From Hygrocybe punicea (Eukaryota; Basidiomycota; Agaricomycetes; Agaricales; Hygrophoraceae), in NCBI GenBank assembly GCA_963556145.1, contig OY744471.1:4767590-4831589 (forward strand): a DNA stretch of 64,000 nt. The letters run 5' to 3'. This document shows, in pieces, positions 1-64,000 of the stretch (position 1 is the stretch's first letter; each line of letters opens with the position of its first letter). The translations under genes and the position numbers were made by a program. The notes under the pieces are model-generated. The model did no database searches. It saw only the letters and a list, made by a program, of their open reading frames with translations, and was not told where the DNA came from.

Positions 1-1420
1 GTTGGCGTTGGGATCCATGTTGTGCTGTGGTGGTGTGCTCGCGATGTGGTCGCGGTCAAGTTGCCTGTGGCAGATAATATTAGTAAAGTTAAGAGTATTT
101 ACGAGACTTACCTGTATTCACAAACACGACATTGTGTCGCGTTCATTGGCCTTGCGTTGTTGCGTGAAGAAACCTGTAATGGTCACATGATATCGTTTAA
201 CGCGAAAAAGTAAGTAAAGAAATCTGAAAAACAAATGAAATAAATACCTTAAAAATATCCGTGTTTGCGGTTTGGACGCGGTTTGGAGCCGTTCAGGAAA
301 TCCGGCCAGCCTCGAAACCCTGAACTGAACCCACGGTCCGGTGTAGATGCGGGTTCTTGGTGGCTTCGGAACTATATAAAGAAATAATATAAAGATCCTA
401 ACCTGTGGGTGTCAGCGTAGAAGTGACTGGATAATTCAGTGTCGGGAATAGTAGTAAAAGGAAGTGAAAGTGAAATAAAAGTAAAGCCGCCGCATAAACG
501 GGACTAATAACGACGAATCCGGCGATGAACGGAGTGAAAATGGATAAATGACGATGAACCCGACGATGAACGGAGTGAAAACGGACTAATAACGATGAAC
601 CCGATGGTGAACGGACTGAAAACGAATGAACCCGACAATGCTGACGATGTCGGGTACGACGGGTCGGGTCGGGTCGGGTCGGAAACGATGAATGAATATA
701 CGGGAACAATGAGGAAGACAACGAAGTAAACTATAAAAAGGCTAAGGAACTACGTGGACGAGCATTTGAAGGGATTTAAACGATTCTGACTATGAGGGAA
801 ACGGGGACTAAGGATATCTTTTTTTGTACGGTCGTCGGGGACCGTTTTTATAGTACAGGAAACAGTAATCTACTTTCGGACATGTCTACTTCGGCCGATG
901 GTAAGCTACAAAGAAAGGTTGGAATGGGGATGTGGAAAGGGGGGTTGCAAAGCAACGAAGACAGGAAATGGAGGGGAAAACGAATATGCAAGGAAAAGAT
1001 CTAGAAAGTCCTACATATCTCCGAAAGGACGATGGGATGCATAAATAAAGTAAATCCGAAGTCGGGGATTGAGTCCGAAGAGATCCATCTCCTGGAATTG
1101 GAACTCCGAGGCGTTTGAGGCTGCCGGATTTGGTCTGAGAGCAGCTGTGACGAAGCGGCATACGTCGGGTTATGTCGGTCACGTCGGGTCATGTCACGTC
1201 ACGTCACGTCGGGTTGCGTCGGGTTACGTCGGGTTCGAATGCGAGTTGGATAGAGGCATCGGGTTCGTCCGGATTCGTGATATATTGATGATACGGACTC
1301 AGAGGGACGTCGACCCTCTACACCGGTTCAGCATTTGGCTGAACTTAGACTGAACCCCGGGTTCGGTTCGGGGTTTGAACCGGGTTCGGCTAGGTTTGGA
1401 ACCGAACTACGGCAACACTA
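1..1420. mobile_element. Non-autonomous hAT-like element, left end outside window
   Basis: The right end reads ...CCGAACTACGGCAACACTA (to 1420), which inverts to TAGTGTTGCCG. This is the same kind of terminus as the hAT-type elements in element I that have 8-bp target duplications. The interior (1-341 and 1323-1400) is rich in GGTT/CGG words like those elements and has no convincing gene. A solo LTR (342-1322) is nested inside it. The left terminus lies outside the window, so the target duplication cannot be checked. Confidence 0.5.
342..1322 (-). mobile_element. Solo LTR, family B (4-bp TSD CCGG)
   Basis: The segment begins TGTAGATGCGGG and ends ACCCTCTACA, so it has the TG...CA ends of an LTR. 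It is flanked by CCGG on both sides (338-341 and 1323-1326). Its reverse complement aligns with the solo LTR at 27279-28073, including the shared words GTCAGCGTAGAAGTGACT and TCGACCCTCTACA. The part around 500-680 is a degenerate tandem stretch of GATGAACCCGA-like words. It sits within hAT-like sequence. The four-base TSD is short and palindromic, so alone it is weak; the match to a second copy with its own 4-bp duplication supports the call. Confidence 0.65.
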
Positions 1421-1823
1421 ATACATACCCTTTTCCCTTTTTCACAAGTGGCAATCCTTAAACAGTGCCATCCCAACAGATTTTAGGAGAGATGTGGGAT
1501 GGATTGGAGGCATGCTGGGACAATCCAGTGCAATCTGGATTCCAGGCAAGAAGAATATGATATTTGAAAAAGCTGGCAGTTATATTTGTGTTTGAGTTGT
1601 CATAAAGTCTCACCAATTTTGTCTTGTGTGATATCAGCTAGTATGGCATGGTATGGATGACAGCAATGTGGAGCACCTGAAGGACATGGCAATAGCTTCT
1701 TAACTTCATGTTTCCTTTGTAGTCAGAAGCATGCTGGCTTTGCCAATTATCAACTCTGCTGGATATACTGGACTCAGAGCTAGCCCAGCCCTTTCTCTTT
1801 CTGGTAACAATGCTTGCACAGGC
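1421..1823. other. Intergenic, AT-rich, no gene recognised
   Basis: I see no convincing coding region or repeat here. Short open frames lack family resemblance or coding structure. Confidence 0.4.
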
Positions 1824-2190
1824 TGTAAAACCTTATGTAAAATGATAAGTAGACTGTTAAGATTTTGCATAGTTGCAAAATCGAAAGGAAGGTCAAGGTA
1901 TTGCAATATGCAAAATTGAATAGAAATATTTAAAATATTGAAAGCCTAAATGACTGATATCAATAATGCAACATTTATAATTTTAGTCAGTTTTTGCTTT
2001 TTTGAGACATTCTTGCAAAATCTCATACAAAAGGAAACAATTAAGCTGGCTTTTCAAGTTTTCAAAATGCAAAGAAAATTCAATATTTCTATTCAATTTT
2101 GCATATTGCAATACCTTGACCTTCCTTTAGATTTTGCAACTATGCAAAATCTTAACAGTCTACTTATCATTTTACATAAGATTTTGTGTG
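1824..2190. mobile_element. Foldback/MITE with about 105-bp inverted arms
   Basis: The left arm, from about 1829 to 1930 (CTTATGTAAAATGATAAG ... CAATATGCAAAATTGAAT), reappears as its reverse complement at about 2080-2187. About 150 bp of AT-rich unique sequence lies between the arms. The arms differ by only a few bases, so the hairpin could be long and stable. No transposase is encoded. I could not fix the exact ends or a target duplication, so the superfamily is unassigned. Confidence 0.7.
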
Positions 2191-2535
2191 CAAACTATAC
2201 ATGCCTTGGCCTCCTCACATCATCATCAAGTCTACTCATCTGCTGGATACAGAGACAATTGAGAACAAATTCTACCCCCTATATGATGACATTCTCAATG
2301 AATGCTTCCTGTGCACACAATTCTCCATCTCCCCACAGTATACAACAACCATGACTCAGATGGGGGGCATCAGTGCCATTAATTTTGCCATCACCTGCTG
2401 TTGTCGAGGTGCTAGATATTGAAAGCCTCATATTCTTCATTGAAGTGAAACCACCCACTCACCTTACAGTCTTGTTTGCATGTAAAGAAGCTGAAAACCA
2501 AGTATGATGCAGATTTGGAGAAATGTCTCACTCGG
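2191..2535 (+). pseudogene. Decayed fragment of a mushroom IEVKPP-type protein
   Basis: Two frames carry protein-like sequence: about 2186-2400 (ending in a run of cysteines) and a shifted frame from about 2405 that reads FFIEVKPP and then hits a stop. The E-x-K spacing within IEVKP resembles proteins repeatedly found near basidiomycete retroelements, with a possible PD-(D/E)xK-like nuclease core. This resemblance is from memory and weak. The frame is broken at least twice, so any gene is dead. It is bounded on the left by the foldback and on the right by the Ty3 LTR. Confidence 0.2.
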
Positions 2536-3937
2536 TGTCATGACCCCAAATGTTTTTGGGTGTAATGTCATGGGTTTACCATCGGACCACATAGATATTT
2601 AAGTGCAACACTATGGATGCACACCTACACTCATTAGTACCCATTCTATGCCTTTCCACATTACGCATGCTAGTGAACAGACACAGATAGCATATATGCT
2701 TACGTTTATATCATTTATTATGGCTTCACTAGCAATGCCCAGACTTAGCCGTTTATGTATGGTGCACAGAGGCACATCCCCCACTCATTAGTATTTATTA
2801 TATATTTCTCTGTATTGCGCGTGCAAGGAGACAAGCCCAACTAGCATTCTTACCTGTATTAGCAGTAATGGATTGATTACAAATCTTGTTTACTTGTATT
2901 GATCAAAAGTGGCTCAGCTAGATAATGGGAGATGATTAGATAAGATGTGAACAAGAGGATGATAAGATAATGATAAGATAGGATGCATCAGAGAGTGATT
3001 GTGATAGTCTGCTTACATAAAGACAATGGTCTATTGTTCTGAGCAGTCCTTTGTTCTAAACAGTCCAAATGGAGATAGAGCCCATTGTTCACAGCCTCTT
3101 TGATGCCATCCATTGTTCTCATGACTCAGTCCTATTGTTCTCACTTTCCCATTGTTCTCAGTCCCCCATTGTTCTCCAACAGTATAAATAGGGCCCCCAA
3201 ATTCCAGTAGTCAGTAGGATTTCCCCCCTCACCACTCAGTAGTCACTCTTAGTTGGGTTCACACAGTGTGATCCCTCATTCTCTTAGTACTAGTAGTTAC
3301 TCATTGTAGTAGCTAGTACTTGCAACCCAGTCTAGTTCACTCTTATTCTATCATTCTCTGAGTTCTCCTTGTCATCAAGGAGAATTCACCCAGTTCACTC
3401 AGTCCAATCAATTCATTAGTCAGCATTAGTCAGCTAGATACATTTCTAAGGTTAAGGTTTCATCCTAAATAGATACACTTCTAAGGTTAAGGTTTCATCC
3501 TAAACAAAACAGAGTATTCAAAAGGTATTAAAGATATCCCTGAACTAGTAGCCAATGTGGGTTTGAAGCTTCGGATTTAAGTCAGATATTATAATACCCA
3601 GAGATACTCTTGATTGAATAGGCCCTGTAGCCAAAACTGTCCATATTCAACTGGTGAATATTGTTATCAGTATTCATTAGTTCATATTTTAATATTCCAG
3701 TAGTGAATATTAGTATTTTCAGTACATCACACACCCAGTTGCTATTCATACCTACTCAAAGTCTCAATTCTTAATTGAAGAGACCTCACTATTACATTCT
3801 ATTGATTTATATAGTACATATACCCACAAAACCCCTTCCTGATAGGTTATTTAGATTTTAGAAACCCACGAACAATAAGAAGGTACCTGAACAAGTCAAC
3901 TCCAGTAATTCTTGGTGAAACAAACATTCACATAACA
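2536..3937 (+). repeat. Putative 5' LTR of the Ty3-type element
   Basis: Bounds are inferred: it starts TGTCATGACCCC, ends ACATAACA, and is followed four bases later by a primer-binding-like sequence. It contains a TATA-like box (TATAAATA at 3183-3190). It also contains a short direct repeat, TTCTAAGGTTAAGGTTTCAT, twice around 3446-3500. The missing 3' LTR means the exact left bound cannot be verified within this window. Confidence 0.5.
3183..3190 (+). promoter_or_regulatory. TATA-like box in the 5' LTR
   Basis: TATAAATA lies in the middle of the LTR, upstream of the expected U3/R boundary. Position and sequence fit an LTR promoter. No transcript evidence is available. Confidence 0.4.
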
Positions 3938-3941
3938 AAAT

Positions 3942-3957
3942 TGGAGCCCACCGTGAG
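3942..3957 (+). other. Putative tRNA primer-binding site
   Basis: TGGAGCCCACCGTGAG begins with TGG, the complement of a tRNA CCA end, four bases after the inferred LTR end. This is the normal place for minus-strand priming. The tRNA species was not identified. Confidence 0.5.
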
Positions 3958-4005
3958 GGGGTTTAAATTTAAATAACCCAAACATATCTATACCTCTAAT
4001 ACACA

Positions 4006-7000
4006 ATGTCCACAAGCACCAGTACTCGTACCCCAGACATGATGCCCCTACTAGGGCAGAAGTCTGCCCCAGCTAAATTCAAAGGAAGCTATGAAGAAGT
4101 CAAGAGATTCTTAAGGCATTACAATCAAATGTGCAAATCCTATGCTGTTTCTGATAAAGAGAAATGTGAAAGGATTGTAGATTACTGCTCCACTAAAGTA
4201 GTCAAGCTCATTGAAGCCCTGGAAAGTTACATATCCCAGGACTGGAATACTCTTGAGAAAGATATTACTCGCTACTTTGATGCTGCCCTAAAGGAAACAA
4301 GATACATTGTTAGAGATCTCATGACCCTTGCACACATTTGGCAACTTAAGCAGATCAGAACTCTCACCAAATGGAAGCAATATGAACGCAGGTTCATTAC
4401 TATTGCAGGATGGTTAGAGAGCAAGAAGAAGATCTCGGCAGATGAAAAGGCTGCATACTTCTGGCATGGAATCAACAAGAACCTCAGACATATCATTGAG
4501 ACACATCTCAACACTGGATCAACACCTTTAGATGTCACATCTCCATTTCCTATGAAAGATGTCATTAAAATTGCAGAAACTCTATTTGAAAGGAATCAGT
4601 TTGACATGAACCTAGCAGATTCAGATTCAGATATACCAGGAAGACTAGACAACTCTGTTTCAGAGGACTCTGATACAGATGATTCATCAGAGTATGATAC
4701 AGATAGTGACTATGAAGCCTGCATCAAGAGAAAGAAAGCTAGCAAGAAGAAGAAGGCATTTAAATCCAAGGCATTGTTACGTTTCCAACTCCGCTTCCAA
4801 CCCCGATGCCCATTCCGATACCCACCATGACGATTCTGCACTGCACACCTTCCTTTTTCATTTCTTTTTGTCCTTTGTCTTCCTTTCAACGTCATTGTTT
4901 CTTCATTCGGACATCCTTGTATTTTCTTATCCTTGTTCTCTTTTTGTCCCTTCTTCTAGAACAATCCAGACCGACCATGGACATATCCCACGTGACCTTG
5001 TTGTACCCGAATAGTCTCCTTGCCGACGGACATCATCGCTATTGTCTTTTCCCTCGCCCTGACATATTGTTGACTTCATCCCACGACAAACCGATTCACA
5101 ATGGCTGTACTCCCGACACAGCTCATTACCGTAATTGTTATTGGCAGCGTTGCCATCACCTTCCTGATCGGTTTCTACTTTGTTATGATCTATCTTTGGC
5201 ATCGGCACCGAAACCCTTCCACCATTGATACTTCTGACTTCCACCTCAACAATATATCGACACGTAATTGACAATTGCCATTCCCGGATATTTGGTTTCC
5301 ATATTCGTACCCTGTGCCCACCATTATCCTCCCTGACGATCCGACGACATTCCTCACCTGCATGCGAACTCTGAACAATCCCCGATCACAAGACATTTCA
5401 CTGTTCTCTCTAATCCGACCATTGCCGAAGCACATTCTTTTGGACTTCGACCACAGACCATACGACTTCCCAAACAGTGAACCAACCCCTATCGCATATT
5501 GTTCGCACGACACCGCTTCAATGCAGTACCCGACGACTTGTTCCCACAGCTTGTCACTCGTGCCATGACTCGAAACCTGGACCCACATTCATTTAACCTT
5601 TTCCATCTATAACCTTGATATCTCCCACACTCGTTTACAATGATACCCTTTCTTGGACGAATACCGACATCAAGTGGACCTTCTTGTTCCACAAACAGGA
5701 CAAGACATCGCTCCTCGATACGTCATCAACACAGACATCGTCATCCGGTACAGCTTGTGCTGTTCACATGTCTGACCTCGACTAGCCCACCGTCCTAGTT
5801 GGTTTTCCTTCCACACATTCCTTTGTTTTCTTTCTTGCAAACCTTGCCACTACATCCACACCACCTCAAGACATTCTCATCACCAATCCCACACTGGATG
5901 ATACCCATCTTCGACCCGACCGTGCAATGCACTTGCCAGATTGCACACTTGCTTGTTACAGCAAGTGTAGACCCCGAATTGGCAATTCTGCTTGTCACAT
6001 GATCCGATGACAAATCATCCGAGTCATCCGGACCTCTTCTATCCTCAATGACACCCGGGCCTCCAGTTGGATCGCGAGAACATCAACATGAGGACGCCTC
6101 ATGTACGCCTCATGGTGAACACATGGTAGAGTTGGACATGTTATGGCTTCATGGTTGTATTTCTGTTTACCTCCCCTCAAGACCAGTCACTATATATACT
6201 GTTCTTGTTGTTGGTTCGGACTTTTTCTTCTTTTCCTTTCTTTACGTTTAGTCTGGTTCTTGGGGCAGACCCCCTTGTCTTGGGTAATCCCCACGGCTCG
6301 CAATGACTTTAGACCACGAACCTCCCCCCTTGTAGCAGTGTTATCTATCAATGTAACTGCTGTTCTCTCCTCTGGAAACCGCCCCCCTGTTAAGTTGATT
6401 GTTGCCGGAGCCCGCTGCAGAAGCGATCCGTAACAGGCATATGATTTAGATGATGAATTATTTAAGAAGACAGTAAGGAAAGAAGCTGAGAAGAAAGATA
6501 ATGGCAGGAAGGGGACAGATAAGAAGTCTACCTCCACATCATCATCACACTAGAATGAAGTAGAGTCTTTAATCAAGCAAATGGGAAAGCTCTCTTTGGA
6601 TGATATAAAGTATGGACTAGCATACTATAGAGCTTTGAAGCTAGACCCAGACATTGCCCACTGTATTAGCCCACCTGAGCTGAAACAACCTCAGCAAAAG
6701 CAAGCACAGTCACAGCAAACACAAAGACCTCCCTTCAAAATCTCAGCTGCCAATAGTGTTGGCCTTCCACCAAACCCTTCTACTAGTTCATTTACCCCTA
6801 CCAATTCATTCACTCCTTCCAATGAACCAAGAGGACCCATGACCTGCTATGGTTGTGGAGGACAAGGACATGGAATGCAAACATGTTTCCAAATCAATGA
6901 ATTACTCAAGACAGGCAAGATAACCAAGGATGGTCTTGGAAGGATTGTTTATCCAGATGGCTCAATAATTCGCAGAAATATGGGTGAGACATTTGTACAA

Positions 7001-9715
7001 GCAATTGATAGACATGTAGCTGAAAAGGCCAGCAATGTTCAATCACACTTCTATGTATTACAAGATCAATTCTCTGATTACTATCAATCTGATGCTGAAG
7101 AAGATTTTGAAGCATATACTATACCTACAATCAAGGAAGAAGAAATACAAATCCTGCCTGCAGTCAGAGGACCACAGAAAATTGGTACAGCAAGGAAGGA
7201 AGTATTAGATGGAGTATATCCTCCTACAGGTATTAAAGCCAAAGGAAAAGAGAATATAAGGCCCAATACAGTACTGCCACCTATTCCTAAAGGCCCAGTC
7301 AAACCCGGCCCTCTTTCAGCACAGAAGCAAGCTCAAGCACATGTACCCGCACCATTACCCTTTGCTCTCAAGAAGACAAACCCATTTCATCCAACAGAAG
7401 AACTGCATGCAAAGCAACCTGTTCCAATGGATATAAGAACCCCAATACATATTCCTTCAGACACAGATTCAGATGTGGAGATGATAGATCCTTCTCCAGC
7501 AAAGCCAGCAAAGACTCATATACAAGGACACAAGGCAAACATAGATAAGAACAAGATCATGGCTGAAAGACATAATGCCATAACTCATCCAAAGCCCACT
7601 CCCAGACAATCTGAAATTTCAGTCAATATTGGAGAAACTCAAGTTGTCAATCAAATCCTTGACACACCAGTTACCCTGCGCGTTCGTGAAGTATTAGCTT
7701 CTTCCAAGGAGCTATCTGAGCAATTAACAGACATGATAAAGAGAAAGAATGCAAAGGTATCTGCCATTGCAAGCTCATTCATAACCAAGGATTGTGGAGT
7801 GTTAATCAGGCTTCAGATGGAATGTGATAGAAGACCTATTGAAGCCATCATTGACACTGGATCCCAGTTAAATGTGATTAGTAAAAGAATCTGGAAAGAA
7901 ATTATCCAAAGACCTATGGATGTAGGAAAAATTCTCACAATGAATGATGCTAATGGAGGTGAAGGAACATTAAAAGGATTAGTCTCAGAAGTTCCATTGA
8001 CTTGTGGTGGTGTCCTCACTTATGCCAATCTTTACATAGGAGAGACAGTGCCATTTGATTTATTACTTGGAAGACCATGGCAAAGAGGCAACTATGTTTC
8101 TATTGATGAAAGAATAGATGGTACATATTTAGTATTCAAGAATCCTGAAGATTTGACAAACAGATTTGAACTAATGGTCACACCAAACCATTCTCAAGTT
8201 AATCACATCAGAGGAGCTACTACTGCCCATGCCTCAACATCCTATTTATGCACTTTACCTATGGAACTTGAAGAAACCACTACAATTCCTTTAACTAAGT
8301 CTTATGAACAAAATAAGGCATTAGTCCGCTATAATCTGCAATTTCAAACTCCGCTTAAACTGAATTATTTTACCGAAATGATTTCATGCTTACAGGATAA
8401 GCCTTATTTGGATAAGGATAAGTCTGAAGTAAAAGGAGATAAAAGTATCTCATGCTTCAATATCCCCAAAAATGCATATGATGGCTCGAAACTTTTTGCA
8501 TTGTCCATAGCCCATTGTGATGACATGAACAATGAAGAATCTGAATTTTCTGAAAGGAGAAAGATAAGAAATGGATTTTCACACCAGGGAAATTTAGATA
8601 GGAATTGCTATAAAAACTCGGAAGAAATGGGAAAGACAGTAGCCATGTCTGCTGCACAAACCCCCCAGATCCCACCTTTTATGATCAATAACCACCCTCT
8701 TTTTCTCCCTGTAGAAGGGATCCACTCCAATGGTCATCCAGATGCTGGCCGACTTATCACTTCCTTTTTGGGAAATTCCCTTGATTACCAATCTCCCCAT
8801 TTAAGTAAATTTTTGATTGCTGCCACTGTAGGATATAGGCTTTCTCCGGGGATTGATTCCCTTGGTGTTCCTTTTGAGCATGGAATTTTGTTAAATGCTT
8901 CCCTAGCTACAATAAATTCTCCAAGTGTCCCCCCCTCTTTAAGGATGGGACATTTAGTTTTTCAATTTTACCCCTTTGCTAACCCTTCTACTGAGGAGGA
9001 CTTTTCTCCTCCCCCTGTCCCTCCTCCTTACATAGAGGATTTTTATTCATTTCCAGTAACTACTTGTGACCCTCGCACGCGCCCCGGAGATATTATTCCG
9101 CCCCTAGAAACGCCCCGTAACCCTATTGACTTACCGGTCACGTGGATTCCCACGGTTGGCCCTTCCGTCCCTGCTATCAAGCTCACTGGCGAGGATGACC
9201 GCGAATTGTCGTTGGTCGACGACGAGGCACGCGGTTGGAGCCTGTTCGAAGGCTGGGAATGGGACTATGAGGTGGGAAAAATCCCACTCCATCTATTCAC
9301 TAATAAACGACTTCTGCTACAGTACACGGAGCGTGGCCATAGACACCCCTCCTCGACCACTACTACGTCTCTGGAATATGCCTCGACCCTTGCAGATTGT
9401 ACTACGGACCTTTCCACAACCACGGACAACAATTTTTTCATTTCCAGGGATCTGAAAACCACTCCACGGCCCCCACCAACACCATTCACCATTCCGCCCT
9501 TGATATCAGCCGCGACCTGTTCGAACATCCGGATCACGACGGATATGAGGCAGGTGATGAATGGGAAGTGGAATGGCAAGGCTGCATGGTATGTACAACA
9601 TATCCCACTCATGAAAAATGCCCGGAATCTGCCTTACTCACAAAAAAGCCTTCCCTTGACGAATATACGGCCCCGGCGGCCACCGTCCAACTCGCACTAC
9701 GCACGGAACTTATGA
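4006..9715 (+). pseudogene. Ty3-type gag-protease, interrupted by a solo LTR and an in-frame TAG
   Basis: The reading frame starts at 4006 with a Gag-like helical region (FKGSYEEVKRFLRHYNQ near residue 25), then an acidic and a Lys-rich stretch. It is split at 4774/6436 by a solo LTR. Without that LTR the frame continues unbroken except for TAG at 6551-6553, probably from CAG. The same frame then runs to 9715. It has a CCHC knuckle (CYGCGGQGHGMQTC, 6844-6885) and an aspartic protease with DTGSQ near 7850 and LLLGRPW near 8065. From about 9350 the more protein-like frame shifts to the one ending at 9855, suggesting another frameshift. The domain order fits Gag-Pro of basidiomycete Ty3 elements, with no polymerase. 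Confidence 0.7.
4775..6435 (+). mobile_element. Solo LTR, family A (1661 bp, TSD GGCAT)
   Basis: It starts TGTTACGTTTCC and ends GATCCGTAACA. It is flanked by a perfect 5-bp duplication GGCAT (4770-4774 and 6436-6440). Removing it restores the gag frame around 4774. A second copy in reverse orientation lies at 31524-33180 with its own duplication. No internal retroelement genes are present, so it is a solo LTR left by LTR-LTR recombination. Short open frames inside are not genes. A TATATATA-like stretch lies at about 6191-6198. Confidence 0.9.
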
Positions 9716-9886
9716 ATGAACACCCCTCTATCCCTGATAGTGACCTCCTTGACATCGATATCCCTACTTCTCCGTGCGCGCCTCTAGTTACACCCCTCCT
9801 CGAATCCACTAACTATACGCTGGCAAATCATGAGGAAGATGGAATGGAAATATGAGTAAGAGGTTGTGAGGAGACAATGACATAAT

Positions 9887-10560
9887 TAGTGTTGCCACGG
9901 CTCGGTCTGGAACCGTTAGCCGTTGGAGCCGGACTGATAATTAGCCGAGCCAAGCCATTCACTTGGCTAATGGTTAAACCTCAGCTTAGCCATGGCTAGC
10001 CATTATTAGCCGTTACCAAATATACAAATTAGGAAATTTAGGTTATCAGCCCGTTTGCTGGCTTCAACTTCACTTGGATAACTGCTCTGCTGCCTCCCAC
10101 ACCTCACAAACATGTACGGCCACATTTCACAAGGTTTTCAGGTGTTTCTTTTTCTTTTTGCGTATCTCCACATAGCCTACCTACGTACATGTATATGAAA
10201 AAAATGAAATATACCTACCTGTGAAAGGGCAGGTGTGAATACTGTGCACACATCAATTGACGCAGCCATATATTTGCAAGGTGGGCTGGGCAGCAGGGAG
10301 AGGGGCAGACTCATCCTCATTTCCTTTCCTGTTGCTCCTGCCCTGCCCATTGGCCTTGTCAGCTGTCGCCATTGTTATGGTCCTTGTGTTCACCTTGTGA
10401 ATGCCATGTGCACATCAATTGACATGGCCATACCCATTCACAAGGTGGTGGTTGGCTCAGGGAGGCAGTGGGGCAGGGCTACAGGGAGAGGGGTGGGACT
10501 TCTCATCTTCATTTGCCATTCTTTTCGTGGACTACGAATGGCCAGTGTTTCATGTCACGC
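9887..10560. mobile_element. hAT-like non-autonomous debris, left end TAGTGTTGCCACGG
   Basis: A terminus TAGTGTTGCCACGGCTCGG begins at 9887, and the following TTAGCCG-rich stretch matches the sequence starting at 36147. From about 10240 it has words like the hAT insertions in element I (CACACATCAATTGACG...GCAAGGTGGG), in two degenerate copies (10245 and 10410). No matching right terminus was found, so the right bound is a guess. Confidence 0.4.
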
Positions 10561-11308
10561 TTGATCTCTTTGTCATCCATTTTGCGTCCAATGAGTTGCT
10601 TGGCATCAAAGACAGTGCTTTTGGGATTTGGAGTGGAACACATTTTAGGCGCTGTCCCCGACACTGCGCGTATTCTGGGTCAGTATGAAAACAGATTTGC
10701 AGAATCCAAAATGGACTTACAGCCGTTTGTCGACCCAAGATGGAGTTATCTGATGGCCTTGGTCGTTGGCGATAATTTCCACACGGCCACCTCGTTGGGC
10801 ACTGTGGAATTGGGTCATTGAAGAATCAACCAAGATAAAGATAAGTGCTTACCTGACAGCAAAAGACAGGCAAATAAGAGAAGAATCTATGTTGTGCATA
10901 AATCTAGAGGAAGTAATGAGAGAATGTCTATCCCATGTACAGAACACATCACCAATTCCAATAACCATACCATACTCTGACGAGGCAGTTGTCTGCTCTT
11001 CAACATGGGCTTTCGCAGGACACAAACAGAGGAGGGCAATGAATCTGATTAGAGCAAAGGAGAGAGAAGCCACCATGCGCTGGGGCTGGATGCACGGACG
11101 TCAAGGGAGGCGAGACATGGTAATAAATTTTGCAGAGCGATGGTCGTTGTCACAGTTGTCGGTAGACATGTCTAGCCTCAAGAGCACATTGGATCCAGGC
11201 AAAAATGCCTGCTCATCAACATCTGCCGGCATATGTTCCGGCGAATGCAGCAGCCGTAGCAGCAAAGCTGATGGTTGGTGGTGGTGGCGGTGGTGCCTGA
11301 ACTTGTGA
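10468..11308 (+). pseudogene. Unrecognised protein-like fragments
   Basis: Two overlapping open frames (10468-10821 and 10766-11308) have protein-like composition, but I recognise no family in them. They could be parts of a broken gene or of transposon cargo. There is no clear start, intron structure or conserved motif. The 3' part runs into a GGT-rich microsatellite (about 11270-11300). Confidence 0.2.
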
Positions 11309-11423
11309 GCCCGAGTTCGAGGTCCTGGTTGCAGGGTGTTGGGATGCGGCCATGTTACCACCATGCATAGCTAGACAGACCTTCGTTAGTAAAATGAAAG
11401 AAAAAAAAACATACCAATATGAA

Positions 11424-11455
11424 CTAGTGGGGTGTGGGCCATTGCTTTGCATGGC
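11424..11455 (-). other. Helitron 3' terminus with hairpin, element I
   Basis: On the minus strand the element ends in CTAG, the canonical CTRR. Ten bases upstream is a hairpin with GCCAT (11438-11442) pairing with ATGGC (11451-11455), plus an inner GC pair around a TTT loop. The next base outside is T. Element II has the same arrangement. Confidence 0.75.
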
Positions 11456-13224
11456 ATATTACTCGTCCCTCCTTTTTTTAGCAGGAGAACAAATATTAAG
11501 ATTGAGCATATATAAACAGTACAGCATTATTACCATTACATGACAATAAATTAATATTTGAAAAGTTATCTATATCACCTTCATTAATGCAAATTGATCC
11601 GGTTGATATACCATCATGAAACCATACCATACTGTTGATGAATATGCGGGCAGTAAAATGTGCATCACCAAAGTACACAATTCCTCTCAATGTGTAAGCA
11701 GTGGATATGTCATCTATTGACAAGTTTATAACTTGACTAATTATTAAATTCTCAATAGAGTCAACTGTAAACATGATTAGAGGTGGAATTTTGTTAAATG
11801 CAATAAATTTAGTAATCTCTCCCCAACACAATTGACATTTGTGCCGTTGTCTATTAACTATGATTTGAGCAAGACATGTTGAGATGGTTCCAGAAAATGA
11901 ATATGAACAATGAAAGATGGCATCACATCTATCATTTTCCAGAATGGTTATGTTTTCACAATTCATACATTTAAGACAAGTTGAAGTCATTGGTTCATTT
12001 GCTTTCATTATATAATGGGCCAAATCACTTATGGCAATGCCAACTTGACCATAAGGAAATATTTCGGGTTTATCTTGATGCAATAAATGTCTGATTGTAT
12101 TTCTAACTGTTTCTAAATCTGTTGTGTGATTCTTGGATCGTTTGAATCCTAAGCTCAAAATCTTTAATATTTCATTGATGCTATTGAATCTTTTTTTCCA
12201 ACTTGATGGATCTTCATTCCATATTGCTAGTAATATTGTAAAGAGTGAATCATAAGCACAGCTCCAATCTTGCGCATCCCATATAAACCCTTTTGGTTCA
12301 TTTAATTCAATAGTACTTGTTTTTCGTCTTTTTTTCACAATGGAAGATGAACTTACAACTTGTTGTAATTTTCGTTTTTTATTTTGCAATACATTGGCTG
12401 TGGAATTTTTATGAGTGACAGTGATTGGAACAGTTCCTTTTGCAGGAACAAAGTTGAGGTTTCTGAAATCTGCCTTTTGATTTTTGTTCATAGGTTTAAT
12501 TAATTGCCATGGAGAGGGCTGTGTTGTGTATTGATTTAGTTGCTCTGTGGCTTTCCATGCAATAGCATGATGAATGTTTTTTGGAATATATGACTTTCCT
12601 TTCCATTTTCTAAATTGATCAATGATAGAATTTCACTGATCTCCCTTGACATGGTCTGGTAAGAGTCCTTGATATTTCAGTTTGGTAATCTCATCAAGCA
12701 GTTCTAATTCTCTGAATTCTTGCCTGAGATATCCAGAAGCACCACCTGTAATTACTTTAGGATCAAAGCCTTGCATGATGATAGTTCCTGCTGCAGAAGC
12801 ACTTCTTGATAAGCAAGTATAATAGGATTGGTGGTTTCTACAACTACTGAGGTCAACTACATTGTTAGGACGAGTACGTCCTTGACATGCATAATCAGTC
12901 ATTGCAAAATTAGGCAGTACCAACACTTGTTCTCTTGACAAAGATATCACATCATTCGGTAATGAGCACATGGTGGACGTGACATGTTTTGTAATCGGAA
13001 CCACATTTTCAGGAAGTCCTTCTATGTTAATTTTTTTTGGAGGATTCAATAATCTGACAAATAAAGTGTCCAGTACAGTTTGTTGCTCAGGACCTATTGC
13101 ACTCTGCCAACCCACAACTATGCCCTCTGCTCCTTTGGTAATGCAGCACTCCATTGCATCATTGTTTCTCAGCATCACTGGCATGCCTACACATAAGTCC
13201 AATCTTCCTGGTATATGATCAGAG

Positions 13225-14481
13225 TAGTGATGGGGAAGTTCGGTTCGGTCCGGTTTTCGGCCTTTTTGCCCCAAACCGAAACCGAACGGTTCGGTTCCTA
13301 CCAAAAAATCCCAAACCGAAACCGAAACCGACGTAAACGGTTTACGTCGGTTTGGTTTTGGTCCAGACGCAGTCTGAACCGCGAACCGCGTGGGCTGAGG
13401 GCCCTCCCTCCCATCTGACCTCGCAAGAGCGCTGCACACGTCAATCGACGTGGCTAGCCTCATTACGAGGTGGGATTGGGGGTTGGTGGGCTGCACGGCC
13501 CTGTCCTAGCGAAACACACGCGTCGAACGCGTGTGTTCCGCCTCAGCTGTTGTCGATTGGGTGTGGTGGTGGTGGTGGTGATGCCCCGACGCGTCAGACG
13601 CGTTGTGCACGCGACGACGGGTGTGTTGGCCCCGCGTTGGTCCTGCGTTGGTTGTTTTTGGCGAGCGCGTGGTGGTGGCGTACGGGCCTCTCCGCGTGGG
13701 TGTCCCGACGCGTCATGCGTGTTGTACACGCGCGGCGGGCGGGTTGACCCCGCGTTGGCCGCATTGGTGTTGCATGGTGGTGGTGGTGGTGGTGGTGGTG
13801 TTGCATGGTGGTGGTGGTGTTGTGCCGCGTTCCGTTATATACAAATAAAATCAATAAAAGAAAGAATAAAAATAACATACCACGAAGGAGCGGGGGTGGA
13901 TGCACCACCCCCCGCTGCTCGACAACTGCCACTCCACCCCGTTCACGTTCGTTTGCGTGCGCGCGCGTTGGAGGCGTTGGCGTGTCCGGTGCGGCGTTGA
14001 TCGCTGCTGTCGTGGTTGTGGCCATCATGGTGGCAGTCGCTGTCGTTGCCGTCGTGGTGGTGGTGATGGTGATGGTGGTGATGGTGGTGATGGTGGTGAT
14101 GGTGGTGTGCGTCAACCTGTAATGTGTCAATGCGTTAGTTAAGTTCGAATAAATATAAATAAAAAACATACGAGGGCGGCAGGGAGTACCCCACCACCCG
14201 TTTTGTCGACCTCGGGTGCTCCATCGTCCTCGTTTGGCGTACATCGGGGGTGTTGTTGGTGGGGGTTGGTGAATTTGGGTGACTTTCGAAGTCAGCCAAG
14301 TACTGTCAGTTTGCGGTTCAAACTCAGTTTGAAACCGTTTCGGCCCGCGGCCAAATCTCCAAACCGGAGACCGAACCGTTCGGTCTCAGCCGAAATTTCC
14401 CAAACCGAAACCGAAACCGGCGGTTTCGGTTCGGTCTAAACCGGGTTTGGGTCGGTCTGAGACCGAACTTCCCCAACACTA
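13225..14481. mobile_element. Non-autonomous hAT element 1 (8-bp TSD GATCAGAG)
   Basis: The 1257-bp insertion has inverted ends TAGTGATGGGGAAG and CTTCCCCAACACTA. It is flanked by GATCAGAG on both sides (13217-13224 and 14482-14489). Element II shows the empty site with one copy of the octamer. An 8-bp duplication and TAG...CTA ends are typical of hAT transposition. The interior is GC-rich with GGT/ATGGTGGTG microsatellites and no transposase; long open frames in it are low-complexity artefacts. Confidence 0.93.
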
Positions 14482-15936
14482 GATCAGAGGATGATGCATG
14501 TGGTTGGCTCCAAAGTAGCTTTCGGAGTGAGGGTTCCAATATCTTTGTGTGTCAAATAGGATCCAAAATTGTTGACATGTGATGAGATTTTCTTTTGCTA
14601 TTGGAACTAGTAGGATCATTCCATCTGTCTATGGAATAGAATGATGTTAATGGTCTCCTATTTTCAGCAGCAAAACGTTGAATACCAAGTTCATTGATTT
14701 TGTCTTTTTGTGCATTCAATGCAGTTATAACTGACACATTCCTGAATTTCTTTTGGGCTAATTTTGGATCATTTGGACCTTTTCCTGCAATGCGAGTACA
14801 AAGAAATGCAATATCTTTGGGAGTACATGCTTTGTATCTCATGTTTTCCAAAGCAAGCCTCAGTTGGACATCTTCTTCTGACTGATTGGTTTGTCTCATA
14901 TTTTCACGTAATATAACAACTGTTGTTATTTGATGCCAAAGAGCTTTGCCTATAGCCGCTTCCTGATTTGCTATAGTTTGACTGGAATTGATTTGGACAC
15001 CAACGGTTCCAGAGTATAAAGGAGCACCACTCATAGCTGGTGGAAGTTGGCCAAAATCTCCTGCAAATATCATATTAATGCCACCAAAGGGTTCATCATA
15101 AACACCACGTGCTTTTGCACACTGAGCACTGATTTTATACATATCTCTGCAAGATAACATTGACACCTCATCAATGAAAATGTAATCCACACCATCAAGA
15201 TTGGCACAGACTTGTGCAAGGGAACGAGATGATCCTCCCTGATTAATTCCAAGAATGGAGTGATATGTGGATCCATTTACAAGGGCAGCAGCACCACCGG
15301 TTGGTGCAAGAACCACAAATCGATGATTTTCGTTGTGTTTACCAAAAAAACTAGTCAATGCTTTGATGACTTGTGATTTCCCTGTGCCTGCCATTCCACC
15401 AAGATACATGCGTAGCTTATCAGAACTATTAATCAACGTAGAGTGATTGGCAATGATATGAAATGCTCTCTTTTGGTCAGTGTTCAACTTGTAATCATTG
15501 ATAGTTATATCAATAAGATGACGATCAGCTCTGTTTGCAGGAATAAACATATGGTTGATGTATGCTGCATCCACTATCTTGACATCATTATATTGAAAAT
15601 TTGCCAATTTATCTATGGTTGCTGTGTTTGTTGGTAAATTTTTATTTCTGTCATCGATGATTTCTTTTTTCTTTGCAAGGACTGCAGCTCTCCAAAATTT
15701 TGCTGATTGTACTACAGGTGGTTCTATAGGTATCAAAGGTCCTATATCTGGGGTACCATCAATACAATCATCGAGCCATCCTGACCTTTTCAAAGTTCTT
15801 TCAGCTATTAGCATTTGATCTTTCCTCTTTTGTCCTTTTTGACCAAGTTTCAGGAGTATTTCTGTGTCATTATTGTCTTCATCAATGTTGTTGTTGAAGT
15901 CGTCGCCGTTAAATGCAAATTCAGCATTGTGCATGT

Positions 15937-17233
15937 TAGTGTTGGGGAAGTTCGGTTTGGTCCGGTTTGGGGCCTTTTTGCCCAAACCAGAAACCGAATG
16001 GTCCGGTTTTCCACCCAAAGTCCCCAAACCAGACCGAAACCGATGCAAACGGTTTGCATCGGTTCGGTTTCGGTCCAAACGCGGTCTGAACCGCGGACCG
16101 CTAGTGCTCAGTGCCCCTGCACCATTCTGACCTCGCAACAGTGCTGCGCACGTCAATTGACGTGGCCAGCCTGTTTGCGAGGTGAGATTGGGGTGCTGGG
16201 GTGCTGGCACACCCTGCACCGGCATTGAGCCGCACGCGGGCTTCTCCATGGGTGTCCCGACGCGTCACACGCGTTGTACATGCGATGTGGGTTGACCGCG
16301 TTGGCCGTTTTCGGTGGACGCGTGATGGTGGTGGTGGTGGTGGTGGTGGTGGTGCCCCACGCGTCATACGCGTTGTGCACGCGATGACGGCTGGGCCGCT
16401 TTGGTTGTTTTCGGCGGACGCGTGGTGGTGGTGGCATAGGAGCCTCTTCGCGAGGGTGTCCGGACGCGTCATACGCGTTGTACACACGACGATGGCCGGG
16501 TTGACCCCGCATTGGCCTTCCTCGGTGGTGTTAGTGTTGCGTGGTGGTGGTGGTACGGTGCCGCGTTCTATAATGGACGAATAAATCAGTGAAAAAATGA
16601 ATAAAGGTACATACCACGAAGGAGTGGGGTGGATGCACCACCCCTGCTGCTCTTCCACCTTGTTGACTCCACCCCATTCACGTACGTTTGGCGCGCGTTT
16701 TGAACGCGTTTGGCGTGGCGCTGGGGGTAGGCTGTGGGCGTTGCTGTGGGCGCGTCCGGCGTGGCGTTGACGGTGGTTGTAACCGTCGCCATTGTCGTTG
16801 CCGTTGTCGTGGTCGTTGTCGTGGTGGTGGTGGTGGTGGTGGCCGTGGTGCATCAACCTGTAATTTGTAAATGCGTTAGTTAAGTTCGAATAAATAAAAA
16901 TAAAAAACATACGCGGGCGGCAGGGAGTACCCCGCCGCCCGTTTTGTCAACCTCGGGTGCTCCATCGTCTTCGTTTGGCGTATATCGGGGGTGTTGTTGG
17001 TGGGGTTGGTGACTTTGGGTGACTTTCAAAGTCAGCCATGTAGCCGACTTTGGACTGTCGGTTTGCGGTTCAAACTGAGTTTGAAACCGTTTTGGCCCGC
17101 GGCCAAATCTCCAAACCGGAGACTGAACGGTTCGGTCTCAGCCGAAATTTCCCAAACCGAAACCGAAACCGGCGGTTTCGGTTCGGTCTAAACCGGGTTT
17201 GGGTCGGTCTGAGACCGAACTTCCCCAACACTA
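15937..17233. mobile_element. Non-autonomous hAT element 2 (8-bp TSD GTGCATGT)
   Basis: The 1297-bp insertion has ends TAGTGTTGGGGAAG and CTTCCCCAACACTA. It is flanked by GTGCATGT on both sides (15929-15936 and 17234-17241). The uninterrupted site is present in element II. The interior is a diverged version of hAT element 1, including repeated ACGCGTCA-ACGCGTTG words and GGT microsatellites. It encodes no transposase. Confidence 0.93.
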
Positions 17234-20200
17234 GTGCATGTCATCCAGTTCATCAAGACCGTTTGAGGTCGCCCATGAATACCTTATATATGCAGTATTA
17301 TTCTTCTGACGTTTAGCAGAGAAATCATCTCTTGCATCCAAACAGTCATACCACAGACCAAAGTATTTCATGATCTCGAGCTCTCTTTTAGAAAACTCAT
17401 GGTCTACAAAAGCATTATCCCATGTTTGTAATTTACATTTGAGTTCTTTGCCACTTCTCCATGGCTTGAAAAACATTAACATTGTACAACAATAATATTC
17501 TCGATCACCACGGTCAGCCCTTGGCAAAGTGTTCGGAATAAAATTAGGAACTATGAAAGGATCATTCCCTTTCATTTTGGCATGGTGGGTAAGATATTGT
17601 GGATGATTGGGATGTAAAGTATAATCATTTTCAAATTTTGTCAATTTATTAAGATCAACTTCATTTGTTTTATCAACTATTTCTGTGCCTGCATGTCTAT
17701 TCAAACTATCAGGTTTTGGAATTTCATCTATCTCCATGAGTATATCATTATCAACGACATCAGACAAGTTGTCATCACTGGAATAGTCAACATTAGTAGG
17801 TTCAGTGCAAGAGTCAGACAAATCATCACAGCCTAGATTGTCAAAAATTTGGTTTTGCACTGGTTCTTTTCTGGCCCTTTTGGTCTTTGTTTTGGTGCGT
17901 CTTTTCTTTGGTTCCATAGTGGCAAGACGTATCCAGTCATACAGTGATACATTATCATACAAGGCGGGTCTGAACATATAATTATTTACTTTGGAAAGTC
18001 CAATGTATGCGCCATTATTCTTACCAATAACAACCTTTTGTGCATTATTTTGGTCTTCACATATATTAGGAATTTCTTCATCAGACCATGCACTGATAAC
18101 CTCTTTAACATAAGATCTCCAAAAGAATGGCACGAATTTATGACTGGTGTAGTGATCAGGATTTCCAAGGACATATAATGAAGCCATTGGAGCACCAATT
18201 TCCATTTTGGAGGTGAGTGAATTGACTATTTGTGTAAACAGCTTTCTGACTTTGTCTTTTCTTTTCAGGTCGCCACCAATCATTTCGGAATTCTTATCAA
18301 AAATACTTTTTATCACTTCAAAAATGCTATAGGTCTTCAAGGAGAATTTTGTAATATAATCTGTTATGTATGCAACTATGGCCTTTATAGCAGTACCTGA
18401 TAATAAGCTGGTCACATCAGAATTGCATTGTAGCATATATGTAACTTCAGGTGTCACCGTGTTCATCCAAGGTTCACCATGCTTGAGGTTGAGAGCACCA
18501 GTGTTAGGTTCTACAAAGGTTTGTTGAAAGATATCACGGGGAAATCGTCGTTTACATTCACCTTTCGAATTAAGACAATATGGCTTTTTTTTGCCATCAT
18601 GCCTGTTATGTACATTTAATCGCAATAAAAGATCATCTACAACATCTTGAAACCTTTGCCACCATGTTGATCTTTTGTTGTGATATTGACAATTCATGGA
18701 ACAATTATATGATGGTGGATCTGGCATGACACATGTTGGTTGTTGATATTCAGGTTTCGACATTGTCTGTTCCATTTTCTGTGATACCTCATCTTTAGAA
18801 CCTGTCATGAATTGTCTTACACACAAACTTTCCAAATATTCCACCAATCTTTTCTGAAAGTCAGAATTTTCACCCATAATTTTGTCACGTATTTCCTGAG
18901 GTGTAAGGCATCCCTTTATCCACAACAGCATATGAAGATGCAAGGTAAGACGTCCTTGTTCCTCTACCATTGCATAATAACCTGATGTGTTTCCATACAG
19001 GCCAGGATGAGATTCATTTATTCCTAATATATGTTTGATGAACATTTCAGTAGTAAAGTGAAAGAAGTGGGCTCCAGCAACTGGATTGTTTGCAATTAGT
19101 TTGTAACAATCCTGGGGTAGACGTAGTTTAGGATAAAACTTTTCTTTGTTGTCAGCATAATATAAGCATAGTGGGTGATTGATGTCTGCAGGTGCAAAAG
19201 TGATAAACCAAGTCGGAGCACCAATATAGGATATCAGAGACCAAATCTCATTTCGCATGTATTTCTTGTTAGTAATTGAACCTTTGACCTGACCAGCTAC
19301 GTGATCCAGATCAGAAATGAGTTTATAGCATGCTTTCTCTTCCAATGTATCTGGTTTGACTCTATCACCTCTAGATAATCTCTTAGAGAGGTCATCCAAA
19401 ACAGCTGTATTGATATTCATCAGGCGATCTGCAATATCGTTGAAATTATGTTTATTAGTCAACAAATATCCTCTGGTTGTACTGTCCTTGATTTGTTCTT
19501 GATTGAATGCAATCAATGGAAAATAGGGATCGGTTTGAAATCTTTTGTCATGGTACATCAGGAGATGTCTTTTGTGCATCATATCACTGATGCTTAAAAC
19601 ATCATTGTCTATGCTGCTAATACCACCCAAGCCATATGGAAATAGGCAGGGAAACATCATAGGATATAACTGAGGATTATTAAAGAACGATTCTGGATTT
19701 CTAGCATGGCTTATGGCAAGAACACCACCATGGTCATCTATCAAGTGCTTGGTGGCTCTAGCTATTAATGCTTTTGGACTTGTAATATCTAGATCTTCGC
19801 CAGTTACACCACTAACAACAAAGGGACAAGGCCCATCTTCAACACCATCTTCCTCTTCATTGTCAAATGCACTAGTGGCTCCCGGTTCCTTATTTGTGTC
19901 TGCTGGTCGATATGCAACCACAACAGGAATTCCATGATCTGGATATTGTGCTAGATTTTCATAGGAGATATCTAAATCATAGTAATCCATGTGATTCAAT
20001 TTCAGCCATTCTAAAGCTGCTGAAACTCGCCTTCGGCGAACCAATAAAGGCATTCGCTCCATGTCTTCTGGAGTTGGTCTGGCAGGACCAGTGAAAATAA
20101 AGGCTAGCACTTCATATCAAGTTCTTTAATTGTTGGAGGCAACCGTTGATATATCTTTGGTGTTGGGTTTTGAAACATGATGGCATTTGCTTTCATTTCA

Positions 20201-21801
20201 TGCATCCCAGAGGAGACACGAACAATACATTTGTTGTGACGAACACGGGCAATCAAAAGTTGTTCAGCAAATGTTAGATTTTGAAGTTGTGCAGGAATTC
20301 TTCCCATCCAAAGTCCATTTGCCAAAGCTTATTTGGGAGTTTGGCCTTTATTCAGACTGAGCACACATGGTTTGCATATCCATTTACATGTGTCATCTAG
20401 CACTGGACCTTTGATATCCTCTATTGGATCAGAACAATGATATCATTCACATCTTGTGATTCCCATATTGTTTCTAGTTAAGATTTTCAGATTAACCTTC
20501 ATCTTTGACAATAAAGACATGTTCTTCAACGCAACCAATTGACCACATACAGCACACCCACTTTCTTGGAAACATTCGGGTGATGTATCTCTGCACCAGT
20601 TGCTGATTATGGTTTCCTTCAATTCAATAGATGGTGGACGAGGAGGAAATAATTGCTCATCTGACTTGTCCAATTCTTCTTTCATTTTAGTCTGAGTTTC
20701 TTCTTTTCCGCACTCATATGTTTCTGTCATTTGTTGTCTTTTGTACCACTCTTTACACTTATCTTTATTTGATTTAATATCATGCACATGAAAAATAGAA
20801 ACATGAGTATCACAAGCTGAACAATGATGCCTCATTAATGCCACAGATAGATCTTGTCCATGTAATCTTCATAATGTCTTTGACAAATATATACCATGTA
20901 TTGTTGTTATTTCACCAATATCCTTCACTGTCAAATTTGGCAGAAGTTCATGTAAAGACATTTTAACACATGCATAATTTTTTCTATCTTCATATAAAGT
21001 GTTGGCAGTTTGTTCATCAATATGCCCCACATATTCGAATAATATGTCAGAATCATGGTTGATATTATTAGACGGTAGCATGAAAGATTGAATAAAGCTA
21101 AACTTGAATGTTGGTATTCGTTTACCACCACCAATGTAGTCATATCTATGAACGGAATTTATATATAAAGATTTAAACAAGTTTCTGAATAAATTCAAAT
21201 TGAACATAATTATGTTTGAACGGCTATGCCGTATTATGAAACATATTGTGGTCCACAGCAACGTTGCATGTGATAGAGAACTAGTAATACAATGAAACAA
21301 ATATGATCTGAAATCATGTCGTCTCAATAGCGATTGCATTAGCAATGCATTGATCATTTTACAACGACATTGAACAGTGATAGGTTTGAGAAGACAATAC
21401 AAAGCGAAGAGATATTTAGGAGGTAAGAAATATGTTCTGTCATATTGAACAGAACGTAATTGCATTTTGAACGCGCTATTTTTAAATGTAGTCCAAATGA
21501 ATAATGGATCGACCGTCAAGTTATCTTTTGTTATTTCAATGAACTTTACACATTGTGTTGCATTTATTTGCATCAATATTGTTGCATCGCCCTGATCTGG
21601 GGCAAACTCATGTTCTATGAGTTTTCTTTGAAAAACACCCAATTCTTGGGTCAATGCCGATATCAAAGGAGCGGATATTGGTTCAAGAGAGATATACATA
21701 AGTTGGTCTTGGCATAGTTGTGGAAATATGGTTGCGTTTGCAAGGAAATGTAGATAAGTCAATACCGCAATGCAGACATGCATGATATCGTGGAGATTCA
21801 T

Positions 21802-22750
21802 GTGGATTGGTGATAGTAAGAGAAAGCACCGCCCATGTATCTATTTAACTAGTTAAGTGGTTCGGATCATGAACAACAATTAACACAATTGGATTGATCA
21901 TATGACATTATCTTATTTGTAAGCTCTTCCAAAAACATCATAAGGTGTGCCTGAAGCTTTATAATGTTTTTATTCAATTGAATGTTTTCGTAACATACGT
22001 AATATTCTGGTACTGAATAGTCATAGCTTTCCTTGGAGTGATGGTTATGCTTGCCACCATATGAGGGGGATTTGTTACAGTTGTCACAGGGGATGGATGA
22101 GGAATTTACCATCAAATAATATTGAGATCTCCACTCAATTATTTTTGTTGTTATCATAAGTCCGAAAACGTTGTAAAAAGTGGATAACGTTATGTTTTCG
22201 ACATTTTCGGACTTATGATAGCAACAAAATAATTGAGTGGAGATCTCAATATTATTTGATGGCAAAAATTCCTCATCCGTCTCCTATGTGTCTCCCCATT
22301 TAATTGGTCCATAAAGTTGGCAGTTCTGGTTTATTACATATATTCAATTTGAATGTTCATTAACTCGAGTCATAGTAATCCAAGGTTGTCCTTCTCATGT
22401 TACCTTCTCATGTTACCTGTGGTGGCTGTACTGACAAACGTGAACTGAAATTAATACACTTAATTTAGGCAAACAGGTTTTCAGTCACCAAGATCGATGT
22501 CTTATGTGATATCTGTGTATACTTATTATCTTACTCAATTGTTATGGTCATAGGAAAGTAACACAAGCCATTTTCAATAGAGCAAAAAAAGAAATGTACA
22601 GATATTGTACAAATGTAAAGAATGGCGGTAGAGGAGGACGTTGAGGGCACAGATTACCAACAGATTACCAGAAATCAATGACTGAGATAAAAGTGTCTTT
22701 AGTCAAATATAATTAATACTCCACAAAAAGAGGACTTACAGCAACCGAAA
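21802..22750. other. Spacer between Rep-helicase and cargo 1, element I
   Basis: The sequence aligns discontinuously with 46017-47104 of element II (for example ATTTAAT-GGTCCATAAAGTT). This carries homology from the Helitron gene straight into the cargo. It contains the foldback at 22085-22287. No gene is recognised. Confidence 0.5.
22085..22287. mobile_element. Short foldback/MITE, about 200 bp
   Basis: Left arm GATGAGGAATTT...CATAAGTCCGAAAA (about 22095-22175) and right arm TTTTCGGACTTATGA...AAATTCCTCATC (about 22203-22276) are near-perfect inverted repeats with a short loop. Element II lacks it at the equivalent place, so it inserted after the copies separated. Exact ends and target duplication are unclear. 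Confidence 0.7.
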
Positions 22751-24665
22751 CTAAGGGCCAGGGTCCAGTTTAGATGTTGACGCCTTGGGAGATGAAGGCC
22801 TTGTTTGGCTCGGCGTAATCGAGACTAGGATATCGTGAGGAACGATATTGCTCCAATCTACATCCATTGATAAACCGCCTGGCTCCACCGGGGTCGACGA
22901 CTGATGGCGTGACGATGCACGCGTATTGGGACGGAATCCTAGGATATTGATAAGATCAGATGTGAAATCTATATAGAGTGTGATGTGCATACCCGGAGTT
23001 GGAGACTTCTTCGGAGGCTTCGCTGGCTGGAGCCTTTCTGCGATAATACCGGCTTGCTCCGATGCCAGATCCAACTTCCTCCTCTTTGCTGTCTCGCCGT
23101 CCTCGTGATCGCCGCTGAGAGAGTCCTGTATGGGTTTGGGAGGTCCATCGTTGTCGTGCATGATTACATCGTCATCAGAATGCAACAACCCCTCCCATTC
23201 TGGTCCTAACAAGCCCAACTTTGCGGATTCCAGTGGCACATCATCCGACTCGGAGGAGACGGGTGGTTTAACTTCCACTGTCAATTTTTCGGATTCCGAT
23301 TTCTTGGATCCGCGCGACGGCGCAATTTCGACAGCGACTGCGAGATGTCAGTGCATTATTCAGAGCAAAGTGAGTAACGTACGCATTTGAGCCTTTGATC
23401 GTTTCTTCTTTACTGGGGCTACGTCCTCCTCCATCTTGATATCATCTATGCATGAATGAACAATATGCGTTATAAGCTTGATATTTAGAATTTAATAACT
23501 CACTGTCAGCGTCGTCATCGGGTTTGGACTTCACGGTGCGTTCTGTGATGATGAGGAGTTACCATGTGTGATGATCACAGACAATGAAAGTACTTACTGG
23601 GCTTGGGCTTGGGCTTGGGCTTCTTTTTGTCCTTCTCGGACGAATTGTCTGCGCCACCTGAATATTCAGTACATCTATACACTGCTATGGTTAAAAATTT
23701 GTACAAACCAGCAGAGGATGTCTTCTGTTTTTTGACCGATTTTGACTTGGCTTTGCCCTTGCCCTTGCCCTGGGGAACCGGCTCTTCTGCAAATGTATTA
23801 TATTATTAGCACATTCACACATGTAATTATAGATCATACCCTCATCGTCCTCCGCCACATCGGCATCGACGAGGACACTATGTCCTTTACACCAAGCAAT
23901 AACATGACCGATGATTTCGAGCTTTGTGGCGTCCGGAAGCCCACCGAACGACCAATTTGCAGAGGTTCCGCTGTGCCATGCTGGCACAGATTTGTCGTAT
24001 TTCGCCCAATCTATGATGCCAGATGTCATAATCCATTTGTCTGCCAATGCGTATATATACTCACCGAGGTCCTCTGGCATGGTCTCGGTGCTAACAGCGC
24101 CATGTTGAATCAATGCCGATGGAGAATGCTTGCTGACATAAAACTCTTTGAGGAGCCAATCGTCGAAAATCTTGCTTCGCCAGTCACGGGCAACCTCGTT
24201 GGCCCGTTTTGCGACCAAAACCTTTGCCCAAATTTCGTCCATGACGGTGTTGGTATACTTGAGGTAATCCCGAAGTAAATCGGTCCCTTCCTTATCGTTT
24301 TTGACGTAGTCCGGCGAGTAGTGGGGTGCCTTGTTGTATGCGACGGCTGCTGTCGCGTAGATGTACATATCCATTTGATAAATCAATCGACGCAGCGGTT
24401 CCTCGTATCGTTCGGGCATTTCCCACCATAACTCGCCTCGGGCGGTGGCATTGTGAGGGTGGGTCTTCAGTACATAGAGATTACGAGAGAAGATGGGAAC
24501 GGTGCCAGATTCCTTGTTGGGTGCCGGAATCTTTGGCGGGACCATGTACTGGATTTGGAAGATGCGATGCAGCTCCTGCAGCTTTTTGGGCGGCGCATCA
24601 GGCCAGTATTTGAAAGCTGCGGGATTGACGGCGGGAGTCGAAGTTTTGACGACTGGCAAGGACAT
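22751..24665 (-). CDS. Cargo protein 1, element I copy (unknown function)
   Basis: Starts at ATG 24663-24665 (MSLPVVKTS) and ends at TAG 22751-22753. An N-terminal exon encodes about 270 residues of a probably helical domain (including YWPDAPPKKLQELHRIFQI and WRSKIFDDWLLKEF). Short introns with GT...AG ends follow near 23847-23798, 23699-23660 and 23600-23550. The C-terminal half is low complexity: a Lys/Pro run (KKKPKPKPKPK), acidic stretches, and AKRRKLD resembling a nuclear-localisation signal. No catalytic motif is recognised. It is divergent from cargo 2 across an 890-bp spacer. The corresponding gene of element II is very similar but frameshifted. A nuclear, possibly DNA- or chromatin-associated role is a guess from composition only. 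Confidence 0.65.
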
Positions 24666-25557
24666 GGTAGCTGTAGTAGAATCTTTGTGGTGGGCGTCTG
24701 AGGGAAAAAACGAGGGGAACGGAAAACGTTGGATGTCAGGGTCGATGCCCTAGCCTATGAAGCAACTGGCCAGGTCAGATGACCTGTCAACAACACATGT
24801 TCGGCATTGTATACATTGATCGGACACGCGGTGTACAAATAACATACAACCAAACAGATGCTGAAGTTGTGCCGTAATACATCCTTAAAATGTCAATAAG
24901 CGCTATTTGTCATGTAGCTATACAAATATATATTGTTAACTTTTGACACGTTGAAGAGATCGAACATGCTTGATGTTAATATACATAATGGTATGGTCAT
25001 TAACATAGACAATGGATTATCGAATGCTTGTCGAACACTCGTCGAACAGGCCGAACAGTGTTCGAAAAGTGTTCGACAAGTCAATGCTACGTCAATAAAT
25101 CAAGTGGAATATATATTAACGTAGCAATGACTTGTCGAACACTTGTCAAACAGGCCGAACACTGTTCGACAAGAGTTCGACAAGCCATACGGACATTGAT
25201 TAACGCATCAAGATGCATATGACTAACCGAACACTTGCCGAACAGTGTTCGGCCTGTTTGACACATGTTCGGCAGGTCGTTACATTGTTATTCATTCTAA
25301 AGACAAATATGGGTGCACAACCAACCCCTTGCCGATCCAACCGGGGGAGCATCATTGTTGCCGTTGTCACCTGACACGAATCTGATATCATTGATAGTCA
25401 AAATGATTATCCAAACTTGATTAACTCTTCTTCTCCTTCACACTCACCATCTCACAACACATCCCGAGTTATAGAACACATACCGGTATATCACAGTACC
25501 ATTCTGAACCCCGTTGAATTTACAAACTAACATAATCTGATCTGTTAGACCTTCAAT
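24666..25557. promoter_or_regulatory. Divergent spacer cargo 1/cargo 2 with GAACA/TGTTC palindromes, element I
   Basis: At least three palindromic clusters of the form CGAACA...TGTTCG lie at about 25030-25080, 25135-25185 and 25225-25275. They are built from CTTGTCGAACA, GGCCGAACA and their complements. A divergent promoter is expected here. Similar but not identical repeats occupy the same spacer in element II. No gene is seen. Confidence 0.45.
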
Positions 25558-28175
25558 ATGCCCAAATCTCACAAGGAAGTTGGCTACGAAGTGTGCCGCC
25601 ACATCTGTCCAGGACGAAACTGCCTCTCGATGCAGACGCAAACTATCCTCTGGAAAAGGGAAGGAAGTTCCTGTCAGCGCCATTGTGGATCCGCAAGCAA
25701 GCATCCAAATTGCATCGCATCCGGTACCTGTCCTCTATCCAGCTGTATTGGACGGAAGGGCGCAGAAAATTCCATAGGTGTTCGAAATGCTACTGAAGAG
25801 GAACTTGCGTTGTTGCCATCGACGGCGTCCAATACACCAGATCCCACTTCCGATGTGGAGATGGAGGATGCAGCCATGAGCACGATTACACAGTCCGTCA
25901 GGACCAATCCCGTTTTCCACATAATCTTTGTTCTTGATCCCACCACCCGTATTACAAGCAAAGCCGCTGCAACCAATGATCTTGCATTCGTCAACGTTAC
26001 GATTTCACAAGACGAGTACGAAACCGTCTCGCACCTCGATGGTTATATTCACAATCTCAAGGCGCACAAGACGCGATATTTCGTTTGCATGCAGGAATGG
26101 GTTTGTATATTTTAAAAATGTATGGAGAATTATCGCTAAAGAATACTTTCCAATTCCAGGTTTATGTTGCTATGCGAATGCACCACTGGCGGTGTGACAA
26201 GCCCAACAGTGCAATACGCCGCTTCAATGTTGAATACATGTTTTGGCCGGAGTTCGCTCATGCCATGCTCAACTCACCGGGGTCGAACATAACATGGAAT
26301 AAGTTCAAATCCACCGATTGCGTATTTGGTGGTGTGGACATGGGAATGTCCTATATGTAAGCGTGTCAAACATTTTTGCCGAGTTTCCTTTCTTTTTAAT
26401 TCGGTTAATTCGAATGTCATCTATAGTGGTAATCAATATGGTATAACGGTCGAAAACATGTCGACATTCTTGGCTGGAATTGACCAGTTGTGTCGAACGA
26501 TTCAGGTGTGGCCACCACCGAAACAAATGAACACCGTGCATTCGAAATGGACGCAGATGCAAAACTTGCTCCATGTCGCATTGTCAAGGACGCACACGAT
26601 GCGACCACAATCAAGGCTGCTGAAGGACGGTGAACCGTTTCCACCGAACATTGTTTTGAAGCGAACGCATAGTGACACCGGTCACCATGTGTTGTTCCCG
26701 GGCGATCCAAGGCAGAATTGGGACTATATGCGCCTGAACTGTGAGGTCCCCGGTTCACGTTGGTTCGGTCAAACCTATGTTGAGCCGCTGGCCAAGATCG
26801 GAGAATGGCGAGTGTTTTTGTTAGGTGGAAGGGACATTTACACGGTCCATACGCATTACAACAAAGAGAGCAAATCATGGAGGTGGGATATTGTGACGAC
26901 CTTCTATACGTTAGAGGAATTGAGGTAGGCAGATGCCCTCTGTCTCGCATTACATGTTCACGAGTTTTTGGCATTTTCCAAGATCGTTCCAAGCACAGGG
27001 AATGCTCATGAAGACCGATGTTTGCAATCCGGATCACAGCTCCATTGCAATTCGAGATCAAGCAAGACAGCAATTCTTCGGCTTCGTACGAGACACCTAC
27101 GAGGGGCTGTATGCCATAGAGTCGACGTTGATTGGTGGGAAACCTTCAATGAGTGTATTCTGTCGCATGGACATTTTGCTCATTGTTGATTCAAACACCG
27201 ACAATGTCAATTACTTCGTGAATGAGATCGAACGGTATCACACCTGCAGCTTGTGGTCCAACATGAAGCAAGGCGCGATGTAGAGGGTCCTCGACCCTCT
27301 GAGGCCGTAACATCGATATCTAGCGAATCCGCTCGAACCCGACGTCTCTAGCAATCTACGTTCGAACCCGACGCAACCCGACGCAACCCGATGCATACCG
27401 ACTAGCACGGCCGCTCACGTACCTGGACGGTCTATCTCCTAAACTCACGGAACTTCAAATATCGAAGATAGATCTCATCGGACTGGGATCCCGACATCGG
27501 ACTTGCCTTATTCACGCCTAGCGTCTCCCTTATGGGGATATAGTAAAGTATATTGCATCTTTTACGGTTTTTTATATCTTCCACCCATTTTCCCTGTCAT
27601 CGTCGCCTCGCAACGCTCTTCCTACTTCCCCATTTTTATTCTCCTTTGTCTCCTCTCATCGGCCGAGGACTCTCGTCCGAATCTAGGTACACAAATTTGT
27701 AGTATAAAAACGGTGCCCAAGCGCCGTCTCAGAATAAGAAACCAGTTCCCCCATTTCCTCTCTCTGAGAATTAAGTCTCTCAGTAAATTCCATCGCACAC
27801 ATTGCTCGTCGGATTCCTCGACGCCCTCCCCGTCGTTCTACCGCCTTTATCTCTACGTTACTCGTCACCCGACACCCGACCCGCCGTACCCGACATCGTC
27901 GGCCTCGTCGGCTTCGATCGGTCTCCATAGATCTCAGTAGTTTACTCGGCGGCTTCTTACTTTTTATATCCTATTATCTTACTGAAGCTTGTTAGACTAT
28001 TCCTAGTCACTTCTACGCTGACCCCTCAGGCTTAGGATCATTATTCCGCAGCCACCCCGACCTCGCCTTTACAGCGAAATCCGCTCGGGCACCAATCAGA
28101 TCTTTTGCGGACACATTTTCGGCGGTATTTTATAAATGGCTTGTAGACATTACAAATGCATACTCATATTTTTGA
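25558..28175 (+). pseudogene. Cargo protein 2, ATP-grasp-like, C-terminus cut by solo LTR (element I)
   Basis: ATG at 25558. Short introns lie near 26100-26159, 26358-26425 and 26925-26996. The N-terminus has Cys/His pairs (C-x3-C-x4-C, C-x2-H, C-x4-C-x4-C) suggesting a metal site. The middle has NIVLKRTHSDTGHHV, then EWRVFLLGG and the end motif FCRMDILLIVD...YFVNEIER. These resemble the ATP-binding Lys/Gly loop and metal-binding Asp and Asn-Glu residues of ATP-grasp ligases. A solo LTR at 27279 supplies an immediate TAG, so the protein lacks the last 34 or so residues. The missing coding tail survives at 28074-28175, after the LTR. The truncated form may still fold, since the core motifs are upstream. 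The ATP-grasp call is by motif only. Confidence 0.6.
27279..28073 (+). mobile_element. Solo LTR, family B (795 bp, 4-bp TSD GCGA)
   Basis: It starts TGTAGAGGGTCC and ends CGCCTTTACA. It is flanked by GCGA at 27275-27278 and 28074-28077. It interrupts the last exon of cargo 2, and element II shows the uninterrupted coding sequence. The reverse complement resembles the solo LTR at 342-1322, which also has a 4-bp duplication. It contains a microsatellite-like ACCCGACGCAACCCGACG stretch near 27365. Confidence 0.85.
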
Positions 28176-28350
28176 ACTTCACTTGTACATTGGTAAACTT
28201 TAAATGTCACAAATCGGATCTCATGTCTGAGAGGCACGAAACGCTTTGATTTCAATGATAGGTACATTACAAATTCAAGGCAACATAAAGAGAATTGGCA
28301 ATAGGCCACGCTGCATGGCACACTAGTTTCATGACGAGAAAGACGACAAG

Positions 28351-30371
28351 TTAATGAGAGACGCCCAATACCATCACCCACTGCACATTTAGGGAAATAC
28401 TCTTCAACAAATCATCAGAGCGTTTGAAGGTATTGATCGTGTGGCCGACCACAACGCACGATTCTGCAGGAGCATCGCCTGGAAAGTGGGGGAGTTTCTG
28501 AAGTATTTGGAGGGTGTCGGTAAAGTCCGTTTTAACTTTCCAGGCATCATAGATTGGGACTATGAATACAGGCATCAAAAACGAAACCAAGGACATTGTG
28601 TGAGAGAGAATAAAACTAACCAATGTCATGGAATGACAGCGCAGTCTTTTGGTAAGATGGAGCGGGACGTTGAGTAAAAGGACTAGACTGCACGAATTTC
28701 GAAGAGGAAGCTTCTATTGAATATGAGTAAGGATTGATAACAGAGCATTGAATGTATACTCACTGCTAGGAGATGCATCCATCCCACTTGCCGCTGTCGT
28801 CAAGAAGGACAGAAAGTCCTTATATAGTTGTGCACAAAATTCCACCTCACCAGTGACCATTCCAATGGCGCCAACATACCACTCCCATTCTCCTGAGAGT
28901 AAAGCCCCTTGGATGACTTTGATCGGTTTCGTGTTCCCACCAACTTTTGGCTCATCAAGGAAGCATGAAACAACTAGAATGACAGAAGTGAAGATCGTTG
29001 GGATGGCACCAGCAACGGAGTGGAAGAAACTACGCCCAAATGCTCCAGTAGAGATATTGGCGGGATCGTCACGAGAAAGATTCGAGTACTTGCCAGATCG
29101 AACAAAGGTCACTGTGGAGAACAGCAAACTGTTATACAATGTAAATTGTCTTTAACCATAAAGTCCTAGCTGACAGCTTACTTTTGGTTGACCTTGCGAA
29201 TGTTGCTGATAACATCGCTGTACTGAGCATTGCCATTCCCTATAGCACTAGACCAAGATACCATAGCCGTGGCCCTATTCAATATTAAGCATTGCTTAAG
29301 AAGATAAAACCGAATAGTTACTTAATGTTGACACAGTCCTTATATGTATCGACCAACTGAGGGTCTCTTGTACCAATGTCGGACTCATCCGTGTTTGGAG
29401 AGCGTATGCTAAGCAAGGACATCAATTAAAAAAATAATAGACAGATGTAATGTACCTGGTGATTTGGTTTTGTGCATATGTCACAGCTCCATCATCGCTA
29501 CTGGAAACATTGTCGTCACTGATATCATGAAGACGGGTAGTCTTTGTGACTTTGGAGGAAATCGCCTTCATGGTTTTGATGGATGTATCAGAGTTGCTGA
29601 TCATTTATTAATATATGAAGGACAAGAATCATATGAAGTATCATACCGAAGACCATTATCTGCATTTGATTTCTTAGAACCGAATTCGAGTTTTGCGATA
29701 GGCCTACGACATGTCTAACATATGACCAATTATTCAATTTCCAACTCACATGAATGTTTCGTCGCTGTCGTCATCCTCATCATGTAATTGATGCTGGTTT
29801 GACTTTGTCTTCTTCGATGGAGAAGAGAATTTACTATGTAAAGCGATTAAAGAATACACAAATATAAAAGACATTATTTAGAGCTACTGACCTGTCTTCG
29901 TCTTCCTCTGAAGCATGCCGCCTTTTACCGCTGAATATAAAGAATATTAGTTTGCATGAACAGTATAAATTGAACTTGCAAACCTTGCTCTATTGGTGGT
30001 CTTCCTGGACCGCCTATATTACTGAAGTAAATCACTAGTATCTGAAAATACAATTCATGAGACACACCTCATAGACGAGACGGGTTTGGCAATGCTAGCG
30101 ACGCTATGAACACTAATAACGTCTTCGTCTTCGGAGTTGGCAATACTACTGGGTGGTTTAGTCATGGTGGATGAATCAGAATATTGGAATAAACATGTAC
30201 ACTTCATCATCGACAGGCTTGGTGGTGGTGACCTTCTTACCCTTCCTAGAAACAACAGTATGACCTTTATTCAGAACGAGCAGCAATACATGAAAATAAA
30301 TATACATACGAAATGGCGCTTGATCGAGCTTTGGACTGAGTCTTCACATTCACAGACTTCTTAGGGGCCAT
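28351..30371 (-). CDS. Cargo protein 3, element I copy (unknown function)
   Basis: Starts at ATG 30369-30371 (MAPKKSVNVKTQSKARSS) and ends at TAA 28351-28353. It is split by many introns of about 50-70 nt, and exons match the element II copy in order. The N-terminal third is basic/acidic low complexity, typical of disordered nuclear proteins. The C-terminal region (28351-29140) is better conserved, with GRSFFHS, IPTIFTSVILVVSCFLDEP, EWEWYVGAIGMV and CVVVGHTINTFKR. I recognise no known domain. It is tail-to-tail with cargo 2 and head-to-head with cargo 4. No stop was noticed within the predicted exons, but splicing was traced only by comparison between the two copies. Confidence 0.6.
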
Positions 30372-31161
30372 TGCAAAGATAAGAGCTTTAGGGTGAGGAA
30401 TGAATCTGTGCGAGATATCGTAGATGAATGAAGGGTCGGATGTGGACGATACCATTGCGCTCTCATCGCTATTTAAGTACACTGAGACAGATCGAATACA
30501 ATAAAGAACTCGTTTATGGAGATCACACCGGCAGGTATGAAAACTACATCTGTTGATGGTTTGAAGGAGAACTATTCAGATCATAGCGCCATAAAAATGA
30601 AAAGAAATCAGGGACATTCCCCATGATGTAGAACCCATGATTGACCAGCTGTTACGCTCAGCATCATCCAACAACATGGATATGGATTACTGGTATGGAG
30701 AATAATCAAACACTAAGTCTAATTAGGATTTTGGAATGTAGAACAGCTGTCACCACATGGAACTGATCATAAGATCATAACACAGCCAAATCGGAAATAG
30801 AAGTTTATGTGACATATATACTCATTTCCAAACAAATACAAACATCGGATCAACTATACTGACAGTTGCATCGGAAACAAATCATTCTGAATGGATAGGG
30901 GTTTCCTTTTAATGCTGTACAATAAGGAGGTCAAGCATTACGATAGCTGTCGATGTATATCCTGTCCTATAAAATGGAGAAAAACAATAAGAATCTATTG
31001 AGAAGATCTGCAACACAAGAATGCAAACACCATACAGACATCACAAGTTCATGGAGGATGAACATGATGCACTGCCATAATCTCGATGACGATCGAAAAC
31101 GATTCATGATAAAACAGTCGAAAATTGCGTTTGAATTATAAATCCCACTTCCACTTTGCAA
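30372..31161. promoter_or_regulatory. Divergent spacer cargo 3/cargo 4, element I
   Basis: AT-rich, expected to hold the divergent promoters of cargo 3 and cargo 4. The right end (about 31100-31161) looks like decayed coding sequence matching the first codons of the element II cargo 4, with a TGA at 31132-31134. Confidence 0.4.
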
Positions 31162-33999
31162 ATGGACACCTATTACAATTTCAAAAGCGCATGTCAGTCC
31201 ATATACCACTGAAGGCATTCATACATTCAACTCTACTTTACAGCTGAACATTTAAGTAATCTCATATCGACACGGATGGACAATGATGACAGTCAACTCG
31301 CCAATGCTACAAATGTATGTTCAAATTTTACGATGTATGCTGTGTTTCTTTACATTTGCAGATTTCAAATATCAATGTAGTTCATAATGACTCACCAAAT
31401 TGCTGGAAACTTACACGGCCGAGTACTGATACCACCGAGCATGAAGAACTTGTCTTAAGCTTACAGGCAATATTGGTGGCCAAAGACCTACCACCAATCA
31501 CCAGCAGGTATATTGTTCCATCATGTTACGGATCGCTTCTGCAGCGGGCTCCGGCAACAATCAACTTAACAGGGGATCGGTTTCCAGAGGAGAGAAGAGC
31601 AGCTTTCATTGTTGCTTACTACTAAGACAACACTGCTAAGAGGGGGGATTCATGGTACAATGTCATTGCGAACCGTGGGGGTTACCCAAGATAAGGGGGT
31701 CTGCCCCAAGAACCAGACTAAACGTAAGGAAAGGAAAAGAAGAAGAAGTCCGAACCAACAACAAGAACAGTATATATAGTGGCTGGTCTTGAGGGGAGGT
31801 AAATAGAAATACAACCATGAAGCCATAACATGTCCAACTCTACCATGTGTTCACCATGAGGCGTACATGAGGCGTCCTCATGTCGATGTTCTCGCGATCC
31901 AACTGGAGGCCCGGGTGTCATTGAGGAATAGAGGGGGTCCGGATGACTCGGATGATTTGTCATCGGATCATGTGATGTGCAGAATTGCCTATTCGGGGTC
32001 TACACTTGCTGTAACAGGCAAGTGCGCAGTCTGGAAAGTGCGTTGCACGGTCGGGTCGAAGATGGGTAGCATCCAGTGTGGGGTTGGTGATGAGAGTGTC
32101 TTGAGGTGGTGTGGATATAGTGGCAAGGTTGGTATGAAAGAAAATGAAGGAATGTATAGAGGAAAAAACCAACTAGGACAGTGGGCTAGTCGAGGTCAGA
32201 CATGTGAACAGCATAAGCTGTACCGGATGATGATGTCTGTGTCAATGACGTATCGAGGGGCGGTGTCTTGTTCTGTGTGTGGAACAATGTGGTCCACCTG
32301 ATGTCGGTATTTGTCCAAGAAAGGGTATCATTGTAAACGAGTGTGGGAGGTATCAAGATCATAGATGGCAAAGGATAAATGAATGTGGGTCCAGGTTTCG
32401 AGTCATGGGCACAGGTGACAAGCTGTGGGAACAAGTCGTCGGGTACTGCAATGAAGCGATGTCGTGTGAACAATATGTGATAGGGGTTGGTTCACTGTTT
32501 GGGAAGTCGTATGGTCTGTGGTCGAAGTCCAAAAGAGTATGCTCCGGCGATGGTCGGATTAGAGAGAACAGTGAAATGTCTCGTGATTGGGGATTGTTCA
32601 GAGTTCGCATGCAGGTGAGGAATGTCGTCGGATCGTCAGGGAGGATAATGGTGGGCACAGGGTACGAATATGGCAACCAAATATCCGGGAATGGCAATTG
32701 TCAATTACATGTCGATATATTGTCGAGGTGGAAGTCAGAAGTATCAATGGCGGAAGGGTTTCGGTGCCGATGCCAAAGATAGATCATAACAAGGTAGAAA
32801 CCGATCAGGAAGGTGATGGCAATGCTGCCAATAACAATTACGGTAATGAGCTGTGTCGGGAGTACAGCCATTGTGATCGGTTTGTCGTGGGATAGCGTAA
32901 ACAAGATATCGAAGGGAAAAGACAATGTCGGTGACGTCCATCGGCAAGGAGACTATTCGGGTACAACAAGGTCACGTGGGAGATGTCCATGGTCGGTCTG
33001 GATTGTTCTAGAAGAAGGGACAAAAAGAGAACAAGAATAAGAAAATACAAGGATGTCCAAATGAAGAAACAATGACATTGAAAGGAAGACAAAGGACAAA
33101 ATGAAATGAAAAAGGAAGGTGTGCAGTGCAGAATCGTCATGGTGGGTATCGGGGTTGGAAGCGGAGTTGGAAACATAACACATCACATAAATCGTAAACA
33201 ATTGATATACATATATTTTCCAGACCACCCGAACGTCGAACACCATTTCTTCATCAGAGCATCCTTATAGCAGGTCTCAACATACCACTGTTCGAATCGT
33301 ACCTTGACAACCTCCGCATCTTACATCAGAAACTGGCCCGTACTTTCCCAGAACATGCAATGCTGGACTTCACGTCATCCACCTATATCGAATACACTGC
33401 ATTATCTATTGGCACCCGATACTTCACCGATCGCCGACATGACAATGTTTCATATCATATTCCATTCGAACACAACGTCGATCCCAAAGGTATCCTGTCA
33501 TCCATGAGCAATACTCGATACTTCCATGGGACAGATAATGAGGTCCTTTATTTCAAGTTAACATCAGACGGAGGCCGGCATTGGTGAGTGCTCAGCACAA
33601 CAATAGTTTGACCATTGATAATGATATAGATGACAGCTTTGTACCTGCCAGTCCAACTTGCTTCAGGATTGGTGACATTGTAGAAGTCCAGATGACAGTA
33701 TCAGCGGTTTCAGTCAAGAACGACAAATTTAAGATGATACTCAATCTGCGCTCATTAGCACTGGTCAACAGCGAGTTTACCGAGGTACCAGACATATCTA
33801 ATAATTCAATTAATAATAACTAATGTACATCCAGAATGCGACGATAGGTCGAATGAAGGCACCTCATCCTGCTCTCAATACTATGACCAGGATTAATATC
33901 AAACGTAATGTGGGTTATGTCCAGTTGACAGACGATGGTGAAGATGTCATAGAAACCCGAAGACGTTTGACCAACCTGAGGATGAATGAAGCCGATTAA
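31162..33999 (+). CDS. Cargo protein 4, element I copy, with a solo LTR in an intron
   Basis: The start at 31162 (MDTYYNFK) is the first usable ATG; the element II copy starts 75 bases earlier. Exons follow the element II order, with conserved DSPNCWK, VLSLQAILVAKDLPPIT, ALSIGTRYFTDRRHDN, and a C-terminal segment CFRIGDIVEVQ...KFKMILNLRSLALV. The stop is TAA at 33997-33999. One intron (donor about 31507, acceptor about 33223) contains a 1657-bp solo LTR in the opposite orientation. The coding exons on both sides join in frame, so the protein may still be made if the enlarged intron is removed. The C-terminal segment could be a beta-rich OB-like fold, a low-confidence guess. Function is unknown. 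Confidence 0.6.
31524..33180 (-). mobile_element. Solo LTR, family A (1657 bp, TSD CATCA)
   Basis: It starts TGTTACGGATCGC and ends GGAAACATAACA, the reverse complement of the LTR at 4775-6435. It is flanked by CATCA at 31519-31523 and 33181-33185. It lies in an intron of cargo 4 of element I. One end has CG changed to CA, a CpG-type decay. Confidence 0.92.
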
Positions 34000-34489
34000 T
34001 ATCTATTATAATTACGTTGTACAGTTACATGTGAACATCAATTTTATATAATATTATGTTCTGCAATACGTTCACAAGTGAAATAACAACACAAATAGTT
34101 TCATAAAGTGACTGGATATCTGAGTATCATTTAATCGTAAAAAGTCGTCATCATTTTCCTGTGAATATAACTATTCAAACCAATATGGTATTTCTCATTC
34201 AATGGTCCGGCCTAACATGCATGGACATTTGCTCAGTACCTTTCAAAAACCTAGAATTAATTGATAAATGTATGTATTGTACACACATATCATATAAAAT
34301 TTATATTGTTGTGTAGTAAGAATGGGTTACTTGGATTACATATGGAAAATTTACTGAACACTTTGTTGAACAATATTGGACCCATGTAGCTACATCACAA
34401 AACATCCGATATACTGCACTTAGATCTTGCCTTTCCACTGCCAGACATCCGATATACTGCACATACCATTGGCTGTGCAATGGCAGTAC
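34000..34489. other. AT-rich spacer downstream of cargo 4, element I
   Basis: No gene is seen. Short near-repeats of CATCCGATATACTGCAC occur twice at about 34405 and 34450. The satellite-like array begins to the right. Confidence 0.4.
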
Positions 34490-35410
34490 CCCTGATTAAA
34501 ACCGAGACACTTGTTGAACACTTTGTTGAACACTGTTGAATGGTTTTTCGGCCTGTTCAACAGGTGTTGAACAAGTGTATCATTAATAATACAATGTGCA
34601 TTGTAAATCTAGCTACACCTTATATAATGTACGTAACTTTATTTATGCAAATGTAATGCTTCAGATGAAGCCTGGAACACTTGTCGAACAGCTTGTCGAA
34701 CACTGTTCGGCCTGTTCGACAAGTGTTCGACAAGTCCATCATTAATAAACTCAATGTGCATTGTAAATATATCTACACCTCATATGATGTATATAAAGTA
34801 CGTACGTACCATTATTTATGTCATTGTAATGCTTCAAATTAAAGCTTGGACACTTGTAGAGTGGCTTGTCGAACACTGTTCGGCCTGTTCGACAAGTGTT
34901 CAACTAGTCCATCATTAATAAACTCAATGTGCATTGTAAATATATCTACACCTCATATAATGTATATACAGTATGTACCATTATTTATGTCATTGTAATG
35001 CTTCAGATTGAAGCTTGGACACTTGTAGAGTGGCTTGTCGAACACTGTTCGGCCTGTTCGACAAGTGTTCAACTAGTCCATCATTAATAAACTCAATGTG
35101 CATTGTAAATATATCTACACCTCATATAATGTATATACAGTATGTACCATTATTTATGTCATTGTAATGCTTCAGATTGAAGCTTGGCCACTTGTTGAAC
35201 ACCTGGTTGAACACTGTTCGGCCTGTTCGTCAAGTGTTCGACGTGTCCATCATTAATAAATTCAATGTGCATTTTAAATCTAGCTACACCTCATATAATG
35301 TACATACCTTTATTTATGCAATGGTAACGCTTCAGATTGAAGCTTGAACACTTGTTGAACACCTTGTTGAACACTGTTCACCGTATCTGACCAGTGTCCG
35401 ATGTTCCTCC
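34490..35410. repeat. Tandem array, about 170-bp unit, six degenerate units
   Basis: Units recur at roughly 34530, 34705, 34876, 35045, 35216 and 35375, a spacing of 169-175 bp. Each has a palindromic core (GAACACTGTTCGGCCTGTTC), then AATGTGCATTGTAAAT, CTACACCTCATATAATGTA, and ATGCTTCAGATTGAAGC. Units 3 and 4 are nearly identical and the outer ones degenerate. The core is the same word family as the palindromes between cargo 1 and cargo 2. The array lies between cargo 4 and the Helitron 5' end. Confidence 0.8.
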
Positions 35411-35763
35411 TGTAAATAATTCTAATACATATTGCACAATATATGTATTTGTAGACACATTTGATGTATGGTTGTCAATTACACTGGCAGTTCCTCAGAA
35501 TACAGCTGGGACACTGGTTGAACCCATCACAGAGCAATGTTCAGCGCCTTCCACTCATGTTAATTTGTAGTATTACTTATTCCCAATTTGGAGCCTGTGA
35601 TCCGGCTGCCTTATTGTACTTTCTGATTGGGACAACAACTTCTCACAGTCAGCTCCGTCCAGTCACACGGTTTCATAATTATTCCCAGGGCTTCAAAATT
35701 GTTCCCACAGTTTCAAAAAATTGTTCCCACGGCTTGGCAAATTAGAGTGTGACCCTGAGTTTG

Positions 35764-35780
35764 AGAATCCACCGTATAGA
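35764..35780 (-). other. Helitron 5' terminus, element I
   Basis: The minus strand begins TCTATACGGTGGATTCT. The next 200 bases inward (GCCGTGGGAACAATTT repeated with small changes) match element II. Beyond TC the flank is T then A, differing from element II after the first T. Confidence 0.65.
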
Positions 35781-36440
35781 ATGTGTCTGGGATTGGCACG
35801 CATCGCTTGTTGTTGCTGTTGGCACTGCTGTTGCCATCGTTAGCACTGCTGCTGTTTGCTGTCATCGTGGTCATTGGTCATTGCTGCTGCTGTCTGGGCT
35901 GCTGTTGCCTTGTGCTGTAATTAGAAATAAGTTGGTAGTAAAAATAAAATAAAAAATTCAAGAAAAGACATAACGGGGATGCTGCTTCCGTTGCTGCTTC
36001 ATTCCTTGCCCCTCTGCTGGTTGCCGTTGGGGTGCTGTGGCCTTTGTTTTGGGTCGGCCTGTGTTGTCGCGAGCTGGTGTGGCTGTGGCTGTTGGCGTCA
36101 GGCATAGTGGTGTGACTGGTGTTCCGCATGTCTGTGTGGTGGTGAGTAGTGTTGCCACGGCTCGGTCCGAAACCGTTAGCCGATTGAGCCGAGCCGATGA
36201 TTAGCCGAGCCGAGCCGTTGCTACGGCTAACGGTTAAACCTCGGCTTAGCCGTGGCTAGCCGTTTTGAGCCGTTACAAAATTTCCAAATTAGGAAATATA
36301 ATGATTTCGAGGTTTCCGGAGTGTTTGCTGGCTCGCAACTGGTTTTCTGGCATTGCCCAAGGCTCAAAACATCACCAGACGACTGCTGTGCTAATGAAGG
36401 ATAGATTTTGGTGTAAAATATAATAATACTGAATAATTAT
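35781..36440. mobile_element. hAT-like debris with terminus TAGTGTTGCCACGG at 36147
   Basis: 35790-36146 is rich in TGCTGTTG/GTGGTG words like hAT-element interiors. TAGTGTTGCCACGGCTCGG starts at 36147 and is followed by TTAGCCG-rich sequence matching 9887-10030. No paired terminus was found, so bounds are approximate. Element I may have landed in or next to such sequence. Confidence 0.4.
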
Positions 36441-36559
36441 TGCATCTACATAGTCTCAATTACCTTGATGAACAACCATGTCGTATCGTAACTTGTAACA
36501 GTCACCATTTGATACTGAAGAGATGAAACATTGAGCCATTAAATCTGACCTATAGAAAG

Positions 36560-37510
36560 AAGCTCACGTTGTCAATGCTTCGGGCGTTACTGAGATGCGA
36601 GAGGGTTTGTAAGGGAAGCCATTTGAAGACACTCTTGGCTTGCGTTCGTTCTGTTGACCCAAACGTCTGGTTTCGCTGGATCCAGACACTCGATGTGGTT
36701 CGTTGTAGCAAATAAGAGGCAGCAAAATTATGTCTCCTAATTTTTACTTTTATTTTATTTTATTTTATTTGGAGGGTCGACATACCTGACTTCAGCAGCA
36801 GTGACACCATCGAGGCTGTTTAAGAGTCCACACAGACGTAGCCTTGAAGTGTGAGTAGTTTCAGTTGCGTTCATAGGTGGACATAATGTCACGACTGACG
36901 GAGCACGTAAATGTATAGCCATGCGAGAAAGCGACTTGCCTGATTGAAACATATCCCATTAACGTCGTCAAAGTATTATCACTTATGCAGTACTTATGCT
37001 AGGATTCAGCTTCAAGAAAGGCTGACGACATAGATATCAAGACCGAGTTCGCCAGCTAAGGAATCGATGAGTGATAGTTTACCGCCATCTTTAAACCCTC
37101 CAACCATCAAAGAGTTCCAAAGGGGATCCATTGTCGAGCAGAGGTTGTACATGGCAAGGGCTAAATTGTTGTCTCCAATGCCATGTCGATAGCCTTGGAG
37201 CGTGCAAGAGAACCATAAGATGAAAGAAATCAGAATAATTATTGCTATTCGAGAAATATAACTGCTCTCACCGAGATTGTTGACTGCCATCATGATTACA
37301 TCCTCGACTCCGAATACTCGCACCAGGACAAAATTTGTTTGACAAAATCATGTTCCACCACGAAGGAGAGAATGGTCCTTGCAGGTGGGAGAGTAGGCTA
37401 GTCCCATCAAAATTAGACATCATTTTTTGCAATGCAGGGTTCGACTGACTCACCTTGAAAAAACGGATAGTCCAGGGCAAATGTCCAATATATTCCGCTG
37501 ATGCCCTCAA
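36560..37510 (-). pseudogene. BCS1-like AAA-ATPase pseudogene
   Basis: Minus-strand pieces in order: LAGELGLDIYVVSLS (about 37022-37070), GLLNSLDGVTAAE (about 36790-36830) and ATTNHIECLDPAKPDVWVN (about 36660-36715). These match the P-loop helix, sensor region and Arg-finger region of BCS1-type AAA proteins, which act in mitochondrial complex III assembly. The Walker A equivalent reads GGFKDGGKLS instead of G-x4-GK-[ST]. The segment before DVWVN lacks the expected Arg residues, and frames change between pieces. Many BCS1-like genes in mushrooms are multicopy, so this is probably a decayed paralogue. It sits between the two giant elements. Confidence 0.65.
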
Positions 37511-38201
37511 CCGAGTTGTCTACAGGGAGAATGTGAGGATGTTGCTACATGCAGGCTGACACGAAATCACCAAGTGCAACACGCAAATCATTGCAAGTAT
37601 TATGAGAGAGACCACAGGTAGAAGATGTCGAGACACCCCCAGTACACAGGGGGATAGGAAAAGGCGATGACTTGTGAAAAGTTTGAGTGCCCAGCACTAG
37701 TGAAACAGATGGAAGGACGTGAAATATGGACCAGAAAATAAGATGATGAAGGCCGAAGACAGGGAGATGCAGAGACAACAGGGACGAGACTTTGCGGTGC
37801 TCAGCACTGGCAAAGATGGTAGAAAGCGACGGGGACAAGTCTTTGCTGGTGCTCGGCACTGGCAAAGATGGTTGAGAAGAACATAAGGCTCTTACGGTCA
37901 CAGTATGGTGAAGCTCAAGTCTCACGGTCACATGATCAAGTTACTGTTGAGCGCCATTCTAAGTCTTTTCTCTTCATCTCCCCTTGATTGAATCATAGGG
38001 AGATTCTTGTCTCTCTTCTCCCCTTGATTGAATCATAGGGAGATGTTCCTTCCTGGTTGTGTTATCTGCCGATGCCGACACTGAGGTTCTTATCTGCCAT
38101 TTTGCTATGGCTGGCGTCGTCTTCCCCCTACTCTTTGCTTCCCCGGCTCTGGGTACGTTGACTTATCCCCCTCTTCGCAATGGGTTGTCATCCTATTCAT
38201 A
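37511..38201. other. Spacer with short direct repeats left of element II
   Basis: A GTGCTC(A/G)GCACTGGCAAAGATGG word occurs near 37797 and 37851. A word of about 34 bp (CTCCCCTTGATTGAATCATAG and flanks) occurs twice near 37978 and 38020. No convincing gene is seen. Confidence 0.5.
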
Positions 38202-38233
38202 CTAGTGGGGTGTGGGCCATTGCTTTGCATGGC
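38202..38233 (-). other. Helitron 3' terminus with hairpin, element II
   Basis: CTAG at 38202-38205, a 10-nt gap, then inverted GCCAT (38216-38220) and ATGGC (38229-38233). This is the same as element I. Homology with element I begins at the base next to CTAG. Confidence 0.75.
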
Positions 38234-38270
38234 ATGTTACTCGTCCCTTCTTTTAGCAAGAGAACACATA

Positions 38271-41200
38271 TTAAGATTGAGCATATATAAACAGTACAGC
38301 ATTATTACCATTACATGACAATAAATTAATATTTGAAAAGTTATCTATATCACCTTCATTAATGCAAATTGATCTGGTTGATATACCATCATGAAACCAT
38401 ACCATACTGTTGATGAATATGCGGGCAGTAAAATGTGCATCACCAAAGTACACAATTCCTCTCAATGTGTAAGCAGTGGATATGTCATCAATTGACAAGT
38501 TTATAACTTGACTAATTATTAAATTCTCAATAGAGTCAACTGTAAACATGATTAGAGGTGGAATTTTGTTAAATGCAATAAATTTAGTAATCTCTCCCCA
38601 ACACAATTGACATTTGTGCCGTTGTCTATTAACTATGATTTGAGCAAGACATGTTGAGATTGTTCCAGAAAATGAATATGAACAATGAAAGATGGCGTCA
38701 CATCTATCATTTTCCAGAATGGTTATGTTTTCACAATTGATACATTTAAGACAAGTTGAAGTCATTGGTTCATTTGCTTTCATTATATAATGGGCCAAAT
38801 CACTTATGGCAATGCCAACTTGACCATAAGGAAATATTTCGGGTTTATCTTGATGCAATAAATGTCTGATTGTATTTCTAACTGTTTCTAAATCTGTTGT
38901 GTGATTCTTGGATCGTTTGAATCCTAAGCTCAAAATCTTTAATATTTCATTGATGCTATTGAATCTTTTTTTCCAACTTGATGGATCTTCATTCCATATT
39001 GCTAGTAATATTGTAAAGAGTGAATCATAAGCACAGCTCCAATCTTCCGCATCCCATATAAACCCTTTTGGTTCATTTAATTCAATAGTACTTGTTTTTC
39101 GTCTTTTTTTCACTATGGAAGATGAACTTACAACTTGTTGTAATTTTCGTTTTTTATTTTGCAATACATTGGCCATCGAATTTTTATGAGTGACAGTGAT
39201 TGGAACAGTTCCTTTTGCAGGAACAAAGTTGAGGTTTCTGAAATCTGCCTTTTGATTTTTGTTCATATGTTTAATTAATTGCCATGGAGAGGGCTGTGTT
39301 GTGTATTGATTTAGTTGTTCCGTGGCTTTCCATGCGATAGCATGATGAATGTTTTTTGGAATATATGACTTTCCTTTCCATTTTCTAAATTGATCAATGA
39401 TAGAATTTCGCTGATCTCCCTTGACATGGTCTGGTAAGAGTCCTTGATATTTCAGTTTGGTAATCTCATCAAGCAGTTCTAATTCTCTGAATTCCTGCCT
39501 GAGATATCCAGAAGCACCCCCAGTAATTACTTTAGGATCAAAGCCTTGCATGATGATAGTTCCTGCTGCAGAAGCACTTCTTGATAAGCAAGTATAATAG
39601 GATTGGTGGTTTCTACAACTACTGAGGTCAACTACATTGTTAGGACGAGTACGTCCTTGACATGCATAATCAGTCATTGCAAAATTAGGTAGTACCAACA
39701 CTTGTTCTCTTGACAAAGATATCACATCATCATTGGGTAATGAGCACATGGTGGAAGTGACATGTTTTGTAATCGGCACAACATTTTCAGGAAGTCCTTC
39801 TATGTTAATTTTTTTTGGAGGATTCAATAATCTGACAAATAAAGTGTCCAGTACAGTTTGTTGCTCAGGACCTATTGCACTCTGCCAACCCACAACTATG
39901 CCCTCTGCTCCTTTGGTAATGCAGCACTCTGTTGCATCATTGTTCCTCAGCATCACTGGCATGCCTACACATAAGTCCAATCTTCCTGGTATATGATCAG
40001 AGGATGATGCATGTGGTTGGCTCCAAAGTAGCTTTTGGAGTGAAGGTTCCAATATCTTTGTGTGTCGAATAGGATCCAAAATTGTTGACATGTGATGAGA
40101 TTTTCTTTTGCTATTGGAACTAGTAGGATCATTCCATCTGTCTATGGAATAGAATGATGTTAATGGTCTCCTATTTTCAGCAGCAAAACGTTGAATACCA
40201 AGTTCATTGATTTTGTCTTTTTGTGCATTCAATGCAGTTATAACTGACACATTCCTGAATTTCTTTTGGGCTAATTTTGGATCATTTGGACCTTTTCCTG
40301 CAACACGAGTACGAAGAAATGCAATATCTTTGGGAGTACATGCTTTGTATCTCATGTTTTCCAAAGCAAGCCTCAGTTGGACATCTTCTTCTGACTGATT
40401 GGTTTGTCTCATATTTTCACGTAATATAACAACTGTTGTTATTTGATGCCAAAGAGCTTTGCCTATAGCCGCTTCCTGATTTGCTATAGTTTGACTGGAA
40501 TTGATTTGGACACCAACGGTTCCAGAGTATAAAGGAGCACCACTCATAGCTGGTGGAAGTTGGCCAAAATCTCCTGCAAATATCATATTAATGCCACCAA
40601 AGGGTTCATCATAAACACCACGTGCTTTTGCACACTGAGCACTGATTTTATACATATCTCTGCAAGATAACATTGACACCTCATCAATGAAAATGTAATC
40701 CACACCATCAAGATTGGCACGTACTTGTGCAAGGGAACGAGATGATCCTCCCTGATTAATTCCAAGAATGGAGTGATATGTGGATCCATTTACAAGGGCA
40801 GCAGCACCACCGGTTGGTGCAAGAACCACAAATCGATGATTTTCGTTGTGTTTACCAAAAAAACTAGTCAATGCTTTGATGACTTGTGATTTCCCTGTGC
40901 CTGCCATCCCACCAAGATACATGCGTAGCTTATCAGAACCGTTAATCAAGGTAGAGTGATTCGCAATGATATGAAATGCTCTCTTTTGGTCAGTGTTCAA
41001 CTTGTAATCATTGATAGTTACATCAATAAGATGACGATCAGCTCTGTTTGCAGGAATAAACATATGGTTGATGTATGCTGCATCCACTATCTTGACATCA
41101 TTATATTGAAAATTTCCCAATTTATTTATGGTTGCTGTGTTTGTTGGTAAATTTTTATTTCTGTCATTGATGATTTCCTTTTTCTTTGCAAGGACTGCAG

Positions 41201-44200
41201 TTCTCCACAATTTTGCTGATTGTACTACAGGTGGTTCTATAGGTATCAACGGTCCTATATCTGGGGTACCATCAATACAATCATCGAGCCACCCTGACCT
41301 TTTCAAAGTTCTTTCAGTTATCAGCATTTGATCTTTCCTTTTTTGTCCTTTTTGACCAAGTTTCAGGAGTATTTCCGTGTCATTATTGTCTTCATCAATA
41401 TTGTTGTTGAAGTCGTCGCCATTAAATGCAAATTCAGCATTGTGCATGTCATCCAGTTCATCAAGACCGTTTGAGGTCGCCCATGAATACCTTATATTTG
41501 CAGTATTATTCTTCTGACGTTTAGCAGAGAAATCATCTCTTGCATCCAAACATTCATACCGCAGACCAAAGTATTTCATGATCTCTAGTTCTTTTTTAGA
41601 AAACTCGTGGTCTATAAAAGCATTATCCCATGTTTGTAATTTACTTTTGAGTTCTTTGCCACTTCTCCATGGCTTGAAAAACGTTAACATTGTACAACAA
41701 TAATATTCTCGATCACCACGGTCAGCCCTTGGCAAAGTGTTCGGAATAAAATTAGGAACTATGAAAGGATCATTCCCTTTCATTTTGGCATGGTGGGTAA
41801 GATATTGTGGATGATTGGGATGTAAAGTATAATCATTTTCAAATTTTGTCAATTTATTAAGATCAACTTCATTTGTTTTATCAACTATTTCTGTGCCTGC
41901 ATGTCTATTCAAACTATCAGGTTTTGGAATTTCATCTATCTCCATGAGTATATCATTATCAACGACATCAGACAAGTTGTCATCACTGGAATAGTCAACA
42001 TTAGTAGGTTCAGTGCAAGAGTCAGACAAATCATCACAGCCTAGATTGTCAAAAATTTGGTTTTGCACTGGTTCTTTTCTGGCCCTTTTGGTCTTTGTTT
42101 TGGTGCGTCTTTTCTTTGGTTCCATAGTGGCAAGACGTATCCAGTCATACAGTGATACATTATCATACAAGGCGGGTCTGAACATATAATTATTTACTTT
42201 GGAAAGTCCAATGTATGCGCCATTATTCTTACCAATAACAACCTTTTGTGCATTATTTTGGTCTTCACATATATTAGGAATTTCTTCATCAGACCATGCA
42301 CTGATAACCTCTTTAACATAAGATCTCCAAAAGAATGGCACGAATTTATGACTGGTGTAGTGATCAGGATTTCCAAGGACATATAATGAAGCCATTGGAG
42401 CACCAATTTCCATTTTGGAGGTGAGTGAATTGACTATTTGTGTAAACAGCTTTCTGACTTTGTCTTTTCTTTTTAGGTCGCCACCAATCATTTCGGAATT
42501 CTTATCAAAAATACTTTTTATCACTTCAAAAATGCTATAGGTCTTCAAGGAGAATTTTGTAATATAATCTGTTATGTATGCAACTATGGCCTTTATAGCA
42601 GTACCTGATAATAAGCTGGTCACATCAGAATTGCATCGTAGCATATATGTAACTTCAGGTGTCACCGTGTTCATCCAAGGTTCACCATTCTTGAGGTTGA
42701 GAGCACCAGTGTTAGGTTCTACAAAAGTTTGTTGAAAGATATCACGGGGAAATCGTCGTTTACATTCACCTTTCGAATTAAGACAGTATGGCTTTTTTTT
42801 GCCATCATGCCTGTTATGTACATTTAATCGCAATAAAAGATCATCTACAACATCTTGAAACCTTTGCCACCATGTTGATCTTTTGTTGTGATATTGACAA
42901 TTCATGGAACAATTATATGATGGTGGATCTGGCATGACACATGTTGGTGGTTGATATTCAGGTTTCGACATTGTCTGTTCCATTTTCTGTGATACCTCAT
43001 CTTTAGAACCTGTCATGAATTGTCCTACACACAAACTTTCCAAATATTCCACTAATCTTTTCTGAAAGTCAGAATTTTCACCCATAATTTTGTCACGTAT
43101 TTCCTGAGGTGTAAGGCATCCCTTTATCCACAACAGCATATGAAGATGCAAGGTAAGACGTCCTTGTTCCTCTACCGTTGCATAATAACCTGATGTGTTT
43201 CCATACAGGCCAGGATGAGATTCATTTATTCCTAATATATGTTTGATGAACATTTCAGTAGTAAAGTGAAAAAAGCGGGCTCCAGCAACTGGATTGTTTG
43301 CAATTAGTTTGTAACAATCCTGGGGTAGACGTAGTTTAGGATAAAACTTTTCTTTGTTGTCAGCATAATATAAGCATAGTGGGTGATTGATGTCTGCAGG
43401 TGCAAAAGTGATAAACCAAGTCGGAGCACCAATATAGGATATCAGAGACCAAATCTCATTTCGCATGTATTTCTTGTTAGTAATTGAACCTTTGACCTGA
43501 CCAGCTACGTGATCCAGATCAGAAATGAGTTTATAGCATGCTTTCTCTTCCAATGTATCTGGTTTGACTCTATCACCTCTAGATAATCTCTTAGAGAGGT
43601 CATCCAAAACAGCTGTATTGATATTCATCAGGCGATCTGCAATATCGTTGAAATTATGTTTATTAGTCAACAAATATCCTCTGGTTGTACTGTCCTTGAT
43701 TTGTTCTTGATTGAATGCAATCAATGGAAAATAGGGATCGGTTTGAAATCTTTTGTCATGGTACATCAGGAGATGTCTTTTGTGCATCATATCACTGATG
43801 CTTAAAACATCATTGTCTATGCTGCTAATACCACCCAAGCCATATGGAAATAGGCAGGGAAACATCATAGGATATAACTGAGGATTATTAAAGAACGATT
43901 CTGGATTTCTAGCATGGCTTATGGCAAGAACACCACCATGGTCATCTATCAAGTGCTTGGTCGCTCTAGCTATTAATGCCTTTGGACTTGTAATATCTAG
44001 ATTTTCGCCAGTTATTCCACTAACAACAAAGGGACAAGGCCCATCTTCCACACCATCTTCCACTTCATTGTCAAATGCACTAGTGGCTTCTGGTTCCTTA
44101 TTTGTGTCTGCTGGTCGATATGCAACCACAACAGGAATTCCATGATCTGGATATTGTGCTAGATTTTCATAGGAGATATCTAAATCATAGTAATCCATGT

Positions 44201-46016
44201 GATTCAATTTCAGCCATTCTAAAGCTGCAGAAACTCGCCTTCGGCGAACCAATAAAGGCGTTCGCTCCATGTCTTCTGGAGTTGGTCTGGCAGGACCAGT
44301 GAAAATAAACGCTAGCACTTCATCAAGTTCTTTAATTGTTGGAGGCAACCGTTGATATATCTTTGGTGTTGGGTTTTGAAACATGATGGCATTTGCTTTC
44401 ATTTTATGCATCCCAGAGGAGACACGAACAATACATTTGTTGTGACGAACACGGGCAATCAAAAGTTGTTCAGCAAATGTTAGATTTTGAAGTTGTGCAG
44501 GAATTCTTCCCATCCAAAGTCCATTCGCCAAAGCATATTTGGGAGTTTGGCCTTTATTCAGACTGAGCACACATGGTTTGCATATCCATTTACATGTGTC
44601 ATCTAGCACTGGACCTTTGATATCCTCTATTGGATCAGAACAATGATATCGTTCACATCTTGTGATTCCCATATTGTCTCTAGTTAATATTTTCAGATTA
44701 ACCTTCGTCTTTGACAATAAAGACATGTTTTTCAATGCAACCAATTGACCACATACAGCACACCCACTTTCTTGGAAACATTCAGGTGATGTATCTCTGC
44801 ACCAGTTGCTGATTATGGTTTCCTTCAATTCAATAGATGGAGGAGGAGGAGGAAATAATTGCTCATCTGACTTGTCCAATTCTTCTTTCATTTGAGCCTG
44901 AGTTTCTTCTTTGCCGCACTCATTTGTTTCTGTCATTTTTTGTCTTCTGTACCACTGTTTACACAGGTCTTTATGTGATTTAATATCATGCACATGAAAA
45001 ATAGAAACATGAGTATCACAAGCTGAACAATTATGCCTCATTAATGCCACAGATAGATCTTGTCCATGTAATCTTCGTAATGTCTTTGACAAATATATAC
45101 CATGTATTGTTGTTATTTCACCAATATCCTTCACTGTCAAATTTGGCAGAAGTTCATGTAAAGGCATTTTAACACATGCATATGTTTTTCTATCTTCATA
45201 TAAAGTGTTGGCTGTTTGTTCATCAATATGCCCCACATATTCGAATAATATGTCAGAATCATGGTTGATATTATTAGACGGTAGCATAAAAGATTGAAGA
45301 AAGCTAAACTTGAATGTTGGTATTCGTTTACCACCACCAATGTAGTCATATCTATGAACGAAATTTATATATAAAGATTTAAACAAGTGTCCGAATAAAT
45401 TCAAATTGAACACAATTATGTTTGAACGGCTATGCCGTATTATGAAACATAGTGTGGTCCACAGCAACGTTGCATGTGATAGAGAACTAGTAATACAATG
45501 AAATAAATATGTTTTGAAATCATGTCGTCTCAATAGCGATCGCATGAGCAATGCTTTGATCATTTTACAACGACATTGGACAGTGATAGGTTTGAGAAGA
45601 CAATACAAAGCAAAGAGATATTTAGGAGGTAAGAAATATCTTCTGGCATATTGAATAGAACGTATTCGCATTTTGAAGGCGCTATTTTTAAATGTAGTCC
45701 AAACGAATAATGGATCGACTGTCAAGTTATCTTTTGTTTCTTTTGTTATTCCAATGATCTTTACATATAGTGTTGCATTTATTTGCATCAATATTGTTGC
45801 ATCGCCCTGATCTGGGGCCAACTCATGTTCTATGAGTTTTCTTTGAAAAACACCCAATTCTTGGGTCAAGGTCGATATCACAGGACATGAAATTGGTTCA
45901 GGAGAGATATACATAAGTTTGTCTTGGCATAGTTGTGGAAACAATGTTGCATTTGCAAGGAAATATAGATAAGTCAAACATGCAATGCAGACACGGATGA
46001 TGTTGTGGGGATTCAT
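38271..46016 (-). CDS. Helitron Rep-helicase with USP-like protease tail, intact (2581 aa)
   Basis: It is a single open frame. The first 310 or so residues are unassigned. Cys/His clusters follow (about 330-490), then a DUF6570-like segment (ANGLWMGRIPAQLQNLTFAEQ, about 500-600). The Rep nuclease has HUH motif HLHMLLW (about 955) and two-Tyr motif YITDYITK (about 1149), which nick and join DNA ends in rolling-circle transposition. The SF1/Pif1-like helicase has GGMAGTGKSQ (about 1707), FIDEVSML (about 1776), AGDFGQLPP and YTCLSRS. The C-terminal 300 residues carry CAYDSLFTILL, two CxxC pairs and HFTARIFI, resembling the Cys and His boxes and zinc ribbon of USP-type deubiquitinases. It is longer than typical Helitron proteins. 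All key Rep and helicase motifs are present. Confidence 0.9.
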   Translation of the reverse strand: MNPHNIIRVCIACLTYLYFLANATLFPQLCQDKLMYISPEPISCPVISTLTQELGVFQRKLIEHELAPDQGDATILMQINATLYVKIIGITKETKDNLTVDPLFVWTTFKNSAFKMRIRSIQYARRYFLPPKYLFALYCLLKPITVQCRCKMIKALLMRSLLRRHDFKTYLFHCITSSLSHATLLWTTLCFIIRHSRSNIIVFNLNLFGHLFKSLYINFVHRYDYIGGGKRIPTFKFSFLQSFMLPSNNINHDSDILFEYVGHIDEQTANTLYEDRKTYACVKMPLHELLPNLTVKDIGEITTIHGIYLSKTLRRLHGQDLSVALMRHNCSACDTHVSIFHVHDIKSHKDLCKQWYRRQKMTETNECGKEETQAQMKEELDKSDEQLFPPPPPSIELKETIISNWCRDTSPECFQESGCAVCGQLVALKNMSLLSKTKVNLKILTRDNMGITRCERYHCSDPIEDIKGPVLDDTCKWICKPCVLSLNKGQTPKYALANGLWMGRIPAQLQNLTFAEQLLIARVRHNKCIVRVSSGMHKMKANAIMFQNPTPKIYQRLPPTIKELDEVLAFIFTGPARPTPEDMERTPLLVRRRRVSAALEWLKLNHMDYYDLDISYENLAQYPDHGIPVVVAYRPADTNKEPEATSAFDNEVEDGVEDGPCPFVVSGITGENLDITSPKALIARATKHLIDDHGGVLAISHARNPESFFNNPQLYPMMFPCLFPYGLGGISSIDNDVLSISDMMHKRHLLMYHDKRFQTDPYFPLIAFNQEQIKDSTTRGYLLTNKHNFNDIADRLMNINTAVLDDLSKRLSRGDRVKPDTLEEKACYKLISDLDHVAGQVKGSITNKKYMRNEIWSLISYIGAPTWFITFAPADINHPLCLYYADNKEKFYPKLRLPQDCYKLIANNPVAGARFFHFTTEMFIKHILGINESHPGLYGNTSGYYATVEEQGRLTLHLHMLLWIKGCLTPQEIRDKIMGENSDFQKRLVEYLESLCVGQFMTGSKDEVSQKMEQTMSKPEYQPPTCVMPDPPSYNCSMNCQYHNKRSTWWQRFQDVVDDLLLRLNVHNRHDGKKKPYCLNSKGECKRRFPRDIFQQTFVEPNTGALNLKNGEPWMNTVTPEVTYMLRCNSDVTSLLSGTAIKAIVAYITDYITKFSLKTYSIFEVIKSIFDKNSEMIGGDLKRKDKVRKLFTQIVNSLTSKMEIGAPMASLYVLGNPDHYTSHKFVPFFWRSYVKEVISAWSDEEIPNICEDQNNAQKVVIGKNNGAYIGLSKVNNYMFRPALYDNVSLYDWIRLATMEPKKRRTKTKTKRARKEPVQNQIFDNLGCDDLSDSCTEPTNVDYSSDDNLSDVVDNDILMEIDEIPKPDSLNRHAGTEIVDKTNEVDLNKLTKFENDYTLHPNHPQYLTHHAKMKGNDPFIVPNFIPNTLPRADRGDREYYCCTMLTFFKPWRSGKELKSKLQTWDNAFIDHEFSKKELEIMKYFGLRYECLDARDDFSAKRQKNNTANIRYSWATSNGLDELDDMHNAEFAFNGDDFNNNIDEDNNDTEILLKLGQKGQKRKDQMLITERTLKRSGWLDDCIDGTPDIGPLIPIEPPVVQSAKLWRTAVLAKKKEIINDRNKNLPTNTATINKLGNFQYNDVKIVDAAYINHMFIPANRADRHLIDVTINDYKLNTDQKRAFHIIANHSTLINGSDKLRMYLGGMAGTGKSQVIKALTSFFGKHNENHRFVVLAPTGGAAALVNGSTYHSILGINQGGSSRSLAQVRANLDGVDYIFIDEVSMLSCRDMYKISAQCAKARGVYDEPFGGINMIFAGDFGQLPPAMSGAPLYSGTVGVQINSSQTIANQEAAIGKALWHQITTVVILRENMRQTNQSEEDVQLRLALENMRYKACTPKDIAFLRTRVAGKGPNDPKLAQKKFRNVSVITALNAQKDKINELGIQRFAAENRRPLTSFYSIDRWNDPTSSNSKRKSHHMSTILDPIRHTKILEPSLQKLLWSQPHASSSDHIPGRLDLCVGMPVMLRNNDATECCITKGAEGIVVGWQSAIGPEQQTVLDTLFVRLLNPPKKINIEGLPENVVPITKHVTSTMCSLPNDDVISLSREQVLVLPNFAMTDYACQGRTRPNNVVDLSSCRNHQSYYTCLSRSASAAGTIIMQGFDPKVITGGASGYLRQEFRELELLDEITKLKYQGLLPDHVKGDQRNSIIDQFRKWKGKSYIPKNIHHAIAWKATEQLNQYTTQPSPWQLIKHMNKNQKADFRNLNFVPAKGTVPITVTHKNSMANVLQNKKRKLQQVVSSSSIVKKRRKTSTIELNEPKGFIWDAEDWSCAYDSLFTILLAIWNEDPSSWKKRFNSINEILKILSLGFKRSKNHTTDLETVRNTIRHLLHQDKPEIFPYGQVGIAISDLAHYIMKANEPMTSTCLKCINCENITILENDRCDAIFHCSYSFSGTISTCLAQIIVNRQRHKCQLCWGEITKFIAFNKIPPLIMFTVDSIENLIISQVINLSIDDISTAYTLRGIVYFGDAHFTARIFINSMVWFHDGISTRSICINEGDIDNFSNINLLSCNGNNAVLFIYAQS

Positions 46017-47104
46017 GAGGATTTGTGACAGTAAGAGGAAACACCGCCCATTTAACTAGTCAAGTGGTTCGGATCATGAATAACAATTAACACAATGGGA
46101 TTGATCATATGACATTATATTATTTGTAAGCTTTTCCCAAAACACCATAAGGCGTGCCTGAATCTTTAGAAATCTGTGTTTACTTTTTTTATTCCATTCT
46201 ATGTTCCTGTGACATGCCTTGATACAGGCCAAAAATGCATCTGTATCATGAATAGCTGCCTTACGATCTTATTAGGGGTCTGGCTGACAAGACATTGATC
46301 AAACCGACTGAGAAGAACAATGGTACCCCCTTTTAAGATATTTTGTGGATTTAATCTTCAGAGTCTCAGTGATATTTATTTCTGGCTTGCTCAACAGACA
46401 AAACAGGTATTGAAGTTGAACAACCAGGCTGTTTGACAACTGTGCATATTTGACAATTGCTTGGTAATTCATGGAAATTATCATTGTTCTTCATCCTTGT
46501 CAGAAATACATTGTCATTTTTATGGAGCTGTACGTATCATTCCCACACAAGTATACTGTATTATTCTGGTACCAAAGAGTCATAGCTCCCCTTGGAGTGA
46601 CAGTTATATCTTCCACTACAAGAGGGGGTTTTGTTACTCTTGTATCATTGTATCCTCATTTAATAGGTCCATAAAGTTCGTGATTCTGGTTTCTTACATA
46701 TATTCAATTTGAATTTTCATTAGCCCGAATGAGAGTCATCTCAGGTTGTCCTTCTCAAGTTGAGTGTGTAGGTGGTTGTACAACTGAACTGAAAGTAATG
46801 CATTCACCAGGATATATTTTAGACAAACAGATTTTCAGTCAACAAGATTGATGCCTTATGCTGTATCTATGCTCACTATCATGCTCAATTCTTATGGTCA
46901 TAGGACAGTAACACAAACCATTTTTAACGGAGCAAAAATAAATACATATATAGAAACTGTACAAATGTTAATAGTAGCGATGTATGAGGAGGACATTTGA
47001 GGGCACAGATTGTCACCAAGTTTCCAGAAATCAACGACTGGGATACAGTTTTTTTAGTCAAATATAATGAATACTCCACAAAAGAAGGACTTACTCCTCC
47101 AAAA
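46017..47104. other. Spacer between Rep-helicase and cargo 1, element II
   Basis: No gene is seen. Several blocks match 21802-22750 of element I, but about 350 bases around 46170-46550 are unrelated, so one copy has an insertion or replacement. It probably contains the Rep-helicase promoter next to 46016. Confidence 0.45.
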
Positions 47105-49028
47105 TTAAGGCCCGGGATCAAGTTTGGATGTCGATGGCTTGGGAGATGAAGGCCTCGTTTGGCTTGGAGTAATGGAGAGTAGGATTTCGGGTGGAACGAT
47201 GTTGCTCCAATCCACATCCATTGATGAAGCGCTGGGCTCTGCAGGGGTCGATGACTGGTGGCGTGACGATGCACGCGTATTGGGACGGAATCCTAGGACA
47301 TGGAGAAGATCAGAATTGGAATATATACAGCCTATGATGTAATGTTGAAATACATACCCGGAGTCGGAGACTTCTTCGGTGGCTTCACCAGGTTGAGTTT
47401 CTCTACGATAATGCCCGCTTGCTCCGAAGCAACATCCAATTTCCTCCTCTTTGCCATCTCGCCATCCTCGTGACCATCGCTGGGAGACATCTTTTCAGGT
47501 TCGGGAGATCCGTCATCGTTGTCCATGGTTATATCATTATCAACATCCAACAACCCCGCCCACTCTGGTCCTAAAATGTCCAACTTCGCGGATTCCGGTG
47601 CCACAACATCCGGCTCGGGGGCGATGGGTGGCTTAATCTCCATTGTCAATTTCTCCGATGCCGATTGCCGGGTTGTGCGCGACGACCCAATTTCAACAGC
47701 GACTGCGAGATGTCAGTGCATTAATCATAACAAGGTGAGCAACGTACGCATTTGGGCCTTAGACCGCTTCTTCTTTACCGGGGCTACGTCCTCCTCCATC
47801 TTTATGTCGTCTATACATGAATAAATGTGTTGGATCATCGTTTTGATATTCGGAATTCAATAACTCACCCTCATCGTCGTCCTCGGCTTTGGACTTGATT
47901 GTGCGCTCTGTCATGATGAAGGGTTTGCATGTATGACAATCACAGACAATGAAAGTACTTACTGGACTTGGGCTTGGGCTTGGGCTTCTTTTTGTCCTTC
48001 TCGGACGAATTGTCTGCGCCACCTGAATATTCAATAGATCTATACACCACTATGGTTGAAAATTTGTACAAACCAGCAGAAGATGCCTTCTGTTTTTTGA
48101 CCGATTTTGACTTGGCTTTGCCCTTGCCCTTGCCCTGGGCAACTGGCTCCTCTGCAAATGTACTATATCATTAGCACAATCACACATGTAATTCTAGATC
48201 ACACCTTCATCATCATCTGCCACATCAGAATCGACGAGGACACTATGTCCTTTACACCAAGCAATAACATGACCGATGATCTCGAGCTTTGTGGCATCCA
48301 GAAGCCCACCGAATGACCAATTTGCCAAGGTTCCGCTGTGCCATGCTGGCACGGATTCGTCGTATTTTGCCCAATCTATGATGCCAGACGTGAGAATTCA
48401 TTTGGCCATAAATACATATATACTTACCTAGATCCTCGGGCTTGATCTCGGTGTTCACAGCGCCATGTTGAATCAAAGCCGATGGAGAATGTTTCCCAAC
48501 ATAAAATTCTTTCAGGAGCCAATCATCGAAGATCTTGCTTCGCCAGTCACGGGTAACCTCGTTTGCCCGTTTCGCCACCAAGACTTCTGCCCAAATTTCG
48601 TCCATGACGGTGTCGGTATACTTGAGGTAATCCCGAAGTGAATCGGTCCCTTCCTTATCATTTTCGACGTAGTCCGGCGAGTAGTTGGGTGCCTTGTTGT
48701 ATGCGATGGCTGCTGTCGCGTAGATGTACATATCCATTTGATAAATCAAGCGACGGAGCGGTTCCTCGTATCGTTCGGGGATTTCGCGCCATAACTCACC
48801 TCGGGCGGTGGCATCGTGGGGGTGTGTCTTCAGTACATAGAGATTACGAGAAAATACGGGAATGGTGCCGGATTCCTTGTTGGGTGCCGGAATCTTGGGC
48901 GGGACCATGTACTGGATTTGGAAGATGCGATGTAGCTCCTGCAGCTTTTTGGGCGGCGCATCAGGCCAGTACTTGAAGGCGGCGGGATTGACAGCGGGAG
49001 TTGAGGTTTTGACGACTGGCAAGGACAT
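47105..49028 (-). pseudogene. Cargo protein 1, element II copy, frameshifted
   Basis: ATG at 49026-49028 (MSLPVVKTS); stop TAA at 47105-47107. The first 200 or so residues are very similar to the element I copy. Near 48400 the sequence is 2 bases shorter than element I between the PEDLG and SGIIDWAK codons. The frame shifts there and runs to a stop at 48252. Downstream exons (Lys/Pro-rich run, acidic parts, AKRRKLD) persist in the other frame. An alternative splice (GTAAGT at the shift point) could rescue the frame, but I see no good acceptor. The function of the family is unknown. Confidence 0.6.
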
Positions 49029-49870
49029 GGTAGATGAAATAAAAGTTTTTTGGTCGACGTGTGAGGCGATTTGAGAGCAAAAGAAAAGGGCGGATTTATT
49101 ACTCAACGCTCCAGACTATGAATACAGATGTCACGACCACGTGACCAGATCAATCGCCACATGTTCGACCTCATGTTCGGCTTCTTTGCATGCATAAACA
49201 ACAGATCTATTTATTTATGTTTTTGATGTGGCTCGAGCTTAGAAGTTGTCCAAAGCTAGTAATTGCACGCAGAAAACCGACATGTGCAGCGTATGGAATA
49301 TTTTTCAGTTGGTAAGGCAATAAATCGAGTTAATTCGTTCGATGAATATTCACGGACTGGTCCGTTGACGGAAAAGCACAACAAGTCTGACTTGTTGGAT
49401 GGATGTAGAAGGCCTAGATATACTACAACAAACATGTTGTTGGGTGTGTTCGGTCACCGGACATGTTTGGTGGATGTCAATGTACGACTAGATATACTAC
49501 ACCGAACACACCGAACATGTTCGATGTGTTCGGTGTGGTATATCCGGTCACAACCGTTGGTTGACATCCACCGAACATCTCCACCGAACACACCGAACAC
49601 GTCCGATCTGTTCGGTGGATATTGCTCTTTCAAGACATTTAAATGATTACATTGCTGATCAACGTGTTTGGCACGTGTTCGTTGTTTTATCATTGCCACT
49701 CTTGTCAGGTGACATAATTCCGACGTCTTATAATTAGAAGGTTTGTGGAATCGTCACCACCCGCTATCAACCACCCTGAAAGTAATCAATCATTAAGGTA
49801 TTGATGTATTAATGATATCTGTGTCTGTTCCTCATACCATCCATCCGAAATCCTGCCTAGGTCCACAAAC
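49029..49870. promoter_or_regulatory. Divergent spacer cargo 1/cargo 2 with CCGAACA/TGTTCGG palindromes, element II
   Basis: Between about 49440 and 49620 there are many CACCGAACA words and their complement TGTTCGGTG, arranged as inverted pairs (for example CCGAACATGTTCGATGTG). Element I has related repeats at the same place, but with CTTGTCGAACA flanks. No gene is seen. Confidence 0.45.
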
Positions 49871-51693
49871 ATGCCATATAAGAAGGAACTTGGTTATGAA
49901 CTTTGCATGCACATCTGCCCTGGTCGAAAATGCGACTCTCCAAAAACGAAATGTCTTTTGTGGAAGAAGGAAGGCAACTCCTGCCAAAGACATGTCGGAT
50001 CCGCACACCAACATCCCAAATGCGTTTCGTCTGGAATTTGTCCGCAGTCGGTATGTCTTGGTCGCAACATACGTGAAAATTCGCAGGGTGTCCGCAATGC
50101 GACGGCCGCGGAACTCGATCTCCTTCCACGCAAAAGGCTATCATCCGACTCTGAGATGGAAACATCATCTGACTGTGAAACGGAACCGCCAACCACCGTA
50201 AGCAACAATGAACGCCGTATAACCACATTAAGCAACAATGATGGCCGTGTTTTCAAAATCCTTTTTATCCTTGACCCAACAACTCGTATCGCGAGCAAAG
50301 CCGCAGCCATTAACGATCTTGCATTCGTCACCACGACCATATCCGACATCGAACTCGATACCATTGCCCATCTTGATGGTTACGTCCATATCATCAAGTC
50401 ATACAAGAGTCGCTATTCAGCATGTATTCAAGAATGGGTAATGTCTATTGTTTAATTTGTGGATTGTTGATACTGAAACGTATTTCACAACAAACAGGTT
50501 TATATCGGAATGCGACTACATCATGAGGATGGAGCCCGGCGCTTCAATGTCAAATACATATTTTGGCCTGAGTTCCTTCATGCAATACTTCGCCATCAAG
50601 ACAAAGGCGATACGTGGCAAAAGTTCGCATCGGCAGATTGTGTATTTGGTGGTGTGGATATGGGAATGTCATACATGTAAGATTGACATCGCTTTAATTA
50701 ATTCTGCTCCGTTTTCGCTGCATTATACTGATGTCTTGACAGCGGTAACCAATACGGATTGACACTGGAAAATGTGTCGATTTTCATGACTGGCATGGAC
50801 GAACTCTGTCGAACGGCACACATCTGGCCGCCTCCGAAGCAGATGAACACAGTCCATTCAAAATGGATACAAAATCAAAACTTGCTTCATGTCGCTTTGA
50901 ATGTAACGCATACGATACGCCCTCAAGCAAAATTATTAAATGATGGCGACCAATTCCCACCAAATATTGTCTTGAAACGGACACACAGCGACACCGGTCA
51001 TCACGTCCTATTACCTGGCGACGCCAAGCGAAATTGGGAATACATGCGCAATAACTGTGAGGTTCCAGGTTCACGTTGGTTTGGGCAAACGTACATCGAA
51101 CCACTGAGTAAGATGGGCGAATGGCGTGTGTTTCTAGTTGGTGGAAAGGTCGTGTATACAGTGCACACCCTGTACAACAAGGAAAGCAAGTCCTGGAAGT
51201 GGGATATCGTCTCAAGTTTCTATACCTTGGATGTGTTAAGGTGAGTGCCCTTCATTTTCACTTGTCATTTCATATGTATGATTGTCTTAACTTTGTCAGA
51301 ATATTTCAAACGCAGGGGACTCTATTGAAGACGGTGGCGTGCAATCCGGACAGGGGCGCCATTTCTATTCGAGAGCAAGGCAGAAACGAGTTCTTCGACT
51401 TTGTCCAAAAGACCTATGAAGGGCTTTATGCGATAGAGTCCAATATGGTTGGTGGAAAACCATCGATGAGTGTTTTTTGCCGTATGGACATATCGCTCAT
51501 TGTGGATTCCAAAACGGATACTGTGTCCTATTTCGTGAACGAGGTGGAACGTTATCACACATGCAGCCTCTGGTCGAACATGAAGTCAGGTCCGAAATCC
51601 GTTCGAGCACCCATTGGCTCATTAGCAGACACTTTTGCAGGGGTTTTCTATAAATGGTTGATTGACATCAAAGGTCCATACTCATATTTGTAA
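49871..51693 (+). CDS. Cargo protein 2, ATP-grasp-like, intact copy (element II)
   Basis: ATG 49871, stop 51691-51693. Three introns lie near 50440-50497, 50677-50741 and 51241-51298. The N-terminal Cys/His-rich segment keeps every Cys of the element I copy (C-x3-C-x4-C; C-x2-H; C-x4-C-x4-C). A variable acidic linker follows, then ILDPTTRIASKAA. The ATP-grasp-like core has NIVLKRTHSDTGHHV, EWRVFLVGG and FCRMDISLIVD...YFVNEVER. In ATP-grasp enzymes such residues bind ATP and Mg and join a carboxylate to an amine, thiol or similar group; the substrate here is unknown. The C-terminus adds about 40 residues ending PYSYL. Identity to the element I protein is about 70% by eye. It is divergent from cargo 1 and converges on cargo 3 with an 87-bp gap. 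Confidence 0.7.
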
Positions 51694-51780
51694 TATTATC
51701 TGTACAGTCAATGGATCGGTTCGCGTTTATTTCACAAAACAGACATAAGATACAAATATAAATGATGCTAAGTGGAGCAA

Positions 51781-53828
51781 TCATTTCGGCACTCCCAAGA
51801 CCATGACCCATTGCACATTGAGTGAAATGCTCTTCATCATGTCATCTACACGCTTGAATGTATTGATGGTGTGTCCAACAACGACACAGGATCCTGCAGG
51901 GATATTGTGCGGGAAGATGGGTAGTTGCTGGAGCGATATGAGAGTGGACGTGAAGTCCGCTTTGACTTTGCGTGCATCATAGATGGGCACTGACAACACA
52001 TACTTAAGATATCAATTTATATTAGACGACCGGATGCTTACCAATATCGTAAAATGATAGAGCGGCCTTATGATAAGATGGAGTGGGTCGACGAGTGAAT
52101 GGACTAAGTTGTACATTTTTGGATGTCGATGCCTCTATGAAAATCGATTAGGAATTACAACTAAAAATGATTAATGCACAAACTGGGAGATGTATCCATT
52201 CCACTTGCTGTGGTCGTTGAGAAGGACACATAGTCCTTATACAGTTGGGCCCGAAATTTGGACTCGCGAATCACCATTCCAATAGCACCAACATATCGCT
52301 CCCATTCCCCTTGAAGTAGTGCACCCTGTATAACCTTGACCGGCTTTGTATTGCCACCAATCTTGGGCTCATCGAGAAAGCAGGACTCCACTATGATGAC
52401 CGATGTAAAGATCGTCGGCATTCCACCTCCGACTGCATGAAAGAAGTTGCGACCAAATGCACCAGTGGAGATATGGGCAGGGTTATCACGAGAGAGATTA
52501 GAGTACCTCCCAGATCTATCAAATGTAATGGCGGAAACCAATAACCTATATTATATCCAATGAATCGACCAAATTGACCTCAAATTGCTGTTCAAATAAC
52601 GTACTTTCTGTTGATCTTGTAGATGTCAGTGATGATATCACTGAACTGTGGGTTGCCATTCCCAATTGCACTGGACCAGGATACCATTGCTGCTGCCCTG
52701 AATGGTTATGAGTAAATGACAAGGGTATAAATGCAATTGCATACTTGATATTGACACAGTCTTGGTAGGTGTCAACAAGTTGAGGATCCCTCGTGCCAAT
52801 ATCGGACTCATCAACGTTCGGAGATGGTAAGCTAGATTCACGACATCTACATCAAACACCACGGTGTAATAAGATCCAACACACCTGGTGATCTGCGTCA
52901 GTGCATAGGTCAGATCTCCTTCATCGCCACTGGAGCCTTTATCATCGTCGGTATCATCGAGCATGATGGCCTTCGTGGACTTCGACTTCTTGGATGGAGT
53001 ATTAGAAACGCTGTTACAATTAATGAATGAGAATATTCATATCGGCACGTAAAATACACACGAAATTGGCTTATCGGGGTTCTTCATCAAGGCTACATTG
53101 CGACGATGCCTAAACAGTCAAACGATTTGTTTGAACAAATGGATATGTCTATGATAACCGAACAACTCACTTAGAACCGTAATCCTCTTCCTCTTCCTCT
53201 TCCTCCTCTTCCTCACCGTCTCGTGATTGATTAGATGCAGCTTTCAATTTCTTGGTGGGGGAAGGCGTTTTACTATAGATAACCTGTCAATGATGAGACA
53301 ATACCTATGAAAAATATTTACACATTGTCGTCATTGTCGGTGACATTGGGAGATGACATTTGACGTTTCTTTCCACTGTAACAGATTGATATCATGGTGG
53401 ATATATTTGATATTGAAACACTAACACGTCTTTAACGTTGCGAAACTTGACGGAATGCCTAGGAGGATATTGATATTTGTTAACTCATATTGGATAACAA
53501 TGATATGTGATTATAGATACCTTGTGAGCGTTGACGGTGCCATTACACTGCCAGTGCTTTGAATACTGACGGCATCATCATTAGCATTGGACAAAGCCAC
53601 ACTGTCCATTGGTCAAAAATAGATAACGATTAAAACGATGACACATACATATCATCATCAGCCCAAGTCTTGATGACCTTCTTCCGCTTCTCGATTGTTG
53701 CAGAAGGCCGTCTTTAGTGCATGCAATAGAAACTTCAGTTATACCGAGTAAAATAGGGATGCATACATGGTGGCCTTGGATTTTGCTTTCGAGTTTGATT
53801 TCGTGGCGGTGGACTTCTTGGGAGGCAT
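51781..53828 (-). CDS. Cargo protein 3, element II copy (unknown function)
   Basis: ATG 53826-53828 (MPPKKSTATKSNSKAKSKAT), stop TGA 51781-51783, with many short introns. The N-terminal half is low complexity with basic runs and a long Glu run (near 53200), typical of disordered nuclear proteins. The conserved C-terminal part includes RSGRYSNLSRDNPA, GAFGRNFFHAVGGGMPTIF, CFLDEPKIGG, WERYVGAIGMV and SCVVVGHTINTFKR. No known domain is recognised. The strong match of the C-terminal part with the element I copy, against a variable N-terminus, suggests the C-terminal domain is the functional part. It is head-to-head with cargo 4 across about 660 bp. Confidence 0.6.
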
Positions 53829-54490
53829 TGGAGAGCGGTAAAAGTTGATGGAATAGTGGATATCATCTCCACTCACGCTTTAAATCACTCAAAAACAATA
53901 AGCTATGAATTTAAGATGAATCGGTGAATCCAAAACTTCAACAATAACATCAGAGGATCCACCATTGGCACATGCTCATATACCAAACGAGGCTTCTTGG
54001 GCCATGTACTCCATGCAAAGCGCAAAGGTATGCATGAAAAATGGATGACTGTCCACATGATATTCGCCACAAGTTTATACTGGTAGATTTCATGAATTGT
54101 TGACAAATTCAATTAAAGTTAGGAATGGAGACTAAACAAAAAGGGGTATTCATAAAACAAAAATGCATAATGCCAAATTAAGAAACATGGGGTATACTAA
54201 CGGATATTGATGCATAATGGATAGGGGCTAATTTTAATGCTGTGCACACATATACTGTGATGCAGAATTAATGCGGAAAAGCTGGAGTACATGCTTGACT
54301 ATACCATATCCAAACCAGACAGCTGACAACCAACATTATGTGGTGCATTTGAAAGACATGGAAAGGATCCGTATTATGCAAAATGACGCAAACTTCAATA
54401 TTGAAGAATGCAATACAAAAACAAAAGCAAAACGGATCCTGAAAGCTATCATCACATGGACATCAAAAGCCAATATGGATATGATCGGTG
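53829..54490. promoter_or_regulatory. Divergent spacer cargo 3/cargo 4, element II
   Basis: AT-rich, no gene. It should contain the promoters of the divergent pair. Only short blocks resemble the element I spacer. Confidence 0.4.
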
Positions 54491-55746
54491 ATGGCGGAAG
54501 ATATAATCCATGAAGTGGACGAAATTGTGCCACGCAATATACATCTCACCACTGCTTTGTACGTGATGGACAACTATTACAACTTCAAGGGTGCATGTTA
54601 GCAATATCCACCATATATATACTGGCTAGTATTTGACACCAAATTGACAGCTGAACATCTGCAGGAAATCATATCTGCACGCTTAGACGATGATGAAAGT
54701 CAGCTTGCGAAGGCCACAAACGTAAGTCATTGGATTTGAAAAGGTATATCATATTGACCGCATTGCCAGATTGCAAATGTCAATATTGTGCATGTTGACT
54801 CTCCAAATTGCTGGAAGTTTACACTTCCAACCAATGATGAATCCGAACATCAAGAATTGGTATTAAGTTTGCAAGCGATTTTGGTGGCGAAAGATCTTCC
54901 ACCCATAACAACCAGGTATGTGCTAAATTCGTATCAATTCCTTGAATACCATTCTGATGAATCACTGCAATAGTCAACCAGAACGCCGAACGCCCTTCAT
55001 ACGTCAAAGCATAGTCGTAACTGGCCTTGATACAACGGGCTTTCAATCCTATATCGATAACCTTCGGATTCTGCACCAGAAACTGGCTCGTCAATTTCCT
55101 GACAAAGCAATGCAAGCTTTTACGCCTTCTACATACATGGATTACATGGCACTCGCAATAGGAACCCGATATTTCACTGATCGCCGACATGACAACACTT
55201 CCTCTCACATTCCATTCGAGTATGTCATCGATCCAAAAGGCATATTAACCTCACTTGCGAATTCCCGCTACTTTCATGGCCAGGACAATTGCGTACTTTA
55301 TTACAAGTTGAAGTCTGATAGAAATCGACATTGGTGAGTGACGATGAATTGGGATCACATCCCTACTGATGGAAATATTTATTAGCTTCATTCCAACAAA
55401 CCCAACTTGCTTTAGAATCGGTGATATAGTGGAGGTTCAGTTTACAATATCGGCAGTTCCGGTAAAGAAGGATAAATTCAAGATGATTCTGAATCTACGG
55501 TCATTGGCACTAGTAGACAGTGACTTCACAGAGGTAACACTTTAATACATCAAGAATTAAACGAATACTGATGTATATTCTCAGGAAGCAACTATGATTC
55601 GCAACAAGACAGCTTTGCCTACACCAACTACACAGCCCAGAATAGCCATCAAACGGCATGTTGGGTATGTGGAAGAGGGTAATGATGCAGAGGGTGTTGT
55701 GGAAACAAGGCAACGCTTCTATAATATGAATATAGACCGATGCTAA
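54491..55746 (+). CDS. Cargo protein 4, element II copy (unknown function)
   Basis: ATG 54491 opens a frame (MAEDIIHEVDEIVPRN) that joins the segment MDNYYNFK at 54566. The stop is TAA 55744-55746. Introns of about 50-60 nt lie near 54594-54651, 54722-54772, 54916-54973, 55335-55384 and 55533-55584. Conserved parts: DSPNCWK, VLSLQAILVAKDLPPIT, ERRTPFIRQSI, GTRYFTDRRHDN, RYFHGQDN and CFRIGDIVEVQF...KFKMILNLRSLALV. The last segment alternates polar and hydrophobic residues like a beta barrel (OB-type possible). No catalytic residues are recognised. The order of exons is the same as in element I, where one intron holds a solo LTR. Confidence 0.65.
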
Positions 55747-55832
55747 TGTATAATATTGTATGTGTACTCAACCCGTTGATATGTTACAGCTGTTTTGCTA
55801 TCTGATGGCAGCAACTGCACCTTTTTGAATCG

Positions 55833-56304
55833 ATTGAGAAATTTGGACTTGGTAGAATTTTGGGTGCTGTGTTTTGTATCTCATGAAATACTATTTGGAT
55901 TAAGATGGTTATACAGGGAAGTTGTACTATGTCTTGAGGACTATCTACGCCTGTAATTACATTTGAACAATATTTAGGATATAGTGAGTTGTTGATGAAA
56001 TAAAAGGTAGACCAGTACTTTTTGACGCCCAAAATGATACTGTCAAATTATGACATCGAAAGAGCTCATATGAAGAAGACTGGAGGGAGAAGGTTGTTCA
56101 TCTTTTCAAGGCCTAGAAGTACATATACCATATTCTTCTCTATTTTTGTCCTTTGAGCCGTCATTGCATCTGTACTATGTTTGTCTGTCACTAGGCTCGA
56201 AATACAACCAGAATCATAAACTGTATAACCATCTTGATCCAAGCAGTATTTCATGAGATACAAAACACAGCACCCAAAATTCTACCAAGTCCAAATTTCT
56301 CAAT
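55833..56304. mobile_element. Foldback/MITE with about 83-bp arms
   Basis: The left arm 55833-55916 (ATTGAGAAATTTGGACTTGG ... GGTTATAC) is the near-perfect reverse complement of 56222-56304. About 300 bp lie between. No coding capacity. It is absent from the equivalent part of element I as far as I can align, so it is a later insertion. Confidence 0.75.
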
Positions 56305-57680
56305 GTGCCTTTTTGCTGAAAAGATGAGAATGAGCTATTGAAAATCCATTATCTACCTATAATCCAGATTTAATGTTTGCATATTCTCTTTGTATCACCA
56401 CTGGATAGCTAACTATATCCAATGTTCAATGTGTACTGATCACATATGACAATAGTAACCTGAACATATTGACCGAACACATTGACCGAACACACCGAAC
56501 ATGTCCAATATGTTCGGTTTGTGGTCCATGAAACTGAATTACAATTCATTGTACAAATTCAATCAAACTACCTTTACTTCGCATATGTGATGCATAACCT
56601 TTTGTTCAAAGACGTGTCATATTAACTGGACGAAATCTGCAGGTACAACAAGCATATTTACTCCTTTATATCTAAATTGATGACGAAATTCACTGCTGTA
56701 CTGAGAAGCCTATGTTGCTATGTTCCTGCATTGATACCATTGGATTGTATCTTGGCCCAACCTTCACTTCTTCCCATCCTGCCATAAATATGATGCTTTG
56801 CTATTTAATAATTGCTTTCCAATCATATTATTTTGTTCTGGCATGATTGGAGCTTCTCTTGAACTAATTATGTTCCTTGTCCTTGTGTCTGGATCTCGAA
56901 TCATTATGCAGTTGACTGCATTTATTGTACTATTTTCGTGTCCTTTGATGAAACATCAACAAATTATACACCTCACCCTTATGAGCCCATTCAATGAATA
57001 CATTGAAACAGCATCTGGGGTACCAATGTGTGAACTCCATAGTTTCTCAATGTTGATAGCTCTGCTTGCACTTTCTCTGCTTCAATATGGGATGTCAAAT
57101 ATGGCACATAATGCACATCCAACAACTGTCCAGACTTTTATTTCTGCTATTATTTGTGCAATTGCAATGCCCCGGATTCAGGTAGGGACATCTGCAAAAC
57201 ACTTTGTGCCGAAAAATGATGAACCCGCCGGTTAAACCAGTGTTAAACCTGTTCCTTGTGATTCCAATGTACATAGCTGTTATATGTATCTGTAAACAAA
57301 GATATCATATCTGGTTCATTCAGTCTATATTGCACTGGCAATTCCTCAGAATACAGCAGGGATACTAGTTGGACAATACAGAACTCTCAGTACTGTTCAG
57401 ACAGGTTTTCAACTCATCCATATGTCATAATGCACATTACACCAACAAAGAATACGATTATTGTCATGAAGTCGACTTAGCAGTGGACTACACTTTCCCA
57501 ACTTGGCACCTTTGATCTGGTGACCTTATTGTTCTTGCTCATTTGAGACAACAAATTCTCACAGTTACAAAGTCAGCAGTCACACGGTTTCAAATTTATT
57601 CACAGGGCTTCAAAATTGTTCCCACAGTTTGCAACAATTGTTCCCACGGCTTGGCAAATTAGAGTCTGACCCTGAGTTGA

Positions 57681-57697
57681 AAAATCCACCGTATAGA
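57681..57697 (-). other. Helitron 5' terminus, element II
   Basis: The minus strand begins TCTATACGGTGGATTTT. Homology with element I ends one base outside TC (a shared T), then diverges. Confidence 0.65.
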
Positions 57698-58167
57698 ACG
57701 ATTCCCTTATAGGGACTCGTAATCTTGCACCAGGATCTGCCCGTTTGACACAAGGAACAGATCAAGACCACACCCTCGATACATGTGTCTGCATGCTGTT
57801 TCGCTTAGCACCGTGTTTTTTTAATCTCCACATTTTTTTCCCTTTGCCACTACTGAGACGTTCATATTTTTTCTATTGTACTTTTACCAATAATTTGTAT
57901 TTCATGTGTATTTCATACATCCACCATCAAACTCACCCGGTTACGTCTGCATCTTCAACTTATTCACCACGTTGTACAGGAGAAATGTAATTGTTAGTAG
58001 CGTTCATGGCAGGACAATAGTCATACAGCATGCACACAAGTTGCAATACGTCTTGATTGAGATCGGTTACACCCTTGGAAAGCTATCGTGTCTGGAGGTC
58101 CGTTAAATTGAAATTCACGTCAGTCATCATATATTCGACTGAACTTTGCATAACTCTTTAGACCAAT
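57698..58167. other. Upstream region of the hAT transposase gene
   Basis: No gene is seen. It should contain the promoter. I looked for hAT-type termini (TAGTGTTG or similar inverted pairs) here and after 61620 and found none I could pair. Confidence 0.4.
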
Positions 58168-61100
58168 ATGCCTCCTCGACGTGGAGCCAAAAAGTCCAAG
58201 ACGACTGCCTTTGCAAATGGCGCGCTTCAAACATCCTTCCGAATTCAAGGTAGATATTTCACTTTTAAACCCACTCATATACGGTGCTGACATTCTCATA
58301 CATATCCAGTACCTCAACCGTCCACTCCAACTCCTGAACCGATCCATCGAGACAAAGGAAAGGGCAAGGCCGTTGAAGTAGACATCGACGATCCCTTTGG
58401 TCCCGGCTTTCTATCAAGACCTACCAACCCAGCCATTACACCGATTCGACAGGTGGGGCCTGCGATATTGGACCGTGCTCGGCGAAGGGTTCTTTCTGCA
58501 AAAGCTAATGACCCAAACAACGCAGCAGCAGCTGTCGATATTCTATTTACACCATCTCCTTGCTCACGCCGTCGTCGTCAACAAAGGAAGACGCCTGTCG
58601 CAGCTTCTTCTCGCAACCCACCCAACTTATTCTCTTCTGGCAGCCCAATCATACCCATTCGACAAGTCACATTCCGATTACCATCGAGTTCTCCCAGTGA
58701 TGGTCCCTTCACCTCACTTTCACCTCCACAAGCCTCAACTTCACAGCAACCTTCACTCCCACTCTTTGACCTAGCAACTGCTACGTCCACGTCCTCACCA
58801 ACGTCGCCGGTGTCGCCGGTGTCAACGTCCAGCTCTAAGTCTAGTGGGTCAGAATCCAACCATAACCCACGGCCACCTGCAGCAAATCCGGCAACTCGTT
58901 CATCGCGAACGAATGGTCCCGCAGGCAACAAGTCTCGTCACATCGCATCGGACGTGTGGACTTTCTTCGAAAAGATGGGAAACCAGTATAGTTGCATGTT
59001 CTGCGGGTATGTGTTTCCACATCCTAGTTATTATATGATGCTGAACGACTTAAATAGAAATATCCATGCAACGAATCCAAGCTATAAGATTACCAAATTT
59101 AGTGTCAAGACATCCACCGGGACTATTCGCCGTCACTTGATAGAGGAACACATGAATGTTTGGGTGTCTGGTTGTGACGAGTTGGGCATCAAGATAAAGG
59201 CAAAGAGTGCCCAGGCTGCCCTGGATGGATATCGAAAGGGTAAAGGGCAACCAACGGGACGGATGCCGCAAGAACGCACATCGTACTCGAGGGAAGCTTT
59301 TGTTGACGCAATCATCGAGTTCATTGTCGGCAATGATCAGGTATATTTTTCGATTGTTTTATATTCCTGTATTGATGAGATATCATTATTTTAGTCAATC
59401 AATGTTGTCGAATCACCGCATCTGCGGGCAATTTTCCTCATGCTTCGAGAAGAACTTCGGGAGTCGGATATTCCTGGCAGGACTACGATCCGTAAACGCA
59501 TTGAAGAGACGCTTCAAGAACATTTAGATCAACTAAGTAAAGACATGCAGGTCAGAGCGGCTGCTACCTGCATTTTGACTATTCTTGTTAATAAAGGAAC
59601 AGCACTCATTAGGGAAGATTTCATTCACAATGGATATGTGGTCCGATCCGAATCGTTCTCCTTTCATGGCTATCACGGCTCATTGGATCCAATCGCATAC
59701 TGAAGAAACCCCCACTGGCCGTCAACACATTCTCAGATTACGTTCCGACTTGGTGGGATTTCATCGTGTTCCTGGGCGACATGATGGCGAGCATCTCGCC
59801 CATGTATTCATATACGTTACTGATCGGCTTATGATTACTCACAAGGTATTCAATATTCAAAGTTTCTTCGTATTCTCGTTGACCCTCATCCTCTCAGATT
59901 GGATGGATTACCCTCGACAATGCCTCAAACAATGATACGTTCATGGCCATATTAGAGCGTGAACTTCGGCGACGGAAAATCAAATTTGACAAAATTGAGT
60001 GTCGAATTAGGTAGGTGACATGATTTTGTTGCTGCACCATAAGTACTAATACTCTTTACCTCCAGATGTTTCCCCCACATCGTCAACCTTGCTTGCAAGG
60101 CTGTGCTAGCGGCAATCACCAATCTCGACTATGTGGCTGAAACCGCTGACGACTTTTACCCTGCAAACTTCTTGGAAGGGATTGACCGAGATCCAATTGC
60201 AACTGTCCGATCTCTCATTCGTGCAGTATGTCTCTCTCTTGCTATCTTGTGCAGCAACTTACCTTTTGATGCGAAAACATTAATTTATACTAGATCCGAT
60301 CATCTTCTCTGCGCCGACAGTATTTTTCATCCTTGTTTGAGAGATTAGAGCAGAAGGAACTTCAGCTTCTGCGTGACATGGAAGTGAGGTGGTCTTCAAC
60401 ATTACTCATGATTGAACGAGCCATTGATCTTCAAGAGGTATTTTTTATTTTTTATTTCGTGGCCAATATTTGACGTGGTTATCTAGGTTCTTGACACCTT
60501 CCTCGAAAGCCGGGAATTTTCTGAACTGCACAAGTTCCAGCTCCGTGATTCCGACTGGAACGCTCTTCGAAAATTTCAATCTATTCTCCAGGTGAGTGTA
60601 TTTGATTGTTCCTTTTCTATATAATGTATTATCATTGTCAGATTCCACATGCCTTCCAACAAATGTTATCACATGAGAAGACTCCAACATTATGTCACGC
60701 CGTACCTGCATTTGAAGCGATGCTCAATGTCTGGAAAGTACATCAAGAGCAGAATCCGGAAACTTCTGAAATCGTCCAGAAGGGGATCGACAAACTTGAA
60801 TTATATAGTAGCCGAACGGACATGGTCCCTGCTTACACACTGGCCATGAGTCTGTATCTAACTAATTTTTTGCTTTTGCTGACGGTTTTTTTCCAGTTCT
60901 AGATCCATCCATCAAATTGACGTGGCTCGAGGAGTACATGCCAGAGCGAGTTGATTGGGCCAAAGATTTATTTATTAATGCCGTATGTACCAATAATATT
61001 TCCGCTTTTATCACCTGAATTACTCTATCTTACATAGCTTCGCCCGTATGACCCTACTACTGGAACCGAGGGCCCTGTAGTAAATGCAGAACCACCTGCA

Positions 61101-61620
61101 GTCCTGCCACGTCCCACTGCGAGAGACATCCTCGGCCTCAACCGTATTCGAGGTCACTCAGTTGTGCAACGGGCAATAGAAGTCGAGGCCGCAGCTTACC
61201 TTCGCGATACACAGCCAACAACAAAGAGTCTGACATACTGGCAGGTATGTGAGGCCGATGACAGATGTATCCATTTCATGCTAAACATAGTTGGACAAGG
61301 AAAATCAACTTCGCTATCCGAGAATTTTTTCTCTCGCCATGGACATTTTACCGATACAAGCTTCGGCAGTGCCTTGTGAAAGAGTGTTTTCGTCAAGCAA
61401 GGAAACTATGACTGCACGACGGAATCGCATTTCACCTGAATTAATGGAAGCCCTTCAACTTTTGAAGTATTCCATTCGGCAGGGAAGAGGTCTCAATTTT
61501 ACGGATGGTCTGGATTGGGGTCAGGAGCTTCATGAGTTGGAGACTTACGATGATGCACAGATGCAGCTCCCAGAAGATGTCAACTCATTCATTCAGTCTC
61601 TTACAGAAAAACTTCAGTAG
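58168..61620 (+). CDS. hAT-family transposase, multi-exon, apparently intact
   Basis: ATG 58168-58170 (MPPRRGAKKSKTTAF), stop TAG 61618-61620, about eleven introns of 45-70 nt that all keep the frame in my reading. The N-terminus is basic and Ser/Pro-rich. A BED zinc finger follows: DVWTFFEKMGNQYSCMFCG with an intron, then TIRRHLIEEH. The RNase H-like core has ISFTMDMWSDPNRSPFMAIT, ITLDNASNND and FPHIVNLACKAVL. The C-terminal dimerisation domain has FSLAMDILPIQASAVPCERVFSSS and LMEALQLLKYSIR. These are hallmark hAT segments. hAT transposases cut and paste DNA with 8-bp duplications, like those around the two elements in 13225-17233. No terminal repeats were found around this gene, so it may be an immobile or domesticated copy. 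Confidence 0.85.
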
Positions 61621-61741
61621 AAATATAAATTTTATTATGAAACGAAGGGACACAAGAACATCACGTAAATAATGTGGTCGACGTGGATGGTAAGACAAAT
61701 GTACACGATACAAGGAAAAACAATGAAACGAGACCAACAAA

Positions 61742-63884
61742 CTACGGAAATGTCTCGCCTTCTATGAACCGGCCCGCTACCTCATGTATCTTCTGAGCCA
61801 AACGCAGTGACCTTCCATGCCTCGGAAGAGATTCATACCACTTTCCAGCAGTCCGACATGGGGCCTTGTTCTGCTGGATGAGTTCGAGACGTTTCTGAAA
61901 CCAGTCCTCGGCAGCGGGAGTCCAGTGGCCAACATTGAAAAGGCTCTTCTGCCAAGTTGAGTGCTTTGGCCACCAGGAAAGATGGGAGACCTGTTGGTTC
62001 GATCCTACATCACGTTGACTTAACGCATGGCTGACGAATCCAGAGAGGGTACCCACCAGTATACACCCTATATACGCCACATATGAGGTCAAGCTCATCT
62101 TCACCGAGGTGATCGTCACAGAAAGTAGTGCCATCCGCAAAATGGAAGACTTGCCCACGAGAGAAGGCTGCACTAGAGGGGCCAGTAAGAACCCATCCAG
62201 GGCCAACGAATTCCATCGCGAGGCGCCAGACAATACCACCCTTGAGGATTGCTTCACGTGCATGTGGAGAACGTAGAAAATGGTCTCGAGCCGCTTCATA
62301 AGCGGCATAATCAGCAGCATCAGGCTGGTAGCCAACTGCACGCACACCGAGAGATATGGGGGGTGGTGGAGGGCCTGTCGATGGAGGTGGGTGTGAAAAG
62401 GCAGGGCAAGGATTGAGGGTATTGAAGGGGATTCCGCGTTCCGCAAGATACCGAACAGCTTCTGTGATATCCCTACACGATCGGAGGCATTGCAGAGCGG
62501 TGACCGGACTATCTACTGTAAGCAGCCAATCAATATTCGCAGTAGCACTCGTGGACCCGACAAAATATATTTTTTGATCTCTATTGTTCATCATCTCCCT
62601 CCGCTCAATTGTCAGATAATGTTCCTGTCGTTCACGCAATGGAAAAAGGCTCGACGAACTGAGATCCCATGGCATAGCTGATAACCCGTCCACTGGTCCA
62701 TCGATCAGACGTGCGACGAAGTCGAAGATTGGGCCCTTGTATTTAGTAGCCACTTGAGGGTGAGGGTCCTGCAAAATATTAAGGGTCCGGTCCCATTCGG
62801 TATTTGATGGCGTAGGACCGTCAGCGTAGGCGGTGTCATCCCAATCGAATCCAAAGCGATCATAAAGACGGCAGTCAAGGGTAGTCGTAAATTTAGGAGC
62901 AGCGGCATCCGTGTGGCGATCGCCGACACCATGATTGGACAGCACATCTCGCTGCCAGTGTTCCGCAGGAAGTGGACCTGCAGGTATTGTTTGGCTATTG
63001 ATTTGATCAGCAGGTTGCCTCGCCTCACCTTCTTCCAAGGTGGGATCGTCATATTCACCGTCGTAGTCGTCGTTACCGAATGGGTCTTCGTTGTCTGGCG
63101 TGTCGGGGTTAAATTCGGTACAGACGTCCCATTCCCTATCAAAGGCATTATATCGCATATGTTCCGGCGGCTTTTCTTCCCACAGATCTTCTATCTCTCT
63201 GAAATTGACTCTCGTTCTGAGGCGAAAGCCATCCATTTCCAGCCAGCGGAAAACAGCAGCCCCTCTCTTCCCCGGTGCGCGAAAGCGTTCACCTTCCTTC
63301 TGACGAGCCAAGCGAGCGGCTGTTTCTTGTGCAGTCTCCATGGCAGCAATTTTCTCGTGGCGTACTGCTTGTCGAACAAAGAATTCCTGCCAAGTTTCTC
63401 CAAGTTTCTGGCGAGAGCCTGGGTTTGGCTTAGGGAACTTCTTGGAGGATGTTACATCAGTGGTAGGGCTAGGCGGTGGCAGAGACAACTGCTCCAACTG
63501 CCACTGCTGGCAGGCAGCCTGGACTTGTGCATTATTGGGTAAGTAGTTTGCCACCTCGGGTTTGGGTGATACGCGTAGGGGCTTGTCAAGGGTGCTCCAT
63601 ACGAACCAGATAGGGATATCGACTCTGACGAGTCTTGGGATGTGTGCCAACCATTTGCATTGATGCACGTCAATGACCACGCCTACTCTCGGAACGCTGT
63701 CGGTGAAGTCGGCGATCGGTGAATCCCGCAGTTGCTGGACCCACTCTGGGTGGACCTTGGTTTCGCTAGTGAGTATCTTCACCCAGTTGGGGTCGTCGCC
63801 ATATGGGACATAGCTGGCTGTGAAAAATGAGATGGCCATCGAACACAGTCCCATCAATGGTATGAAAGCATCTCGGGACTTCAT
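61742..63884 (-). CDS. Hypothetical protein of a recurrent mushroom family, two exons
   Basis: Exon 1 is 62057-63884 from ATG (MKSRDAFIPLMGLCSM), exon 2 is 61742-62004. The 52-nt intron (62005-62056) has GTGGGT...TAG ends and joins VYTG to SNQQVSHLSWWPK. The middle carries RAPGKRGAAVFRW, DGFRLRTRV and YNAFDREWDVCTEFNPD, then acidic and Pro-rich linkers. The C-terminal part has FCDDHLGEDELDLICGVYRVYTG and SWWPKHSTWQ. From memory this arrangement occurs in many Agaricomycete proteins of unknown function, often multicopy. No enzymatic motif is recognised. The N-terminus has a hydrophobic stretch that could be a weak membrane or signal segment. The gene appears intact and converges on the hAT gene. 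Confidence 0.65.
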
Positions 63885-64000
63885 GGCACACTTTCGGGCT
63901 GAGTGTTCACGTGTATGAATGCGGAGGTAGCCGTATGTGTGAGGGACGGGGAAACATCTGTATTCAAGTGGAAAAAAGGCACCCGGGGCTTTTCCCAGTA
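63885..64000. other. Upstream of the last gene, window end
   Basis: Short non-coding end of the window; probably the promoter side of the minus-strand gene. Nothing else is seen. Confidence 0.3.

Follow-up and report, generated by a model that had tools for sequence, protein, structure and literature searches.

Two related Helitrons of Hygrocybe punicea share a Rep-helicase and four cargo genes that likely move with the element

The window, that is, the entire 64,000-nucleotide stretch of the Hygrocybe punicea genome analyzed here, contains two related minus-strand Helitrons, denoted A and B. Both encode the same Rep-helicase and, on the 5'-end side of it, the same four cargo genes (g1 to g4) in the same order and orientation, with g1 and g3 on the minus strand and g2 and g4 on the plus strand of the window, that is, in two divergent pairs. 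This organization, proposed in an initial annotation, is borne out by homology, Pfam domains and exon models.

Comparison with empty sites, length and flanking bases place the 5' end of element B at 57722 and its 3' end at 38202 (38202..57722, minus strand, 19,521 bp). Empty sites, which the initial annotation recommended looking for, were found, in paralogous form, for the joined flanks of both elements, and three rows for B and four for A were read. Of the 40 rows scored for B's joined flanks, 38 are repeat copies elsewhere in the genome whose match spans the junction (36 over positions 1-240 and 2 over 6-240), and the remaining two are the window's own flanks. Relative to the three paralogous copies, B is inserted without a target-site duplication, and the insertion point lies between a purine and T. 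The initial annotation took TCTATACGG (57689..57697, minus strand) for the 5' boundary; however, the 25 nucleotides upstream of this motif are missing from all three B empty sites, so the element extends to 57722 rather than to 57697, and TCTATACGG lies 25 nucleotides inside. These 25 nucleotides, TTACGAGTCCCTATAAGGGAATCGT (57698..57722, minus strand), form a 5'-terminal hairpin that folds as DNA at -7.8 kcal/mol and has no counterpart in the three empty sites. The resulting 5' end, TTACGAG, is the same in 19 of 20 fetched copies, two of them carrying T instead of C at the fourth position.

The first 11 nucleotides of this hairpin possibly represent a 5' asymmetric terminal inverted repeat. 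A partial inverted repeat matching the 5' end at 9 of 11 bases, GGGACGAGTAA (38237..38247, minus strand), sits 35 nucleotides from the 3' end, beside the 3' hairpin; in shuffles, a match as good was obtained in 20 of 2000 cases for the first 11 nucleotides and in 71 of 500 when any 11-mer was allowed. The 3' hairpin itself, GCCATGCAAAGCAATGGC (38216..38233, minus strand), lies 14 nucleotides before the 3' end, and the terminal CTAG (38202..38205, minus strand) coincides exactly with the empty-site boundary. In element A, a hairpin is likewise followed by CTAG, at 11424. Thus, of the Helitron-type termini originally assigned to both elements, the 3' hairpin-CTAG end stands, whereas the 5' boundary of B had to be moved.

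The Rep-helicase of B occupies an open frame of 2594 codons, stop to stop (38271..46055, minus strand), with DUF6570, Helitron_like_N and PIF1 helicase domains detected by Pfam, an HUH motif at 43134-43151 and a Tyr motif at 42552-42578. A single protein accordingly combines Rep (HUH) with a PIF1-type helicase, a feature of the Helitron superfamily. Motifs resembling those of cysteine proteases were recognized by eye in the C-terminal part (39015-39053 and 38415-38444), and a Pfam search of the frame at E 0.001 yielded no match to an AP-type endonuclease. Open Rep frames of at least 2588 codons are present in 35 of the best 150 scored copies in the genome.

The cargo genes of B are spliced, and the intron positions of the modeled genes match between A and B. 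Since the modeling steered clear of stop codons, the open cargo frames are in part a product of the procedure. g1 (47943..49028, minus strand) has a low-complexity tail with an uncertain end and no Pfam match. g2 (49871..51693, plus strand) consists of four exons that encode a Cys-rich N-terminal part followed by a predicted ATP-grasp domain. g3 (51784..53828, minus strand) and g4 (54551..55737, plus strand) are both multi-exon genes, with uncertain first exons in g3 and an uncertain start in g4, and show no profile match to each other. A homolog of g4 is present in Pluteus cervinus; a g4 homolog produced a single weak OB-type match (OB_MEIOB_N, E 0.022), and the predicted g4 model was unusable.

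From homology, the predicted product of g2 is an ATP-grasp ligase of the RimK/LysX/D-Ala ligase kind, an enzyme that would attach an amino acid or a peptide to a protein. Its sequence matches three ATP-grasp Pfam families, all weakly and under their cut-offs, and a sequence search against solved structures returned no ATP-grasp match. Foldseek ranks 1-39 for the predicted g2 model are all ATP-grasp proteins, none of them reaching E 0.001 (mean pLDDT 43, pTM 0.43), and structural comparison with this low-confidence model gave a VIA Z peak of 7.1. The literature searched contains no report of an enzyme of this type in Helitrons.

Element A (11424..35780, minus strand) is a broken relative of B that lacks the 5' hairpin. 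Its Rep-helicase region (11496..21842, minus strand) is disrupted by two nested insertions and contains 5 premature stops as well as 10 codons affected by indels; both insertions are hAT-like, with 8-bp duplications (13225..14481, GATCAGAG; 15937..17233, GTGCATGT). Exon models were obtained for g1 (23578..24665, minus strand), g2 (25567..27274, plus strand) and g3 (28354..30371, minus strand), and g4 (31147..33987, plus strand) is split by a solo-LTR-like insertion (31524..33180) that shows, by eye, TG..CA ends and a 5-bp duplication, CATCA. Iteron-like repeats of 20 bp lie just inside the 5' end (35666..35735). The joined flanks of A cover positions 1-240 in 22 of 40 scored rows; compared with its empty sites, A lacks the 25 nucleotides and has 7 extra nucleotides around the junction, about 6 of which, by eye, come after its CTAG. 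The length of A is 24.36 kb, or about 20.1 kb once the two hAT-like and the solo-LTR-like insertions are subtracted, compared with 19.52 kb for B; of the net sizes given initially (about 19.1 and 19.5 kb), that of B agrees and that of A is lower. Two further observations are that A holds about 0.8 kb more than B at 27268-28075 and that a second copy of the solo-LTR-like insertion is located elsewhere in the window, at 4775-6435.

The family is abundant: across the genome the 5' end was matched 281 times and the 3' end 343 times, with no match to the reversed-pattern controls in either case. The 25-nucleotide hairpin precedes TCTATACGG in 19 of 20 fetched copies, which were chosen for a nearby 3' end (with one or two base changes in L082, L083 and L093). 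By itself, TCTATACGG is a weak marker: four of the first eight genome matches fetched (L001, L003, L005 and L006) are not element ends. When the first 100 listed 5' ends were compared with the first 100 listed exact 3' ends, 51 of the 5' ends had a partner on the same strand within 60 kb, and 29 of these 51 pairs span 18.0-21.5 kb, with a cluster near 19-20 kb; the opposite-strand control gave 9 of 100, unclustered. The base before the 5' end is a purine in all 25 ends scored, namely those that matched the search expression among 27 loci examined (G in 12, A in 13), and the base after the 3' end is T in 20 of 20. Many copies are highly identical, as would be expected if the recurrence were an artefact of assembly or segmental duplication; however, the flanks of the 20 fetched 5' ends and the 20 fetched 3' ends differ from one another, and empty sites exist, making this explanation highly improbable.

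Linkage of the cargo to the Rep-helicase was counted on three contigs (C1-C3), within 25 kb and on the expected side and strand, for the 55 of 150 scored g1 matches that lie there. Listed neighbors of these matches include the Rep-helicase in 47, g2 in 45, g3 in 42 and g4 in 41 cases; all three of g2, g3 and g4 are listed near 37, and at least one cargo gene is not listed near the other 18. Because the gene searches scored no more than the 150 top candidates out of as many as 692, absences of genes were not counted. On the same contigs, TCTATACGG occurs within 6 kb of g4 in the right orientation in 38 of 53 cases and in the wrong orientation in 1 of 53, compared with a mean of 0.6 and a maximum of 5 in 500 shuffles of the sites. 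Together with the paired ends near 19-20 kb and the empty sites, this linkage supports the proposal that the cassette moves with the element.

Cargo-less forms exist as well. Ten of the 60 Rep-helicase matches on these contigs have no listed g1 within 25 kb. For one of these (C2:2928280), a genuine 5' end with the hairpin lies just 4.8 kb upstream (L116), and the g1 match at C2:577557 is preceded by a genuine 5' end at a distance of 2.5 kb (L117). The first is a Rep-helicase copy that ends before the first cargo gene with its own 5' terminus, which the initial annotation had considered evidence against a mobile cassette. Its existence suggests that some moves may do without the four genes. It also fits the view that the cargo consists of ordinary host genes that were captured and now hitch-hike, being amplified with the element without serving it, and gene capture by Helitrons is well known, with one to four captured genes described in fungal Helitrons (Castanera 2014, PMC4289320).

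Passengers would be expected to decay, and codon comparisons indicate that the cargo is under purifying selection. Between A and B, dN/dS of g1 is 0.127 over 252 codons; for g2, g3 and g4 (495, 294 and 236 codons), pS is 0.74-0.81 and pN 0.16-0.20, and the proteins are 67-73% identical even though silent sites are saturated. Among eight g2 copies, which were picked by score and some of which are closely related (L014 and L009 to B; L011 to A), pN/pS is 0.11-0.27 in all 28 pairs. The maintenance of four genes, with matching modeled introns and low pN/pS, in at least two lineages saturated at g2-g4 silent sites disfavors simple capture, which we regard as unlikely.

The Rep-helicase regions of A and B are 97-98% identical, compared with 68-70% for the cargo regions, and the Rep-helicase pS is 0.047 (4.7% of silent sites differ). 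Set against the saturated silent sites of g2-g4, this value suggests that engine and cargo have likely been reshuffled within the family, and a mosaic cargo class supports this: 7 of 50 g3 matches on C1-C3 lie between a B-type g2 and an A-type g4, and one more has a B-type g2 with no g4 listed. Gene conversion among the many copies, rather than module exchange, would also yield such similar Rep-helicases beside divergent cargo, and is compatible with the other readings; however, the mosaic, with B-type g2 and A-type g3/g4, requires at least one exchange inside the cargo, and we consider conversion the less probable source of the similarity. These data do not distinguish conversion from exchange during replication.

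Taken together, we propose, with a probability of about 0.7, that B represents a Helitron of about 19.5 kb whose four recurrent genes probably travel with it and aid its movement or persistence, as opposed to being captured host fragments. By analogy with known Helitrons, transposition would begin with a nick made by the Rep-helicase at the 5' hairpin end; one strand would then be peeled off as far as the 3' hairpin-CTAG end, and the copy inserted elsewhere. g2 would ligate an amino acid or peptide onto a protein, and g1, g3 and g4, given their co-conservation, may share its accessory task, which could be to assist single-strand replication or to weaken silencing by the host; we lean toward a role in transposition. 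Alternatively, the cargo might serve the host or drive host-level selection (defence, incompatibility or a toxin-like trait), with the element profiting indirectly: an ATP-grasp-like enzyme and proteins without assigned function could act on host targets, and Starships, large fungal transposons of another kind, carry host-relevant cargo. However, hundreds of end copies in this one genome and reassortment inside the family look like element-level selection, and Pfam found no defence or toxicity domains among the cargo and Rep frames scanned, so we find a host service improbable.

A more specific version of the element-serving hypothesis, which we hold tentatively and at somewhat less than even odds, is a two-module Helitron in which a freely exchanged Rep-helicase engine with its ends is joined to an ancient four-gene helper module with a peptide-ligase-like ATP-grasp enzyme, recombined gene by gene between lineages. 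If so, it would be the first case of a Helitron equipped with a protein-modifying helper set, and would show Helitrons to be capable of keeping full genes together in an operon-like set. A further implication would be that part of the lineage-specific mushroom genes without known function are transposon helper genes. As a young, high-copy family, these elements offer a case in which one can test directly whether accessory genes are needed, what the 5' hairpin does and how engine and cargo are exchanged.

Among known systems, HELPO1 of Pleurotus ostreatus likewise belongs to a basidiomycete and combines RepHel with one to four additional genes; these Helitrons span 1.5-13.7 kb, have T[C/G]...CTRR ends and insert at AT, the extra genes lie downstream of RepHel, and one large copy carries capC-F (PMC4289320). 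Relatives of capB occur in five other basidiomycetes, adjoining RepHel in all but one (PMC4289320). B differs in its 19.5-kb length, in the placement of its four genes, which form two divergent pairs upstream of RepHel, and in its 5' hairpin end (PMC4289320). Plant Helitrons with RPA-like genes (Mothra, PMC4683698) similarly keep a conserved extra gene for long, whereas B has four genes, none with an RPA assignment. Helentrons encode OTU, a tegument-like deubiquitinase and AP endonuclease; B shares an extra protease-like part at the RepHel end, in this case recognized by motifs seen by eye only, and has no endonuclease domain by Pfam (PMC9741609, PMC6431247). TET/JBP-carrying fungal Helitron1/2 (PMC12730594) resemble B in having a recurrent accessory enzyme, and differ in that the Pfam matches of the B frames scanned include no TET/JBP domain.

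With respect to the ends, B shows the superfamily features of a 3' hairpin shortly before a CTRR 3' end and of insertion without target-site duplication; unlike canonical Helitrons (Helitron1), it has TTACGAG instead of a 5'-TC end, and the target of its family is not A-T (G precedes 12 of 25 ends). The 5'-terminal hairpin, with its repeat 0-2 bp from the end, is a Helitron2 feature. Helitron2 (Bao and Jurka 2013, PMC3627910) and Fusarium FoHeli (PMC5148889), share with B a 5' inverted repeat that forms a hairpin and insertion before T; they also have a partial inverted repeat next to the 3' hairpin on its upstream side, for which the match of 9 of 11 bases in B is a candidate counterpart. B departs from both in its CTAG 3' end, purine-T target and four extra genes (PMC3627910, PMC5148889), and is about 3-4 times longer than FoHeli1/2 (5-6 kb; PMC5148889). 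Judged by its ends, then, B resembles Helitron2 rather than the canonical Helitron, but with the canonical CTAG-3' end.

Self-comparison of the window reveals two related minus-strand regions, element A (11424-35780), a broken relative, and element B (38202-57722), a 19,521-bp Helitron. The Rep-helicase parts are 97-98% identical (11423-21964 and 38201-46171); between them and the element 5' ends lie four cargo genes, with 84% identity for g1, the gene adjoining the Rep-helicase, and about 68-70% for g2 (a predicted ATP-grasp ligase), g3, and g4, and the last 200 bases on the 5' side are 85% identical. In B, a frame of 2594 codons matches the Pfam domains DUF6570, Helitron_like_N, and PIF1, and contains HUH (43134-43151), tyrosine (42552-42578), and Walker A (40887-40910) motifs of the Rep-helicase. 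By eye, its C-terminal part (38271-39053) shows cysteine-protease-like Cys and His boxes; this part has no Pfam match. All four genes were recovered from each element by translated comparison and splice modelling, and the modelled introns fall at matching positions. Starting at the 5' end, the order is g4 (backward), g3 (forward), g2 (backward), g1 (forward), and then the forward Rep-helicase, which bears out the initial annotation of the same genes in the same order and orientation.

Several insertions are present in A. Its Rep-helicase holds two hAT-like insertions (13225-14481 and 15937-17233) that are 76% alike, bear TAGTGTTGGGGAAGTTCGG-like ends, and show 8-bp duplications; the second of two solo-LTR-like repeats (4775-6435 and 31524-33180; 92% identical, TG..CA, 5-bp duplications) lies inside g4. 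Near the 5' end of A, a 169-bp tandem repeat is present in five copies (34547-35379), for which the tandem-repeat search gave no equivalent in B, and about 0.8 kb of g2 (27268-28075) has no counterpart in B in the self-comparison.

Empty sites, proposed initially as a check, were found for B: its joined flanks match across the junction at 38 other places, the remaining 2 of 40 scored rows being the window's own flanks. Because GTGCAAGA directly continues into TATGAATAGG at the three empty places that were read, B starts with TTACGAGTCCCTATAAGGGAATCGT, 25 nt before TCTATACGG, and ends at CTAG, without a duplicated target. Thus, the CTAG end initially annotated stands, and the 5' end moves 25 nt out from TCTATACGG. 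Among twenty 5' and twenty 3' ends of other copies, picked as pairs, the sequence outside the ends differs; the 25 nt are present at 19 of the 20 5' ends, three of these with one or two base changes. Of 27 loci inspected, 25 have a 5' end that fits the search expression, and a purine precedes every one of these (A in 13, G in 12; L118 is scored within its doubled hairpin); a T follows all 20 of the 3' ends. In element A, the 25 nt are missing, and the junction region holds 7 additional bases, roughly six of which are on the 3' side of the element.

The 25 nt fold as a hairpin, the first 11 nt of which match the complement of the sequence immediately preceding the 3' hairpin at 9 positions, a match equalled in 20 of 2000 shuffles for that position and in 71 of 500 if any 11-mer is allowed. 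At locus L118 (C3:7321040-7321200, on contig C3 of the same genome), the 5' hairpin carries its first 21 nt twice; the twentieth of the 5' ends, L087 (C3:7339067-7339250), is a junction of two head-to-tail elements, CTAG-TCGT-TCTATACGG, without these 21 nt. The breakpoint that the two loci share, GGGAA/TCGT, may reflect a second site of processing within the 5' hairpin.

In the 92.2-Mb host genome (42 contigs), the 5'-end and 3'-end patterns, with up to 3 mismatches, have 281 and 343 matches, respectively, and the reversed-pattern controls none. When the first 100 listed 5' ends were paired with the first 100 listed exact 3' ends, 51 had a same-strand partner within 60 kb, 29 of these spanning 18.0-21.5 kb; the opposite-strand control gave 9 of 100, without clustering. 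Among the best 150 scored Rep copies, 35 have frames open for at least 2588 codons. For 55 g1 matches on contigs C1-C3, partners within 25 kb on the expected side and strand were listed for the Rep-helicase (47), g2 (45), g3 (42), g4 (41), and TCTATACGG (36). All of g2, g3, and g4 are listed for 37 of these g1 matches; the cassette is incomplete in the other 18, partly as an effect of listing, since scoring covered the top 150 among 243-692 candidates per gene. Against the general pattern, 10 of 60 Rep matches have no g1 listed in the surrounding 25 kb. Among these ten, C2:2928280 may be of the kind initially named as a refutation, a Rep-helicase that ends before the cargo with its own 5' terminus: an intact 5' hairpin end lies 4.8 kb upstream (L116), with no cargo listed, possibly a cargo-less form. 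One g1 match has a genuine 5' end 2.5 kb upstream.

The selection values given here were estimated by counting, for loci chosen on their score. Between A and B, dN/dS is 0.127 for g1, and pN/pS is 0.11-0.27 in all 28 pairs of eight g2 copies, which represent fewer lineages (L014 and L009 are near B, L011 near A). Judging from silent sites, which are saturated in g2, g3, and g4 (pS 0.74-0.81, pN 0.16-0.20) and differ by 4.7% in the Rep-helicase, the cargo and the engine (Rep-helicase) of A and B have separate histories. Of 50 g3 matches on C1-C3, 25 are B-type throughout and 3 A-type; 7 are mosaics joining B-type g2 to g3 and g4 of type A, one combines B-type g2 with A-type g3 with no g4 listed, and the remaining 14 either are incomplete or belong to other types (two type-C labels are doubtful). 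The mosaics show exchange inside the cargo as well.

We favour, with a probability of roughly 0.7, a rolling-circle Helitron with four recurrent genes that likely move with the element and help it; the Rep matches lacking a listed g1 and the incomplete cassettes weigh slightly against this reading. If it behaves like its counterparts in known Helitrons, the Rep-helicase would nick the element at its 5' end, displace one strand as far as the hairpin-CTAG 3' end, and insert the copy between a purine and T. The head-to-tail neighbours fit rolling-circle replication; they could also reflect insertion beside an older copy. Kept and recombined in the family, the four genes are likely an accessory module of the rolling-circle element, with transposition helper as our first choice of role and silencing evasion as the second.

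The 5' hairpin, with a putative partial inverted repeat upstream of the 3' hairpin, resembles the layout of Helitron2 described by Bao and Jurka (PMC3627910); the CTAG-3' end is shared with canonical Helitrons. Fungal Helitrons with cargo were known before: Castanera 2014 (PMC4289320) reports one to four captured genes in elements of up to 13.7 kb. Among the papers listed from the openly licensed PubMed Central literature, we found no report linking a Helitron to ATP-grasp and no Helitron with this four-gene cassette. What is new is how large the element is, the two-pair cassette upstream of the Rep-helicase and its conservation, the exchange of modules, and the predicted ATP-grasp gene.
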